Source: Pomphorhynchus laevis (Eukaryota > Acanthocephala > Palaeacanthocephala > Echinorhynchida > Pomphorhynchidae). From it: a DNA stretch of 64,000 nucleotides. The translations under genes were made by a program, and so were the position numbers. The first letter of the stretch is position 1, and each line of letters begins with the position of its first letter. The notes under the pieces were generated by a model, which did not search any database, was not told the DNA's origin, and worked only from the letters and a program-made list of their open reading frames with translations. The stretch covers positions 1 through 64,000 of the forward strand of contig WNNJ02002826.1 of the NCBI GenBank assembly GCA_012934845.2, read 5' to 3'. Shown here in pieces: positions 1-64,000 of this stretch.

Positions 1-545
1 AACTATTGGATTTGAAATTGCTAGGTCTAGCTCGGATTGCCTACTCGCACCAAGATCAAAGCGATTTTTCCAATTCAGAACAGGCAGTTTAATTATTAGT
101 TTTACGATCTTGTAGGGTTGACTACTGTACAAATTAGTGTTTAATGGCCCATTTGCTGAAACCTTTATAATGTAAAATATTATTGTATAATAAAAATATA
201 TTAATAAAAAAATTATTTCGCGTTATTTTTAATTTATAAATAGTATAAAAAACGTAGACTCGGTTAGTTGATTTAATTGGTTTAATTTCGTTAAAATTCA
301 GTAATTTCCGATAACTATCAGTAAATACGTGAACAGGAAAGCAGGTATGTATACAATAATCAAATGCAGTATAAATTAACAAAATATTTACAAATAATAA
401 AAAATACGTAGACTCAGTTAGCTGGTATGATTCTTAACAAAAAATAAAACTATTTCACTATTTTTATGAACCTTTAATAATACACAATTTATTAAAGTAA
501 AAATTGGATGTCATCATGAGAAGCTGCTGTTTTATCAAGTTTCAC
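1..545. repeat. AT-rich non-coding stretch with a dispersed short repeat
   Basis: No convincing coding sequence is seen. The stretch holds two direct copies of a short motif, ACGTAGACTC(A/G)GTTAG, near 251-268 and 405-422. The same motif recurs inverted near 54783-54808 and in degraded form near 55681-55700, both inside ATG4 introns. It is therefore a dispersed repeat, probably the end of a small non-autonomous element. Confidence 0.5.
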
Positions 546-559
546 CAACTATTCATCAA

Positions 560-1016
560 TCCAGCATAACGGCGTGGCCAAACACGTGCTAATAAATATG
601 CCTTGTCTGCGATATATCCGTGACAAGCGAGATCTCTCTCTTGTTTGGAAAATTCTGCATACTAAAGATCATCCACTGTCACATCTACTGCAACTGAGAG
701 GTCAACCTTCTCTTCGCGGACACCCCCTGATGCTGAAAACACAAAGGTACATGCATGCAGTTTCCTGCTTTGCCAAACGAGTCGTACGATCTTGGAATTC
801 GCTTCAGAGTGCGACCGTTTTGTCGTCTACTGCTTCAAGTTTTTGCGCCCTACTGGATGATGACCCTTCCTTCTCAAGACAACGGTGGGATTTTCAGTAG
901 TTTATCTGATGAGGGAGGGACAAAACGACTCTTATTCTTTTTATTCTTTTTATTTTGTGAAGCAACTTGTAAAGAGCCTCGGCTCAATTCGTTGTCAATT
1001 TTTTTTTTTTTTTTAA
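560..1016 (+). mobile_element. CR1-like LINE, 3'-end fragment
   Basis: An open stretch at 574-900 matches the carboxy-terminal tail of the CR1-like element at 3.4-7.6 kb. Shared features are the leucine-rich segment, an RGHPL..LKT block (RGHHLTLKT in the other copy) and the R..SWN.L motif typical of the end of LINE reverse transcriptases. After the stop a short 3' UTR has a GAGCC-tc-GGCTC hairpin at about 974-985 and ends in a T-rich run near 1001-1015. Endonuclease and polymerase domains are absent, so this is a 5'-truncated dead copy. Confidence 0.75.
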
Positions 1017-1029
1017 TATATTATTAATT

Positions 1030-2806
1030 ACAACATATGGTTCCCTCAAATGGGCCAATATACATTTAACATTGTTATGTATTATTATTTATTCTAAAAC
1101 ATTAGAATCATCCATCCGTTCGGATCCACGACTATATGGGTGACCCCTAGTCGACCGGCACCCTCTGATTGCATGTGAGGCAGCACGACACAGCAGCAAA
1201 CTTATGGACCTTCTGAGGCCACACAGGCATTCAGCATAGCTTTTATTCCCACGTGATGAACGCAATCGAGCAATTGTCCTGAGCAAAACCATGGCGTCGG
1301 GTCCCGCAGCACCAGAAGCCGTGAACACCAGCGGCATAAATCTACTCCTTTCGATATCGATGATACGTTCCGCGTATTTTGATCTTTTTCTCGCTTCATG
1401 AAAATCAAATGCAGCTTTTCTCGTAGACGCACACGATGGAGCAAAATGGTTGAAAACCGTAACGTCAAAGAACGTTCGCTCATATCTGGCGTCAGAAAGC
1501 CCAATGCAGACGATGTCGAGTCGCGCGTCGTCACTTCGACAAGTGACCCGATGATCAAAACAGTGATCACTATCTACCCGTTGTAATATCGGTTCGACAC
1601 CAACCCCAGTACACACCTGTGATATTTCGGTGGCCAAGAAATCGCGTAAGGCGTTATGCCTTGTTATTACAACACCTCCTCGCTTGCACGAAAGCAAATG
1701 TGGGAGTTTCGCATCATCACCACACACACTTGTCCTTGGGAATCCCGATAGGGTCAAATCCATATCGCAACGCAAGAGCATCTCTGAATTCATGTGGACA
1801 CAAATGACTGAATTCAGCTTTCACTGGAACTGCACTAATCCAAGAGGAAGCACCCTGTCCCAGTGCAAATTCCAGGGCTTGATGCATTGAGGCGGGTAAG
1901 ATTGATCGAATGTATGCCAAACGCTCATCCACAACTTTTTGTCGTTCTTGATTCAACTCTTTTGTCAAGTTATTCTGAGCATCCCTGAGAAGATCACCTT
2001 GTAGCCCACTATCAAATGTTTTACAAAATTTTTTCGAGCTTTCGAACTCGGTCAAAGCTGCGCTTACTGGATCAACAATGCCCATTCCACCTTTTGAAAT
2101 TGGTGACGAAATCAACGCGTGCATAACTGAGTTTAGATCTTGATCGAAAAGTGAGGGAGCCAAACCACTGAATATAGTATCCCGTAAGTACAAATACAGA
2201 TCCGTTTCACTTGGTGTCGATCTCATAAAGTGTGTCCATTTCCATTGTATTGACTTATTGAATCCTGAGAAAGCAGCATGGGGATCAAATCGTGATACAG
2301 TAGATATACGAGAAACAAGCTCAGTCCACTTTAATATTTTAATTTTTGTAATTTCCTTTACAAATTCGCCTGAACCAATTGGCGCACGAAGCACCTCGAT
2401 GCCATCGAACCGTGTCTCAATGTCTGCGGGAAGTGGATACACCCCTTCGGATTGCGGATGAAGGAGCATCTTGGTTTTGCTAGGGTTCACATTATATCCA
2501 AATTTTGGTCCTTGGATTTGGAGAAGTTGCCATACACGCAACAGATCCTCAGGCAAACCTACAAAATTCGCATCGTCAGCAAACCAACGCTGAACAATGT
2601 TTGGCACGACTTGCTTGATCATACTTATCAATGGTAAGGATGCCATTGCGAAGGCAGCCATGGCTAAGGGATCTCCCTGGGTTACTCCCTCGCACGATGC
2701 TAAAGATCCACCACCAAGTACCAGTTCTGCGTCGCCCGCATAAATGTTAGATAAGGACTGTGCTAGCCCAGGGCAAGTGTGTTTGATATTGTGTAAATTA
2801 ATATCA
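1030..2806 (-). mobile_element. LINE with REL-type endonuclease, 5'-truncated copy (R-a)
   Basis: On the minus strand the reading runs from about 2806 to 1089 through a reverse transcriptase (motif B as EGVTQGDPLAM, motif C as RWFADDANF). A GGMGIVDP thumb motif follows, then a carboxy-terminal CCHC-like knuckle (CVCG..H..SCKRGG) with RHNALRD. The last part is a PD-(D/E)xK-like nuclease block (ARLDIV ... ERTFFDVTVF). This order, RT then CCHC then restriction-like endonuclease, is that of R2/CRE-type LINEs. One frameshift near 1720-1790 joins two open frames (2661-1717 and 1793-1089). The amino-terminal RT motifs are missing, so it is a dead copy. The exact clade is not assigned. Confidence 0.8.
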
Positions 2807-2819
2807 AATTATACAATTA

Positions 2820-2850
2820 TACAACGAATATTAATCAATATTCGTTGTCA
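2820..2850. repeat. 12-bp inverted repeat hairpin
   Basis: ACAACGAATATT and its reverse complement are separated by four bases. It lies just outside the 5'-truncated end of the neighbouring REL-type LINE. Confidence 0.6.
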
Positions 2851-2894
2851 ATTAATAATAATATTCTAATTTGAGAATTTGACAATTTCTTATT

Positions 2895-3110
2895 TCGTTC
2901 AATATTTATTATTATAACAAACAGCAGCAAATATGCTACAAGTTCGTGACGCTTACAAAATATGATGATAAAAGCGTCAATAAATAAAGAATTCAATACA
3001 AAAAGTCGCAAATTCCTTTTCTCGGCTTCGATGGCTTTCTTGATAGCATCACTAGATATACTAAGAGAGATATTCAGGCACATTATTGTATTTCACTCAT
3101 TAATTACCCT
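2895..3110 (-). mobile_element. Probable CR1-like LINE 3' tail
   Basis: The minus-strand end (TTTGCTGCTGTTTGTTATAA) closely resembles the 3' terminus of the CR1-like LINE at about 3.4 kb (TTTGCTGCTGTTGTATTTAA). Both end in TTA-rich repeats. The upstream ~150 bp shows no clear RT motif, so only the extreme 3' end is recognised. An 82-codon frame here has no recognisable family. Confidence 0.4.
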
Positions 3111-3478
3111 GGTTGCAAATTAATAGTGAACAGGAATTCTTGTAGGCTTTATTAATTTTCACACATGCCCACGATTTTCTCGTCTGTCATTCACGGATAG
3201 AGACCCTAAAAGCCATAAAAAACAATTTTGACTGTAGTTGATAAATCAATAGCCGATTTGCGATATTTTAAGATGCAGAGACTTAGAGATATCACACGTT
3301 CAGCGAATCTCAAATTGGAGAAATTCAGAATCATGCGTGACTAATATATTGGTTATAATATATTGGTAATCATTCGATTACCAATATATTATTATTAAAT
3401 ACAACAGCAGCAAAAGAGCGTAGAGCTCGTACAGGCTGGGTACAGGGTTAAAAAAATATCAATGAAAATCCGATTGTT

Positions 3479-6233
3479 TTAAGTTAGTACATTCTTCAGA
3501 TTTCTCTTGAAGGACAAAATACTGGAGGCCGAAACCACTTGACTTGGTAGCTTATTCCAGCTTTTCCACGTTCGGTTGACAATTGTGTTAAATCTTCTTC
3601 GTGGACGAATGTGGGTCTTTAACGTGAGGTGATGTCCCCTCAATCTGTTTGAATTTCGAAGTTCGAACAGTTTGCGACAAACATGTTCCCTCTGCCCTTT
3701 TTGAACATTAAGCGCTGTCCACACAAACATTAAATCAGATGACTTTAAAGATTTCTTCACTGTGGTCACACCAAGTGCGTGAAGTCGAAAAATGAATGAG
3801 AGCTTGCGTTGGCTGGGTACAAGATGTGTGGCCTTGCGTAATATGGATTCGTACAGGTTCATCTCTGTCGTAGTTTGAGGGTGACAGGCAGGTGAAGCGT
3901 ATCTCATTAAAGATAAGACATAAGCATTGTAAATTAACTTAAAACTGGATGCGTCAAGCTGGCCAATGGTCCTTCTAATAAGTCCTAAAATTCGACGGCA
4001 TTTAGCAACTGTGTGACTGGTATGTGGGATGGTCGATAAGCTTCTATTTACGATCACTCCAAGGTCTTGAAATTGGAGAACTGTTTCAATTTCTCTTCCG
4101 TCAATGGTATATGATGAATTGATGTGTAGATGTCCGATGCGCATATGTTTTGACTTATCGGGGTTTAATACCAGTCCCCGTTGATTACACCATACCTTAA
4201 TATTATCAATGTCTCTCTGGAGTATCATTGGATCTCGGCTATCGATTATTGGTCGCCAAATTTTCAAGTCGTCGGCATATAAACCACATGGACTCGAAAT
4301 AGCTGTAGTAAGCTCGTTGATGTAAATAATGAAGAGCAATGGACTGAGTACCGATCCCTGAGGAACACCGCGTCCAGGATTTCTTGTTTTTGACATTTGT
4401 TTATTAGCCAATACAGTAATCTTCCGATTTCTAAGGAAGGAGTTAATCCAATTTAGGAGGGTTCCTCTGATGCCATACTGTTCCAGCGTAATAAGGAGGA
4501 CATCATAGTATATCCGATCAAATGCTTTGCTGAGGTCGAAAAACAAAACATCAACACTAACTCCAGCCTCGGCATATCTGGTCCAATCACTCCTCGCAAG
4601 TATGAGGTTTGTGACAGTAGATCTTCCTGGGCGGAAACCATGCTGGTTGTCGCAGAGTACTTGGTTATCTTCTAGGTGCCCGATGATTCCGTTTAAAAAG
4701 CAGTTTCTCTAGCACTTTACAAGCAACGCAGGTAAGGTTTATGGGCCGATAGTTGCTTGCTAGATTATGGTCACCTTTTTTGTGGAGGTCGGATTATAGA
4801 ACATTTCCAATCTGATGGTATACAGCCTGTTGACAAGGAGAAATCGAATATGGTGTGTAAAGGTTCATATATTACTGGTGCAAGTTCCCGAAGAAGAATT
4901 GGAGGAATATTGTCTGGTCCTGCCGCAATTGATCGTGGTAGCTTTAGAAGTTCGTTAAGAACCTCAAATTTATCAAATGGAGTAAATTCGTAACACGGAT
5001 ATTGAGCAGTGGAGAATCTGGGGCAATACTGACAGGTAGGACTCTCTAGCGTGAATTGATCTAGGAAAATATTGGCAATTGCTTTGTCATCAGATGTGAG
5101 CTCACCGGTTTCCATAAATATAGAGTTAATCTCAGACGTAGTTGATTTTAATGAGCTGATATGTTTGAACAATTTACTGGGATATCTTTTTGATGATCGA
5201 CAAAGATTGGAAACGAAGCACCTGCGTTTCTGACGTTTGAGTGCCGTAACTTGATTTCGTAATTCCTTGTAATCGGTCCAAGAACAATTCTGTTCTTTGA
5301 ATTTTTTGTAAATTTTGTCTCTTGTCTTAATCATTTGTTTAATCTGCGAGTCAAACCAAATGGGAGTTTTGTGGGATGTGCGCTGACGTTTTAAAGGGGA
5401 GAAGTAATTTAGAGCATTGATCAAAGTAGATTTGAAATTTTCCCAGCACTGATCTATGCCAATTTCATATGGATTAGGCCATTGAATGTTTCGAATAGCT
5501 TGCGTCATACTTGCGAAATTCGCTTTGAAGGGATTCAATTCGGGTTTTGCCGAGGGGGCTGTTTTAAAGAGACTGACAGAAAGCGCCAGCCTAATGACAC
5601 AATGATCACTGTGGCCAATAGGGGGCTGAGAGAGATTTCATCAATTGTGGGTTCCCCTCGTGATAAGCAGAGGTCTAAAATGGCAGATGATTGCTTCCTC
5701 CTTCTAGTGGGTTCGTGAATATGCTGGGTTAGATTGAGATCGTTGAACGTATCAAGGAGATTGGATGATTCAACATCACAACCATGTGTCGAAGTATATA
5801 GGTCCCAATTGACATGAGGCATATTGAAATCTCCTAGGATAATGATCGGTGATAAGCTTGTTAGGTGATGTCGTAAAGAGATGCCAATCTTTTCAGTTGC
5901 GGAGCGCGGAGATCGGTAAAATAAACCGATTTTTAGTTTCTGTCTATCAGGAGAAGATACTGTTGCCCACAGATATTCGTTGTATGAATAATCTGATACA
6001 ATGCTGTGCTCGATGATGGTTAACGGTTGCTTGACGTATAATATAACTCCACCTCCTTTTGAGGCGGTTCGATCCGATCGTATAACAAAGTAGCCTGGGA
6101 TTGAGATTTCATTATCAGATATATCGTTGTTAAGCCAGGTTTCGCTCAATGCTATGATGTTTGTGTTCATTGAATTAACGAGACACGATATTTCGTCAAA
6201 TTTGTTGTACATGCTTAAACAGTTAGAGTACAT
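3479..6233 (-). pseudogene. CR1-like LINE ORF2 (APE endonuclease and reverse transcriptase), frameshifted
   Basis: The first part (6233-5535) is an APE-type endonuclease with LSETWL, GGGVILYV, ILGDFNMPHVNWD and ILDLCLSR motifs. The middle part (5538-4771) is the linker and the start of the polymerase (AAGPDNIPPILLREL). The last part (4546-3479) holds RT motifs FFDLSKAFD, GVPQGSVLSPLLF and LYADDLKIW and the carboxy-terminal tail. Frame changes near 5540, between 4771 and 4650, and near 4550 break the protein. It would nick DNA and copy element RNA by target-primed reverse transcription if intact. Confidence 0.8.
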
Positions 6234-6304
6234 GATGGAAATATTATTTTGAGAGTAACGGCAGTGGTGTGGTGTCGCTGTTGGTGTTGAAATTGGATTG
6301 ATGT

Positions 6305-7549
6305 TTACGTGGTGGATGCACGAATCTGTGCGGCGGAGAGTGTCGATGGAACGGTTAGACGGATTCCGAGGCTGAATCGCGTATTTACCCTTCGCCGCAC
6401 AACTTGAAAATTTTTCACAATTAGATTTTTTTCACCGTTTTGAATTCTTTGTTGAAGCTCTTTCCTTGCAGATTTCAATCTGTTTCTATCTTCAGTGCTG
6501 AGGTCAGGTAGAAGTCTGATACTGGAGCCCCTTAACTTAAAGGAATTCTTGATGATTTGCTTACTAGTCTCGGGGCTATCAACAACAACTTTCAAAAGCC
6601 TTGGTTTGGTACCATCTTGTTTCTTCCCAATGCGAAAGAGGTGTATTACCTGTCTATTTTGTTCGACTGATATTTCTGTTGGGAGAACAGTTGAAAGAAC
6701 TTGCTTTACTGAATCAACATCATGTTTAATCCGGATGAGACTGTTTGGACTCGGTGATTCATTTAAATTTACAATAATGAAACATTTATCCCGATCGAAT
6801 GTTCGGCGTTTATGTCGTTTAGGCTCAGATAGAATAGGTATATTGGGGTTATCAGTGTTGTTTACAGTGGAATTGGTATGATTTATCATTTGTTTGAGTG
6901 TTCCATCCATTTTATATAGACTATGGGTTGTTTGAGGACAATAAAAAGTTGGGAGTGCTGTGTGATGTGGTGCTTCTGTGTTTGTTTCCGGCCTTGGATG
7001 TGTTTTCTGAGTGATATGGAATGTTTGTTTCTGTGTATCCTTGTGAGAAATGATGGAATTCTCTAGATTTGACTAATCCAGGAAATCGGATTTAAGGTTA
7101 AATAAGGAAGTTTCAAGGGTTGTTGCCTTTACGATTCGCGATCTTGCATGTCCTCGTGTCCAAACTCGAGTAGGGGTAGATTTCCGGAATATTGAAGTAT
7201 CAGATGTTGCCGTTATGTTGATCGGGGCGATTTCATTGTCTAGTGAAGGTATTGTATCTTGCTCGAATACTTCACATGTATAAGGGATATCTGATCGTAA
7301 TGGTTTATCAGTGTCTTCGGTTAGTGAGCGTAGATCGTTAATAGTCTTATTTAAATTTGCAATTGCAAGAGCTGCACAGAAACCACAATAGAAATTGCGA
7401 CTCGTCATTGTTTGAGAACTGTCTGAGGGGAAGCTTACTTTGGTCCATATCGTGCAGCCGTGAGAGTCACATGCCACTTCATTATCTGCGTACCCAACCG
7501 ACTTTGTTGTATTGTTGTGTTTCGCTTGCTTGTTGGTCTTCTTTGTCAT
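6305..7549 (-). pseudogene. CR1-like LINE ORF1 (Cys domain plus RRM-like), one in-frame stop
   Basis: The ATG at 7549 opens a frame with an N-terminal cysteine domain (CDSHGC..IW, then FYCGFC, spacing C-x4-C-x22-C-x2-C). A low-complexity linker with an RVWTRGHARSR block follows. A single TAG at 7073-7075 stops the frame, but the same frame stays open on the other side to 6305. That distal part contains an RRM-like nucleic-acid-binding region (RDKCFIIVNL ... RLLKVVVDS ... RKELQQRIQNGEKNLIVKN). Without the stop the protein would be about 414 residues. It presumably binds element RNA, as LINE ORF1 proteins do. The stop is most simply decay. Confidence 0.75.
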
Positions 7550-7570
7550 ATTTTTGTCATATAATGTGAT

Positions 7571-8085
7571 ATTGTACTGGAATTCAAATTTCCATCAATT
7601 TTTCAAACGGAAAATTCGTTATTGAATAATGGATCCGACCAACAGATTTCGTTTATTGCGGTATCAATGGAATTTGATTTAAATTTCAATTTGAAATTGT
7701 AAGAACTTATTATAATCAAGACAATTTTAAATTCTTTAATCGTTGAAGTAATCGTTGTAATCGATATAATCGTTGTAAACCTTTTTATCTCAAATGTAAG
7801 ATTTATAATAACCAAGACTTATGTTCCTCATTGTATCGAAATTCCACACCAGGTTGCAATCGAGGGTGAATAGTCTAGACAAGTTTTTAGTGAAGTCTAG
7901 AAAAGTTTTTAGTGAACAGTCTAGAAAAGTTTTCCTAATATATCTAATGTGGAAATTAGTTTTTAAGCTGCTGGTTATCATCACACCAAAATATTTGAAT
8001 TAACCCACTCGGCCTATCTGAATTGAACTTATCTGAATTGAACCAATCTGATACGATGAGTTGATTAAAGAACAATGAACATGTG
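7571..8085. repeat. Short tandem repeats next to the CR1-like 5' end
   Basis: No gene is seen. Near 7735-7785 the motif AATCGTTG recurs four times, possibly part of the LINE 5' UTR. Near 7872-7935 a ~22-bp unit (GTCTAGAAAAGTTTTTAGTG) occurs about three times. Confidence 0.4.
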
Positions 8086-8089
8086 CGAG

Positions 8090-8625
8090 CATTTAGAGGG
8101 GTTAACCCTCGAACCATTTTCCGATGTCCATTTTTCTAGACATGTCAGATTATCTTGAAGGATCTTAATGTCCCTTCCATCTCTAATACGCCGTCATATC
8201 TTAACATCGTCAGCATACATAACGACATCATAACGAATTACAGATGGGATATCATTGATATATACAATAAAAAGAAGTGGTGAGATAGCAGCACTCTGTG
8301 GAACATCAGAATGAATAGCGAATGTGGTGGACATATCTGCACTTACACGTACTTTGAAAGAACGTAAACTTAAGTAATTTGCAGATCAAGGCGACATACA
8401 TTGGACAAACACTATGTGACCTCAATTCGTTAATGAGACGATCATGCGGAATTGAATCGAACGCATAAGAAAAATCTACAAAAAGTACATCAGATTGAAC
8501 TCGTCCATCTAATCAAGACTGCAATGAGTTGGAAGAAATTACTTATTGTTAATCTATTTGGTCTGAAACCGTGTTGTGAGTCAGTGAGTTTTTTATCCCT
8601 TAATTTGTGAATGAGAAGATCATGA
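8090..8625 (-). mobile_element. Decayed CR1-like reverse transcriptase fragment
   Basis: On the minus strand the translation shows DVLFVDFSYAFDSIPHDRL (motif A), then after a frame change ISPLLFIVYINDIPS (motif B region) and VMYADDVKI (motif C). Stops and frameshifts are frequent. It is an old fragment of the same broad LINE group as the element at 3.4-7.6 kb but more degraded. Confidence 0.7.
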
Positions 8626-8946
8626 AATTTCTTATTTGAGCCTTAAGTTTATGTGCAAGCGGCTACATGATCATAACGGTCACTGTAAAAACACTTTAGA
8701 ACAGTAAAATATATGGTTACCGCTTATTTAAAGTATTATTTAAAATAAAGATGAGATGTCATTTAAGTACCATTTAAAATTTTTTAAGCTATAGAATCTA
8801 AGCGTGGTGAAGAACAAAATGAGAAGGGAAATAGGTCATTACAAACCTTGTACAAAAGATACAGTCTATATTTTTTGATATTTAATTATTTAAAATAATT
8901 ATAGTTGTTGAATTTTTTCTGTGAATAGTTAAAATAGTCATTTATT
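8626..8946. other. AT-rich spacer, nothing recognised
   Basis: No coding frame, repeat or RNA gene could be supported here. Confidence 0.3.
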
Positions 8947-9374
8947 ATTATACATTCAACAAAAGTTAATGTGATTCGAAAAACATTAGAGAACAGATTG
9001 GCTTTGTGGTCTACAAAAAAATATAAAGAGCTTTTTGACGAGGCCAATTATATACAAGTAGCATTTAGTGAACCTAGAAAAGATTCACATATGACGGATT
9101 GGAAAAAGAATTATGTTAGACTAATGTTACGAGGGAAAGTTGCTGTAAGTTCCGCGATTCTTGATAACAATGATTCGTCAGGTCCGCTAGGCCCTAATGT
9201 TATGGTTGAATATTCATCTGTCAAAGAAGTGCTTAAAAATCTACACCCTATCCCAGAAAATCCATATCCTGATTCTATTCTGTCATCACCAATTCATGGA
9301 GCGATCACACATCACTCTGTACGCTTCACGCAAATTGAATCAAAGCTTGTAAAAAGACTAACGGAAGTGCAGGA

Positions 9375-10650
9375 TCGTCAGGATGTGATTCGAGTCTATG
9401 GAAATTCATGCTCACAGGCTTCAAAAATAATTCACGTAACCTTGTCAGGGCTTTGGCTGAATTCACAATTCGATTAACTACTGATAAAATTCCTCCTGGT
9501 GTTCTTGATGCATTTACGACATGTAGGCTTGTCGCTATCCCGAAGAAATCCGGGGGCATAAGACCGATAGGAGTGTGTGAAGTTACGAGACGCATAGTAT
9601 GCAAAGCCATACTTGAGGTAGTAAAATTCGACTCGCAAGATGTGGCTGGAAAGAGTCAATTAGCAGCATCACAACGTGGCGGAATTGAGTTTGCTATTCA
9701 TTCCATCAAATCCGCATTTATGTCGAATAAACAACGTTGTGTTCTTGCCGTGGATGCTTTTAACGCATTTAACTCTTTAAATCGACAAGCTGCTATTCAC
9801 AATATTCAATACATTTGTCCTTCGTTGGCTTGTGTTCTTGTAAACACTTACGGAACCGACTCTCAACTAGTGCTTGGCGGTACAAGCATATTTTCTCGAG
9901 AGGGGTTCACACAAGGAGACACCTCGGCTATGGCGGCTTTTTCAATGGCCTCACTTCCGTTGATCAACAAAATTAAAAACAGTGTTCCCAGCATCACACA
10001 AGTTTGGTTTGCGGATGATGCAAACTTTGTCGGTACGATTGACGAGTTAACTATAGTATGGAATGTATTAAAAAGCAGTGGACCTCAATATGGATATTTC
10101 GTTAACGCTAAGAAAACACAATTGCTTACTCATCTATCTAAAATGAAGCAAACATGCCCATTGAAAGAAATTGGAATATCATCGGATGGTATTATGATAC
10201 TTGGCATTCCTATAGGCACTATCGAGTATGTAGATTCGGTTGCACTTGATAAATCTCAAAGTTGGACTCGTCTACTTGATCGTTTAGTAGCAATAGCCAA
10301 AGTTGATCCACATGTATCTTATATCGGTTTTACAAAATCAGTACAATGGAAATATACTCACTTTTTCAGGAATACAATATTTGAATGCGTGCATTTGTCA
10401 ACGTTGTTGACCATATTAAAAGACAAACTTTTACCATCTTTAACAAGTCGAACCTTGAATCATGATTGGTGGACAATATTGACCTCACCTCTTAAACTAG
10501 GAGGTCTAGGCGTACTAGACCCCATTTTCGCATCCACATTGGAGTATGAAAATGCACAACTAATCTGTGATACTTATGATTCTGAATATACAGGAGAAAC
10601 TCTGCGACAACTACAACCAGATGTTATAACAACGTTGATGACAGGCTGAG
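9375..10650 (+). pseudogene. REL-type LINE reverse transcriptase, long open frame
   Basis: The frame is open for more than 400 codons. It contains the finger motif (IPKKSGGIRPIGVCEVTRR), motif A (LAVDAFNAFNS), motif B (EGFTQGDTSAMAA), motif C (VWFADDANF) and the thumb segment LGGLGVLDP. The motif A and C aspartates are present. The upstream frame 8971-9360 carries the amino-terminal part and joins by a single frameshift. The frame ends where foreign sequence interrupts the element. Confidence 0.8.
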
Positions 10651-10875
10651 TTCACGAATTGTGAAGTCAGCCAAAGCCCTGACAAGGTTAGGTGAATTAT
10701 TTCCGAAGCCTGTGAGCATGAATTTCCATAGACTCGAATCAGGTGTTCAAACATGAACTTTTTTGATTTTTGTTTGCGAGTCTTTTTTTCTTTACTTTTT
10801 CTTTTTTAACAGTGCAACTGTGAGCTTTGCTCGTCTGTTTGTCGAAATAATAATAAAAAGGATTTCTTGTCAACG
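10651..10875. mobile_element. Insert with inverted REL-LINE fragment and a LINE-like 3' tail
   Basis: Bases about 10653-10745 are the reverse complement of about 9386-9478 of the same element, with roughly 8-10 differences. After this comes a T-rich stretch and a sequence resembling a CR1-like 3' end (CTGTGAGC-ttt-GCTCGTCTGTTTGTCG) followed by AATAATAATAA. The arrangement, an inverted 5' part plus a 3' tail, resembles twin priming or a chimeric insertion. Confidence 0.55.
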
Positions 10876-11582
10876 AATTAAATGTCTACAAGAACCGTTT
10901 AATTGATGTCAAACAAAAGGCTCAACAAGCAGTATTGAATACAATTAGCCATGCCACTCAGAATTGCGCTTCATCGTGGCAAAGTGCGCTTCCTCTAGCC
11001 GTTGATAACTTTCATCTGCATTTTTATGAATTTAGGGATGCCATATGTTCCAGATATGGATGGAATCCACCAGATCTAAACAAAAAACATGTATATGCGG
11101 TACAACAAATGGCATTATTCACGCATTATCATGTAAACGAGGTGGTGTACCAATAATCCGTCACAACGATATTCGGAACACGATCGCTTATGCATTATCA
11201 GAGATATGCCACGGCGTCGAAGTCGAACCAACTTTGCAAAAGATTCCAGACAGCTTAGAATTCATGAATAATTCAACAACGAAAAATAACAATGCGCGCC
11301 TAGACATTTCATGTTATGGACTACAGGACAATCGATATGAGCGGACGTTTTTTGACGTCAATGTTTTTTCAGTACATGCTCCGTCATATGCCAGCAGTTC
11401 GCCTCTCGCCGCCTTTGAATATAATAAAAATCGCAAAAACAGCAAATACAATGAAAGATTTGTCAGTGTGGAAGAAAGCAAATTTATACCGTTATTTTTT
11501 TATCATCAGAAGGAGTTGGACCGCGAGCTCTTAAGCTACTCAAGGACATTGCCTCGATATCATCGAGGTTAAACGGGATCTG

Positions 11583-12052
11583 TAAACTGGTGACGACGGA
11601 ACCTATATTACAGCCAGTTCCGCATTCCATAGATTTTGACAGATCGACTACTACGAAAGATAGAGAGGTCATAGCTGATATTTGTTGCAATGTCTATATG
11701 GGAATATCTGTGGGGGCGGTCCTTAATAGACGTGTGTGTCTTCAACAATTTAGCACCTTGATATTCCTTAGAGCGCATAACTGATCCATCTACATACCAT
11801 AAACGTCGAAAAAACGCAAAGTACACAGAAAGAATTACAAAAATTGAGCAAGCGGCATTCCACCCGATGATTTTCTCGACAGTTAGAGGAATAGGTCCTG
11901 TAGCAAACAGTGTGATTAAGCGGATTGCCACTAGATTGGCAGAAAAAGATGTAGATAGGTATGATGACTGTATAAAAATAATAAGAACAAACATTTCGAT
12001 ATCTATCGCAAAATCAGTGTCTATGACGTTAAGGAGGAAAAATAAAGTTTCA
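11583..12052 (+). mobile_element. REL-endonuclease LINE fragment R-c
   Basis: This is the carboxy-terminal nuclease end of another REL-type copy. It starts at the equivalent of VEP.LQ (TTEPILQPVP) and, after a decayed block, continues as RRKNAKYTERITKIEQAAFHP and GPVANSVIKRIATRLA. It follows directly on copy R-b and is 5' truncated and frameshifted. Confidence 0.65.
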
Positions 12053-12295
12053 ATCACAACTACTCTACCTCCTTTGCACTCCGCTCCTTCATTGTGGCTG
12101 CTCCTCTACCGTGGAACCATCTGCCCATTTATATACGCCAATCAACTTCCCTGCCGTGCTTCAAACGACAAATCCGATCCCATTTAAACAATTTATCTGC
12201 TTGACTTTTTCATTTTTGTTTGTGGACTTGTAAGCGTACAGCTTGTACGCATTTGCCACATTAAATAAATTTGTATTATTATTAACTAAGTAATA
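12053..12295 (+). mobile_element. L2-like LINE 3' end with variant hairpin
   Basis: This is the last ~45 codons of an L2-like ORF2 (F..LRSFIVAAPLPWNHLP-like) and its 3' UTR, ending in TTAAATAAATTTGTATTATTATTA. The 3' hairpin is GCGTAC-agctt-GTACGC, whereas most other copies have GCGTGC-..-GCACGC. Confidence 0.75.
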
Positions 12296-12447
12296 AGGAT
12301 TATAACGAAAATATAGGGACAAAAATATTATATTCTGACATTTATAAGACCCATTTGAGGGTAACTTCTAATTTGTAAATAATATTTTGATATAAAAAAA
12401 TATTTATACCCTTTTGATAAAAAATTATCATTATCATTATTATTATT

Positions 12448-13335
12448 TTAAATGGAGCGTCCTCTTGGTTAAGCGCACGTCCTATCGAACGCCACAATTT
12501 TGGTCTTACGCTAAACGAATTCCCGGACAGTTTAGCAACTCGATATGGATGGGATCCAGACGGCCTTCCTTCTCGCTGGGCATGCGATGATGGTGCGAAC
12601 CCTTCGCATCTTTTGCAGTGTAAGTGTGGTGGTTTTCAGATCATACGCCATAATGAGGTCAGAAATTTCTTTGCCCGAGAGTTGACCACGGTTTGTAATG
12701 GAGTAGGGCTCGAGCCTGTTTTGGAGCGAGTCAATGATGACGTAAAGTTTGAGAAATCCAAACATGTCGTGAGGAGGGAGCACGTCTCGAAGTTTTTGCA
12801 GCGAATTACATGAGAGTCAATTCGAGCGGACGTTTTTTGACATCACTATCTTTAATAACCACGCCGTTTCGTACTCATCATTAACACTTAGTGCTTTTAA
12901 GTACCATGAGACTCAAAAAAGGTCGAAATACGAAGAGAGAATAAGTCTGGTCGATCGAGGTAGTATCGCACCACTTGTGTTCGCAGCATTGGGTGGCATG
13001 GGACAAAACGCGTTACAACTTATTAGACGCATCGCTCGGTTACAATCAATGAATTCGACCACAAACTCGTATGCGAACTGTATTTGCCGACTTAAACGCA
13101 TCGTTGGATTTGCCCTCTGTCGATCTGCTTCAATGTGCCTTCGGGGCTTTCGTTCTTTCCGTAATCGACCTGCCAATAATCCTGACCACACCGAACCACC
13201 CGTTATATTTCCAACGATGCTTTAGTTTCCAATTTTATCACTATTGAAGATGTCTGTAATTTCCATTACTGTATTTTATTGTGTTGAGCCCTGCGTGGCG
13301 GATTAAGTTTAATTATACATTCAACGGGAATGTAT
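12448..13335 (+). mobile_element. REL-endonuclease LINE fragment R-d
   Basis: The fragment begins at the segment ahead of the zinc knuckle (LATRYGWDPDGLP). It continues through CDDG..H..QCKCGG, IIRHNEVRN and, after a frame change near 12810, ERTFFDITIFNNHA and PLVFAALGGMGQNALQLIRR. The frame ends at 13225. The first cysteine of the knuckle reads as tryptophan. The 3' region has a hairpin, TTATACATTC-aacgg-GAATGTATAA, at about 13314-13338. Confidence 0.75.
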
Positions 13336-13339
13336 AATA

Positions 13340-14275
13340 ATATACATGTATAATTTGCGGGAACCTTTTGTATGTTCGTAACCAATTTATTTATTTAAAA
13401 AATAAATTAAAAAATTAAAAAAATTATACATTCAACAACATACGAGCATTAGCTCAAATAGCTGGCTCACAATAGGTTCGTAAATAAGTATTTGCGGCTA
13501 ATAACTTGTGAAGATAAATATAAAATAATTTATTATAAAATAATTATGATATTAAAAAATATAGTTTTATTAAAATGTTTTATTCAATATTCTATTATTG
13601 TAACAAATCAGTGTAAATCGTTTAAATACTAAACGAGTTGAGAGGATTCATATCATTGATAAAACAAGTTTTATGGTAAGGCTTCACCACTCCATAGTGT
13701 AATTTTTAAAACATCTGGTTATCGACGAGAGCATTTACGAAAGGTGATATCGTTGCAAAGTCAGTTGACGTGTCAGCAGACAATAAAATGGAAATATATT
13801 CAAAGTTTTTTATGTGGCATGCAAAACGTATAAGTTCTTTCGTGTGTAATGCATGTCGTATTTACAATAAATTCCAAATTCGTAGTAGTTTTTCTAGCTA
13901 TATTTCTATACATTTGCATCAATGATGATCGATATGATAGGTCTGATGTTGTTGTGATTATCATCATGAGCTGTTTATGTCTGAGATGCAAAATTATGTC
14001 TAATTTTATGCACTTAAATAAAATAAGTCATACGTTCAAAAATTATTTTTATATTAGATCATACTAGTATAACTTAAAATTTTAGTTCTATAATTTTAGT
14101 TTTATTTGATATAATTAAAAAATTACCTGATAAAATCTAAATTACAAAATAGTTAATTAAAATATTTGAAATTTAGTACAAAATACGTAGATACTAAATA
14201 TTAAACTATATTTTAAAATCTAAATTTTTGAAAAAATAAAATTGCGCTTTATCGTAAAAGATGCATTAGCACTTA
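13340..14275. other. AT-rich spacer without recognisable genes
   Basis: Short frames at 13800-14067 overlap on both strands and show no family motif. A second copy of ATTATACATTCAACAA (13423-13438) matches 8947-8962. A diverged ACGTAGA motif lies near 14187. Confidence 0.35.
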
Positions 14276-14279
14276 GGGT

Positions 14280-15060
14280 CAACTTGATCGATTAATCATT
14301 GGTATTATATACCGCAGTTCTGGTGCAGTTAAAATCGACATCGTACAGTATTGTCTTTATGAAGAAGCATTTAACCGTATTGGCAGGAAGTGACTTCAAC
14401 ATGCCTTTAGTTGACTGAGAAACTTACACCATATCCGAAGTGTGATCAAGCCTAATCTGATCCACATATATTTAACTGGCTTAACCTTTATCAACATATT
14501 ATTTGCTTTACTAGCTTCTGCAATAATCAACGTTCTTTATTGAATATTATACCTGACTTATGCATCTAAGCTTATCGTTTCTTCACACTGAGCATGTAGG
14601 TAAATCTAATCACTGTGTTGTTTTATTGTTGCTAGGTCTTCCGCTAAGGTCTCTTATGAACTACAACACAAAAGCACCCCTGCCAGTTGTTAAAAGTTTA
14701 AATACCAGTTATGAACTTGTTCGTGTGCACCTTTTCAATGTAAGCTGACCTTATACTTTTGTGTGACGACATTGTGCCAGCAATGATAGTGATTGAAGTT
14801 CTATTAAGATAATCACCTCATCACTCACTGACGAAAGCCGCTACACTTTATTCTATAGTAAATTGCGTCACATTTTAATTAAATTAAATGAATATTTACA
14901 AAGTTGCATAAACGTTAGTTATGTCGATTATGAATCATTTAGAAACATAACGAATATCTTCATACGTCTAAAACGTTTTAAGAGTCATCATTGCGATGAT
15001 GACATAATCCAAGTAAACTCTTAAAGTACGCAGATTTCAAGCGTTCAGCTGAAAATGAAC
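14280..15060 (+). mobile_element. Decayed CR1-like LINE endonuclease fragment
   Basis: The translation shows SDFNMPLVD near 14390 (endonuclease GDFN motif). It continues with FNWLNLYQHI and SLLNIIPDLCI, matching the QHI..SSILDLC segment of the CR1-like element. SNHCVVLL, equivalent to the S-D-H motif, follows near 14605. Weak similarity to the linker (Y..DYESFRN) reaches about 14970. Stops are common. Confidence 0.55.
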
Positions 15061-15254
15061 GATTATTAGTATTATAATATGATTCACGTGCACTAGGATT
15101 TTAATAAGTTAATGATTTCCCCATAAAGTATTAATGAAGGAATTCATAAACTCCTTTCCCTCTCGAACATTAAATTGCATACCGTCCATGATCAGCTGTC
15201 TCATCACGTATGTTCTTTAACGAGTCCTTTTATCACTGTTTCTCGCTGTCCTTT

Positions 15255-16512
15255 TCTCACTGTTTATTATCTTATACTCTTTTTGTTCTCGGTAACTTTA
15301 ACATTCGTCTTGATCGCACGGCAGACCCTGACTCTATCACTCTAACTAATCTTTTTTCTGATCTTAACTATAAATTACTTTCAACAAGCCACACTCATAT
15401 TCTTGGCGGTGCTATCGGCATTATTGCGGTTCCCAACTTCTTTAATGACAATATCTCCTTGTCAATTACTGATCCTCGTTTATCCGATCATTTCCTTGTC
15501 ACTCTTACTCTTACTCGTCCCTATACTCCTTCGCCTTCAACATTAACTACTATAATATTAGCTACATTAGCTACATTAGCTATGTACATTAGCTACATTA
15601 GTATTAGGCCCTATGCTTTTCTCTCTTCTCGGTGATTTGTCTTCGATTTCTTATACATTTAACTTCCATGTTATACAATATGCTGATGACATTCTCATCT
15701 ATGTTCATGCACCTGTTTATCGTATTCACGATCTTAGTGTTTCTGCTTCCGTCAGTCTTGTCTCAATTTCCAATCATCTTTGTTCCCTTCGAATTTCTCT
15801 GAATCCTGATAAATCCAAAATTATGTGGATCCTACCTCGACGTCTCAGCTTAGAACCTGCATCCGTATCATTAAATTCTTCAATTATCCCTATCGTTGAT
15901 AATCTCGTTTTCCTAGGCTTCCATTTCGACAACCGACTTTCACTTAAACCTTTCGTTAGAGATAAAGTACGCTCATCTACCTTGATACTTCGCAATTTCC
16001 GTCAAGTTTGTAGATTGATCGATTTCCCTTCTTGTATGACTCTCATATCTTCTCTCCTTTTTCATAGATTCGATTATTGTCTTAGTATATTTTCCAACTC
16101 ACCTAAATTCACTCTACTTCCCCTACAACGCATCGTCAACGCAGCCGTCCGAGTTCTCCTCCGTCTTAATCGTTTTGATTATACATTCTACCATTTCGCT
16201 TCTCTCGATTTGCCTACAATTTATTGTCGTGTTCAAATTCGTCTTCTTTTCGTTGCTTTCCGCCTTGTAACTTTTCATACCCCCTCATTTCTTAAACTAC
16301 TCTACATCCTTTGGACTCCGCTCCTTCCTGGTGGCTGCTTCTTTATCGTTGAATCATCTGCCCATTGATATACGCCAATCAACCTCCTTGCCGTGCTTCA
16401 AACGCCAAATCCGATCACATTTAAACAATTTATCTGCTTGACTTTCTATTGTTTGTTAGTGGACTTGTAAGCGTGCAGCTGGCACGCATTTGCCACGTTA
16501 AATAAGTTTGTA
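15255..16512 (+). mobile_element. L2-like LINE copy with internal deletion
   Basis: The endonuclease carboxy-terminal half (LGNFNIRLDR, HILGGAIGIIAVP, LSDHFLVTL; 15290-15530) is fused to the RT from just before motif C (QYADDILIY; 15613-16368). The join at about 15545-15605 is filled with four or five copies of ATTAGCTAC. The tail carries the hairpin GCGTGC..GCACGC and ends TTTGTATTATTATTA. Motifs A and B are deleted. Confidence 0.8.
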
Positions 16513-16519
16513 TTATTAT

Positions 16520-17258
16520 TACTCCAAGCCGGCCTGGAAACTTTTCGATATCTTATTCTCTCTGTAGCATCACTCAATTGTTTACTATTCTCACTTTCAG
16601 TTAACTATCTCACTCCCGATGATCTCTGCATTCTGTTTGGTTCTGAACTTACGACTATTCTTATCTGAACTTACAACTGTACTTATCTTAACTGTAGTCC
16701 TTTTAAGCGTCGACTCTGTCACCCTTTTCGTGTGTTTAATCAATTTCTTAAACGTTTTCCAAACTCACTCACTTCCAAATATTCGTAATTCTTACCTTTC
16801 TCTCATCCGTTCCCATATCATGCTTATGCGTACTAAACATACTTTTTCTAATTAAGTCTACTCGAGTCCATTTCCATCTCTAAATCTAATTGGAAAATCT
16901 TAAACTCAATTATTTTACGATCATATACCACTTGTAATATAAATCCTGATTAATTTTCTTATCTACAATCTAAGTTATCTAATTTACATTAAATAGCTTA
17001 GCTCCTTCTGACCCAATTCTCACTCACTTGCTTAAAAATATCTTCTCCTCTATATCACCCTTCCTAACCACAATGTTCAACTTGTCTATCCGAAGCCACA
17101 CATTTTCTTCCAACTGGAAATGCGCCACTGTTTGTCATCTCCGCAAAAAGCAATCTGTCAACCCCTCATAACCATCTTCGTGCCATCCTATCTTACTACT
17201 ACCAACTCTCTCTAAACTGCTTGAACGGCTCGTTCTCAAGCAAGTTATTGCATATTAA
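16520..17258 (+). mobile_element. L2-like family Y linker fragment
   Basis: This matches the endonuclease-to-RT linker of family Y (equivalent to about 38505-39380) but has many stops. It ends at LERLVLKQV and is abruptly joined to a family Z copy at about 17260. Confidence 0.65.
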
Positions 17259-17259
17259 A

Positions 17260-20010
17260 AAAACGCCATCGCGAGGAAAACGGCGAAACATCAATCTCCA
17301 TCCAAAATATAGACGAAAATTTTCAAGTTGTCCACACCCGTCCAAAAATTCAATGGCGCTCCATCTCTCCTATGTGTCTTCTCCACTCGACTCTTTCGCC
17401 GAAGCACACGGTTTCCGGCTCGGTCTCCTCAACACTACATCTATTCTCAATAAATCCGATCTTATCCTCAACCTATTCACCAAGCAATCCATCGATCTAT
17501 TCTGCCTCACCGAATCCTGGCACTCAGATTCCGACGACCTTTCCATTCGCCGTCTGCTCTCTACCGGTTGCTCCCTAGTCGAATCCGCCCGCCCCCTCAG
17601 CTCATGCCCTTCTAAATCCTCTAATCATGGCGGCATCGTCGCATTCGCGCGTCACCCCGCGTCTCTTCGCAAAATCAACCCCCCTTTCAGTCCTTGCTCT
17701 TTTGAATTGCTCACTTGTCGTTATTCTAACCCGATCACTCTAGATCTCGCCATTGTATACCGTCCTGGTTCATCAGCTCCTACAGCCTTATTTTTTACCG
17801 AACTCGCTGACCTACTTTCGCCTTGTTCTTTGTCCTCAATCCCTTCACTCGTTCTAGGCAACTTCAATATCCGCCTAGACCGCCCCTCTTCCACAGATTC
17901 CATCCGCTTCATCAACATTCTATCCAACTACAATTACAAACTAATCTTCACTGTCCCCACACATCGCTTGCACCGTGCCCCATGGTTTGACATCCAATGT
18001 CTACTCTCAAAGCGTCGACTCCGCCATGCTTTTCGAGTCTATCACCGCTCTCTCAGACGCGATTTCCGCTCGATCACTCCGTCTTTCCGTGATTCCTATC
18101 TTGCTCTTCGCCGGTCTCATCTCCACCTACTACGTACCAAATGCAACTCCTTCTGGCAGCATAAAATCAACACTTCATTCAACTCTAAGACTCTCTGGCA
18201 TACTTTTAACTCAATCCTTGCTCGTTCCTCTACGCCATGCAACATCAATAGTAATGATTATTCGACATTTCTCCAGACTAAAGTATCTACGCTGCTCTCT
18301 CACACCCCTTCTCCATCCTATCCTACTCTGCCCAGTCTTCTCTCATCCTTCCGGAACTCTTCATCTTCTCCCTGTCTCACCTACAGAAGTATCATCTGTC
18401 ATCATGTCCTTGCCCAACAAAACCTCACCTGCCGATCCCCTGCCTACCCACATATTAAAATCTATATGCTCATCGATATCCCCATTTCTCACAACCTTGT
18501 TTAACTCGTCCATCCGCAGTCGTGTCTTCCCCTTCACACTGGAAATCCGCAATCGTTCGTCCCCTCCTTAAGAAACAATCGCTCGACCCCTCCCTTCCTT
18601 CTAGCTATCGCCCCATTTCACTACTCCCTACTCTTTCTAAGCTCTTAGAACGCCTCATCTTAATACAAATCAACGCTTATCTCTCCTCATCCAATCTGTA
18701 CCCTCCTTTCCAATCCGCTTTCCGCTCTAATCACTCGACAGAAATCGCATGCATAAAAGTGTACAACGACTTACTCATTTCTCGAGACAAGGCTCTATAT
18801 AGTGTTCTCATCTCCCTCGACCTCTCCTCCGCATTCGACATTGTCGACCACTCCGTCCTCCTTTCTCGCCTTCGTTATGATTACGGCTTTTCTTCCTCCT
18901 CCGTAGCATGGTTCGCCTCATATCTATCCGACCGTTCCTTTCGCGTCTGTTCTAATTCATCATCCTCCCCTCCCATCCCTATTTTTTGCGGGGTCCCACA
19001 AGGTTCAGTCCTAGGTCCCCTGCTTTTCTCTCTTCTGCTTGGCGATCTCTCTCCGTTTATCAAACCTTACTCCTTTAACGTCATGCAATACGCCGATGAC
19101 ATTCTCATCTATGCTCATGCACCCGCACATCGCATACACGATATCGGCATTTCTGCCTCCAACTGTCTTTATTCTATCTACAAACGTCTCTCCAATCTCC
19201 ATCTCGTTCTAAACCCCGAAAAGTCCAAAATAATGTGGATCCTTCCCCGTAAACCAAACATATCTCCTCCCACTGTATCTTTTGCCTCATCGATCATCCC
19301 TATAGTCCACAATCTCACTTTCTTAGGCTTCCATTTCGATGATCACCTTTCCCTTAAACCCTTCGTCCGTGACAAGGTCCGCTCATCTAACTTAATTCTC
19401 CGTGACATCCGCCGTATCCGCCCCCTTATCGACTTCCGTTCTTGTATGTCTCTTCTTTCATCGCTTCTTTTCCCTAAAATCGATTACTGCCTTAGCCTTT
19501 TCGCCAATTCTCCAAAATCCATCATCCTACCCCTACAACGAATAATCAACACCGCCGTTCGAGTGCTCTTTCGTCTCCGTCGCTTCGACCACACATCCAC
19601 ATATTTTGGCCAACTTTCCTGGCCCATTATCCACATCCGCATCAAACTCCGCATTCTTCTCGTTACTTTTCATCTCATCGCTGTTGGATCCCCATCGTTC
19701 ATCAACCTTCCTTTCTTAGACAATACTCGCCCCACCTCGCTATCGCTTCGTTCCTGTAATACCCTCTTACTCCACGTTCGGGTCAACAACGATCGGAGAC
19801 AACTACGGTCTCCGATCCTTCCTCGTCGCCGCCTCACTTGCCTGGAATCAACTCCCTCTCGACGTCCGCCGCGCTCCCTCCTTTATCACATTCAAACACC
19901 GCCTCCTTTCACACCTTCTCGACACCTGATTTACATTTATGTTCTGTTGTGGTCATGTAAGCGTGCGCTGGCACGCATTTGCCAGATTAAAATAAATCCT
20001 TTTTTATATT
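17260..20010 (+). mobile_element. L2-like LINE family Z, copy C (5' truncated)
   Basis: The copy starts in the last codons of ORF1 (equivalent to about 26523 of copy A). It includes the endonuclease from the ATG at 17353, then a deletion of about 325 bp at 17962 that removes the end of the endonuclease. A linker, a long RT frame and the 3' hairpin tail ending near 20005 follow. A snap-back insertion at 19791-19817 disturbs the last codons. Confidence 0.85.
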
Positions 20011-20012
20011 AA
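18522..20012 (+). CDS. L2-like LINE reverse transcriptase frame (family Z, copy C)
   Basis: This is an open frame of 496 codons covering the RT core. Features are RPISLLPTLSKLLERL, AFRSNHSTEIAC, motif A SLDLSSAFDIVDHS, motif B CGVPQGSVLGPLLFSL and motif C MQYADDILIYAHA with both aspartates. [10 protein letters not shown] segment and the thumb follow. It starts downstream of a frameshift near 18530, so it is the 3' part of a broken ORF2. From about 19780 the frame departs from the family because of a small local insertion, so the carboxy-terminal ~70 residues are not homologous. It is probably not expressed as a complete enzyme. Confidence 0.7.
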   Translation: MSSPSHWKSAIVRPLLKKQSLDPSLPSSYRPISLLPTLSKLLERLILIQINAYLSSSNLYPPFQSAFRSNHSTEIACIKVYNDLLISRDKALYSVLISLDLSSAFDIVDHSVLLSRLRYDYGFSSSSVAWFASYLSDRSFRVCSNSSSSPPIPIFCGVPQGSVLGPLLFSLLLGDLSPFIKPYSFNVMQYADDILIYAHAPAHRIHDIGISASNCLYSIYKRLSNLHLVLNPEKSKIMWILPRKPNISPPTVSFASSIIPIVHNLTFLGFHFDDHLSLKPFVRDKVRSSNLILRDIRRIRPLIDFRSCMSLLSSLLFPKIDYCLSLFANSPKSIILPLQRIINTAVRVLFRLRRFDHTSTYFGQLSWPIIHIRIKLRILLVTFHLIAVGSPSFINLPFLDNTRPTSLSLRSCNTLLLHVRVNNDRRQLRSPILPRRRLTCLESTPSRRPPRSLLYHIQTPPPFTPSRHLIYIYVLLWSCKRALARICQIKINPFLY

Positions 20013-20029
20013 CTTGCTTGAGAACAATT

Positions 20030-20230
20030 AAGTTCTTAAATTTTCCAAAATTCTCGAAAAACTAGTCTCGAAGCATATTCGACTTCATCTAAAGAAAAAC
20101 AGTATTCTTTCTGACTCACAACACGGATTTATGTCGAGCCGTTCTTGTTTAACAAATTTAATAACAGCTCGTTAAAGATGCACGGACGAATTGAGTTCTG
20201 CATATGTTATTGACGCTGTCGTTTTAATCT
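20030..20230 (+). mobile_element. CR1-like reverse transcriptase fragment
   Basis: The translation gives KILEKLVSKHIRLHLKKN, ILSDSQHGFMSSRSCLTNLI and AYVIDAV. This is the conserved region just before RT motif A in CR1-like elements. A 12-bp hairpin, TCTAAGACCTTT-gaa-AAAGGTCTTAGA, at 20234-20260 follows at its edge. Confidence 0.7.
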
Positions 20231-20261
20231 TTTTCTAAGACCTTTGAAAAAGGTCTTAGAA

Positions 20262-20898
20262 CAAGGGAGGATAAAATAGGAAAGAAGAGACACACGATGA
20301 AAAGCTTTACCGTTAGCATTGTTATAATGAGAAAGATTAATGAAGTTTGGTACGTAGTTGAACAAGAAGTGTTTGAAAGGGTAGGTTCCATAATGGAATT
20401 ATAAGATGCGAAGTCAGGTGTTGATGCGAGGGAAACATCTAAAACAGCATTGGTCTGAGTGGTCGTGTGTAATACAGGAGTAAAGGAGCAGGAAAACTGT
20501 AGTAGTCGTACTGATGTACAAGAAACCGCATGTGAACTGTTTACGTTTATACACTGAGTGGTCGGATATTTTAACACGAACAAGTGTCCATACATCACAA
20601 TCTTTGGAATCGCATCCAACTTCAAAGCTGGTATAACCATCATTGCATTCCGATGTATAAGACTTTTGATCAGGAACAGGGATCTGAGATCGCGCTTTTT
20701 TAGGCATGGCATTTTATCGATAGATTGAGCTCAATCCGCGAGCGTAGCGAGCTGAACTGACAGGAATAATTTGGAACTGGCAGGAATAATCTGGAACTGA
20801 CAGGAATAATCTGGAACTGACAGGAATAATCTGGAACTGACAGGAATAATCTGGAATGTAAGAATTTTAATAACAAAGACTTTTTTAACATAGACTTT
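20262..20898 (-). mobile_element. L2-like LINE 5' end: 5' UTR minisatellite and ORF1 start
   Basis: On the minus strand the copy begins with AAAAAAGTCTTTGTTATT near 20893. A 5' UTR follows with five copies of a 20-bp unit (20757-20858) and the box GCTCGCTACGCTCGCGG (about 20733-20749). ORF1 starts at ATG 20707. The first ~70 residues hold the Cys domain CDSKDC..VW with FTCGF; its last cysteine is lost. A frameshift follows, and a second frame carries disordered ORF1 linker to about 20265. Confidence 0.7.
20757..20858. repeat. 20-bp minisatellite in a LINE 5' UTR
   Basis: The unit AACTGACAGGAATAATCTGG is repeated about five times with one or two variants. A related array of seven or eight diverged units lies at 45615-45770, again just upstream of L2-like LINE coding sequence on the minus strand. 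Confidence 0.9.
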
Positions 20899-20904
20899 TT
20901 TAGA

Positions 20905-22995
20905 TGAGAATGTCATCAGCATATTGCATAACATGGAAGTTAAATTTATGAGAAATCGAAGACAAGTCACCGAGATAAAGAGAGAAAAGCATAGGGCCTA
21001 ATACGGAGGCTTGTGGAAAACCGGTCGGGATGAATGAAGAATGGGAGAGAGAAGAGTTAGAATAGACGCGAAATGTACGGTTTGATAGATATGAAGAAAA
21101 CCATGATACAGTGGGTAAAGAGAAGCCATAATCATGACGAAGGCGATGTAGAAGAATCGAGTGATCGACGATGTCAAAAGCAGACGATAGATCAAGATAA
21201 ACTATGACACTACATAATTTATGATCGCGCGAGATGAGTAAGTCATTATAAACTTTAAGACAGGCAATTTCAGTAGAGTGATTAGAGCAAAAAGCGGCTT
21301 GGAAGGGAGGAAACAAGTTAGAGGAAAAGAGATATGTATTAACTTGCTTGAGAACGAGACGCTTAAGGAGTTTAGAGAGGGTTGGGAGAAGTGAGATTGG
21401 ACGGTACGAAGATGGTAGTGAGGAGTCGAGAGATTGCTTTCTGATGAGAGGACGAACAGTGGCGCATTTCCAGATGGAAGGAAATGTACGGCTACGGATG
21501 GACGAGTTGAACAATGTGGTTAGGAAGGGTGAGATAGTGGAGCAGATATTTTTAAGCAAGTGAGTGGGAATGGGGTCAGAAGGAGTGGTTTTTTTAGGTA
21601 ATGACAGCAGAACCGAAGAAACTTCATCAGACGAAACGGGAAGAAGGTGGAATAGTTCTGGGAAGGAAGTATTTAAAGAGAAGAGTGGGTACAAGGGGGC
21701 TACGGGTAGTAGGGAAAGTAAATTAGATAGCTTAGTTTGTAGATAAGAAGAAAATTCATCAGGATTTATATTACAAGAAGTAGATGATCGTGAAAGAATT
21801 GAGTTTAAGATTTTCCAATGAGATTTAGAGTTGGAAGATGACTCGAGTTGATTTCGCCAAAAGATAGTACGTTTAGTACGTATAAGAATAAGATGTGAAC
21901 GGCGTAGAGAAAAGTAGGAATCACGGAGATTTGGAGGGAGTGAGTTGGGAGAACGTTTAAGAAAGCGATTATACACACGAAAAGAGTGACGGAGTCGACG
22001 CTTAGAAAGACTACAGTCAGAATCAAACCAGGGAGCATGGCGCAAGCGCTGAGAGCGTCGGTGTCGACTAGGCAGAAGTTTATTGATGATAGACATAAGT
22101 TCAGAATCAAACAGAATGCAGAGATCATCGGGAGAGAGATAGTTAAGAGGAAGTGAAAAGAGTGAAGAATTGAGTAAGGCTGTGCAGAGAATAGGGATAT
22201 CGAGAAGTTTCCAGGGTCGACTTGGTGTGGATATTGGTGAATGCGGAGAAGGAGGATGGGGACGAGTAAGATTAAGAGTGACAAGGAAATGATCGGACAA
22301 ACCGGGATCAGTAATTGACAAGGAAGTATAGCCATTGAAGCAGTTAGGAACAGCAATGATGTCGAGAGCACCTCAGAGAATATGAGTTGGGCTTGTTGAA
22401 AGTAATTTATAGCTAAAATCAGAAAAAAAGATTAGTTAAAGTGATAGAGTCAGAGTCAGCCGGGCGATCAAGACGAATGTTAAAGTCACCGAAAACAAAT
22501 GGAGTATAAGACAATGAACAGTGAGACATAAGATCTGCAAGGTCCTTAAAGAAGATACGTGAGGGGGCAACTGAACCAGGACAGTATACAATCATAAGTT
22601 CCAGAGGGAAAGGAGTTGATAATCTGCATATGAATAATTCAAACGAGGGGTAAACGTTAAAATTAACGTTAATTTTACGTAAATACATTGGATGACGAGC
22701 AATGGCAACAATACCGCCATGATTGAAAAGCAGTAGATGTATGAGAGGCAATTGGACGAGCTGATTCAACTAAAGAACAACCAGAGCGACATAGACGACG
22801 AATAGCAAGATCGTCGGAGTCAGAGTGCCAGGATTCGGTAATGCAGAGAATATCGATAGATAATTGATCGAAGATATCGATAAGCATATCAGCTTTATGA
22901 AAAATGGAGAGAGTGTTGAATAGACTAAGACGAAAATTATGCTTAGGAGCGAAATCGACTAGCGAACAAGACAAGGGGGAGAGATGGGACGCCAT
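20905..22995 (-). pseudogene. Family Y LINE ORF2 (endonuclease and RT, 3' truncated)
   Basis: The ATG at 22995 opens the APE-type endonuclease (LCITESWHSDSDD, FNIRLDRPAD); the endonuclease frame shifts near 22700 and again near 22420-22370. From 22321 a 473-codon frame covers LSDHFLVTL, the linker, RPISLLPTLSKLL, YLDLSSAFDIVDHS, an altered motif B (TGFPQASVLGP instead of TGVPQGSVLGP) and QYADDILI. The frame stops at the truncation. The motif B changes and the missing thumb make it inactive. Confidence 0.75.
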
Positions 22996-24653
22996 CGAAT
23001 TTTTGGCCTTATGTGTACAACGTGAAAATTTCCGTTGATTTGACGTATAGATAAGGATGACTCGCCGTTTGCTTCACGTCGATGTTTCTCAATGCGAGCT
23101 AAATTAAGCTGGGCAATATCAGAAGAAGAGCGGTCATGGTAGATACGACAAGTAGACGAAGTGGTAAGAAGTTTAAAACGTAGGGAAAGTACCAAGGATG
23201 CATGTGAGCTATGTCGGAAAACGATTTTTAGGAGTGGAGGACTGAGATGATTGGATTTAGTGGATTTGTTTAAACGGATCAAAGATACAGGAGCGATATT
23301 ATTGAAGAGGGATGGATTATTATCAGGAAGAATTGTTGCTAGGATAGACTTGAAAGCAGATACATCATCATCGAGGCGACATTGAGGAGAAGCAGATTCG
23401 GAAACCTTTAAATTAGATATGATAATGCATCGATCGCGCGAAGGAAAACGATTACGTAGTGGTGGACGGACAGACCTGGTAGTAGTAGAGGCAGAAGAGC
23501 AGATAAACGTGGGAATGACACGGGTGCTAATTGAAGATTTAAGATAGTTTGGAGCATGTGTGACAGGAGTGGAGTGTTGAATCGGTTGATCGGAGATGTT
23601 ACTGGAGATGATTTTGACGGAAGGATGTAAATTATTGATAGGTGATACGGTTGGAGCATGTGTGACAGAAGTGGATTGTTGAATAGGTTGAACGGAGATG
23701 TTACTGGAGATAATTTTGACAGCAGTATGTAAATTATTGAGAAGTGATACGGTAGAGGTAGAGTAAGGAGTACGTGAAGAGAAGAATGAAGTATGAGATG
23801 TGTTTAGATGTGTGGATGAATAGGAAAAATGAGGTATGAGATGAAGGCCGGATCTTTTCAGTTTGAGGCACTTTGTCCAAATTACGCAAAAAGTCTGTTT
23901 ATTGTACATCTTCATGCGCTCTTTCGAATGGCGTGTAAATTTTTTGAGAGAAATGCGTTTGTGGCTAAAAAATTTTAATATTTAAATTTTTTCATAATAA
24001 TTTAAAATTTAATTTTAATTTCAAATTTCAAAGTTAGAAACTTAAAAAATTATATTTAAGTATTTTTCATATATCTTATCAATATACAATGATTTGAGAT
24101 TTTTTCTATGCTCTCACGAAAAAAACACAATTTTTTTATTTTTTTGTTCAAAAAGTAATTTGAATTTGAAATATCTTAAAATTTTGCAATTATAACATAT
24201 AATTTTTATTGCGTTATCGTAAACATCACAGTTATATTGACTTAAGTTGAAAATATTAAAATATTTGAATCATTCAAAAAAGAGTTATTTAAAATGGCTT
24301 TTCAAAATATGCATATTTTTAAGTTTTTTTTTTAATTTTGGTCAAACAATCGATCCCCAATAAGACATTAAATCCATTTTGTTAAAACTTATCTTCATTA
24401 TTCCTTTTATATTCAATTTCCTCCTCTCTGCTTGATGTCGGTGGATCTCAACAGTTGAGGTCCTATTTACTGGAATAGTGAATGAGGTCCCAAATTGTTG
24501 ATGGTCAGTGACATCAAGCGAAGGGGATGAATGGGGGTAAATATGTGATTAAACTACGCGGTTGCATTTAATAGAACTAAGAGATTCAAAACCGTTTTAC
24601 TTATAATTTTTTAAAAGGCACAACGGTTGCAAATATTTACCGAATAAATAAAA

Positions 24654-25216
24654 TTATTGGCATAGCTTAAAATTCCTTAGACACTCGAATATGGACTCTA
24701 ATTTATTGTCATTTCGATGACGTCTGTGCCAAATGAATTCGACTAAATATGAGTCAATCATTGAGCGATGTGTATCCCATCGCTTTCTATTGCCTGATTT
24801 AAGCTGGTTATATGTTGACTCAGGTTGTTGAGTATGAATTCCTTCTGAGCTAACAAAGTCAACTGAATGATTTACAGTTCGGTGTTCAAATCTGTATCCT
24901 TCTAGGGTTTGCACACCACAATATCCTTTCCATAGATCTGAATGAATGATCGATCCAGGTAGTATGCACTGTTTTATGCACTCGTTAAGAGTTTTAGCAT
25001 TTCTATGATCAACAGCAAAAAGAAACACTTTAGATGTTTCTCTACACACGCCACCGAAAACCCATTGTTGTGGAAGCATGCGCCCCCTATTATATTTCCG
25101 ACGGGCGAAAACTGTTTCATCGATCTCAACTATTATATTTTCGCCCCCTATCTTACATGGATTTTTTAATATTTCATCAGCACAAGCCTCGCGCATGTAA
25201 CTATTGTAGTCAACGG
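24654..25216 (-). pseudogene. Merlin transposase, catalytic part
   Basis: This carboxy-terminal part carries the DDE catalytic core of the ISXO2-like (IS1595/IS1016) family. The first Asp is in VEIDETVFARRKYNRGR, the second in IIHSDLWKGY and the Glu in HTQQPESTYNQLKSG. The family signatures WVFGGVCRETSK, VDHRNAKTLNECI, RTVNHSVDFV and the FIWHRRH tail are present. No stop is seen before LRNFKLCQ at 24654. The protein is cut at VDYNSYMREACADE by the LINE. The N-terminal half lies at 29589-29834. Transposase cuts and pastes the element via its inverted repeats. Confidence 0.9.
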
Positions 25217-25250
25217 AGAATAAAATCACGAATCAAACGACTATATACAA

Positions 25251-26648
25251 ATGGGTCGGAAAAAACAAAAGTCTCAAGTTCCCAACCATGTTGCGTCCAA
25301 CACCGATGTTAGAGATGTTTCCAATGGATCTGAACAACAAGTCCTTTGCTCAAACAATGATTGTCACACGTGGGTAAGTATTTGGACTTCAGAATCCCAG
25401 GCATCTTGCCTTGCAGACAACGAATTCTACTGTGGCTACTGTTCGGCTAAGATGATAAATACGATGAAGAGTGAAATAGAGAGTCTCAAGACAAATATAT
25501 TGAAACTATCTGGCAATGCAGCGATGTCCACACATGCCTCTTCGTATTGTAATAAGTCTCAACCTCGATGCCCAATTCTCCCGCATTCGATTGCCTCTAA
25601 GAATGCCAAATCTCCCATCTCTTCTACAGGTATTACTATACATCCTTCAATTTTGCCCAATAAATCAGCTCAATCTTCTGATGTTACTGTCATTGACCAT
25701 TTGCAACCCAGTATTTCTTTTGTCGTATCAGATAAATCACCTTACATTTCTACCCCTCATTGCGTTTCTACGTCATCATCAGATAATCCATTATCAGATA
25801 ATCTGAAGGAGCCGCAAATTGTATCGCAGCAAGATGGATTTTGTCAAGTTTATGATAAATCTACCGATACAGTGACGGAGCCGCAAATTGTTACAACTAA
25901 TGTATGTTCACTCCCCGACATCCCACATCCCGTCCTTCCTGTCTCGTTTCTCAATAACTTGCATCCATCAATTAAAATCACCTCCACCAGCCTCCACTAT
26001 CCTTCCACTCATAACCTTTCCTCACATCGCTTACCACCCGCTTTATTATCATTATCCTCTATGTCTCCCGTCGTCAAACCAAATCCCTCCAAATCATCAA
26101 CTGCCAGCTCTTCTATCGTGATCTCACCTACTCACGTCAGTCGTCCTCCTTTACGGAAGCGCTTTGCTTCTCGCGATCGTTGCGTCATTGTTACTAATAT
26201 CACGCCTTCTAACTCCTTATCTCCACAAGCACGTCTGGACCACGATGTTTCCGCCTTCAGATCCATCCTCTCGTCTATTGTTCCTGCGGATAAACCATCC
26301 TTTTTCAAGGACATTTCTCCAGTCGCATTCATCCGTCTAAACAAATCTTCTCAATCTAATCCTTCCCAGCCCCCTCTCCTAAAAATTGTTTTCAAGCATC
26401 GCTCTCACGCGTCTTCTGTCCTCTCTCAACGATTCAAACTCATGTCATCTTCAACCACTCGAATTTTCCCCGATCGCGCCCCTTCCGAAATCGCTCAAAT
26501 CTCTTCAGCCCGCATCGAAAAACGTCGTCGCGAGGAAAACGGCGAAACTTCACTCGCCATCCGAAACATAGACGGAAATTTTCAAATTGTCCACACCCGT
26601 CCAAAAATTCGATGGCGCTCCATCTCTCCTATGTGTCTTCTCCACTAG
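25251..26648 (+). CDS. L2-like LINE ORF1 protein (family Z, copy A), 465 aa
   Basis: The frame is intact from ATG 25251. Residues ~28-65 form the Cys domain (CSNNDC..TW ... FYCGYC) with spacing C-x4-C-x22-C-x2-C. A Ser/Pro-rich disordered linker follows (about 70-290). The carboxy-terminal third is an RRM-like domain (RDRCVIVTNITPS ... PVAFIRLNK ... PPLLKIVFKH) and a basic helix (ARIEKRRREENGETSL). It likely coats element RNA and aids integration, by analogy with other LINE ORF1 proteins. Its last 37 nt overlap the start of ORF2 in another frame. The start has MGRKKQK, a basic possible nuclear-targeting segment. Confidence 0.8.
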   Translation: MGRKKQKSQVPNHVASNTDVRDVSNGSEQQVLCSNNDCHTWVSIWTSESQASCLADNEFYCGYCSAKMINTMKSEIESLKTNILKLSGNAAMSTHASSYCNKSQPRCPILPHSIASKNAKSPISSTGITIHPSILPNKSAQSSDVTVIDHLQPSISFVVSDKSPYISTPHCVSTSSSDNPLSDNLKEPQIVSQQDGFCQVYDKSTDTVTEPQIVTTNVCSLPDIPHPVLPVSFLNNLHPSIKITSTSLHYPSTHNLSSHRLPPALLSLSSMSPVVKPNPSKSSTASSSIVISPTHVSRPPLRKRFASRDRCVIVTNITPSNSLSPQARLDHDVSAFRSILSSIVPADKPSFFKDISPVAFIRLNKSSQSNPSQPPLLKIVFKHRSHASSVLSQRFKLMSSSTTRIFPDRAPSEIAQISSARIEKRRREENGETSLAIRNIDGNFQIVHTRPKIRWRSISPMCLLH

Positions 26649-29510
26649 TCTCTTTCGCCACAGCACACGGTTTCCGCCTCGGTCTCCTCAACACTAGATC
26701 TATTCTCAATAAATCCGATCTTATCCTCAACCTATTCACCAAGCAATCCATCGATCTCTTCTGCCTCACCGAATCCTGGCACTCAGATTCCGACGACCTT
26801 TCCATTCGCCGTCTGCTCTCTGCCGGTTGCTCCCTAGTCGAATCCGCCCGCCCCCTCAGCTCATGCCCTTCTAAATCCTCTAATCATGGCGGCATCGTCG
26901 CATTCGCGCGTCACCCCGCGTCTCTTCGCAAAATCAATCCCCCTTTCAGTCCTTGCTCTTTTGAATTGCTCACTTGTCGTTATTCTAACCCGATCACTCT
27001 AGATCTCGCCATTGTATACCGTCCTGGTTCATCAGCTCCAACAGTCTTTATTTTTTACCAAACTCGCTGACCTCCTTTCTCATTGTTCTTTGTGTTCAAT
27101 CCCTACACTTGTTCTAGGCGACTTTAATATCCGCCTAGACCGCCCCTCTTCCACGGATTCCATCCGGTACACCAACATTCTATCCAACTACAATTACAAA
27201 CTAATCTCCACTGCCCCCACACATATACTTGGTGGGGCACTCGACATCATCGCTGTCCCCGATCATTTTGCTGCCTACACCTCACTGTCCATCTCTGATC
27301 CTGGTCTATCCGATCACTTTCTTATCACCCTTGATCTTACTCACAACCACATCCCTCCTCACACACCTACAATCCTACGTCGCCCTTGGAGAAATCTTGA
27401 CCTCTCCCTTCTCCGCTCTGCCTTACTCAAATCGTCTCTATCATTACCCACAATAACATATTCATCTCCTCACGATCTCGCCTTTCTTTTCGACTCTGAA
27501 CTCACATCCACTCTCGATATTCTCTTGCCCTTCAAGTCTCACCCACACCGTCGCTTGCACCGTGCCCCATGGTTTGACATCCAATGCCTACTCTCAAAGC
27601 GTCGACTCCGCCATGCTTTTGAGAGTCTATCACCGCTCTCTCAGACGCGATTTCCGCTCGATCACTCCGTCTTTCCGTGATTCCTATCTTGCTCTTCGCC
27701 GGTCTTATCTCAACCTACTACGTACCAAATGCAACTCCTTCTGGCAGCATAAAATCATCACTTCATTCAACACTAAGACTCTCTGGCATACTTTTAACTC
27801 AATTCTTGCTCGCTCTTCTCCGCCGTGCAACATCAATCCCCATGATTATTCGTCATTTCTCCAGACTAAAGTATCCACGTTGCTCTCTCACACCCCGGTC
27901 TCCATCCTATCCCACTCTGCCCCAGCCGCTCTCATCCTTCCGGAACTCTTTCATCTTCTCCCTGTCTCACCTACAGAAGTATCATCTGTCCTCATGTCCT
28001 TGCCCAACAAAACCTCACCTGCCGATCCCCTGCCTACCCACATATTAAAATCTATATGCTCATCGATATCCCCATTTCTCACAACCTTGTTTAACTCGTC
28101 CATCCGCAGTCGTATCTTCCCTTCACACTGAAATCCGCAATCGTTCGTCCCCTCCTTAAGAAACAATCGCTCGACCCCTCCCTTCCTTCTAGCTATCGCC
28201 CCATTTCACTACTCCCTACTCTTTCTAAGCTCTTAGAACGCCTCATCTTAATACAAATCAACGCTTATCTCTCCTCATCCAATCTGTACCCTCCTTTCCA
28301 ATCCGCTTTCCGCTCTAATCACTCGACAGAAATCGCATGCATAAAAGTGTACAACGACTTACTCATTTCTCGAGACAAGGCTCTATATAGTGTTCTCATC
28401 TCCCTCGACCTCTCCTCCGCATTCGACATTGTCGACCACTCCGTCCTCCTTTCTCGCCTTCGTTATGATTACGGCTTTTCTTCCTCCTCCGTAGCTTGGT
28501 TCGCCTCATATCTATCCGACCGTTCCTTTCGCGTCTGTTCTAATTCATCATCCTCCCCTCCCATCCCTATTTTTTGCGGGGTTCCACAAGGTTCAGTCCT
28601 AGGTCCCCTGCTTTTCTCTCTTTTGCTTGGCGATCTCTCTCCATTTATCAAACCTTACTCCTTTAACGTCATGCAATACGCCGATGACATTCTAATCTAT
28701 GATCATGCACCCGCACATCGCATACACGATATCGGCATTTCTGCCTCCAACTGTCTTTCTTCTATCTACAAACGTCTCTCCAATCTCCATCTCGTTCTAA
28801 ACGCCGAAAAGTCCAAAATAATGTGGATCCTTCCCCGTAAACCAAGCATATCTCCTCCCATTGTATCTTTTGCCTCATCGATCATCCCTGTAGTCCACAA
28901 TCTCACTTTCTTAGGCTTCCATTTCGATGATCACCTTTCCCTTAAACCCTTCGTCCGTGACAAGGTCCGCTCGTCTAACTTAATTCTTCGTGACATCCGC
29001 CGTATCCGCCCCCTTATCGACTTCCGTTCTTGTATGTCTCTTCTTTCATCGCTTCTTTTCCCTAAAATCGATTACTGCCTTAGCCTTTTCGCCAATTCTC
29101 CAAAATCCATCATCCTACCCCTACAACGAATAATCAACACCGCCGTTCGAGTGCTCTTTCGTCTCCGTCGCTTCGACCACACATCCACATATTTTGCCCA
29201 ACTCTCCTGGCCCACCATCCACATCCGCATCAAACTCCGCCTTCTTCTCATTACTTTTCGTCTCATCGCTGTCGGCTCCCCATCGTTCATCAACCTTCCT
29301 TTCTTAGACGATACTCGCCCCACCTCGCTATCGCTTCGTTCCTGTCATACCCTCTTACTCCACGTTCCTAATTACTCCAACAACTACGGTCTCCGATCCT
29401 TCCTCGTCGCCGCCTCACTCGCCTGGAATCAACTCCCTCTCGACGTCCGCCGCGCTCCCTCTTTTATCACATTCAAACACCTCCTCCGTTCACACCTTCT
29501 CGACGCCTGA
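26612..29510 (+). pseudogene. L2-like LINE ORF2 (family Z, copy A), three frameshifts
   Basis: ATG 26612 starts an APE-type endonuclease: LGLLNTRSI, CLTESWHSDSDD, GGIVAFARHP, LVLGDFNIRLDRP, ILGGALDIIAVP and LSDHFLITL. One-base changes near 27050, 27620 and 28130 shift the frame. From 28347 the RT is open, with SLDLSSAFDIVDHS, CGVPQGSVLGPLLFSL, MQYADDILIYDHA and the thumb ending LLRSHLLDA. A repaired protein would be about 960 residues, the usual size for L2/CR1-like ORF2. Confidence 0.8.
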
Positions 29511-29588
29511 TTCACAGTTTTGTTTTTGTTGTGGTCATGTAAGCGTGCGCTGGCACGCATTTGCCACGTTAAAATAAATCTTTTTTTT

Positions 29589-29834
29589 AACGGTCGTGCT
29601 GTGATCAATCGCCAATTCTTCTTCGCAAAATTTAATGCTGGTTAATTGTTTAGACCAACAGTACATAAACATAATTGTTTTACGAAGCGGTAATCGTGCT
29701 CCTTCAAACCAAGTCCCACTTCGAACTGTAGTTGAAACGGATCGTTTCGATTTTTGGCATCTCCAATATACTTTATTACATCTGACACTTAATGTCATTA
29801 GATGCTTACGACAGCATCTTGTTTCTACAAAAGA
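29589..29834 (-). pseudogene. Merlin transposase, N-terminal part
   Basis: On the minus strand the zinc-ribbon-like start (TRCCRKHLMTLSV ... VYWRCQK) is followed by SVSTTVRSGTWFEGARLPL and ELAIDHSTTV. This is the expected N-terminal region of Merlin/ISXO2 transposases. The frame runs into the catalytic half if the LINE is ignored. A plausible splice acceptor (CTTCTTTTGTAG) lies just upstream at about 29835-29846, and FLQNYRLIPSG further upstream may be a first exon. The true start is not certain. Confidence 0.8.
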
Positions 29835-30364
29835 AGATAAATATATAATTATTTCGAACCAAATATAACCATTTCATACCACTTGGAATTAATCGATAAT
29901 TCTGTAAAAACTTGACAGCATCTAATTCTGTAGAAATGTTTCGCAATATCCACTCTAAATTAATATTATTAGACATCTAAAATTATACAGTTATTCCAAT
30001 AATAGCATCAAATTTTTACAAAAACAATCGATTGATCGATCAAAATTGAAAAAATAAAAACTATTTGCAATTAATTTGGAATAACTTTTTAAATCAATAT
30101 ACAAATAACTACATATTTAAAATATAAGCCATAGTAGACGTAGCGATTAGAATGGCACGATAAAAATAATAGCGTAGTATTGGTATTTTTCGAGATATTT
30201 TGAAATTAAATCTTTAATTTTAGGAAGAAAAAAACAAAATTTAAATATTTTTTAAATCATTTGTTGAAATATTTTTAAATGATTACAATTACAAAGGTTA
30301 TTGATATATTTTAAACAAATGAAGTTTTGAGTTTATAGCGCCTTGAAAAAAAATTAAATTAAAT

Positions 30365-30520
30365 TTTAAATTTTTATGAAAAAATTTAAATATTAAAATT
30401 TTTAGCCATAAACGCGTTTCTCCCAAAAAAATTATACGCCATTCGAAAGAGCACATGAAGATGCACAACAAACAGACTTTTTGCGTAATTTAGACAAAGT
30501 GCCTCAAACTGAAAAGATCC
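30365..30520. repeat. Right terminal inverted repeat of Merlin
   Basis: This is the reverse complement of about 23850-24010. The outermost bases are GGATCTTTTCAG when read inward. The inner part is rich in AAATTTAAATAT. Confidence 0.85.
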
Positions 30521-31064
30521 TGAAGCCCTTTCCTTTTTGCGTTGTTAGGAAGATGAAGATTAAGGGAAGTTTTATCCGTAGTTAAAGGAGGAGTGTGTGT
30601 GAGAGAAGTTTCAAGAACTGGAGTCATATATGACGAAGGAGTTAGTAAGCAAACGGATGACGACGATAGCTTGGGAGATATTTTGTCGTTTGTTGATGGT
30701 CCATGTATAACAGCGGTCTGAGTCGACTGAGAGATATCATCAAGTTTATTTATTGAGCACAAATCTGTTTTGTTAGCGTTCAGAACGACTCCACCGTTTT
30801 AGTGGTCATTCTTCATTAGCTTACATACGAGGGCAGCACAACAGAAGCCGCGGAGGAAATTCCGATTTGAAACGTTATCCTCGTCAGTGAAAGGAATGGC
30901 AACGTGAGTCCAAACATTGCAGTTCTTGTTGTCGCATCCAATTTGCTTTTCGATGTAAGCTTCCTTGACGGACTTGAGTTGCTGGCCGACATTTTTAGTT
31001 AGCTTTCTCTTTGCCATAATAAAATGTTAATTAGTTAGTTATAATCAAGAATGTTTAAACTCCG

Positions 31065-31320
31065 TTAGTCTGCAAGTCGTTAGTTGTAAGTAGTTCGCGT
31101 TAGTTGTAAGTAGTCGTTAGTTGTAAGTAGCGAGCGGATGTCGTCGATGGTTGTCGATAATTGTCAAGTGGATGGTTGTCGATGGTTATCGTTAGTTGTC
31201 GTCGAAGGTTGTCGTTGGTTGTCGTCAAAGGTTGTCGTTGGTTGTCGTCGAAGATTGTAGTTTGATTGTTTTAGAATCTTGGTGGACAAGATTTTCCTCG
31301 AGCGAAGCGAGCGGAACTGA
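31065..31320 (-). promoter_or_regulatory. Family Y LINE 5' UTR with tandem repeats and GCGAGC box
   Basis: Upstream of the ORF1 start at 31017 lie three or four copies of GTTAGTTGTAAGTAG (31075-31130) and several copies of GGTTGTCGTCGAA-like units (31195-31255). Near 31302-31316 is CGAGCGAAGCGAGCGG, related to boxes at 20733-20749 and 45588-45612. LINE 5' UTRs often hold internal promoters, so this is a candidate one, by inference only. Confidence 0.45.
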
Positions 31321-31329
31321 AATTGTATG

Positions 31330-31960
31330 TATATTAGATCTCTAACTTTTTTAAAGGCTGCTTCAATACATTCTTTGGTCGAACAGGAGTAGAAATCAAT
31401 ATATTGTGGTTCTTAGGACTGTGTTTTGCGAATATGTCAGATAAAGGTGAAGGCCATTTATAAGGAATATTCTCAGGTGTAACTTTATCCTTGTTGATTG
31501 CCATCACAGTGCTGTCATTGATATTTCTTCTTTGTTTATAAGCTGTCCGTGAATGTTTATGTCCTCGTGTCCAAATGCGAATCGAACTTGAAGCATCTAT
31601 TACGTCTGGTTCTTTATTTGAATTGACGTGTAACGACATTGGCGTAGTGATTTTGCTCTGGCATATGCTAGATTCTTTGTCAATAATTTGTTCTTGAAAC
31701 CTACGTGTCTTTAAGTTAAAATGAGCATTGTCCTTTGCTGATGTCAATGAACTACAAAATACGATTGACGCAGCACAAAAACCACATATGAATTTTCTTC
31801 TACTCAATGTATCAGCATCTTTATGTGGTACAGTTACTGTAGTCCAGACATTGCAGCCATCACCATCGCATCCTACTTGTCTTGATATGAATTCAGGAAT
31901 GCCGTTTCCCTTACGTCTGCCCATAATTGTAATTGTATATGCTTATTGTGTATTTATGCG
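31330..31960 (-). mobile_element. CR1-like LINE ORF1 fragment
   Basis: A 196-codon frame from ATG 31924 has the Cys domain CDGDGC..VWTTV ... FICGFC with the full C-x4-C-x22-C-x2-C pattern. An IRIWTRGHKHSRT block matches RVWTRGHARSR of the element at 7.1-7.5 kb. The RRM-like part is absent: the sequence ends near 31334, next to the 5' end of the family Y LINE. It is a truncated ORF1 of a second CR1-like copy. Confidence 0.75.
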
Positions 31961-32070
31961 ATTTTCTTCCAATATAGAGATATTGTTCCAATGATGAACT
32001 CTGTCGGTTATCTTATGACTCCGCAACATATACTCAACATATACTCATTTTAAGTTATTATTGTTACAAT

Positions 32071-32224
32071 TGAAATTTTTTGGTGACACTGCACGTTGCT
32101 TTAATCTATAAGTTAACAACGGTAGCAGCAGTACGCTACTTTTTGTAGATACAATAGATATGATTAAAGCAACGTGCAATATCATTAAAAATTAAAATTA
32201 TAAATGGTGATTTCACCAAATTTT
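32071..32224. mobile_element. MITE-like element with inverted ends
   Basis: GAAATTTTTTGGTGACA and GCACGTTGCTTTAATC on the left are mirrored by GATTAAAGCAACGTGC and TCACCAAATTTT on the right. A relative with TTTGATGACA ends and a GCACGCTGCTT inner repeat lies at 53841-54010. No coding capacity. Confidence 0.65.
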
Positions 32225-32360
32225 AATTTTAATAAATTTAAGATTATCTGATTATTTGAATATTTCGGTTTCTGCTTGATTGGTGTTTTTTTGTCCTACA
32301 TTAAGCATTTATATTGTTGTATGTTTGTTTTGGGTGATTTTTGACATACCTTAGTGGAAG

Positions 32361-33203
32361 ATGCAGATAAAAATCGGTAAAGATAATGATCTTTATATTA
32401 CCAACGTGATTGTAAAGGCATCGTTTGCATCGTTTGTTTCAACGACTGCCTTACAGCCATTGGATTATATGAAGACCCAAAAACAGCAACCGCCGCGAAA
32501 CGTGTCACCGATATTATCAGAGCGCACAAAACTATCATTTCGTATGCTTAACCAACCGCTTACATTATGGAGGGGACTGAGTCCTTCTCTGGTAAGAAAT
32601 GTGTGTGGTAGCTCAATGTACTTTTGTTTACTTGAAACCGCGAAAACCGTAAATTTTCTTGCTGACATGGACGAAAATCATTTATTTTTAAAAAACCTCG
32701 TAATCGGTTCAATATGCAGAACTGTGTCATCAATTTCCTTATTTCCATTTACATTTATGAAAACCAGAATGGAAAGTTCCTATTATTCTTATTCGTCGTT
32801 AACAAATGGATTATACTCAGTTGTTAAAAATGAGGGTATCATAAGGTTGTATACCGGTTTATTGCCAACTTTAATTCGAGATGTACCTTTTTCAGCAATA
32901 TACTTGGCCATATTCTTTCATCTACGTATTACGAGTCCAATCAATATAAATTCACAACCAATATTGGAAAAATTTCAATGCGGGCTTATAGCAGCTACAA
33001 CGGCCTGTTTTATAACTCAACCGGCAGAAATTGTAAAAACATATTGCCAAGTACGACCAACTTCTGATAAAAGCTCAATTATAATGAACATTTTAACTAA
33101 TCGTGGTTTGAAATCGTTCTGGTGTGGAATCGGTTTTCGTTTAATGCATAAAATTTTTTCTACTGCCATCACTTGGACAATATACGAGTCTATTTCTGTT
33201 TAA
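32361..33203 (+). CDS. SLC25A38: Mitochondrial glycine carrier, SLC25A38-like, intronless
   Basis: This 280-residue frame has three mitochondrial-carrier repeats. The signature motifs are QPLDYMKT (near residue 33), FPFTFMKTR (second repeat) and QPAEIVKT (third repeat). The second motif has Thr in place of the usual acidic residue, as in human SLC25A38 (PITVIKTR). The segment KTRMESSYYSYSSLTNGL followed by YTGLLPTLIRDVPFSAIYL aligns well with that protein (KTRYESGKYGYES, LLRDAPFSGIYL), and the end TWTIYES matches AWTVYEE. SLC25A38/Hem25 imports glycine into mitochondria for haem synthesis, working in the inner membrane. The ATG at 32361 starts just before the first repeat and gives the usual length. 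No intron or frame break is seen. The gene sits between LINE debris and a MITE. Confidence 0.9.
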   Translation: MQIKIGKDNDLYITNVIVKASFASFVSTTALQPLDYMKTQKQQPPRNVSPILSERTKLSFRMLNQPLTLWRGLSPSLVRNVCGSSMYFCLLETAKTVNFLADMDENHLFLKNLVIGSICRTVSSISLFPFTFMKTRMESSYYSYSSLTNGLYSVVKNEGIIRLYTGLLPTLIRDVPFSAIYLAIFFHLRITSPININSQPILEKFQCGLIAATTACFITQPAEIVKTYCQVRPTSDKSSIIMNILTNRGLKSFWCGIGFRLMHKIFSTAITWTIYESISV

Positions 33204-33424
33204 ACAGCAATAATAATTTTACCAATTATAAATAATGATTTTATCAAATTTTGTTTCTGAGTATTTATTGTTTAAGTACTTTTTTATAAAACTTTTGTGG
33301 TAGATTCATTTGCAGTTTGGATGAATCGTCGTCTTTGGAAATTCAACATTCTTGAACATGAAAACTCGATTTTTGCTAAAATTAAATTTTTATTCTGCCA
33401 ATTAAATTCAAATTAATGATAAAT

Positions 33425-33692
33425 TTAAATTAGTGATACTTAAAAGTATTCCAATACTTAAATCCATTAGCTCATCGATATCCCCTTTTCTCACAACCTT
33501 GTTTAACTCGTCCACCATCATTCGTATCTTCCCTTCACACTGGAAATCCGCAATCGTTTGTCCCCTTCTTAAGAAACGATCGCTCGACCCCTCCCTTCCT
33601 TCTAGCTATCGCTCCATTTCACTACTCCCTACTATTTCTAAGCTCTTAGAATGCCTCATCTTATTAAGGCGTTCTAAGAACTTAGAAAGTAA
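33425..33692 (+). mobile_element. L2-like family Z fragment ending in a snap-back
   Basis: This is a piece of the linker and early RT of family Z (KSISSSISPFLTTLFNS ... LPSSYRSISLLPTISKLLE). At about 33638-33692 the sequence TTTCTAAGCTCTTAGAATGC is followed by its own reverse complement (TTAAGGCGTTCTAAGAACTT and onward), forming a foldback. Directly after it copy D begins. Confidence 0.75.
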
Positions 33693-36600
33693 CATAGAAA
33701 ATAACCTCCACGAACCTCCACAATCCTTCCACTCATAACATTTCCTCACATCGCTCACCATCCTCTCTCTATATTATGCAAATCGTCTTTGTCTTCCGTT
33801 ATCAAACCAATTCATTTGATATCCTCAACTCCCAGTTATCCTATCGTGATCTCACCAACTCACGTTACTCGTCCTCCTTTACGGAAACGCTTTCATTCTC
33901 GCGATCGTTGCGTCATCATCACTAATATAACTTCTTCCACCTCTTCATCTCCACAAGCACGTCTGACCACGATGTGTCCGCATTCAGGTCCATCCTCTCA
34001 TCTCTTGTTCCTGCAGATAAACCATCCTTTTTCAACAACATCTCTCCTGCCGCATTCATCCGCCTAAATAAATCTTCTCAATCTAATCCTTCCCAGCTCC
34101 CTTTCCTAAAAGTTGTTTTCAAGCATTGCTATCACGCGTCTACTGTCCTCTCCCAACGATTCAAACTCATGTCCCCTTCAGCCACTCGCCTTTTCCCGAT
34201 CGCACACCCTCCGAAATCGCTCAACTCTCATCTGCCCGCAACGAAAAGCGCCGTCGCGATGAAAATAGCGAAATATCTCTCTCCATCCGAAACATCGACG
34301 GAAATTTTCAAGTTGTCCACACCCGACAAAAATTTGATGGCGCTCCATCTCCCCTATGTGTCTTCTCCACTAGTCCCTATCACCACCACACACGGTTTCC
34401 GCCTAGGCCTCCTCAACACTAGATCAATTCTCAATAAATCTGATATCATCCTCGACATATTCACCAAGCAATCCATCGATCTCTTCAGCCTCACCGAATC
34501 CTGGCACTCCGATACTGACGACCGCCATCCGCCGTTGCGCTATGCCGGTTGCTCACTAGTTGAATCCGCTCGCCTCCTACGCCCATCCCCTTCTAAATTA
34601 TCGAATCATGGCAGCATTGTCGCATTCGCCCGTCACCCCGCGTCTATTCGCAAAATCACTTCCCCTTTCAGTCCTTGCTCTTTTGAACTGCTCACTTGTC
34701 GTACTTCTAACCCGATCACTGTAGATCTCGCCATAGTATACCGTTCTGGTTCATCTGCTCCTACATCCTTATTTTTTAATGAACTCGCTGTCCTCCTATC
34801 TCACTGTTCTTTGTCCTCCATCACTTCAATCGTCCTTGGCGACTTCAACATCCGCCTTGACCGTCCCTCTTCCACCGAGTCCATCCAGTTCATCAACATT
34901 CTATCCAACTATAACTACAAACCTATCTCCACTGCACCCACACACATATCCTTGGCGGGACACTCGACATCATCGCTGTCCCCGAACATTTTGCTGCATA
35001 CACCTCATTGTCCATCTTCGATCATGGCCTATCCGATCACTTTCTTAACACCCTTGATCTCGCTCGCAACCACACCCTCCTCACACACCTACGATTCCTA
35101 CGTCGCCCTTGGAGAAATCTTGACCTCTCCCTTCTCTGCTCTGCCTTACTCAAATCGTCTCTATCATTACCCACAATAACATATTCATCTCCTCACGATC
35201 TGGCCTTTCCTTTCGACTCTGAACTCACATCCACTCTCGATATTCTGTTGCCCTTCAAGTCTCACCCACACCGTCGCTTGCACCGTGCCCCATGGTTAAA
35301 CATCCAATGCCTACTTTCAAAGCGTCGACTCCGCCATGCTTTGAGAGTATATTAACGCTCTCTCCGACGTGATTTCCGCTCGATCACTCCGCCTTTCCGT
35401 GATTCCTACCTTGCTCTTCGCCGGTCTTATCTCAATCTACTACGTAACAAATGCAACTCCTTCTGGCAGCATAAAATCATCACTTCATTCAACACTAAGA
35501 CTCTCTGGCATACTTTTAACTCAATTCTTGCTCGCTCTTCTCCGCCGTGCAACATCAATCCCCATGATTATTCGTCATTTCTCTAGAGAAAATATCCACG
35601 TTGCTCTCTCACACCCCGGTCTCCAGCCTATCCCACACTGCCCCGCCCCGCCTCATCCTTCCGGAACTCTTTCATCTTCTCCCTGTCTCACCTACAGAAG
35701 TATCATCTGTCCTCATGTCCTTGCCCAACAAAACCTCACCTGCCGATCCCCTGCCTACCCACATATTAAAATCTATATGCTCATCGATATCCCCATTTCT
35801 CACAACCTTGTTTAACTCGTCCATCCGCAGTCGTATCTTCCCTTCACACTGGAAATCCGCAATCGTTCGTCCCCTCCTTAAGAAACAATCGCTCGACCAC
35901 TTCCTTCCTTCTAGCTTATCGCCCCATTTCACTACTCTCTACTCTTTCTAAGCTCTTAGAACGCCTCATCTTAATACAGATCAACGCTTATCTCTCCTCA
36001 TCCAATCTGTACCCTCCTTTCCAATCCGCCTTCCGCTCTAATCACTTCACAGAAATCGCATGCATAAAAGTGTACAACGACTTACTGATTTCTCGAGACA
36101 AGGCTCTATATAGTGTTCTCATCTCCCTCGACCTCTCCTCCGCATTCGACATTGTCAACCACTCCGTCGTCCTTTCTCGCCTTCGTTATGATTACGGCTT
36201 TTCTTCCTCCTCCGTGGCATGGTTTCCTCATATCTATCGGACCGATCGTTTCGCGTCTGTTCTAATTCATCATCCTCCCCTCCCATCCCTTTTTTGCGGG
36301 GTCCCACAAGGTTCAGTCCTAGGTCCCCTGCTCTTCTCTCTTCTGCTTGGCGATCTTTCTCCGTTTATTAAACCTTACTCTTTTAACGTCATGCAATACG
36401 CCGATGACATCCTCATCTATGATTATGCACCTGCACATCGCATACACGATATCGGCATTTCTGCATCCAACTGTCTTTATTCTATCTACAAACGTCTCTC
36501 CAATCTCCATCTCGTTCTAAACCCCGAAAAGTCCAAAATAATGTGGATCGTCCCTTGTAAACCAAACATATCTCCTCCCACTGTATCTTTTGCCTCATCG

Positions 36601-37305
36601 ATCATCCCAATAGTCCACAATATCACTTTCTTAGGCTTCCATTTCGATGATCACCTTTCCCTTAAACCCTTCGTCCGTGACAAGGTCCACTCATCTAACT
36701 TAATTCTCCGTGACATCCGCCGTATCCGCCCCCTTATCGACTTCCGTTCTTGTATGTCTCTTCTTTCATCGCTTCTTTTCCTTAAAATCGATTACTGCCT
36801 TAGCCTTTTCGCCAATTCACCAAAATCCATCATCCTATCCATACACCGAATAATCAAAACCGGCGTTCGAGTGCTCTTTCGTCTCCGTCGCTTTGACCAC
36901 ACATCCACATATTTTGCCCAACTCACCTGGCCCACCATCCACATCCGCATCACACTCCGCCTTCTTCTCGTTACTTTTCATCTCACCGCTGTCAGCTCTG
37001 CATCGTTCATCAACCTTCCTTTCTTAGACGACACTCGCCCCACCTCGCTATCGCTGCGTTCCTGTCATACCCTCTTACTCCACGTTCCTAATTACTCCAA
37101 CAACTACGGTCTCCGATCCTTCCTCGTCGCCGCCTCACTCGCCTGGAATCAACTCCCTTTCGACGTCCGCCGCGCTCCCTCCTTTATCACATTCAAACAC
37201 CTCCTCCGTTCACACCTTCTCGACACCTGATTCACAGTTTTGTTTTGTTGTGGTCATGTAAGCGTCCGCTGGCACGCATTTGCCACGTTAAACTAAATCC
37301 TTTTT
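33693..37305 (+). mobile_element. L2-like LINE family Z, copy D
   Basis: This is a longer, older copy starting within ORF1. It has the RRM-like region (33780-34350), the endonuclease from about 34338, the linker and the RT (open 36070-37230 with SLDLSSAFDIVNHS, CGVPQGSVLGPLLF, MQYADDILIYDYA). Its 3' hairpin tail carries one mismatch (GCGTCC..GCACGC) at about 37261-37276. Frameshifts are frequent, so it is inactive. Confidence 0.8.
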
Positions 37306-38238
37306 TTCTAAGCTCTTAGAACGCATCATCTTAATACAGATGAATGCTTATCTCTCCTTATCCAATCTGTACCCTCTTTTCCAATCCCCTTTCGGCTCTT
37401 ATCACTCCACAGAAATCGCCTGCATGAAAGTTTACTACGACTTACTCATTTCTAGAGATAAGGCTCTATATAGTGTTCCTATCTCCCTCGACCTCTACTC
37501 CGCCTTCGACATTGTCGACCACTCCGTCCTTTCGCGTCTGTTCTAATTCATCATCATCCCCTCCCATTCCTATTTTTTTGCGGGGTCCCACAAGGTTCAG
37601 TCCTAGGTCGCCTGCTTTTCTCTCTTCTGCTCGGCGATGTCTCTCCGTTTATCAAACCTTACTATTTTAACGTCATGCATTACGCCGATGACATCCTCAT
37701 CTATGTTAATGTTCCTGCACATCGCATACACGTTATTGGCATTTCTGCCTCCAACTTTATTTCTTCTATCTACAAACGTCTCTCCAAACTCCATCTCGTT
37801 CTAAACCCCACCAAGTGCAAAATAATGTGGATCATCCCCCCATAACCAAGCATATATTTTCCCACTGTATATTTTGCCTCATCGATCATACCCATAGTAC
37901 ACAATCTCATTTTGTTAGGCTTCCATTTCGATGTTCACCTTTCCCTTAGTCCGTGATAAGGTCCGCTCGTCTAACTTAATTCTCCTTGACATCCGCCGTA
38001 TTCACCCCTACAATGAATTATCAACTCCGCCGTTCGAGTGATCTTTCGTCTCCGTCGTTTCGACCACACATCCACATATCTTGCTTAACTCTCCTGGCCC
38101 ACCATCTACATCCGCATCAAACTCCGCCTTCTTCTTGTAACTTTTCGTCTCATCGATGTCGGTTCTCCATCGTTCATCAACCTTCTATTCTTAAACGACA
38201 CTTGCCAACCTCGCCATCGCAGCGTTCCCGTCATACCA
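37306..38238 (+). mobile_element. L2-like LINE family Z, copy E (decayed RT)
   Basis: The RT core resumes at LSKLLERI-like sequence and runs through AFDIVDHS, VPQGSVLG, HYADDILIYVN and KCKIMWI, with deletions and stops. It ends near 38238, where family Y sequence begins. Confidence 0.7.
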
Positions 38239-40213
38239 TCTTAATGATCGCCCGGCTGACTCTGACTCTATCACTTTTACTAATCTTTTTTCTGATTTTA
38301 ACTATAAATTACTTTCAACAAGCCCAACTCATATTCTCGGCGGTGCTTTCGACATCGTTGCTTTCCCTAACTGCTTCAATGACTATACTTCCGTGTCAAT
38401 TACTGATCCTGGTTTGTCCGATCATTTCCTTGTCACTCTTCCTCTTACTCGTCCCCATCCTCCTTCTCCGCCTCCACCATTATCCACAACAAGTCGACCC
38501 TGGAAACTTCTCGATATCCCTATTCTCTGCACAGCCTTACTCAATTCTTCACTCTTTTCACTTCCTCTTAACTATCTCTCTCCCGATGATCTCTGCATTC
38601 TGTTTGATTCTGAACTTATGTCTATCATCAATAAACTTCTGCCTAGTCGACTCCGACGCTCTCAGCGCTTGCGCCATGCTCCCTGGTTCGATTCTGACTG
38701 TAGTCTTTCTAAGCGTCGACTCCGTCACTCTTTTCGTGTGTATAATCGCTTTCTTAAACGTTCTCCCAACTCACTCACTCCAAATCTCCGTGATTCCTAC
38801 TTTTCTCTACGCCGTTCACATCTTATTCTTATACGTACTAAACGTACTATCTTTTGGTGAAATCAACTCGAGTCATCTTCCAACTCTAAATCTAATTTGA
38901 AAATCTTAAACTCAATTCTTTCACGATCATCTACTTCTTGTAATATAAATCCTGATGAATTCTCTTCTTATCTACAAACTAAGCTATCTAATTTACTTTC
39001 CCTACTACCCATAGCCCCCTTGTACCCACTCTTCTCTTTAAATACTTCCCTCCCAGAACTATTCCACCTTCTTCCCGTTTCGTCTGATGAAGTTTCTTCG
39101 GTTCTGCTGTCATTACCTAATAAAACCCTCTCCTTCCGACCCAATTCCCGCTCACTTGCTTAAAAATATCTGCTCCTCTATCTAACCCTTCCTAACCCCA
39201 TTGTTCAACTCGTCCATCCGTAGCCGTACATTTCCTTCCATCTGGAAATGCGCCACTGTTCGTCCTCTCATCAAAAAGCAATCTCTCGACTCCTCACTAC
39301 CATCTTCGTACCGTCCAATCTCACTTCTCCGAACTCTTTCTAAACTCCTTGAGCGTCTCCTTCTCAAGCAAGTTAATACATATCTCTTTTCCTCTAACTT
39401 GTCTTTCCTCTAACTTGTTTCCTCCCTTCCAAGCCGCTTTTCGCTCTAATCACTCTACTAAAATTGCCTGTCTTGAAGTTTATAATGACTTACTCATCTC
39501 GCGAGATCATAAATTATGTAGTGTCATAGTTTATCTTGATCTATCGTCTGCTTTTGACATCGTCGATCACTCGATTCTTCTACATCACTTTCGTCATGAT
39601 TATGGCTTCTCTTTACCCACTGTATCATGGTTTTCTTCATATCTATCAAACCGTACATTTCGCGTCTATTCTAACTATTTTCTCTCCCATCCTTCTTCCA
39701 TCCCGACCGGTGTTCCACAAGGCTCCGTATTAGGCCCTATACTTTTCTCTCTTCTTCTCGGTGACTTGTCTTCGATTTCTCATAAATTTAACTTCCATGT
39801 TATGCAATATGCTGATGACATTCTCATCTATGCTCACGCACCTGCTTATCGTATTAATGATCTTAGTGTTTCTGTTTCCAGCTGTCTTGTCTCAATTTCC
39901 AATCATCTTTCTTCCCTTCGCCTTTCTCTGAATCCTGGTAAATCTAAAATTATGTGGATCCTACCTCGAATTTTCGGCGTAGAACCTCCTGCGGTATCAT
40001 TAAATTCTACAATTTTATTTATCGTTTATAATCTCGTTTTCCTAGGCTTTCATTTCGACAACCGACTTTCACTTAAACCTTTCGTTAGTGATAAAGTACG
40101 CTCATCTACCTTGATACTCCGCAATCTCCGTCAAGTTCGTAGATTGATCGATTTTCCTTCTTGTATGACTCTTATATCTTCTCTTCTTTTCTCAAGACTT
40201 GATTACTGTTTTG
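38239..40213 (+). mobile_element. L2-like LINE family Y, plus-strand copy, left part
   Basis: The copy starts in the endonuclease (RPADSDSITF, HILGGAFDIV, LSDHFLVTL). It runs through the linker to RT motifs YLDLSSAFDIVDHS, TGVPQGSVLGPILFSL and MQYADDILIYAHA, breaking off at LFSRLDYC. The remainder (LFSNSLKSTL onward) is found at 44329-44845. Copy B of family Z is inserted between. Frame breaks are moderate (39120-39420). Confidence 0.85.
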
Positions 40214-40343
40214 AAAAAAAGTATTGGTTATTAAAGTTCTTACAAAAACTATTACAACTGACCGCTTTGGTGTTTACGAAAATATTAATCTAATATACAT
40301 ACAACGAGGAGAATAAAATCACGAATCAAACGACTATATACAA

Positions 40344-41741
40344 ATGGGTAGGAAAAAACAAAAGTCTCAAGTTCCCAACCATGTTGCGTCCAACACCGAT
40401 GTTAGAGATGTTTCCAATGGATCTGAACAACAAGTCCTTTGCTCAAACAATGATTGTCACACGTGGGTAAGTATTTGGACTTCAGAATCCCAGGCATCTT
40501 GCCTTGCAGACAACGAATTCTACTGTGGCTACTGTTCGGCTAAGATGATAAATACGATGAAGAGTGAAATAGAGAGTCTCAAGACAAATATATTGAAACT
40601 ATCTGGCAATGCAGCGATGTCCACACATGCCTCTTCGTATTGTAATAAGTCTCAACCTCGATGCCCAATTCTCCCGCATTCGATTGCCTCTAAGAATGCC
40701 AAATCTCCCATCTCTTCTACAGGTATTACTATACATCCTTCAATTTTGCCCAATCAATCAGCTCAATCTTCTGATGTTACTGTCATTGACCATTTGCAAC
40801 CCAGTATTTCTTTTGTCGTATCATATAAATCACCTTACATTTCTACCCCTCATTGCGTTAATACGTCATCATCAGATAATCCATTATCAGATAATCTGAA
40901 GGAGCCGCAAATTGTATCGCAGCAAGATGGATTTTGTCAAGTTTATGATAAATCTACCGATACAGTGACGGAGCCGCAAATTGTTACAACTAATGTATGT
41001 TCACTCCCCGACACCCCACGTCCCGTCCTTCCTGTCTCGTTTCTCAATAACTTGCATCCATCAATCAAAATCACCTCCACCAGCCTCCACTATCCTTCCA
41101 CTCATAACCTTTCCTCACATCGCTTGCCACCCGCTTTATTATCATTATCCTCTATGTCTCCCGTCGTCAAACCAAATCCCTCCAAATCATCAACTGCCAG
41201 CTCTTCTATCGTGATCTCACCTACTCACGTCAGTCGTCCTCCTTTACGGAAGCGCTTTGCTTCTCGCGATCGTTGCGTCATTGTTACTAATATCACGCCT
41301 TCTAACTCCTTATCTCCACAAGCACGTCTGGACCACGATGTTTCCGCCTTCAGATCCATCCTCTCGTCTATTGTTCCTGCGGATAAACCATCCTTTTTCA
41401 AGGACATTTCTCCAGTCGCATTCATCCGTCTAAAAAAATCTTCTCAATCCAATCCTTCCCAGCCCCCTCTCCTAAAAATTGTTTTCAAGCATCGCTCTCA
41501 CGCGTCTTCTGTCCTCTCTCAACGATTCAAACTCATGTCATCTTCAACCACTCGAATTTTCCCCGATCGCGCCCCTTCCGAAATCGCTCAAATCTCTTCA
41601 GCCCGCATCGAAAAACGTCGTCGCGAGGAAAACGGCGAAACTTCACTCGCCATCCGAAACATAGACGGAAATTTTCAAATTGTCCACACCCGTCAAAAAA
41701 TTCGATCGCGCTCCATCTCTCCTATGTGTCTTCTCCACTAG
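40344..41741 (+). CDS. L2-like LINE ORF1 protein (family Z, copy B), 465 aa
   Basis: The same length and layout as copy A ORF1: N-terminal Cys domain, Ser/Pro-rich linker, RRM-like domain and basic tail. By eye about nine residues differ from copy A, among them Asn to Lys in the FIRLNKSS segment and Trp to Ser near the end. All cysteines are kept. Such similarity between two copies 15 kb apart suggests insertion within a short time of each other. Confidence 0.8.
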   Translation: MGRKKQKSQVPNHVASNTDVRDVSNGSEQQVLCSNNDCHTWVSIWTSESQASCLADNEFYCGYCSAKMINTMKSEIESLKTNILKLSGNAAMSTHASSYCNKSQPRCPILPHSIASKNAKSPISSTGITIHPSILPNQSAQSSDVTVIDHLQPSISFVVSYKSPYISTPHCVNTSSSDNPLSDNLKEPQIVSQQDGFCQVYDKSTDTVTEPQIVTTNVCSLPDTPRPVLPVSFLNNLHPSIKITSTSLHYPSTHNLSSHRLPPALLSLSSMSPVVKPNPSKSSTASSSIVISPTHVSRPPLRKRFASRDRCVIVTNITPSNSLSPQARLDHDVSAFRSILSSIVPADKPSFFKDISPVAFIRLKKSSQSNPSQPPLLKIVFKHRSHASSVLSQRFKLMSSSTTRIFPDRAPSEIAQISSARIEKRRREENGETSLAIRNIDGNFQIVHTRQKIRSRSISPMCLLH

Positions 41742-44251
41742 TCTCTTTCGCCACAGCACACGGTTTCCGCCTCGGTCTCCTCAACACTAGATCTATTCTC
41801 AATAAATCCGATCTTATCCTCAACCTATTCACCAAGCAATCCATCGATCTCTTCTGCCTCACCGAATCCTGGCACTCAGATTCCGACGACCTTTCCATTC
41901 GCCGTCTGCTCTCTGCCGGTTGCTCCCTAGTCGAATCCGCCCGCCCCCTCAGCTCATGCCCTTCTAAATCCTCTAATCATGGCGGCATCGTCGCATTCGC
42001 GCGTCACCCAGCGTCTCTTCGCAAAATCAATCCCCCTTTCAGTCCTTGCTCTTTTGAATTGCTCACTTATCGTTATTCTAACCCGATCACTCTAGATCTC
42101 GCCATTGTATACCGTCCTGGTTCATCAGCTCCCACAGCCTTATTTTTTACCGGACTCGCTGACCTCCTTTCCCATTGTTCTTTGTGTTCAATCCCTACAC
42201 TCGTTCTAGGCGACTTTAATATCCGCCTAGACCGCCCCTCTTCCACGGATTCCATCCGGTACACCAACATTCTATCCAACTACAATTACAAACTAATCTC
42301 CACTGCCCCCACACATATACTTGGCGGGGCACTCGACATCATCGCTGTCCCCGATCATTTTGCTGCCTACACCTCACTGTCCATCTCTGATCCTGGTCTA
42401 TCCGATCACTTTCTTATCACCCTTGATCTCGATCGCAACCACACCCCTCCTCACACACCTACAATCCTACGTCGCCCTTGGAGAAATCTTGACCTTTCCC
42501 TTCTCCGCTCTGCCTTACTCAAATCGTCTCTATCATTACCCACAATAACATATTCATCTCCTCACGATCTCGCCTTTCTTTTCGACTCTGAACTCACATC
42601 CACTCTCGATATTCTCTTGCCCTTCAAGTCTCACCCACACCGTCGCTTGCACCGTGCCCCATGGTTTGACATCCAATGCCTACTCTCAAAGCGTCGACTC
42701 CGCCATGCTTTTCGAGTCTATCACCGCTCTCTCAGACGCGATTTCCGCTCGATCACTCCGTCTTTCCGTGATTCCTATCTTGCTCTTCGCCGGTCTCATC
42801 TCAACCTACTACGTACCAAATGCAACTCCTTCTGGCAGCATAAAATAATCACTTCATTCAACTCTAAGACTCTCTGGCATACTTTTAGTCCCCTCCTTAA
42901 GAAACAATCGCTCGACCCCTCCCTTCCTTCTAGCTATCGCCCCATTTCACTACTCCCTACTCTTTCTAAGCTCTTAGAACGCCTCATCTTAATACAAATC
43001 AACGATTATCTCTCCTCATCCAATCTGTACCCTCCTTTCCAATCCGCTTTCCGCTCTAATCACTCGACAGAAATCGCATGCATAAAAGTGTACAACGACT
43101 TACTCATTTCTCGAGACAAGGCTCTATATAGTGTTCTCATCTCCCTAAACCTCTCCTCCGCATTCGACATTGTCGACCACTCCGTCCTCCTTTCTCGCCT
43201 TCGTTATGATTACGGCTTTTCTTCCTCCTCCGTAGCTTGGTTCGCCTCATATCTATCCGACCGTTCCTTTCGCGTCTGTTCTAATTCATCATCCTCCCCT
43301 CCCATCCCTATTTTTTGCGGGGTTCCACAAGGTTCAGTCCTAGGTCCCCTGCTTTTCTCTCTTTTGGTTGGCGATCTCTCTCCATTCATCAAACCTTACT
43401 CCTTTAACGTCATGCAATACGCCGATGACATTCTAATCTATGCTCATGCACCCGCACATCGCATACACGACATCGCCATTTCTGCCTCCAACTGTCTCTC
43501 TTCTATCTACAAGCGTCTCTCCAATCTCCATCTCGTTCTAAACGCCGAAAAGTCCAAAATAATGTGGATCCTTCCCCGTAAACCAAGCATATCTCCTCCC
43601 ATTGTATCTTTTGCCTCATCGATCATCCCTGTAGTCCACAATCTCACTTTCTTAGGCTTCCATTTCGATGATCACCTTTCCCTTAAACCCTTCGTCCGTG
43701 ACAAGGTCCGCTCGTCTAACTTAATTCTTCGTGACATCCGCCGTATCCGCCCCCTTATCGACTTCCGTTCTTGTATGTCTCTTCTTTCATCGCTTCTTTT
43801 CCCTAAAATCGATTACTGCCTTAGCCTTTTCGCCAATTCTCCAAAATCCATCATCCTACCCCTACAACGAATAATCAACACCGCCGTTCGAGTGCTCTTT
43901 CGCCTCCGTCGCTTCGACCACACATCCACATATTTTGCCCAACTCTCCTGGCCCACCATCCACATCCGCATCAAACTCCGCCTTCTTCTCATTACTTTTC
44001 GTCTCATCGCTGTCGGCTCCCCATCGTTCATCAACCTTCCTTTCTTAGACGATACTCGCCCCACCTCGCTATCGCTTCGTTCCTGTCATACCCTCTTACT
44101 CCACGTTCCTAATTACTCCAACAACTACGGTCTCCGATCCTTCCTCGTCGCCGCCTCACTCGCCTGGAATCAACTCCCCCTCGACGTCCGCCGCGCTCCA
44201 TCTTTTATCACATTCAAACACCTCCTCCGTTCACACCTTCTCGACGCCTGA
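41708..44251 (+). CDS. L2-like LINE ORF2 (family Z, copy B), open but deleted
   Basis: The frame is open for more than 840 codons. The endonuclease is complete (CLTESWHSDSDD, LGDFNIRLDRP, ILGGALDIIAVP, LSDHFLITL). At about 42887 a deletion of about 351 nt (117 codons), relative to the restored length of copy A, joins the linker directly to LLKKQSLDPSLPSSYRP, so the frame is kept. RT motif A reads SLNLSSAFD, with Asn (codon 43148-43150) in place of the catalytic Asp. Motifs B and C (QYADDILIY) are intact. The family's ORF2 ATG is changed to ATC (41705-41707). The polymerase is predicted inactive. Confidence 0.75.
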   Translation, partial: ALHLSYVSSPLVSFATAHGFRLGLLNTRSILNKSDLILNLFTKQSIDLFCLTESWHSDSDDLSIRRLLSAGCSLVESARPLSSCPSKSSNHGGIVAFARHPASLRKINPPFSPCSFELLTYRYSNPITLDLAIVYRPGSSAPTALFFTGLADLLSHCSLCSIPTLVLGDFNIRLDRPSSTDSIRYTNILSNYNYKLISTAPTHILGGALDIIAVPDHFAAYTSLSISDPGLSDHFLITLDLDRNHTPPHTPTILRRPWRNLDLSLLRSALLKSSLSLPTITYSSPHDLAFLFDSELTSTLDILLPFKSHPHRRLHRAPWFDIQCLLSKRRLRHAFRVYHRSLRRDFRSITPSFRDSYLALRRSHLNLLRTKCNSFWQHKIITSFNSKTLWHTFSPLLKKQSLDPSLPSSYRPISLLPTLSKLLERLILIQINDYLSSSNLYPPFQSAFRSNHSTEIACIKVYNDLLISRDKALYSVLISLNLSSAFDIVDHSVLLSRLRYDYGFSSSSVAWFASYLSDRSFRVCSNSSSSPPIPIFCGVPQGSVLGPLLFSLLVGDLSPFIKPYSFNVMQYADDILIYAHAPAHRIHDIAISASNCLSSIYKRLSNLHLVLNAEKSKIMWILPRKPSISPPIVSFASSIIPVVHNLTFLGFHFDDHLSLKPFVRDKVRSSNLILRDIRRIRPLIDFRSCMSLLSSLLFPKIDYCLSLFANSPKSIILPLQRIINTAVRVLFRLRRFDHTSTYFAQLSWPTIHIRIKLRLLLITFRLIAVGSPSFINLPFLDDTRPTSLSLRSCHTLLLHVPNYSNNYGLRSFLVAASLAWNQLPLDVRRAPSFITFKHLLRSHLLDA

Positions 44252-44328
44252 TTCACAATTTTGTTTTTGTTGTGGTCATGTAAGCGTGCGCTGGCACGCA
44301 TTTGCCACGTTAAAATAAATCTTTTTTT

Positions 44329-44845
44329 AGTCTATTTTCCAACTCACTTAAATCCACTCTTCTTCCTCTATAACGCATCGTCAACGCAGCCGTCCGAATT
44401 ATCCTTCGTCTTCGTCGTTTTGATCATACATCCTACCATCTTGCTTCTCTCGATTTGCTTACAATTTATTGTCGTGTTCAAATTCGTCTTCTCGTTGCTT
44501 TTCGCCTTATAACTTATCATACGCCTTCATTTCTCAACCTTCCTTTTCTCGACAATTCTCGTACTGTATATTGTGCTCTGCGTTCCCGTAATTCCCTTCT
44601 TTTACATGTTCCAAACTACTCTACCTCTTTTGGCTTCCGCTCCTTCGTTGTGGCTGCTCCTCTCTTGTGGAATCAACTGCCTATTCATATCCGCCAATCA
44701 ACATCTATGCCGTGCTTCAAACACCAAATCCAATTCCATTTCAACAATTAACTAATTATCTGTGACTTTTGATGTTCTTTTTTTGTTTGTTAGTGGTCAT
44801 GTAAGCGTGCATTTTTTCACGCATTTGCCACGTTAAATAAATTAT
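44329..44845 (+). mobile_element. L2-like LINE family Y, plus-strand copy, right part
   Basis: This is the continuation of the copy broken at 40213: RT carboxy terminus ([37 protein letters not shown]) and 3' UTR. The hairpin is GCGTG-cattttttC-ACGC type, and the copy ends AAATTATTGTATTATTA at 44845. Confidence 0.85.
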
Positions 44846-45792
44846 TGTATTATTAGGTAATAACAGAAGAGCCGAAGAAACTTCATCAGACAAATTGGGA
44901 TGAAGGTGGAATAGTTTTGTGAGGCAAGTATTTAAGGGGAAGAGAGGGTACAAGGGCTATATGGTAAGAATGGAAAGTAAATTAGATAGCTGTGATTGCT
45001 GATATGAAGAAAATTCATCAGGATTTATGTTACAATGGGTAGATGATCTTGAAATAATCGAGTTTAAGATTTTGCAATGAGATTTAGAGTTGGAAGATGA
45101 GTTGATTTCGAGTTGATTTCGCCAAAAGAGAGTACGTTTAGCACGCATAAGAATGATATGGAAACGGCGGAGAGCCAGGTAGGAAACACGAATATTTGGA
45201 GTGAGTGAGTTTGGAGAATGTTTAATAAAGCGATTTGTCGCACAAAAAGAATTCCGGAGTTTACGCTTACAAAGACTTAAGTCTTTCTGTAGTCGGGCAA
45301 ACCAGGACTAATAATTGACAAGGAGGCATATGCTTTGAATCAGTTGGGAACAGGAACGATATCAAGATCACCGGCGATAACATGAGTAGGGATTGTTTAA
45401 AGTAATTTATAGTAAAAAACGTGAAAATTTTCGTTGATTTGACGGATTAATAGGGATCACTCACCATTTTTTTCACGTTGATGTTTCTCAATGCGAGCTG
45501 AATAAAGCTGGGCAATATCAGAAGAAGAGTGGTCAAAAAGATACGACAAGTAGATGAATTGGTAAGAAGATTATTCCCATCAGATCACTCGCTCCGCGAA
45601 CATAGCGAGCGACTGGATAGGAATAATCTGGAACTGACAAGGATAATCTGGCACTGACAAGAATGATCTGGTACTTACAGTAATAATCTGAAACTGAAAA
45701 AAAATGATCTGGAACTGACATTAATAATCTGGAACTGACAAGAATAATCTGGAATTGACAGGAATAATTGTATATATTATTTCTTTTTTTCG
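44846..45792 (-). mobile_element. L2-like LINE family Y, minus-strand copy with internal deletions
   Basis: Read from 45792 on the minus strand: a 5' end GAAAAAAAGAAATAATAT, the 20-bp minisatellite (45770-45615) and a GCGAGC-type box. Then follows the end of ORF1 (SSDIAQLYSARIEKHQ.., 45550-45425), a jump to the end of the endonuclease (45420-45290) and the linker (to 44850). RT and 3' end are absent. The 44845/44846 junction is a tail-to-tail contact with the plus-strand copy. Confidence 0.75.
45615..45770. repeat. Diverged 20-bp minisatellite
   Basis: Seven to eight units of the type GGAATAATCTGGAACTGACA are more diverged than the array at 20757-20858. They lie in the 5' UTR of a minus-strand L2-like copy. 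Confidence 0.85.
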
Positions 45793-45807
45793 GATGTTTG
45801 TAGCTTC

Positions 45808-46169
45808 CGAATACTTTAACGAACATTCTTTAAGCCTCTCCTGTAGCCTTTCCAATTTTTCAAAAATATTTTATCGACCTATTATTCAGTGCTTAGGTTC
45901 GAGTTGAACTCTGATTGACACGTGCAGTGTACTCTAAAAATAGCTTGCTCATTGATAGAATATATTCGATACTTTAAATATTATACTGGATAAGTGATAT
46001 TTTAACAAAACTTGCATTTGATCATTATATGATAAATAATTTTGAATAATAAAACATTCTAAATGGCCTCGTTGCTGTCTGATTCACTGCTTGATTGTCG
46101 ATCATCGCTCTCAATTTGAATTATGTCACGTCGTAAGCTTTACGTGCATAAGTTGAGGCTGTATGCAAA
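45808..46169 (+). repeat. ~360-bp dispersed repeat, copy A1
   Basis: Nearly the same sequence is found at 47450-47807 (A2), and a ~135-bp internal part again at 47263-47398 (A3). It includes TTCGAGTTGAACTCTGATTG and ends with GTATGCAAA. All three copies have the same orientation. A2 ends about 190 bp before the ATG4 start. Confidence 0.85.
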
Positions 46170-46520
46170 AATACTGGCTTCCACACGCTCTATAAGGGAT
46201 CATTTGGTGATCATTCAGTCATCGACACTTGATCTGTTAACAGTTACTGATGAGGCAGACTACTTGCGATACCATTGCCGTATCAGATTGGCTGATGGAA
46301 AGGCGGTTAGTGTCAACTGTATTCAATGATGAAAATTTTTTACTTTGATGTATGATGTCTTTGAGTTGAACTTCTGAGAGTCAGTTGAACGAATCTCATT
46401 TAATAATAACATGAAACCTCATTTTTTAAATAGTTACATTAAGAAATGTCCATGTCGGCTTTTGACTAAAGAGCAATGTGGATTGCCTTGTGCGATGATT
46501 GTTTATTAAATATTGAAGTT
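46063..46520 (+). other. Unassigned possible small gene or gene fragment
   Basis: A 68-codon frame (46123-46329) reads MSRRKLYVHKLRLY and then DEADYLRYHCRIRLADGK. A further 32-codon frame at 46411-46509 contains KKCPCRLLTKEQCGLPC. Possible short introns can be drawn (acceptor GTTAACAG near 46242, donor GCG|GTTAGT near 46305), as expected for this genome. I do not recognise a family. The first 50 bp are duplicated in repeat A2. It could be a small spliced gene, a decayed piece, or chance. Confidence 0.25.
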
Positions 46521-46529
46521 AATCAAAAA

Positions 46530-47262
46530 TGTCAGTTCAATTTAACATTAGACAAACGATTTTCAGTTTTTGTTTTTTTAATCAACTAATTTAAATTAAA
46601 ATTTAATTTAAATTATTTAATCAAAATTCTTTTAAATTATTAAATTAAATTAAAATATTTTAATTTTTTATACAATAGCAAATTGTGAGTATATTTAATA
46701 AAATTCATCAATCTAATTAAAACTTGTCTACAAATTCATCAAAGTCGAGAAAACTAATTATAAAGTCGCATTTGAATTCTAAACCTGATTCATTTGTGCA
46801 AGACTAAGCATAGCAGGAAATTGACTAATTTGAGATAGAGTAGTATTAAGATCAAAACAGTTCAGCCCCTTCAACTTTATCAAGTTAAGTTTATATTCAC
46901 TTTTCAAAATTGCCTTTAATAATATTAATATTAATAATCTGAGAATATTTATTATATGATATAATATAATATTTAATATTTTAAAATTTGACTCCAAATT
47001 AATCAGACCATTTCAAAGACGAGAAGACTAAAGAAGCGACTTAGTGGGTCACCTTACAGGACTTGTGTTGAGGGATTTTGAGTGACGATAATGTGTTCAA
47101 TGTTTGCGATGATTTAATCTGTTTCATATCTTTCTAAAAATACTGTCAATGCTAGTTTTCTAATTTCGTTGAAATAACTAATTCCAGAATGATCAGTAAT
47201 CGGCTAAAGCGCATGTGATCAAGATGATGAGATTTCATTATACTTGTGATGTCATGATAATT
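46530..47262. other. AT-rich non-coding stretch
   Basis: Runs of ATTTAAATTAAA dominate 46600-46990. No gene or clear repeat is seen. Confidence 0.35.
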
Positions 47263-47807
47263 CGAGTTGAACTCTGATTGACACGTGCAGTACACATTAA
47301 AAATAACCTGATAGAATATATTCGATACTTTAAATATTATACAGGATAAGTGATCTTTTAACGAAATTTGCATTTGATCATTATATGATAAATAAATCAT
47401 CAACTGCCAGCTCTTCTATCGTGATCTCACCTACTCACGTCAGTCGAACATACTTTATCGAACATTCTTTAAGCCTCTCCTGTAGCCTTTCCAATTTTTC
47501 AAAAATATTTTATCGACCTATTATTCAGTGCTTAGGTTCGAGTTGAACTCTGATTGACACGTGCAGTGTACCCTAAAAATAGCTTGCTCATTGATAGAAC
47601 ATATTCGATACTTTAAATATTATACTGGATAAGTGATATTTTAACAAAACTTGCATTTGATCATTATATAATAAATAATTATGAATAATAAAACATTTTA
47701 AATGGCCTCGTTGCTGTCTGATTCACTGCTTGATGGCGATCGTCGCTGTCAATTTGAATTATGTCACGTCGTAAGCTTTACGTGCATAAGTTGAGGCTGT
47801 ATGCAAA
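47263..47807 (+). repeat. Repeat copies A3 and A2 separated by a 53-bp LINE-derived filler
   Basis: A3 (47263-47398) and A2 (47450-47807) are directly repeated parts of A1. Between them, 47394-47446 is identical to a stretch of family Z ORF1 (26091-26143), for example CAACTGCCAGCTCTTCTATC. The filler overlaps the end of A3 by a few shared bases (AAAT). Confidence 0.85.
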
Positions 47808-48001
47808 CACTCTAAAAATAGGTTGTTTAATAAAATAATGCTAAATAAAATTTAAATAATTATTTATTTTTGTATTTATTTTGTACATACTTGGTTTTAA
47901 CTGAAATTACGAGTGGTAATTCTAAAATTAAAAATATTATCTTAGTCGTAGATATACTAGTCGTATTCTTAACATGTACTTGATGGGATGTTAATAACAA
48001 A

Positions 48002-51000
48002 ATGACAGACAATAATGATGATATACCAAGCATTTCACCATTTTATGCCTTTTTAAGATCGTCTTCAGGTATTTACTATGTCGAATTTTTGGCAATTTTC
48101 TGTTTTTTACAGAGCCAATCTTGCAATGGATATCTTCATATATGACTTCAAATTCAAGCAATCATGGGTTAAATTCAAAAGAAGTTGTTCTGTCTGGAAG
48201 GCAATTTGACATCGATTCTGGTATTTTCGATTTGTGCATTTACTTGTATTTTACATTGACGATTTAAAAAGAGAGCCTTAGCTCACTTCTCAAAGTGCAT
48301 ATGTGGTTCACGTACAGATCAGGATTTAATGCTATATCTGCAGGTTCGTTCAAATGTATACTATCATACTTTATCGTTATCGTTAGCACATTTTATAACC
48401 ACTGATGCCGGATGGGGATGTATGCTACGCTGCGGACAGATGATGCTTGCTCGTGCTCTTGTTAAATCCTACATATCTTCGCCAGGTTTAATATTTATTT
48501 TTTAAACTGTATTATTAAACATATAAATAACATGATCAATGTTTATATATTTATATTAAAAATGTTTTTATTTTTACAGTGTAAAATGGGTAACCCGCAA
48601 TCGGATCCCATAATGGGATTATTTGTTATATTGTATTCTGAATAGGATTGTTTATTGTAGGCCGTGGCAATCGTATACACATCGATTAAACCTTATATGA
48701 TTACTAATTATTGTTAAATTATAAAATATTATAATTATAAAAAGTTCGATGATAGTTCGATGTGCTCTTAAATTGTTCAGGGCGTTTAAACATCGAAATG
48801 AATAAAAAAGAAAATTATTGTTCATACATTTTCGACTATTGCAATAGTCCTTTTAAAGTGTAATGTTTTGACCTTCAAAAAAGAAAAATGATATATTTAT
48901 ACCATAAAAACGGAAGAAACCAACGATGCCTACCCATTTTGTATTGTGCGAGTAGGTATAACCAACTTCTAATTGTCTTTATTACCATCCATCGTGTTAG
49001 GATAACTATAAATGTGTATATACCATTGTATGATCAATGATCTATTTGAATGCCACTTAGTGGCATGCGATTGGAGCAAATACGATGTTCGGACGGTTTT
49101 TGTGATACCATCTGCAGCTCCAAAGGATATTCTGGCAAGGAAGTTTAGATGCTGTTTTTATGCAGCTGTAGTTATCTATTGTTCCCGCATTAAATCGGGC
49201 AACATTGGTTCAAATTGATTCATCTACGCTTTTATGATGTGATGATGACACACCTGACGATCTTACAGTAAAATACTGGTGTAATAGAAGGGCAAGATAA
49301 TCATATGAATCACAACGCATCATTGATATCTCTTGATGCTATTAAACCTTCTAGAATCCAGTTTTCTTCAAACAAAACAGTGCTTAATACCGATGATCAA
49401 CTTACAATATATTCACTCAACAATGTAACGAGACTCACTCCTTGGGTACGTATCAATAGTATCTATTCTAGCGTTACATCATTGAGACCTCTTTGTACCT
49501 CTTTGATCCATGATCTAGCGATTTCCTTGTCCTGTTACAATCAAGTTATCCAAACCAACTTCCCATAAATGAACTATCTCATCTATCCTGCCCTACTTTC
49601 TCTCATCACTCCTCAAACTACGATTCAATTATAACAGACTACATCGATAAGACTTGTCTCTCAACAATTTATCTCTAATAATCTAATTACATCACATATG
49701 CAAATTTCTTCTTTGACAACCAAACTCTTAAAACGAGCGAATGAACCTACACAAAGCGAGGTAACAAAACGATTGAACCTACATTCACATTATGCTCTTA
49801 ATTCACCTGTCAAATCGGAACATTTCAGCATTTCAGTTCAACCATCTACTATTTTTCCATCGTCATAGCCCTTCTCTACTTCAATCACGTCTGCCACACC
49901 ACGTATCCCCTACTTTGCTCGTAAACGTCATGCTTCTAGCGATCGTTTTTTTCAAAAACGATGGCTAGAAGTAAAATTGGTATTTTGAAAAAATCCCTCT
50001 TTCTGATTCTGATAAAGTACCATTTCGCCTTGTTCACGATGTTAACGCTTTTCACTCCGTTTTTAAACTTATAACTCCTGCAAACTATCCCTCACTTTTC
50101 AAAGAAATCAAAAACTTATCTATCTTTTGCTTAATATATTCATCCAGTGATACCACCTACCCTGTTTTACTTTATATTATCTTAAAAGATCGCTTCGAAG
50201 CCTCCTCTATTCTGTCCGGACATTTTTTACAATTATCTTCAACATTGAACTATAGAATGCATCCTGATCGCTCCCAATCTGACATGCCAATCTCGCATCT
50301 GCCCGTGATGAAAAACTTACTCTGGAACGTAACGGAGAATCTTCCCTAGTAATCAAACAGATTGATGAAAATTTTCGTGTCATCCTACCAAAAATTTGAT
50401 TAAGACCACTTCCTCTGTTCGTCTTCTCTGACTACCTCTTTATTCCATCTCGGCCTACTAAACATCCACTCCGTAGCGAATAAAGTTCAATCAGTACTTG
50501 GCATCCTCTCCAAACAGTCTTTAGATCTGCTTTCCCCCACTAAATCTTGGCATCTTGATAATAGCGGCATCTCTTTTCGACCCCTACGTTCTTTCGACTA
50601 TTCTGTCATCGATAAGTCCCGTTTTCAATCAACTGGTAGTGTATCATCCATGAATAATTGTGGATTACTCGTTCGAGAGAGATCATCGACGAGATTATCA
50701 TATGATCTTAATTCTGATGCAATATCATATTAATTAATAATGTAATAGAAGAATATAATTACAGAATAAATTATAATTATTAACAATATATATAATTACA
50801 TTATTTATATCAATTAATAATGTAATATTATATTAATAATATAATCCTAATATATTATATTAATAATATAATCCGCATATTATATTATTAATATAACATA
50901 TTAATAATATAATATTAATCACATCAATATTATCATCAGAGATCATAAGGATTACTCGTTACTAGACGAGAGAGATCCTCTCTCTAGTCTTTCTCTGCTC

Positions 51001-54000
51001 CTTCATCCTTTAACTGCTACTTTTGATCCACAAACCTTTGAACTTCTTCCTTTCAATATTTTGGTAGGCTTATTCTCGCTAAATATGTATCTTATTTATC
51101 GTCCTAGATCTAGTTCTCTGTCTAATACTTTCTTTACTGAACTATCTTATCTACTCTCACATATCTCACTCTACTTTACTCTTTCTATTGTACTGGGCGA
51201 TACCGGCATTTGTTTGGACCGTCCTTGGCTTCTTGATACCCCAAAAAGGTTATCACTGATTTTCACGATTGTAAATATTCTATCATGTCTTTGCTACCAA
51301 CTTCTACCCCTAATCACATTCTTTGTGGTGTTTTTGATATAATCGCTGTTCCTAATCGCCTATCTTCCTCCGCCGTTATCTCTACTTTGGATCACGGCCT
51401 ATTCGATCATTTTCTTCTCATTCTCTCTTACTATTATACGGTTTTATTTTTGCCGTATCACTTATTATCCTTTCTTCCCTTCGCCTTTCTCTGAATCCTG
51501 ATAAATCTAAAATTATGTGGATCCTACCTCGAAGCTTCGGCGTAGAACCTCCTTCCATATCACTAAATTATACAATTCTTCCTATCGTTGATAATCTCGT
51601 TTTCCTAGGCTTTCATTTCGACAACCGACTTTCACTTAAACCTTTCGTTAGTGATAAAGTACGCTCATCTACCTTGATACTCCGCAATCTCCGTCAAGTT
51701 CGTAGATTGATCGATTTCCCTTCTTGTATGACTCTCATATCTTCTCTTCTTTTCTCAAGACTTGATTACTGTCTTAGTCTATTTTCCAACTCACCTAAAT
51801 CCACTCTTCTTCCTTTACAACGCATCATCAACGCTGCCGTTCGAGTTCTCCTCCGTCTTCGTCGTTTTGATCATACATCCCACTATCTTGTTTCTCTTTA
51901 TTGGCCTACCATTTATTGTCGTGTTCAAATTCGTCTTCTTATCATTGCTTTTCGCCTTATAACTTCTCATACCCCTTCATTTCTCAACCTTCCTTTTCTC
52001 GACAATTCTCGTACTGTGTATTGTGCTCTGCGTTCCCGTAATTCCCTTCTTTTACATGTCCCAATCTACTCTACCTCTTTTGGCTTCCGCTTTTTCGTTG
52101 TGGCTGCTCCTCTCTTGTGGAATCAACTGCCTATTCATATCCGCCAATCAACATCTATGCCGTACTTCAAACGCCAAATTCAATTATTTTTCAACAATTA
52201 ACTAATTACCTGTGACCTTTGATGTTCTTTTTTTGTTTGTTAGTGGTCATGTAAGCGTGCATTTTTCACGCATTTGCCACGTTTAATAAATTATTGTATT
52301 ATTATAAAATAAAAGTGTTCTAATGGGTGGTAATAGTAGCCCAATTATAGCTGACTTGTTTTTAAGCTTTATTGAATATGAATTTGTTCATAACTGTGTA
52401 AAAACTAAATCTAAATTATATAAATATATGAAATATATGTTTCGATACATTGATGATATATGTGTATTTAATTCTAATAATTTTTATTCAATTAGTGAAC
52501 AAATTTATCCAGTTAGCCTTATTCTCAATAAAATAAATATTATTATCGTTATTATATAAAGATATGAAATATATGTTTCGATTATATTTGTATTTAATTC
52601 TGGCAATTTTTATTCAATAAGTTATCCAGATACTAAACAAAACTGCAGCAATCGCATCATTTGTCGATATTTATGGATTAAAATCGTAGACATATAATGA
52701 ATACTTGACAAAATTTTAAAATATTAACACTTACTTAGATATTCTGGCATGAGTTCTTCGCAGTTCTCTGTAATAAACACTCTGCGTACGTAAATTTTAA
52801 TGGAATTCTTAAGTTTCTTATTCTCGAATAGATCGAATGGTGCACGTTTCGGAATGAACAACAATGCTCTGAATTCGAGTTGTCCTTCGACGGAAAAGTG
52901 TTTAACGGCCAAATGATCTTCCCAATCGTTTGTTAGTGATTTGTAAAATTCTGCATACTCTTCGTGTTTAATGTCTTCAGGAACTCGTGTCCAAATTGGT
53001 TTTGTCTTGTTGAGTTCTTCCCGATCAATGTACTTTTTCTTGATTTTCTTCTTTTTCTTGTCTTTGCTCTTGTCCGCTGAGCCTGCTTCATCATTTTCAT
53101 CATTATATAAAGATATAAAATGTTTGTTTTTATTGTTGACATAAATTTTTAAAATTATTATTCTTAATATTTTTTTATTAGAATTTATTTTATAATAATT
53201 ATTTGTTTATCATTAAAGACTGTGATTTGGTTGATCTGAATGATAGTGATAAACAAGTGTATCAGTCGATTCTTTTGAATTTCAACGATGTCGTCAAAGA
53301 ACCATTTTCTATACATCAAATAGGTATAGTTATAAATAAAATATAAATGTTTATTAGTAATTAAAATATAATTTTATAAATTATTATTAAAAATTAGTTG
53401 AATATTATTATTTGCTTTTTGAGAGGCAAAGTGGTCTAAATAAATGTCACTACATTTATATTAGCATATTAATGCTAATATTAAATGTTTTACTTTAAGG
53501 CTATTATTAATTCAACATTATAACTTATTTAATATATTATATGTAAAATATATTATATAATATTACATAATATAATAATATACTTATATAATATATAAAA
53601 TATTAGTGATTAAATATCATAATAAATATCAAAAGTTAATAAATATCATAATATTAAGATAATAAACATCATAATATTAATGATATCGATTAATACAACG
53701 TCTGTTATTTATTAGTCAATTCAAAAAAAAATAATTTTATTTTAAATTTCAATATTAAATTTTAACTTGATAACTAGAAAATAATTATTTATTATTATAA
53801 ATCAATAATTATTAATTAATAATTAATTTTACAATTAATTTTTTTTGATGACACGTTGCCTCAATTCTGTCTAAAAGGACCCAAACGTGTAGGTATTGGA
53901 TCAGTAGCTGATGAGGTCCACCTATAATGAAATGTAGCCTAATGTAGACTAATGTTGACTTATAGATAGGATTTAAGCAGCGTGCAGAATAAAAGTTGTC

Positions 54001-57000
54001 ATCAAAATTTCAATAGTAAAAATGACCTCACAGATATATCAATTTAAAATTAGGATACAAACTATAGATGACTAGTTTGAAAATTACAATTAATTGCAAA
54101 AATAGGCAGGTTTTCATACATAATACTTGATAATACATAATACATGATACTTGATAATAAAATCCATCAGAGAAAATACGTCTTTAGCATTGCCCCGCTG
54201 CTCTATTGTGTCTAAGAATAAGGGATGAAACCCGATAACATAGCAATTCCTCCTTATGACATTTAATCCTTATTCTGAGATTAAATATTAGTCTCTTATT
54301 TATTAGTTAATTAAAAAAATGATTTTTATTTTAAATTTCAATTCTAAATTTTAAAAATTTAAAATTGAAATTTAAAAATTGATTTGAAATTAAATTTTAG
54401 TTAATTCAAATCAATATAGATATTTTTAAATATAATTAATAATAAAATATATAATATATAGGAATGTGAAATATGCTAAACTTCAAATAAAATATATATT
54501 TTAGTTAAAGTTAACTACGGCCGATAAAGTAATAATTATTTGTAATCAAAATAGTCGACAAAAAACACCTGTTTCCTGCCATGGATCTACGGTACTAGTA
54601 TCGCTTGAACTCAATATTTTCAATGAATTTTCGTTCGGATTGGCAAGATCTTTGTAGCTCAAATATGATATTCTATGCTGTGCAAATAGTATTATCAACA
54701 AAAAAGTTAATTTGGTCGCTAACCATTAATTGATCTAAAATTAAATATAATTTAGGCAATAAAATTTTTGATTAATCAGATCAGATAACCGAGTCTACGT
54801 ATTTTATATTAAATATAAATAATAAATAATTATATAAGATTTTATTCAATTTATATTTATAAGATTTTACATAACTTGTATCAAGTTAAAATTAAAAATT
54901 TAAATTTTAAATAAAACTCATTTGTTATGAATTGACTAATAAATAACAGTCGATGTATGAGGATTAGGGGTCATCAAAAGGAGCTGTTAAGTAATCAGGT
55001 TTAATCCCCTATTCCTCTACCCAACATAGCAGTTGGGCCAATGATGTGCTAATGACGTAAATAGCTAAATTAATAAATAAAAAATATAAAAATGTTATTT
55101 TTTGTGTTTTAATTTTATTAATACGTCAATTGGATTATATTTTACTAATTGTAAAATATTGGTCCAATTGTGATGTATTCACATTAGCAATTATTGGGAT
55201 TTATTAGCGAAATATTTTAAATTTGTTTATCAATTTACATTAATTATGATTTCCATTAATTATTTTTTCAATAATTAATATATAAATTAATATATTATTT
55301 ATAAATTAATTATAATTTGTAATAAATTAATTTGTTTTAAATTAATTTATTAAATTAATATACTTAAAATATTTTGTTAGATATTTTAAGTTGAAATTTT
55401 AAGCAAATTTACAATTTGCTTGGCGAATTCAACGGATAACACAGAGGATAACTTCTGTGTCAACTCCACAAGTCATTATCTCTGCGTTTGCACTCTTACT
55501 AATTTTTATATTATTAAGAAAGAGTAATTGATTCATTTATGTCAAATTACCTTCCAAGTTATATATGCTCATATATGATTTTAAAGTTAATTAAGAAACA
55601 TCAAAATTTTAAATTCAAAATTTTATATAAAATCTTAGAAAATAATTATTTATTATTTAATTATTTGTTATTTACAAAATGCGTCAACTCAGTTAGCTGT
55701 CCATGAATTAAAATTTCTACAATTAGTAATTTACAGTTCATCCTGATGATCTCTGACACATTAATCTGATAAATCTGCTAATTTTCAAGCAAGTTTGATG
55801 AATTTTTCTATTTAAATATTTAATTTACAAGATATAAATCAACAAAATATAATTAAAAATAAATTTAAACAATTAAGCAAAACATTTTATGGATAATAAA
55901 CAATATATGATGTATGATGACTGTATTAAATTTGATTTATTGAATTCATAATCTAGTTCATAATTTAGTTCGCTCCTTTTATATTTTACTTTTATTAAAA
56001 TATAAAAAATTGTGTTACTTAATGTCGTCAAAACATTGTGTTTTTATACTTTTATAGTGATGCATAGATCTGAAAACGAGTCCAGCTTTAGCAGTTGGTT
56101 TGGTCCAAATGCCATTGCCCAAACTTTACGGTATTTTTTTCATTGAGCCCAAAACATTTTATTTTTCTAATGTTAAGACGAATAGCTTTAGAGCAGATAA
56201 ACGAACAATCTACAGCATTTCCTATTTATTTGCATGTCTCTATTGATCAGATGATTGTTGTCCACGAAATAAGTATGTTTCAATTAAACATTCTGATTTT
56301 GAATTATTTCTTTGGATAGTCAGTGAATGGGACCAACGAACTTCATCAAAAAATATGCCCATGCTGCTTATTATTCCTTTACGCGCTGGATTAAAAAATA
56401 TTGACTCAAAAACTTTCAAAATATTACGGGTATTCTCTTAAACTAACATTAATCGTATAACAAAAAGACTTCCAATTCCAGGAATATTTCAAATCACCTC
56501 AATTTGTCGGATTCATTGGCGGTAGACCTCGACGTGCACTGTACTTAATTGGATGCGCGGGTAATTAAATGGCCTTTTGTTTAATTATTAATTTCAAAAT
56601 AATAATTTATTATTATATAAATTAATATTAATTTATTATATTTAATTTATTATCCATCTTTTATAATGTTATTTTAATCCAATGTCGATTATCTGAATTC
56701 ATTTTGATCATTGAGAGCGGTCTTCAATAATGATATTGCAAAAGCTTCGAACGTCAAAAGGTTTCGATATCGTCTTTCTTAATACAACATTTTAACATCT
56801 TCGAAGCTTAAAAACTTCGAACATCTTCTTAAACGCAAAATTAAGGCAATATTGAAATATTAAATAAAAATTAGAAATTTAGAAATTCTATTGAATGTCA
56901 CTTTAAACTGAAAATTAACTGAAAATGTTCAATCTGCATGAACTGATAATCTTCATTCTGATGGTGCACTTTTAAATTGTCTAGCAAGCATTGTTTTAAA

Positions 57001-60000
57001 TTATTAAATTTAATAATTTAATATTATAAATAAATATTATAAATAAAAATTATAAAAAAAGATTTATTTTAACGTGGCAAATGCGTGCCAGCGCACGCTT
57101 ACATGACCACAACAACAAAATCTAAAATACTCTAAATCATGTGTCGAGAAGGTGTGAACGGAGGCGGCATTTGAATGCAATAAAGGAGGGAACGCGGCGG
57201 ACGTCGAGTGGGAGCTGATTCCAGGCGAGTGGGGCGGCGAAGAGGAAGGATCGGAGACCGTAGTTGTTGGAGTAATTAGGAACGTGGAGTAAGAGGGAAT
57301 TACGGGAACGCAGTGATAGAGAGAGGTGGGGCGAGTGTCGTCTAAGAAAGGAAGGTTGATGAACGATGCAGAGCTGACAGCGATGAGACAAAAGTTACGA
57401 GAAGCTGTAAATTATTTAAATAAATTTTATAATTTTACGCCGAAGTAAAACCAGCGTCAAACTAACCACGGTTAGTTTGACGCTGGTTTTATTTTATTTA
57501 TTTATTTTATTTATTGAAAAAATAATAATTATTATACTTTTAAATAGTTGAGAGTGATCCATTATTGATAAATAATTATTGGAGCTGGATTAAAGAAAAG
57601 AATTTTTTTTCTAACTTAAAAAATATCAAAAATAGCTTTCTCATTTCTTTGATCCAGCTCCAATAATTATTAAAAAATATTATCAACTATTGAGGTAATT
57701 TTCTGAAGATGCTAACAGAAGGAATTTTCTGAAGATGCTAACAGAAGTAATTTTCTGAAGATGCTAATTAGCGAAATATCAAACATAATTTCCTCTTTTC
57801 TTCTATTTTTATTATGTACTATTTTTATTAGTACAAGAGAAAACAAATTATTTACAAAACAAATCATTTACAATAATTTACAATCATTTTTAATTTACAA
57901 AATCATTATGTTAGAAAATAAAAACCTTTAAGTTTTTATTAAAAAACTTTAAATAAGTAAAATAATTGCATCTTTTAAATTTGACACTTTTATAGACGAG
58001 CAGTTACTATATCTTGATCCGCACAATGTACAGTGTTACGTTTCTCATCCTGCTTTTGACGACAGTACTTACCACACCAATGTTTTACGTTGGCTGCATT
58101 TTGAAAACCTCGATCCAAGTTTAGCGCTGGTAAATGTTGAATGTAGATAATTGTATTCAAAATATTAAATATAATTTATTTAATTATAAAGATTAATTAT
58201 TGATTATCTAGTGTACCTTATTAGAAATATATACACCAGGTAATCAAAGTTTATCAGAGGAAATACTTCATTAGGATTTATTTGGCCCCTCTGCTATGTT
58301 GGGTCGAGGAATATGAGCTGAAATATTATAACATAGCAGTACCTCCTGATGACCTCTAATCCAGAGGTCATCAGGAGGAACTGCTATGTTATCAGGTTTC
58401 AGCCCTTATTTATTCAGCCCTTAACAGCAAACCAAATATTTGTTAAATCTTCTGATATTAATTAGTCAATTCATAAAAATTGTTTTTTTTTTAAACTTGA
58501 TATAAATATAAAATGTATAAAGTCTTATATAATAATATTTTATTGGTATATATTTCTCCACGTCTAAAATCCACGTGGCGTATTTCCTCATCTAAAATCC
58601 ACATCCAAAAGCGTTTAGTGAGCTTATACTGAATACAGTATAAATTGGAAATATTTAATTTCGATTGAAATACTTACCGTTCATTATAATTCCCAATTAT
58701 ATCGATCTGAAATGAAAATATTTCTAAAAATCGTTGAGGTCTCTTAACAGATGTATCATGATGACCTCTAATCCTTTTTCTTATTCATCGTCAGTTATAT
58801 ATTAGTCAATTCATAAAAATTAATTTTTATTTTAATAAAAAAATGTATAAATATAATATAAATATACATAAATATATAAAAAATCTATAAAATCTATAAA
58901 ATATGTAGACTTATCTGATCTGATTTGTTCTACTGATCAGTTATCAGATTATATTAAATATTACTGACATGTTATATTAAATATAAATATATAATTATAA
59001 TAAAGTATAATAATATAATTAAATTATATAATTATTTTATTAATATAATACAATTATTATAATTCTTTTATATGATAATATAAAAGAATATTATAAACTT
59101 TATTAATAATATTAAAACTTGAGGTTTTAACTTTTATTTGATTGGACGCTATAGTTATTATAGCATATATATGTATAATAAATATTTTTAAATATTATGT
59201 ATATTTTTTCTAATTAATTATAAATAATTAACTAATCGTTAATTAAAAATCAAATGATTAATTATTAATCATTTTTTATTAATTTTGCTAATTTCATGTT
59301 CATATTTAGAAATATAACTTCTTTATTATCACTTATGGTTTTATAAGGCTACTGGATAAATTTTTTCGCTTATTGCGAGTTAAATACAAACTAGTTTATA
59401 CCTTTATACACATCATTAATGTATCGAAATATAGATATAAAATATCTATATTTTATATCTATATACTATCTCAACATTCACTATATGAAAAATCTTAAAG
59501 AATTACAAATGCTTTGAAAAACCTTTGTAATTTCTGAAAATGATAACAAAAGCTATTGAAATAGAGACCTATACAGTATTATATACTAGGTATGACGCAT
59601 TTTTCAAACTATAATTCAACAATAAACATTTTTCACTTATTTTTTAAAACTACATATTATTTCTACAAATACATTTAGTATAAAAATGTAGAGTAAAATA
59701 ATACTGTCAAGTGATTATTATTTCAAGTGATTATTATAGTATATCTTAAAAGATATACTTTTAAGATTGTACCTTAAAAGATATACCTTTATAAAGTACC
59801 TTATTTTATACCTTTACAGTTATGAACAAATTCATATTCTATAAAGCTTAAAAACAAGTCAGCTATAATTGGGCTACTATTACCACCCATTGGAACACCT
59901 TTTACTTGTCTAAATATAGATGTCCCTACTTTTAAATAATTTTGATTTATCAAAATATTTAAGGATTCTATTAATTCAATTTTATCCATATATTTATATT

Positions 60001-61149
60001 TACTTGATGGTTTAATTTTTGTTAGATAGGCGTTATAATTATTATAACATATATATGTATATCTTTTTCCGAATATAAGATTAATTAATTTTACTAACGC
60101 TTCTTTAATATCTACTAAATCTAGATTTGTATAAAGCGTACTAAAATCGTATGTATTTATATTTTGAAAATTTATTCCTTTTGTCTGTTCTAAAAATTCT
60201 TTTGTAGAATTAATACTGAAATAGTGTTTTATACCAGTATTAATTTCGATTACCTTGCAATATTTTTTAAAGTGGTGCTTTAATTACTTTAAGTATTTTA
60301 TTCATATAGACAGAAAGTGGTTTTAATGTACATTTAAACGCACTACATATGAACCTAGGTTTTATTGGATTTTTATGTAATTTTAGATTCCAATATAATA
60401 TAGGTATAGTTTTATTATCTAATTCAACCTTTATACCCTTTTTATCCACCATATAGCAATGACTTGTTTCTAATTGTTTATCTTTGATGTATTTAAGCTT
60501 TTACCATTAATCAACTTATCAAAGTTAGCATTCAAGTCATTATATAACGAATTGTAAATTTTATTCCTATTTTTATTATTTAATCTACATTTATACCCTT
60601 TTGATAGCATTTTTCTTAATTCATCATTTTTAATTAATTCTAGATTATGAGTACATTCATATCTTTATTAATTTTGTTAGTTATTTCAATTTTCTTTTTA
60701 ATTTGACTTTTCCGGTTATCAAAATTAGATCGAAAGACAAGTCAAATGTAGACATTTGACTTGTGTAGACAATTTTTTGTCTAAAAAGGTTTCTGTCTGA
60801 AGATGGAAAGTAAATGTAGATTTGACTTGTGTTTTGGAAATATCAGTTATGTTTCGTTGATTGCTGATTCTGCTGTTGATTTGATCGCTAAAATTATGTT
60901 TGCAAAATTGCAGATACAAATTTCTAATTTTGTTGTGCAACAATTTCAGGGATTTATATGCAAAAATAAAGAGGAATTCTGGACATTGATCGACTTTTTG
61001 CAAAAGGTAAAATGATTGTGTATTTTATTATATTGTAATTAATCAATTTTCAGCAAGATTCCGAGCAGGATAATAAGCTTTTCGAGGTCTTAAATAATCG
61101 ACCGTTTATAAATAATCTGGAATACGAAGGTATTCACAAATTTGTTTGA
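48002..61149 (+). CDS. ATG4: ATG4 cysteine protease, 12 exons, 364 aa
   Basis: ATG4 cleaves and delipidates ATG8 proteins in autophagosome formation in the cytosol. Exons: 48002-48068, 48113-48220, 48272-48343, 48387-48485, 53219-53323, 56058-56130, 56178-56272, 56320-56429, 56482-56560, 57996-58129, 60950-61006, 61054-61149. They sum to 1095 nt and all introns are GT..AG. Signatures in order are [25 protein letters not shown] (catalytic Cys94), [73 protein letters not shown] (Asp277, His279), [12 protein letters not shown] and a carboxy-terminal acidic FEVL (343-346), equivalent to the LIR motif of ATG4B. Start: AAAATGACAG at 48002, with no in-frame alternative nearby. Seven introns are 43-52 nt; introns 4, 5, 9 and 10 are 4733, 2734, 1435 and 2820 nt and filled with repeats. 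No frame break is seen, so it is likely functional. Confidence 0.93.
48990..51475 (+). mobile_element. Old L2-like LINE remnant in ATG4 intron 4
   Basis: A decayed ORF1 begins at about 49012. Its Cys domain is recognisable ([11 protein letters not shown] ... KFRCCF) with the standard 22-residue spacing, but the second and fourth cysteines are lost. Further on, [20 protein letters not shown] (50300-50360) matches the ORF1 basic tail, and [20 protein letters not shown]-like and [12 protein letters not shown] the endonuclease start (50430-50560). An AT-only tract fills 50700-50940. Further endonuclease bits ([20 protein letters not shown]) lie at 51190-51430. It is much more diverged than families Y and Z. 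Confidence 0.65.
51476..52305 (+). mobile_element. L2-like LINE family Y, 3' part, in ATG4 intron 4
   Basis: This starts within the RT just after motif C ([17 protein letters not shown]) and is open to 52201 ([15 protein letters not shown] ... [13 protein letters not shown]). The 3' UTR has hairpin GCGTG..CACGC and ends AAATTATTGTATTATTA. It is joined to the older remnant on its left, so it is a chimera or an insertion into it. Confidence 0.85.
52318..52560 (+). mobile_element. Penelope-like RT fragment in ATG4 intron 4
   Basis: The translation contains [21 protein letters not shown] and, a little further, [17 protein letters not shown]. These are RT motifs B and C of Penelope-like elements, where the B motif usually reads G.PMG....PLLA..F. 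It matches the minus-strand fragment at 59.1-60.7 kb almost exactly over the first ~60 bases. Confidence 0.7.
52735..53101 (-). pseudogene. HSP90: HSP90 exon fragment with its splice donor, antisense in ATG4 intron 4
   Basis: On the minus strand 122 codons are open and match cytosolic HSP90 from the charged linker into the middle domain. Recognisable parts are [73 protein letters not shown] and [19 protein letters not shown]. After CTA-A the sequence goes on GTAAGTG, a good splice donor at the point where HSP90 would continue. No acceptor AG is present at its start (53101), and no other HSP90 exons are seen in the window. It is a truncated genomic copy of one HSP90 exon, not a retrocopy. HSP90 is an ATP-dependent chaperone; this piece alone has no ATPase domain. 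Confidence 0.85.
53324..56057. repeat. ATG4 intron 5: MITE-like and AT-rich repeats
   Basis: This holds a MITE-like element at 53841-54010 (ends TTTTTTGATGACA and TGTCATCAAAA). Pieces of a second repeat (TTATTAGTCAATTCA near 53707, 54296 and, inverted, 54938) and a third family with AACATAGCA..CCTCCT..TGAC..TTAATCC (54180-54290, 54955-55035) are also present. The rest is simple AT sequence. No coding sequence. Confidence 0.6.
57055..57410 (-). mobile_element. L2-like LINE family Z 3'-end fragment in ATG4 intron 9
   Basis: On the minus strand: [20 protein letters not shown], then [28 protein letters not shown] and the hairpin GCGTGC-gctg-GCACGC with AAAATAAATC at the end. It is 5' truncated to about 350 bp. 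Confidence 0.85.
57446..57491. repeat. Perfect 46-bp palindrome
   Basis: Two 22-bp arms (57446-57467 and 57470-57491) are exact reverse complements with two bases between. The core reads CTAACC-ac-GGTTAG. It lies beside the LINE fragment in ATG4 intron 9. Confidence 0.9.
57545..57770. repeat. MITE-like inverted repeat and 26-bp tandem repeat
   Basis: AATAATTATTGGAGCTGGAT with AAAGAAA (57568-57595) is mirrored at about 57640-57672. Next to it GTAATTTTCTGAAGATGCTA is repeated three times at 57695-57768 with a unit of 26-27 bp. Confidence 0.7.
58200..58830. repeat. Repeats in ATG4 intron 10, including a 28-bp hairpin
   Basis: At 58330-58390 a hairpin with 28-bp arms (27 of 28 pair) surrounds AATCC. 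The arm AACATAGCAG..CCTCCTGATG also occurs in intron 5. Copies of TTAGTCAATTCATAAAAATT at about 58470 and 58800 also recur in intron 5. Confidence 0.75.
59140..60720 (-). mobile_element. Penelope-like element fragment in ATG4 intron 10
   Basis: On the minus strand from about 60650: a basic lead-in ([11 protein letters not shown]), [20 protein letters not shown] (the Penelope-type 'fingers' signature), [20 protein letters not shown] (motif A), then [19 protein letters not shown] (motif B; 59990-59801) and traces of RYI.D (motif C) near 59430. Two or more frameshifts separate these. The endonuclease end is not seen. A segment of motif A-B spacer recurs near 59142-59180, downstream of motif C, suggesting a partial tandem copy. 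The match is to Penelope-like RTs generally; the subgroup is not assigned. Confidence 0.7.
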
Positions 61150-61244
61150 TCTTATTGCAAAGAATTTTAATTTTCCTAAATCTTTTATTTACCACTTCTT
61201 ACTGAAATAGAAAAACAATACTTTGTATTAAATATTTTATAAAA

Positions 61245-61650
61245 GTGAATTTGTAGTAATCATATAAGCACGACGCGAAAGAATGACGAATGCCGTTTCG
61301 TCATCACTATGACTCATCAGTGCCAGTTCTCTCCCACTGCTGGATGCAGAGGAGGACTAGCAGACAGTAATCAACGAATGAATCAAGTGCATGATGTACT
61401 AGAAAATCTCTAGTAACATCATCTAGAGTGCTGAATTATCACTACAATAGCTTCACCCAATTGGATCATTCGCAAAAGCACTGGCAGATTCCAGCGCAAG
61501 GTATCTTAATATCGGCTTACTTCTAATCTCAAATGATGATACCATTCCGCGTGAATTTTTAGTAATCATATAAGCCCGACGCGACATGAACTTGATTCAT
61601 TCATTGATTGTCGTCTGCTAGTCCTACTTTGCATCCAGCAGTTGACAAAT
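61245..61650. mobile_element. Foldback-like element after ATG4
   Basis: GTAATCATATAAGC(A/C)CGACGCGA is present as a direct repeat at 61255-61278 and 61562-61584. Inside, ACTGCTGGATGCA..AGGACTAGCAGAC..AATGAATCAAG (61337-61392) is mirrored at 61591-61646. No open frame. It starts about 95 bp after the ATG4 stop. Confidence 0.7.
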
Positions 61651-63430
61651 ACAAAAACGTATTTGTAAGCTGTTTAAGCTGTTAGCTAAAACGGCTTTTT
61701 GAACTGTTCAATCATATTTTGAGTGATTTTGGTAAAATTATTATAGAACCACATTTTAAATTTACAAGCGCATACAAATAAATCGAAAGAACCGTTGTTT
61801 GTCGACATACATCTTTTACTAACAGGTCTAAACATTATTTATATTAAACATTATTTTAAGATTAATATCTTTTACTACGTTATAAAATCAATATGAAATC
61901 CACTTATAAATTCCACTGCAGAAACTGAGTGAAACTAATCAATCTCCTAATTTTATAACGTATAATAATTAATATATTAATTATTATATGGTATTTTATA
62001 TATTATAAAGATAAGATTATAAAGATAAAGATAAGATATAAAGATAAGATTTATTTATCAAACAATTTCGTTCATATTATCTTGTCTTTATCTATGCGTT
62101 CCAGATATATCAATATATTTGTGGCATAGATGCGCTATATATGGCTCAAAGTCCATTGATTATATCTATTGAAATTCATGATCAATTACAAAAGCGGATT
62201 GTAGTTAAGATTGTTAATTTCAAAGTCAATAAAATCCATCCTTCATTTCATCATCGATTATTCATGTCTAATTACCGCAATTACTTAAATTAATTAAACA
62301 AGTTTCAAAATCTTAGCAAAATGTAAAAATGATTTTTTGTTAATTTCAGAAATAGTGATCGGTTTTCTTTCTTGTAGATATTACAATCTACAAGTTCATA
62401 ACTTGAGTTGACTGGAATAAATTAATATTTTATATTGATTTACAAATTGATGGAGTTCAAACTAAGCCATACATTTGTAAGATAATATAATGTAATATAA
62501 AATATCTGATAATATAATATAATACAATTATTTATAATGTAATATAAAATATCTGATTGATTAATACTATTTTTACTTTAATCTTAATTTTAAAAGTTTA
62601 CAACAATTAAATAAATTTAAATAATTTATCTTTTAAATTTTATTTTTTTTGTATATTATATTTTTGAATATAGTTTCGCGTGTTTTCACAACACGCAAAA
62701 ACTGTTTTCGGTAGCAAATAATACCAAATGTATTATTTGTAATACCAAATGCCATTTGGTATTACCCTGTGTCAATTTAGGCATTACCTTAATTGATATA
62801 GAACTCTGGTTTTCATCAGTATAGAATCTTGCAGTTTAGAATCGTAACTTTCCGAATTGAAAACTAAAATTGTTACTGCAATACGATGAGGATGATATCA
62901 AAATGTCTTAAATTATTTTAAGTTTATAAAATTTGAATGACGAGGAAAAATATTTATTTATTTTATTACTGAAAAATACAAATCACTTAAAAATTTTCTT
63001 GATATTTGCCTTTGATTGCAGTGTTTTATTTTAGTTCTAGATTTAGAGTAAAAGTCGATGGATATTCAGATCTGTTTTTGTGGCCATCTCTGCTTATATA
63101 TAAATACTTTAAGCAAATAACATATTTGTGTAGCAATTAGTTTCCTACTGTAAAATTTTACCAATAACAATGTCTGTTTATATACATTTTATATTAAAAT
63201 TGAATTCTAATTTGATTGTATAAGTTAATTATAATTTAATTTAAAATAAAATTTCGTTATTTAATAACTTATATTCGATATTATTTTATTGAGTATCTAT
63301 TAAATTATTTTATTGGTTATTTAAAGCCAATATCATTACATATTGTTACAATTCTTACAATTTCAAATATCAATAAGAATATCATCAATAATTTTTTAAA
63401 TATTTTTTTATAATATTTTTTTTCAACAAT
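61651..63430. other. AT-rich non-coding stretch with small hairpins
   Basis: A 12-bp inverted repeat, TAATACCAAATG-c-CATTTGGTATTA, lies at 62740-62764, and GCGTGTTTTCACAACACGC near 62679-62697. No supported gene is found; exons of an unrecognised gene cannot be excluded. Confidence 0.35.
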
Positions 63431-63436
63431 TTTTAA

Positions 63437-64000
63437 ATAACTAAGGCTTCTATTAATTCAGAATAACTAAGGATTCTATTAATTCAAAATAACTAAGGCT
63501 TCTATTATTTTAAATATTTAAGGATTCTATTAATTCAATTTAATCCATATATTTATATTTACTTGGTTTAATTTTTGTTAGATAGGCGTTATAATTATTA
63601 TAACATATATATGTATATCTTTTTCCAATATTATATTTTAAATGATTTCGAAGAAAGCCAATATCGTTACATATTGTCGCAATTCTTAAAATTTCATTAT
63701 TTAATGTATTATATTTTATATTATATGGTATGCATGAATGCTCATGCAAAAATATGTTTCTTGTAAATTTAAATATGTCATCTTTACGATATAAATTAAT
63801 AGTAGTTTTAGTTAATGTTAATTTAATGTTCATATCTAGATATACACCTTCTTTATCATTAATATTGCTTATTTAATTCACAGTTATCTGTGAATTAAAT
63901 ATCTGTGAATTAAATACACATATATCATCAATATTTATGAACATACAGTTATAAAGCTTAAAAATAAGTCAGTTCTTATTGGGTCTCTGTTATATCCCTT
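63437..64000 (-). mobile_element. Penelope-like element fragment with derived minisatellite
   Basis: On the minus strand from 64000: traces of motif B (ADLFLSFI-like) and motif C ([10 protein letters not shown]-like), then DMNIKLTLTKTTINLYRK and RNIFLHEHSCIPYNIKYN (63833-63700). After this comes [18 protein letters not shown], which in the copy at 60 kb precedes the RT. Four imperfect copies of a ~26-bp unit (TAACTAAGGCTTCTATTAAT) at 63437-63540 derive from the coding segment IELIESL. Confidence 0.65.

Follow-up and report, generated by a model that had tools for sequence, protein, structure and literature searches.

A putative single-zinc, PHD-derived domain at the N-terminus of LINE ORF1 proteins in Pomphorhynchus laevis

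LINE frames and zinc-domain copies in the window

LINEs are the largest repeat class in the genome of the acanthocephalan P. laevis (36.01%; PMC7310846). The window analysed here, a 64-kb stretch of that genome, holds ORF1 and ORF2 frames together with seven copies of a cysteine motif, C-x4-C-x2-W-x19-C-x2-C, which forms the core of a putative half-PHD zinc domain. The features are listed below; families are numbered F1 to F7, and "core" refers to this motif.

3479..4708, minus strand: reverse transcriptase (RT) frame of the F2 element ORF2 (Pfam RVT_1, E 1.8e-29)
5535..6431, minus strand: endonuclease frame of the F2 element ORF2 (Pfam Exo_endo_phos_2, E 1.7e-13)
6305..7072, minus strand: frame after the F2 ORF1 stop, containing the RRM-CTD (open frame; alignment)
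7073..7549, minus strand: N-terminal part of F2 ORF1, cut by an in-frame stop in the window copy (open frame)
7376-7471, minus strand: intact core, F2 (motif scan)
20519-20614, minus strand: decayed core, F7, fourth (last) Cys lost; an intact F7 copy lies elsewhere (L093)
22962..23531, minus strand: RRM-CTD region, F6/F7-like (alignment)
25251..26648, plus strand: F1 ORF1, 465 aa, with basic tail, zinc domain, linker and RRM-CTD (open frame, alignment)
25347-25442, plus strand: intact core, F1 (motif match)
26142..26645, plus strand: RRM-CTD region of F1 ORF1 (AlphaFold2 pLDDT 78; Foldseek best match human L1 ORF1p RRM-CTD)
28095..29510, plus strand: RT frame of the F1 element ORF2 (Pfam RVT_1, E 1.8e-32)
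30841-30936, minus strand: decayed core, F6, third Cys replaced by Arg; intact F6 copies lie elsewhere (L080, L081)
31334..31924, minus strand: F3 ORF1, shortened in the window copy (open frame)
31775-31870, minus strand: intact core, F3 (motif scan; AlphaFold2 model made)
40344..41741, plus strand: ORF1 of F1 copy B (open frame)
40440-40535, plus strand: intact core, F1 copy B, identical to the F1 core (motif scan)
49066-49161, plus strand: most decayed core, outside the assigned families; second and fourth Cys replaced by Tyr, Trp by Arg

The sequence-only reading of this DNA had six frames plus copy B carrying the motif. All seven loci are present, but that count is too generous: the motif is intact in four and decayed in three. 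A strict six-frame scan of the whole window returned the four intact copies and no more, and relaxing the linker between the Cys pairs to 20-24 residues added one chance match full of stops. The linker is still 22 residues long in the three decayed copies. Loss of Cys residues from decayed copies was considered as proof of function and rejected, since dead copies lose everything. Because decay alone is uninformative, the evidence for constraint rests on comparison between families.

Constraint on the domain in nine families

Nine families of the zinc domain were read in the P. laevis genome. In every one the Cys pairs are separated by 22 residues, so the constant linker first noticed in the window holds throughout. 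The Cys residues (36/36) and their spacing are kept in the intact copies chosen to represent the nine families; these copies were found through similarity to the domain and picked intact, which biases them towards full Cys sets. Not every locus read was taken to represent a family. In one set of 8 loci the core is intact in 6 (L077-L081, L084), L082 has no third Cys and L083 no core. In the other set, of 18 loci, it is intact in 8 (L093, L096, L098, L100, L102, L103, L108, L109), L095 and L101 each lack one Cys, and the remaining 8 have no core by pattern.

Both TGT and TGC are used in each of the four Cys columns across the nine families, and dN/dS is 0.10-0.71 in the 17 of 36 family pairs with finite dS. 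The Trp and a Phe two residues before the third Cys are each invariant (9/9), and an aromatic residue stands at -7 from the first Cys in all families except F1 (8/9). Outside these scaffold positions, the sequence between the Cys pairs varies freely. At the level of the sequences, these comparisons show that four Cys at fixed spacing have been held by purifying selection across nine diverged families. The four Cys are also the sole invariant Cys/His columns in an alignment of six whole ORF1s (A2), and the core alignment of the nine families agrees; a single zinc is therefore expected.

ORF1 layout and exchange of the N-terminal module

Each ORF1 runs from a basic tail (3 to 5 Lys/Arg within the first 12 residues in seven families) through the zinc domain and a variable linker to a predicted fold resembling the RRM-CTD of human L1 ORF1p. 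In a Foldseek search with the F1 RRM-CTD model, human L1 ORF1p took ranks 1, 2, 3 and 5, with 2ldy and 2yko first (best E 7.3e-4). F2 ORF1, interrupted in the window, is open elsewhere in the genome over 429 aa, or 414 aa counted from Met.

In a tree of the RRM-CTDs, F1, F6 and F7 fall on one side and F2-F5 on the other, at a support of 100; between F1 and F2, the RT frames share 30% identity over 112 aa. The proposal that the domain occurs in two LINE groups is thus borne out by two real ORF1 groups and diverged RTs. These may be CR1-like and L2-like elements, names suggested by RT motifs.

The RRM-CTDs of F6 and F7 are near-identical, yet their zinc modules are unlike, and the zinc module has therefore been shuffled between elements. 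Fast evolution of the zinc modules was rejected as an explanation because synonymous sites differ too (dS 1.24 versus 0.21). As judged from these alignments, exchange of the N-terminal zinc module is shown for this one family pair. Such exchange between near-identical ORF1 bodies amounts to a natural swap experiment.

Comparison with PHD fingers

The domain had been likened to half a PHD finger. Pfam reports neither PHD (at E≤10) nor any zinc family on it in four intact ORF1 frames and seven isolated domains. The list of 90 PF00628 matches for the genome includes none on the contig that holds the window. The eight-ligand Cys4-His-Cys3 set for two zinc ions is absent, leaving four invariant Cys/His columns only.

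Searches of PDB sequences gave a mixed picture. With F6, all seven hits at E≤10 were PHD-finger proteins, matched in the register of their second zinc site. All five printed alignments pair the second Cys and the Trp, those with SHPRH, Spp1 and ING3 also match the last Cys pair, and C-x4-C is common to F6, ING3 and ING4. Shuffling F6 with C, W, F and G left in place gave two controls, whose five hits included no PHD. The only F3 hit was Spp1 residues 68-112, a stretch also aligned with profile A7, although the A7 score of Spp1 is partly owed to a second, non-PHD stretch. Searches with profiles A4 and A7 put the SHPRH PHD at the top and the one with A5 put it third; SHPRH too has 22 residues from C4 to C7. 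The best single PHD match has E 0.042, i.e. none is significant. F1 gave no hit at all, and no PHD stretch appeared among the hits of F2 (6 hits) or A8 (7 hits).

Comparison with seven host PHDs by hhalign gave a probability of 0.3%. The host-PHD profile has a weak edge over shuffles: its summed score was reached by 27/400 with Cys fixed and by 11/400 with C, W, F and G fixed. By family, F2 and F4 scored below their own shuffles and F5 was level with its shuffles.

These last results, together with the silence of F1, F2 and A8, are what would be seen if the domain were a new zinc fold of no PHD descent, its likeness being due to a handful of positions common to all C-x4-C ... C-x2-C fingers. 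We consider this unlikely, given the contrast between F6 and its shuffled controls and given that PHD is a known module at the same place in ORF1 (PMC4120745).

What the domain has in common with PHD fingers (PF00628; ING, SHPRH, Spp1) is C3 and C4, C7-x2-C8 and an aromatic residue two before C7. The Trp after C4 lies at +3 in the domain and in SHPRH, and one residue further in ING. The first-site residues C1, C2, His and C6 are absent, with a His at +5 in F6 alone. Half a PHD finger survives as the likeliest reading, favoured by the F6, F3 and SHPRH matches and disfavoured by F1, F2, A8, Pfam and hhalign. On sequence grounds, the domain would most likely be the half of a PHD finger that binds the second zinc, with C3, C4, C7, C8 and the Trp after C4, the first-zinc ligands having gone.

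Fold searches

Foldseek with the zinc domain returned no PHD chain among 28 matches at E≤10, which is not evidence against a PHD fold; a second look with VIA-align placed AF10 and BPTF PHD chains among five rows. The top Foldseek match was papillomavirus E7 CR3; it is weak, as are all the structural scores. E7 CR3 binds a single zinc through C-x2-C-x29-C-x2-C, and its order of strands and helices (strand, Cys pair, strand, helix, Cys pair, helix) is similar to that of the domain's model. The domain might act in the manner of E7 CR3, as a dimerisation module with one zinc that holds ORF1 proteins together, whether PHD-derived or not. We regard this as rather improbable. E7 CR3 has no sequence match to the domain, and its Cys spacing differs from the C-x4-C-x22-C-x2-C found in 9/9 families.

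Known PHD domains in LINE ORF1 proteins

PHD domains are already on record for the ORF1s of CR1 and L2 elements, among them an N-terminal PHD combined with an L1-type RRM-CTD (PMC4120745). This arrangement is type IIC of Metcalfe and Casane (2014), which comprises L2 subgroup 6 and CR1 subgroup 5 (PMC4120745). The P. laevis proteins resemble type IIC in having an N-terminal zinc domain followed by an L1 ORF1p-like RRM-CTD in two ORF2 lineages. Compared with type IIC as described, however, where the PHD spans 51 or 50 aa (HHpred probability 96.6 or 99.4; PMC4120745), they have a core of about 32 aa with one predicted site; the N-terminus holds half a PHD rather than a complete one. The term "half PHD finger" is also used for a truncated PHD of DPF3a, which mediates protein-protein interaction with HEY1 (PMC4824069); DPF3a is a mammalian splice isoform and not a transposon protein. 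Our literature search found no description of a one-zinc form of PHD in LINEs. Such a form in LINE ORF1 appears to be new, and "little-described" is apt for it, though not for PHDs in CR1 and L2 ORF1s, which are already published.

The sole database relative of the F1 N-terminal region (7 candidates) is a P. laevis protein (P0001) that is 99% identical to F1 ORF1. A search with the A2 alignment (6598 candidates) found only this protein and one with the F5 RRM-CTD (180 candidates) found no relative, in a collection that is perhaps poor in animal transposon proteins. Among the 16 of 90 PF00628 matches inspected in the same genome, there was no complete PHD or intermediate in a CR1/L2-like ORF1. 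By eye, eight look like host genes (L001-L006, L087, L090); four have no full PHD by pattern (L086, L089, L091, L092); and the frames around four repeat-borne PHDs (L007, L008, L085, L088) look like another RT family. A search of the genome for ING gave one match (L111).

Proposed role

The explanation that we favour, with a probability of roughly 0.6, is that these LINE ORF1 proteins carry at their N-terminus a domain with a single zinc that derives from a PHD finger, chromatin docking being the less sure part. The four Cys would bind one zinc as C3, C4, C7 and C8 do in the second site of a PHD finger, the first site having presumably been lost. The RRM-CTD may coat the element's own RNA, and the half-PHD may attach the resulting particle to a nuclear protein. 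The most likely partner would be a histone tail, held in a groove whose walls may be formed by the invariant Trp together with the aromatic residue seven before the first Cys. Docking could help to place the particle on chromatin ahead of target-primed reverse transcription. Given the conservation of these two aromatic positions, chromatin reading by the half-PHD is plausible. No functional studies of LINE ORF1 PHD domains were known as of 2014 (PMC4120745).

The RNA binder of ORF1 is likely the RRM-CTD, and RNA binding by the zinc domain itself has no separate support. A nucleic-acid-binding finger that adds to the RNA or DNA binding of the RRM-CTD would suit the basic N-terminal tail, which might assist it, and the CCHC zinc knuckles of SART1 ORF1 do have a role in packaging SART1 mRNA (PMC4120745), but the Cys pattern here is not CCHC and the linker varies freely except at the scaffold, making this reading quite doubtful.

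The putative PHD-derived domain would be a natural minimal version; present in at least nine families, it narrows the PHD down to what selection requires. It is small enough to be made and assayed directly for zinc as well as for histone-tail and RNA binding. A bolder version of the chromatin-docking proposal, to which we give little credence, is a working one-zinc histone reader: a PHD trimmed to its second site that has kept a Trp/aromatic pocket for modified lysine, with modules traded so that each family is aimed at a different chromatin state.

It should also be noted that the F5 protein starts with MARTK, like the histone H3 tail. Under the histone-reader reading, this start could be a built-in decoy ligand.

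A cysteine motif of fixed spacing in LINE ORF1s

The sequence-only reading had described a cysteine motif with invariant spacing in the ORF1 frames of the window, and this description is borne out, in a stronger form than first claimed. A strict six-frame scan found exactly four intact copies of C-x4-C-x22-C-x2-C. With three decayed copies, all of which retain the 22-residue linker, the motif is intact in 4 of 7 window copies.

Copies of the motif in the window
25347-25442, forward strand: intact (strict scan), identical to the copy at 40440-40535
40440-40535, forward strand: intact (strict scan), identical to the copy at 25347-25442
7376-7471, reverse strand: intact (strict scan)
31775-31870, reverse strand: intact (strict scan)
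20519-20614, reverse strand: decayed, last Cys gone
30841-30936, reverse strand: decayed, third Cys gone
49066-49161, forward strand: decayed, second and fourth Cys and Trp gone

Three other frames in the window were recognized by eye. One resembling an ISXO2-type transposase (24654-25232, reverse strand) directly adjoins a copy of family F1; a 282-aa frame resembling a mitochondrial carrier protein (32355-33203, forward strand) is a probable host gene amid LINEs; and one resembling a Penelope-type reverse transcriptase (59801-60283, reverse strand) lies in the AT-rich window end.

Nine families carry the putative zinc core

The assembly comprises 249 Mb in 3242 contigs, and LINEs are the largest repeat class in the genome of the thorny-headed worm P. 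laevis (36.01%; PMC7310846); the word CR1 does not occur in the main text of that genome paper. The only database match found was a P. laevis protein with 99% identity to the F1 ORF1. We searched the genome with the N-termini of F1, F2, F3, F7 and F5 as protein queries. For each query, 150 candidates were scored from the 1062 to 4217 found at first look, so match counts are lower bounds. The top score for the F1 N-terminus was common to 66 of at least 151 matches (100% identity over 84 residues), and full-length frames were numerous among these matches, which together suggests that the families are young. Nine families were read from loci that had been picked up by domain similarity, intact copies being chosen. 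The whole ORF1 was read for F1-F7, and F8 and F9 were read around the domain only; the F8 copy has a stop just upstream of the first Cys.

Family representatives
F1: window copy
F2: locus L020
F3: locus L050
F4: locus L077
F5: locus L079
F6: locus L081
F7: locus L093
F8: locus L108
F9: locus L096

The core region aligns over 42 codons without gaps across the nine families, with pairwise identities of 24-67%. In these chosen intact copies all Cys are kept (36/36), as are the Trp at +3 and the residues flanking the third Cys, a Phe two positions ahead of it and a Gly behind it (each 9/9 families). Both TGT and TGC occur in each of the four Cys columns. The dN/dS ratio was 0.10 to 0.71 in the 17 of 36 family pairs with finite dS, a rough estimate with all 17 dS values above 1; dS was saturated in the remaining 19. 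When complete ORF1s of six families are aligned, no Cys or His column other than these four Cys is invariant, which suggests one tetrahedral metal site, with zinc the simplest candidate.

Architecture of ORF1 and ORF2

ORF1 runs from a basic tail (3-5 Lys/Arg within the first 12 residues in seven families) through the zinc core and a long variable linker to a conserved C-terminal part, whose predicted structure (pLDDT 78) has its best PDB matches in the RRM-CTD of human L1 ORF1p (2ldy, E 7.3e-4; 2yko, E 1.8e-3). ORF2, with endonuclease and reverse transcriptase (RT), follows. Both have Pfam matches in F2, and the RT has one in F1; no Pfam endonuclease match was obtained at E<=0.01 in the F1 and F6-side frames tried. 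The RTs of F1 and F2 are 30% identical over 112 residues, and the RRM-CTD tree sets F1/F6/F7 apart from F2-F5 with support of 100. From RT and endonuclease motifs, we tentatively read F1/F6/F7 as L2-like and F2 as CR1-like.

In the same six-family alignment, the linkers of F2, F3 and F4 share a further short motif that is conserved, approximately [ST]R[VI]W[TK][RK]GHxxSR. The F5 ORF1 (L079:73-1566, reverse strand) starts MARTKKTETKK, and its N-terminus is 98% identical in many copies. Histone H3 begins ARTK; the likeness could reflect histone mimicry or have arisen by chance, the N-terminal tail being basic.

Relation to the PHD finger

No Pfam match to a PHD or zinc family was obtained at E<=10 for the four intact ORF1 frames and seven isolated domains, and the few sub-threshold matches fall outside the zinc domain. 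Searches of PDB sequences gave weak matches, repeatedly on PHD fingers and in one register. SHPRH ranked first for profiles A4 (E 0.065, 6 matches) and A7 (E 0.042, 8 matches) and third for profile A5 (E 0.081, 8 matches). Spp1 chains were matched at their PHD stretch by A5 (E 0.17 and 0.39) and A7 (E 0.079, 0.39 and 3.2, the first owed partly to a second, non-PHD stretch); the A4 match to Spp1 was confined to that second stretch. For F6 alone, all seven matches at E<=10 were PHD-finger proteins (SHPRH, Spp1 twice, 1wew, ING4, ING3 twice), and the one match of F3 alone was Spp1. We take 1wew, and those parts of the other proteins that were matched, to be PHD fingers. In a small control of two F6 shuffles with C, W, F and G fixed, 0 of 5 matches were PHD.

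Other results speak against a PHD identity. F1 alone had no PDB match, none of six matches of F2 alone was PHD, and none of seven matches of profile A8 fell in a PHD stretch. UL31 chains, matched by A4, A5, A7, A8 and F2, were taken as chance (a short stretch with one common Cys). Alignment with hhalign to seven host PHDs gave a probability of 0.3%. A host-PHD profile performed weakly in shuffle tests: 27/400 shuffles with Cys fixed reached the summed score, as did 11/400 with C, W, F and G fixed. F2 and F4 scored lower than the shuffles made from them, and F5 equalled its shuffles.

The register with SHPRH, ING3 and ING4 tells which half of the PHD finger the zinc core matches. The SHPRH alignment pairs Cys of the core with ligands four, seven and eight of that finger. 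SHPRH also has 22 residues separating ligands four and seven, a Trp at +3, and F-Y-C ahead of the final pair. ING3 and ING4 share C-x4-C, but their Trp lies one residue further on. The second zinc of a PHD finger is bound by the second and fourth Cys pairs. Of the first-zinc ligands (two upstream Cys, plus a His and a Cys that follow the Trp), the zinc core has none apart from a correctly placed His in F6. Descent of the core from a PHD finger is likely but not certain.

An invariable Trp forms a wall of the methyl-lysine cage (PMC10124903), and from the alignment we infer that the zinc-core Trp would be its equivalent. An aromatic residue stands seven before the first Cys in 8/9 families, F1 lacking it. 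It presumably resembles a cage Tyr of ING2, for which our literature search found no paper giving residue numbers. Chromatin docking would be a candidate function and is our first choice for testing.

Metcalfe and Casane reported that many ORF1s of CR1 and L2 elements have PHD domains, that L2 subgroup 6 and CR1 subgroup 5 combine an N-terminal PHD with an L1-type domain, and that domains have been shuffled (PMC4120745). The zinc-core ORF1s have the layout of these two subgroups with half the finger, and appear to form a new version of PHD-bearing LINE ORF1s. The words cysteine, C4HC3, degenerate and rotifer are absent from the main text of PMC4120745, as are ORF1 and PHD from that of a bdelloid TE paper covering the P. 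laevis genome (PMC7943196). Among the papers listed by a literature search, none was seen to describe a one-zinc form in LINEs; the 'half PHD finger' of DPF3a is a splice isoform.

Loci L007, L008, L085 and L088 carry a complete PHD finger and belong to another repeat family; in L007 the finger and RT-like motifs lie in a single frame (by eye). Window frames at 1717-2808 (reverse strand) and 9339-10649 (forward strand) may be RT frames similar to this L007-type repeat, again by eye.

Module exchange

The last 165 residues of the F6 and F7 ORF1s are 94% identical (dS 0.21), versus 36% (dS 1.24) for their N-terminal zinc modules, and the blastn similarity between the two stops near codon 126 of F6 and codon 98 of F7, with nothing matched further upstream. 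The F6 zinc core is 50% identical to that of F3, versus 34% to F7 and 23% to F1. Because synonymous sites jump together with the protein, the 5' module has a separate history: in this one clear pair it was exchanged and did not just evolve fast. The tree of the short zinc domain has poor support (32-84). Locus L082 is a chimera or nested insertion: there, an F3-like zinc domain with Gly in place of its third Cys precedes an F1-like RRM-CTD, both inside 1.3 kb.
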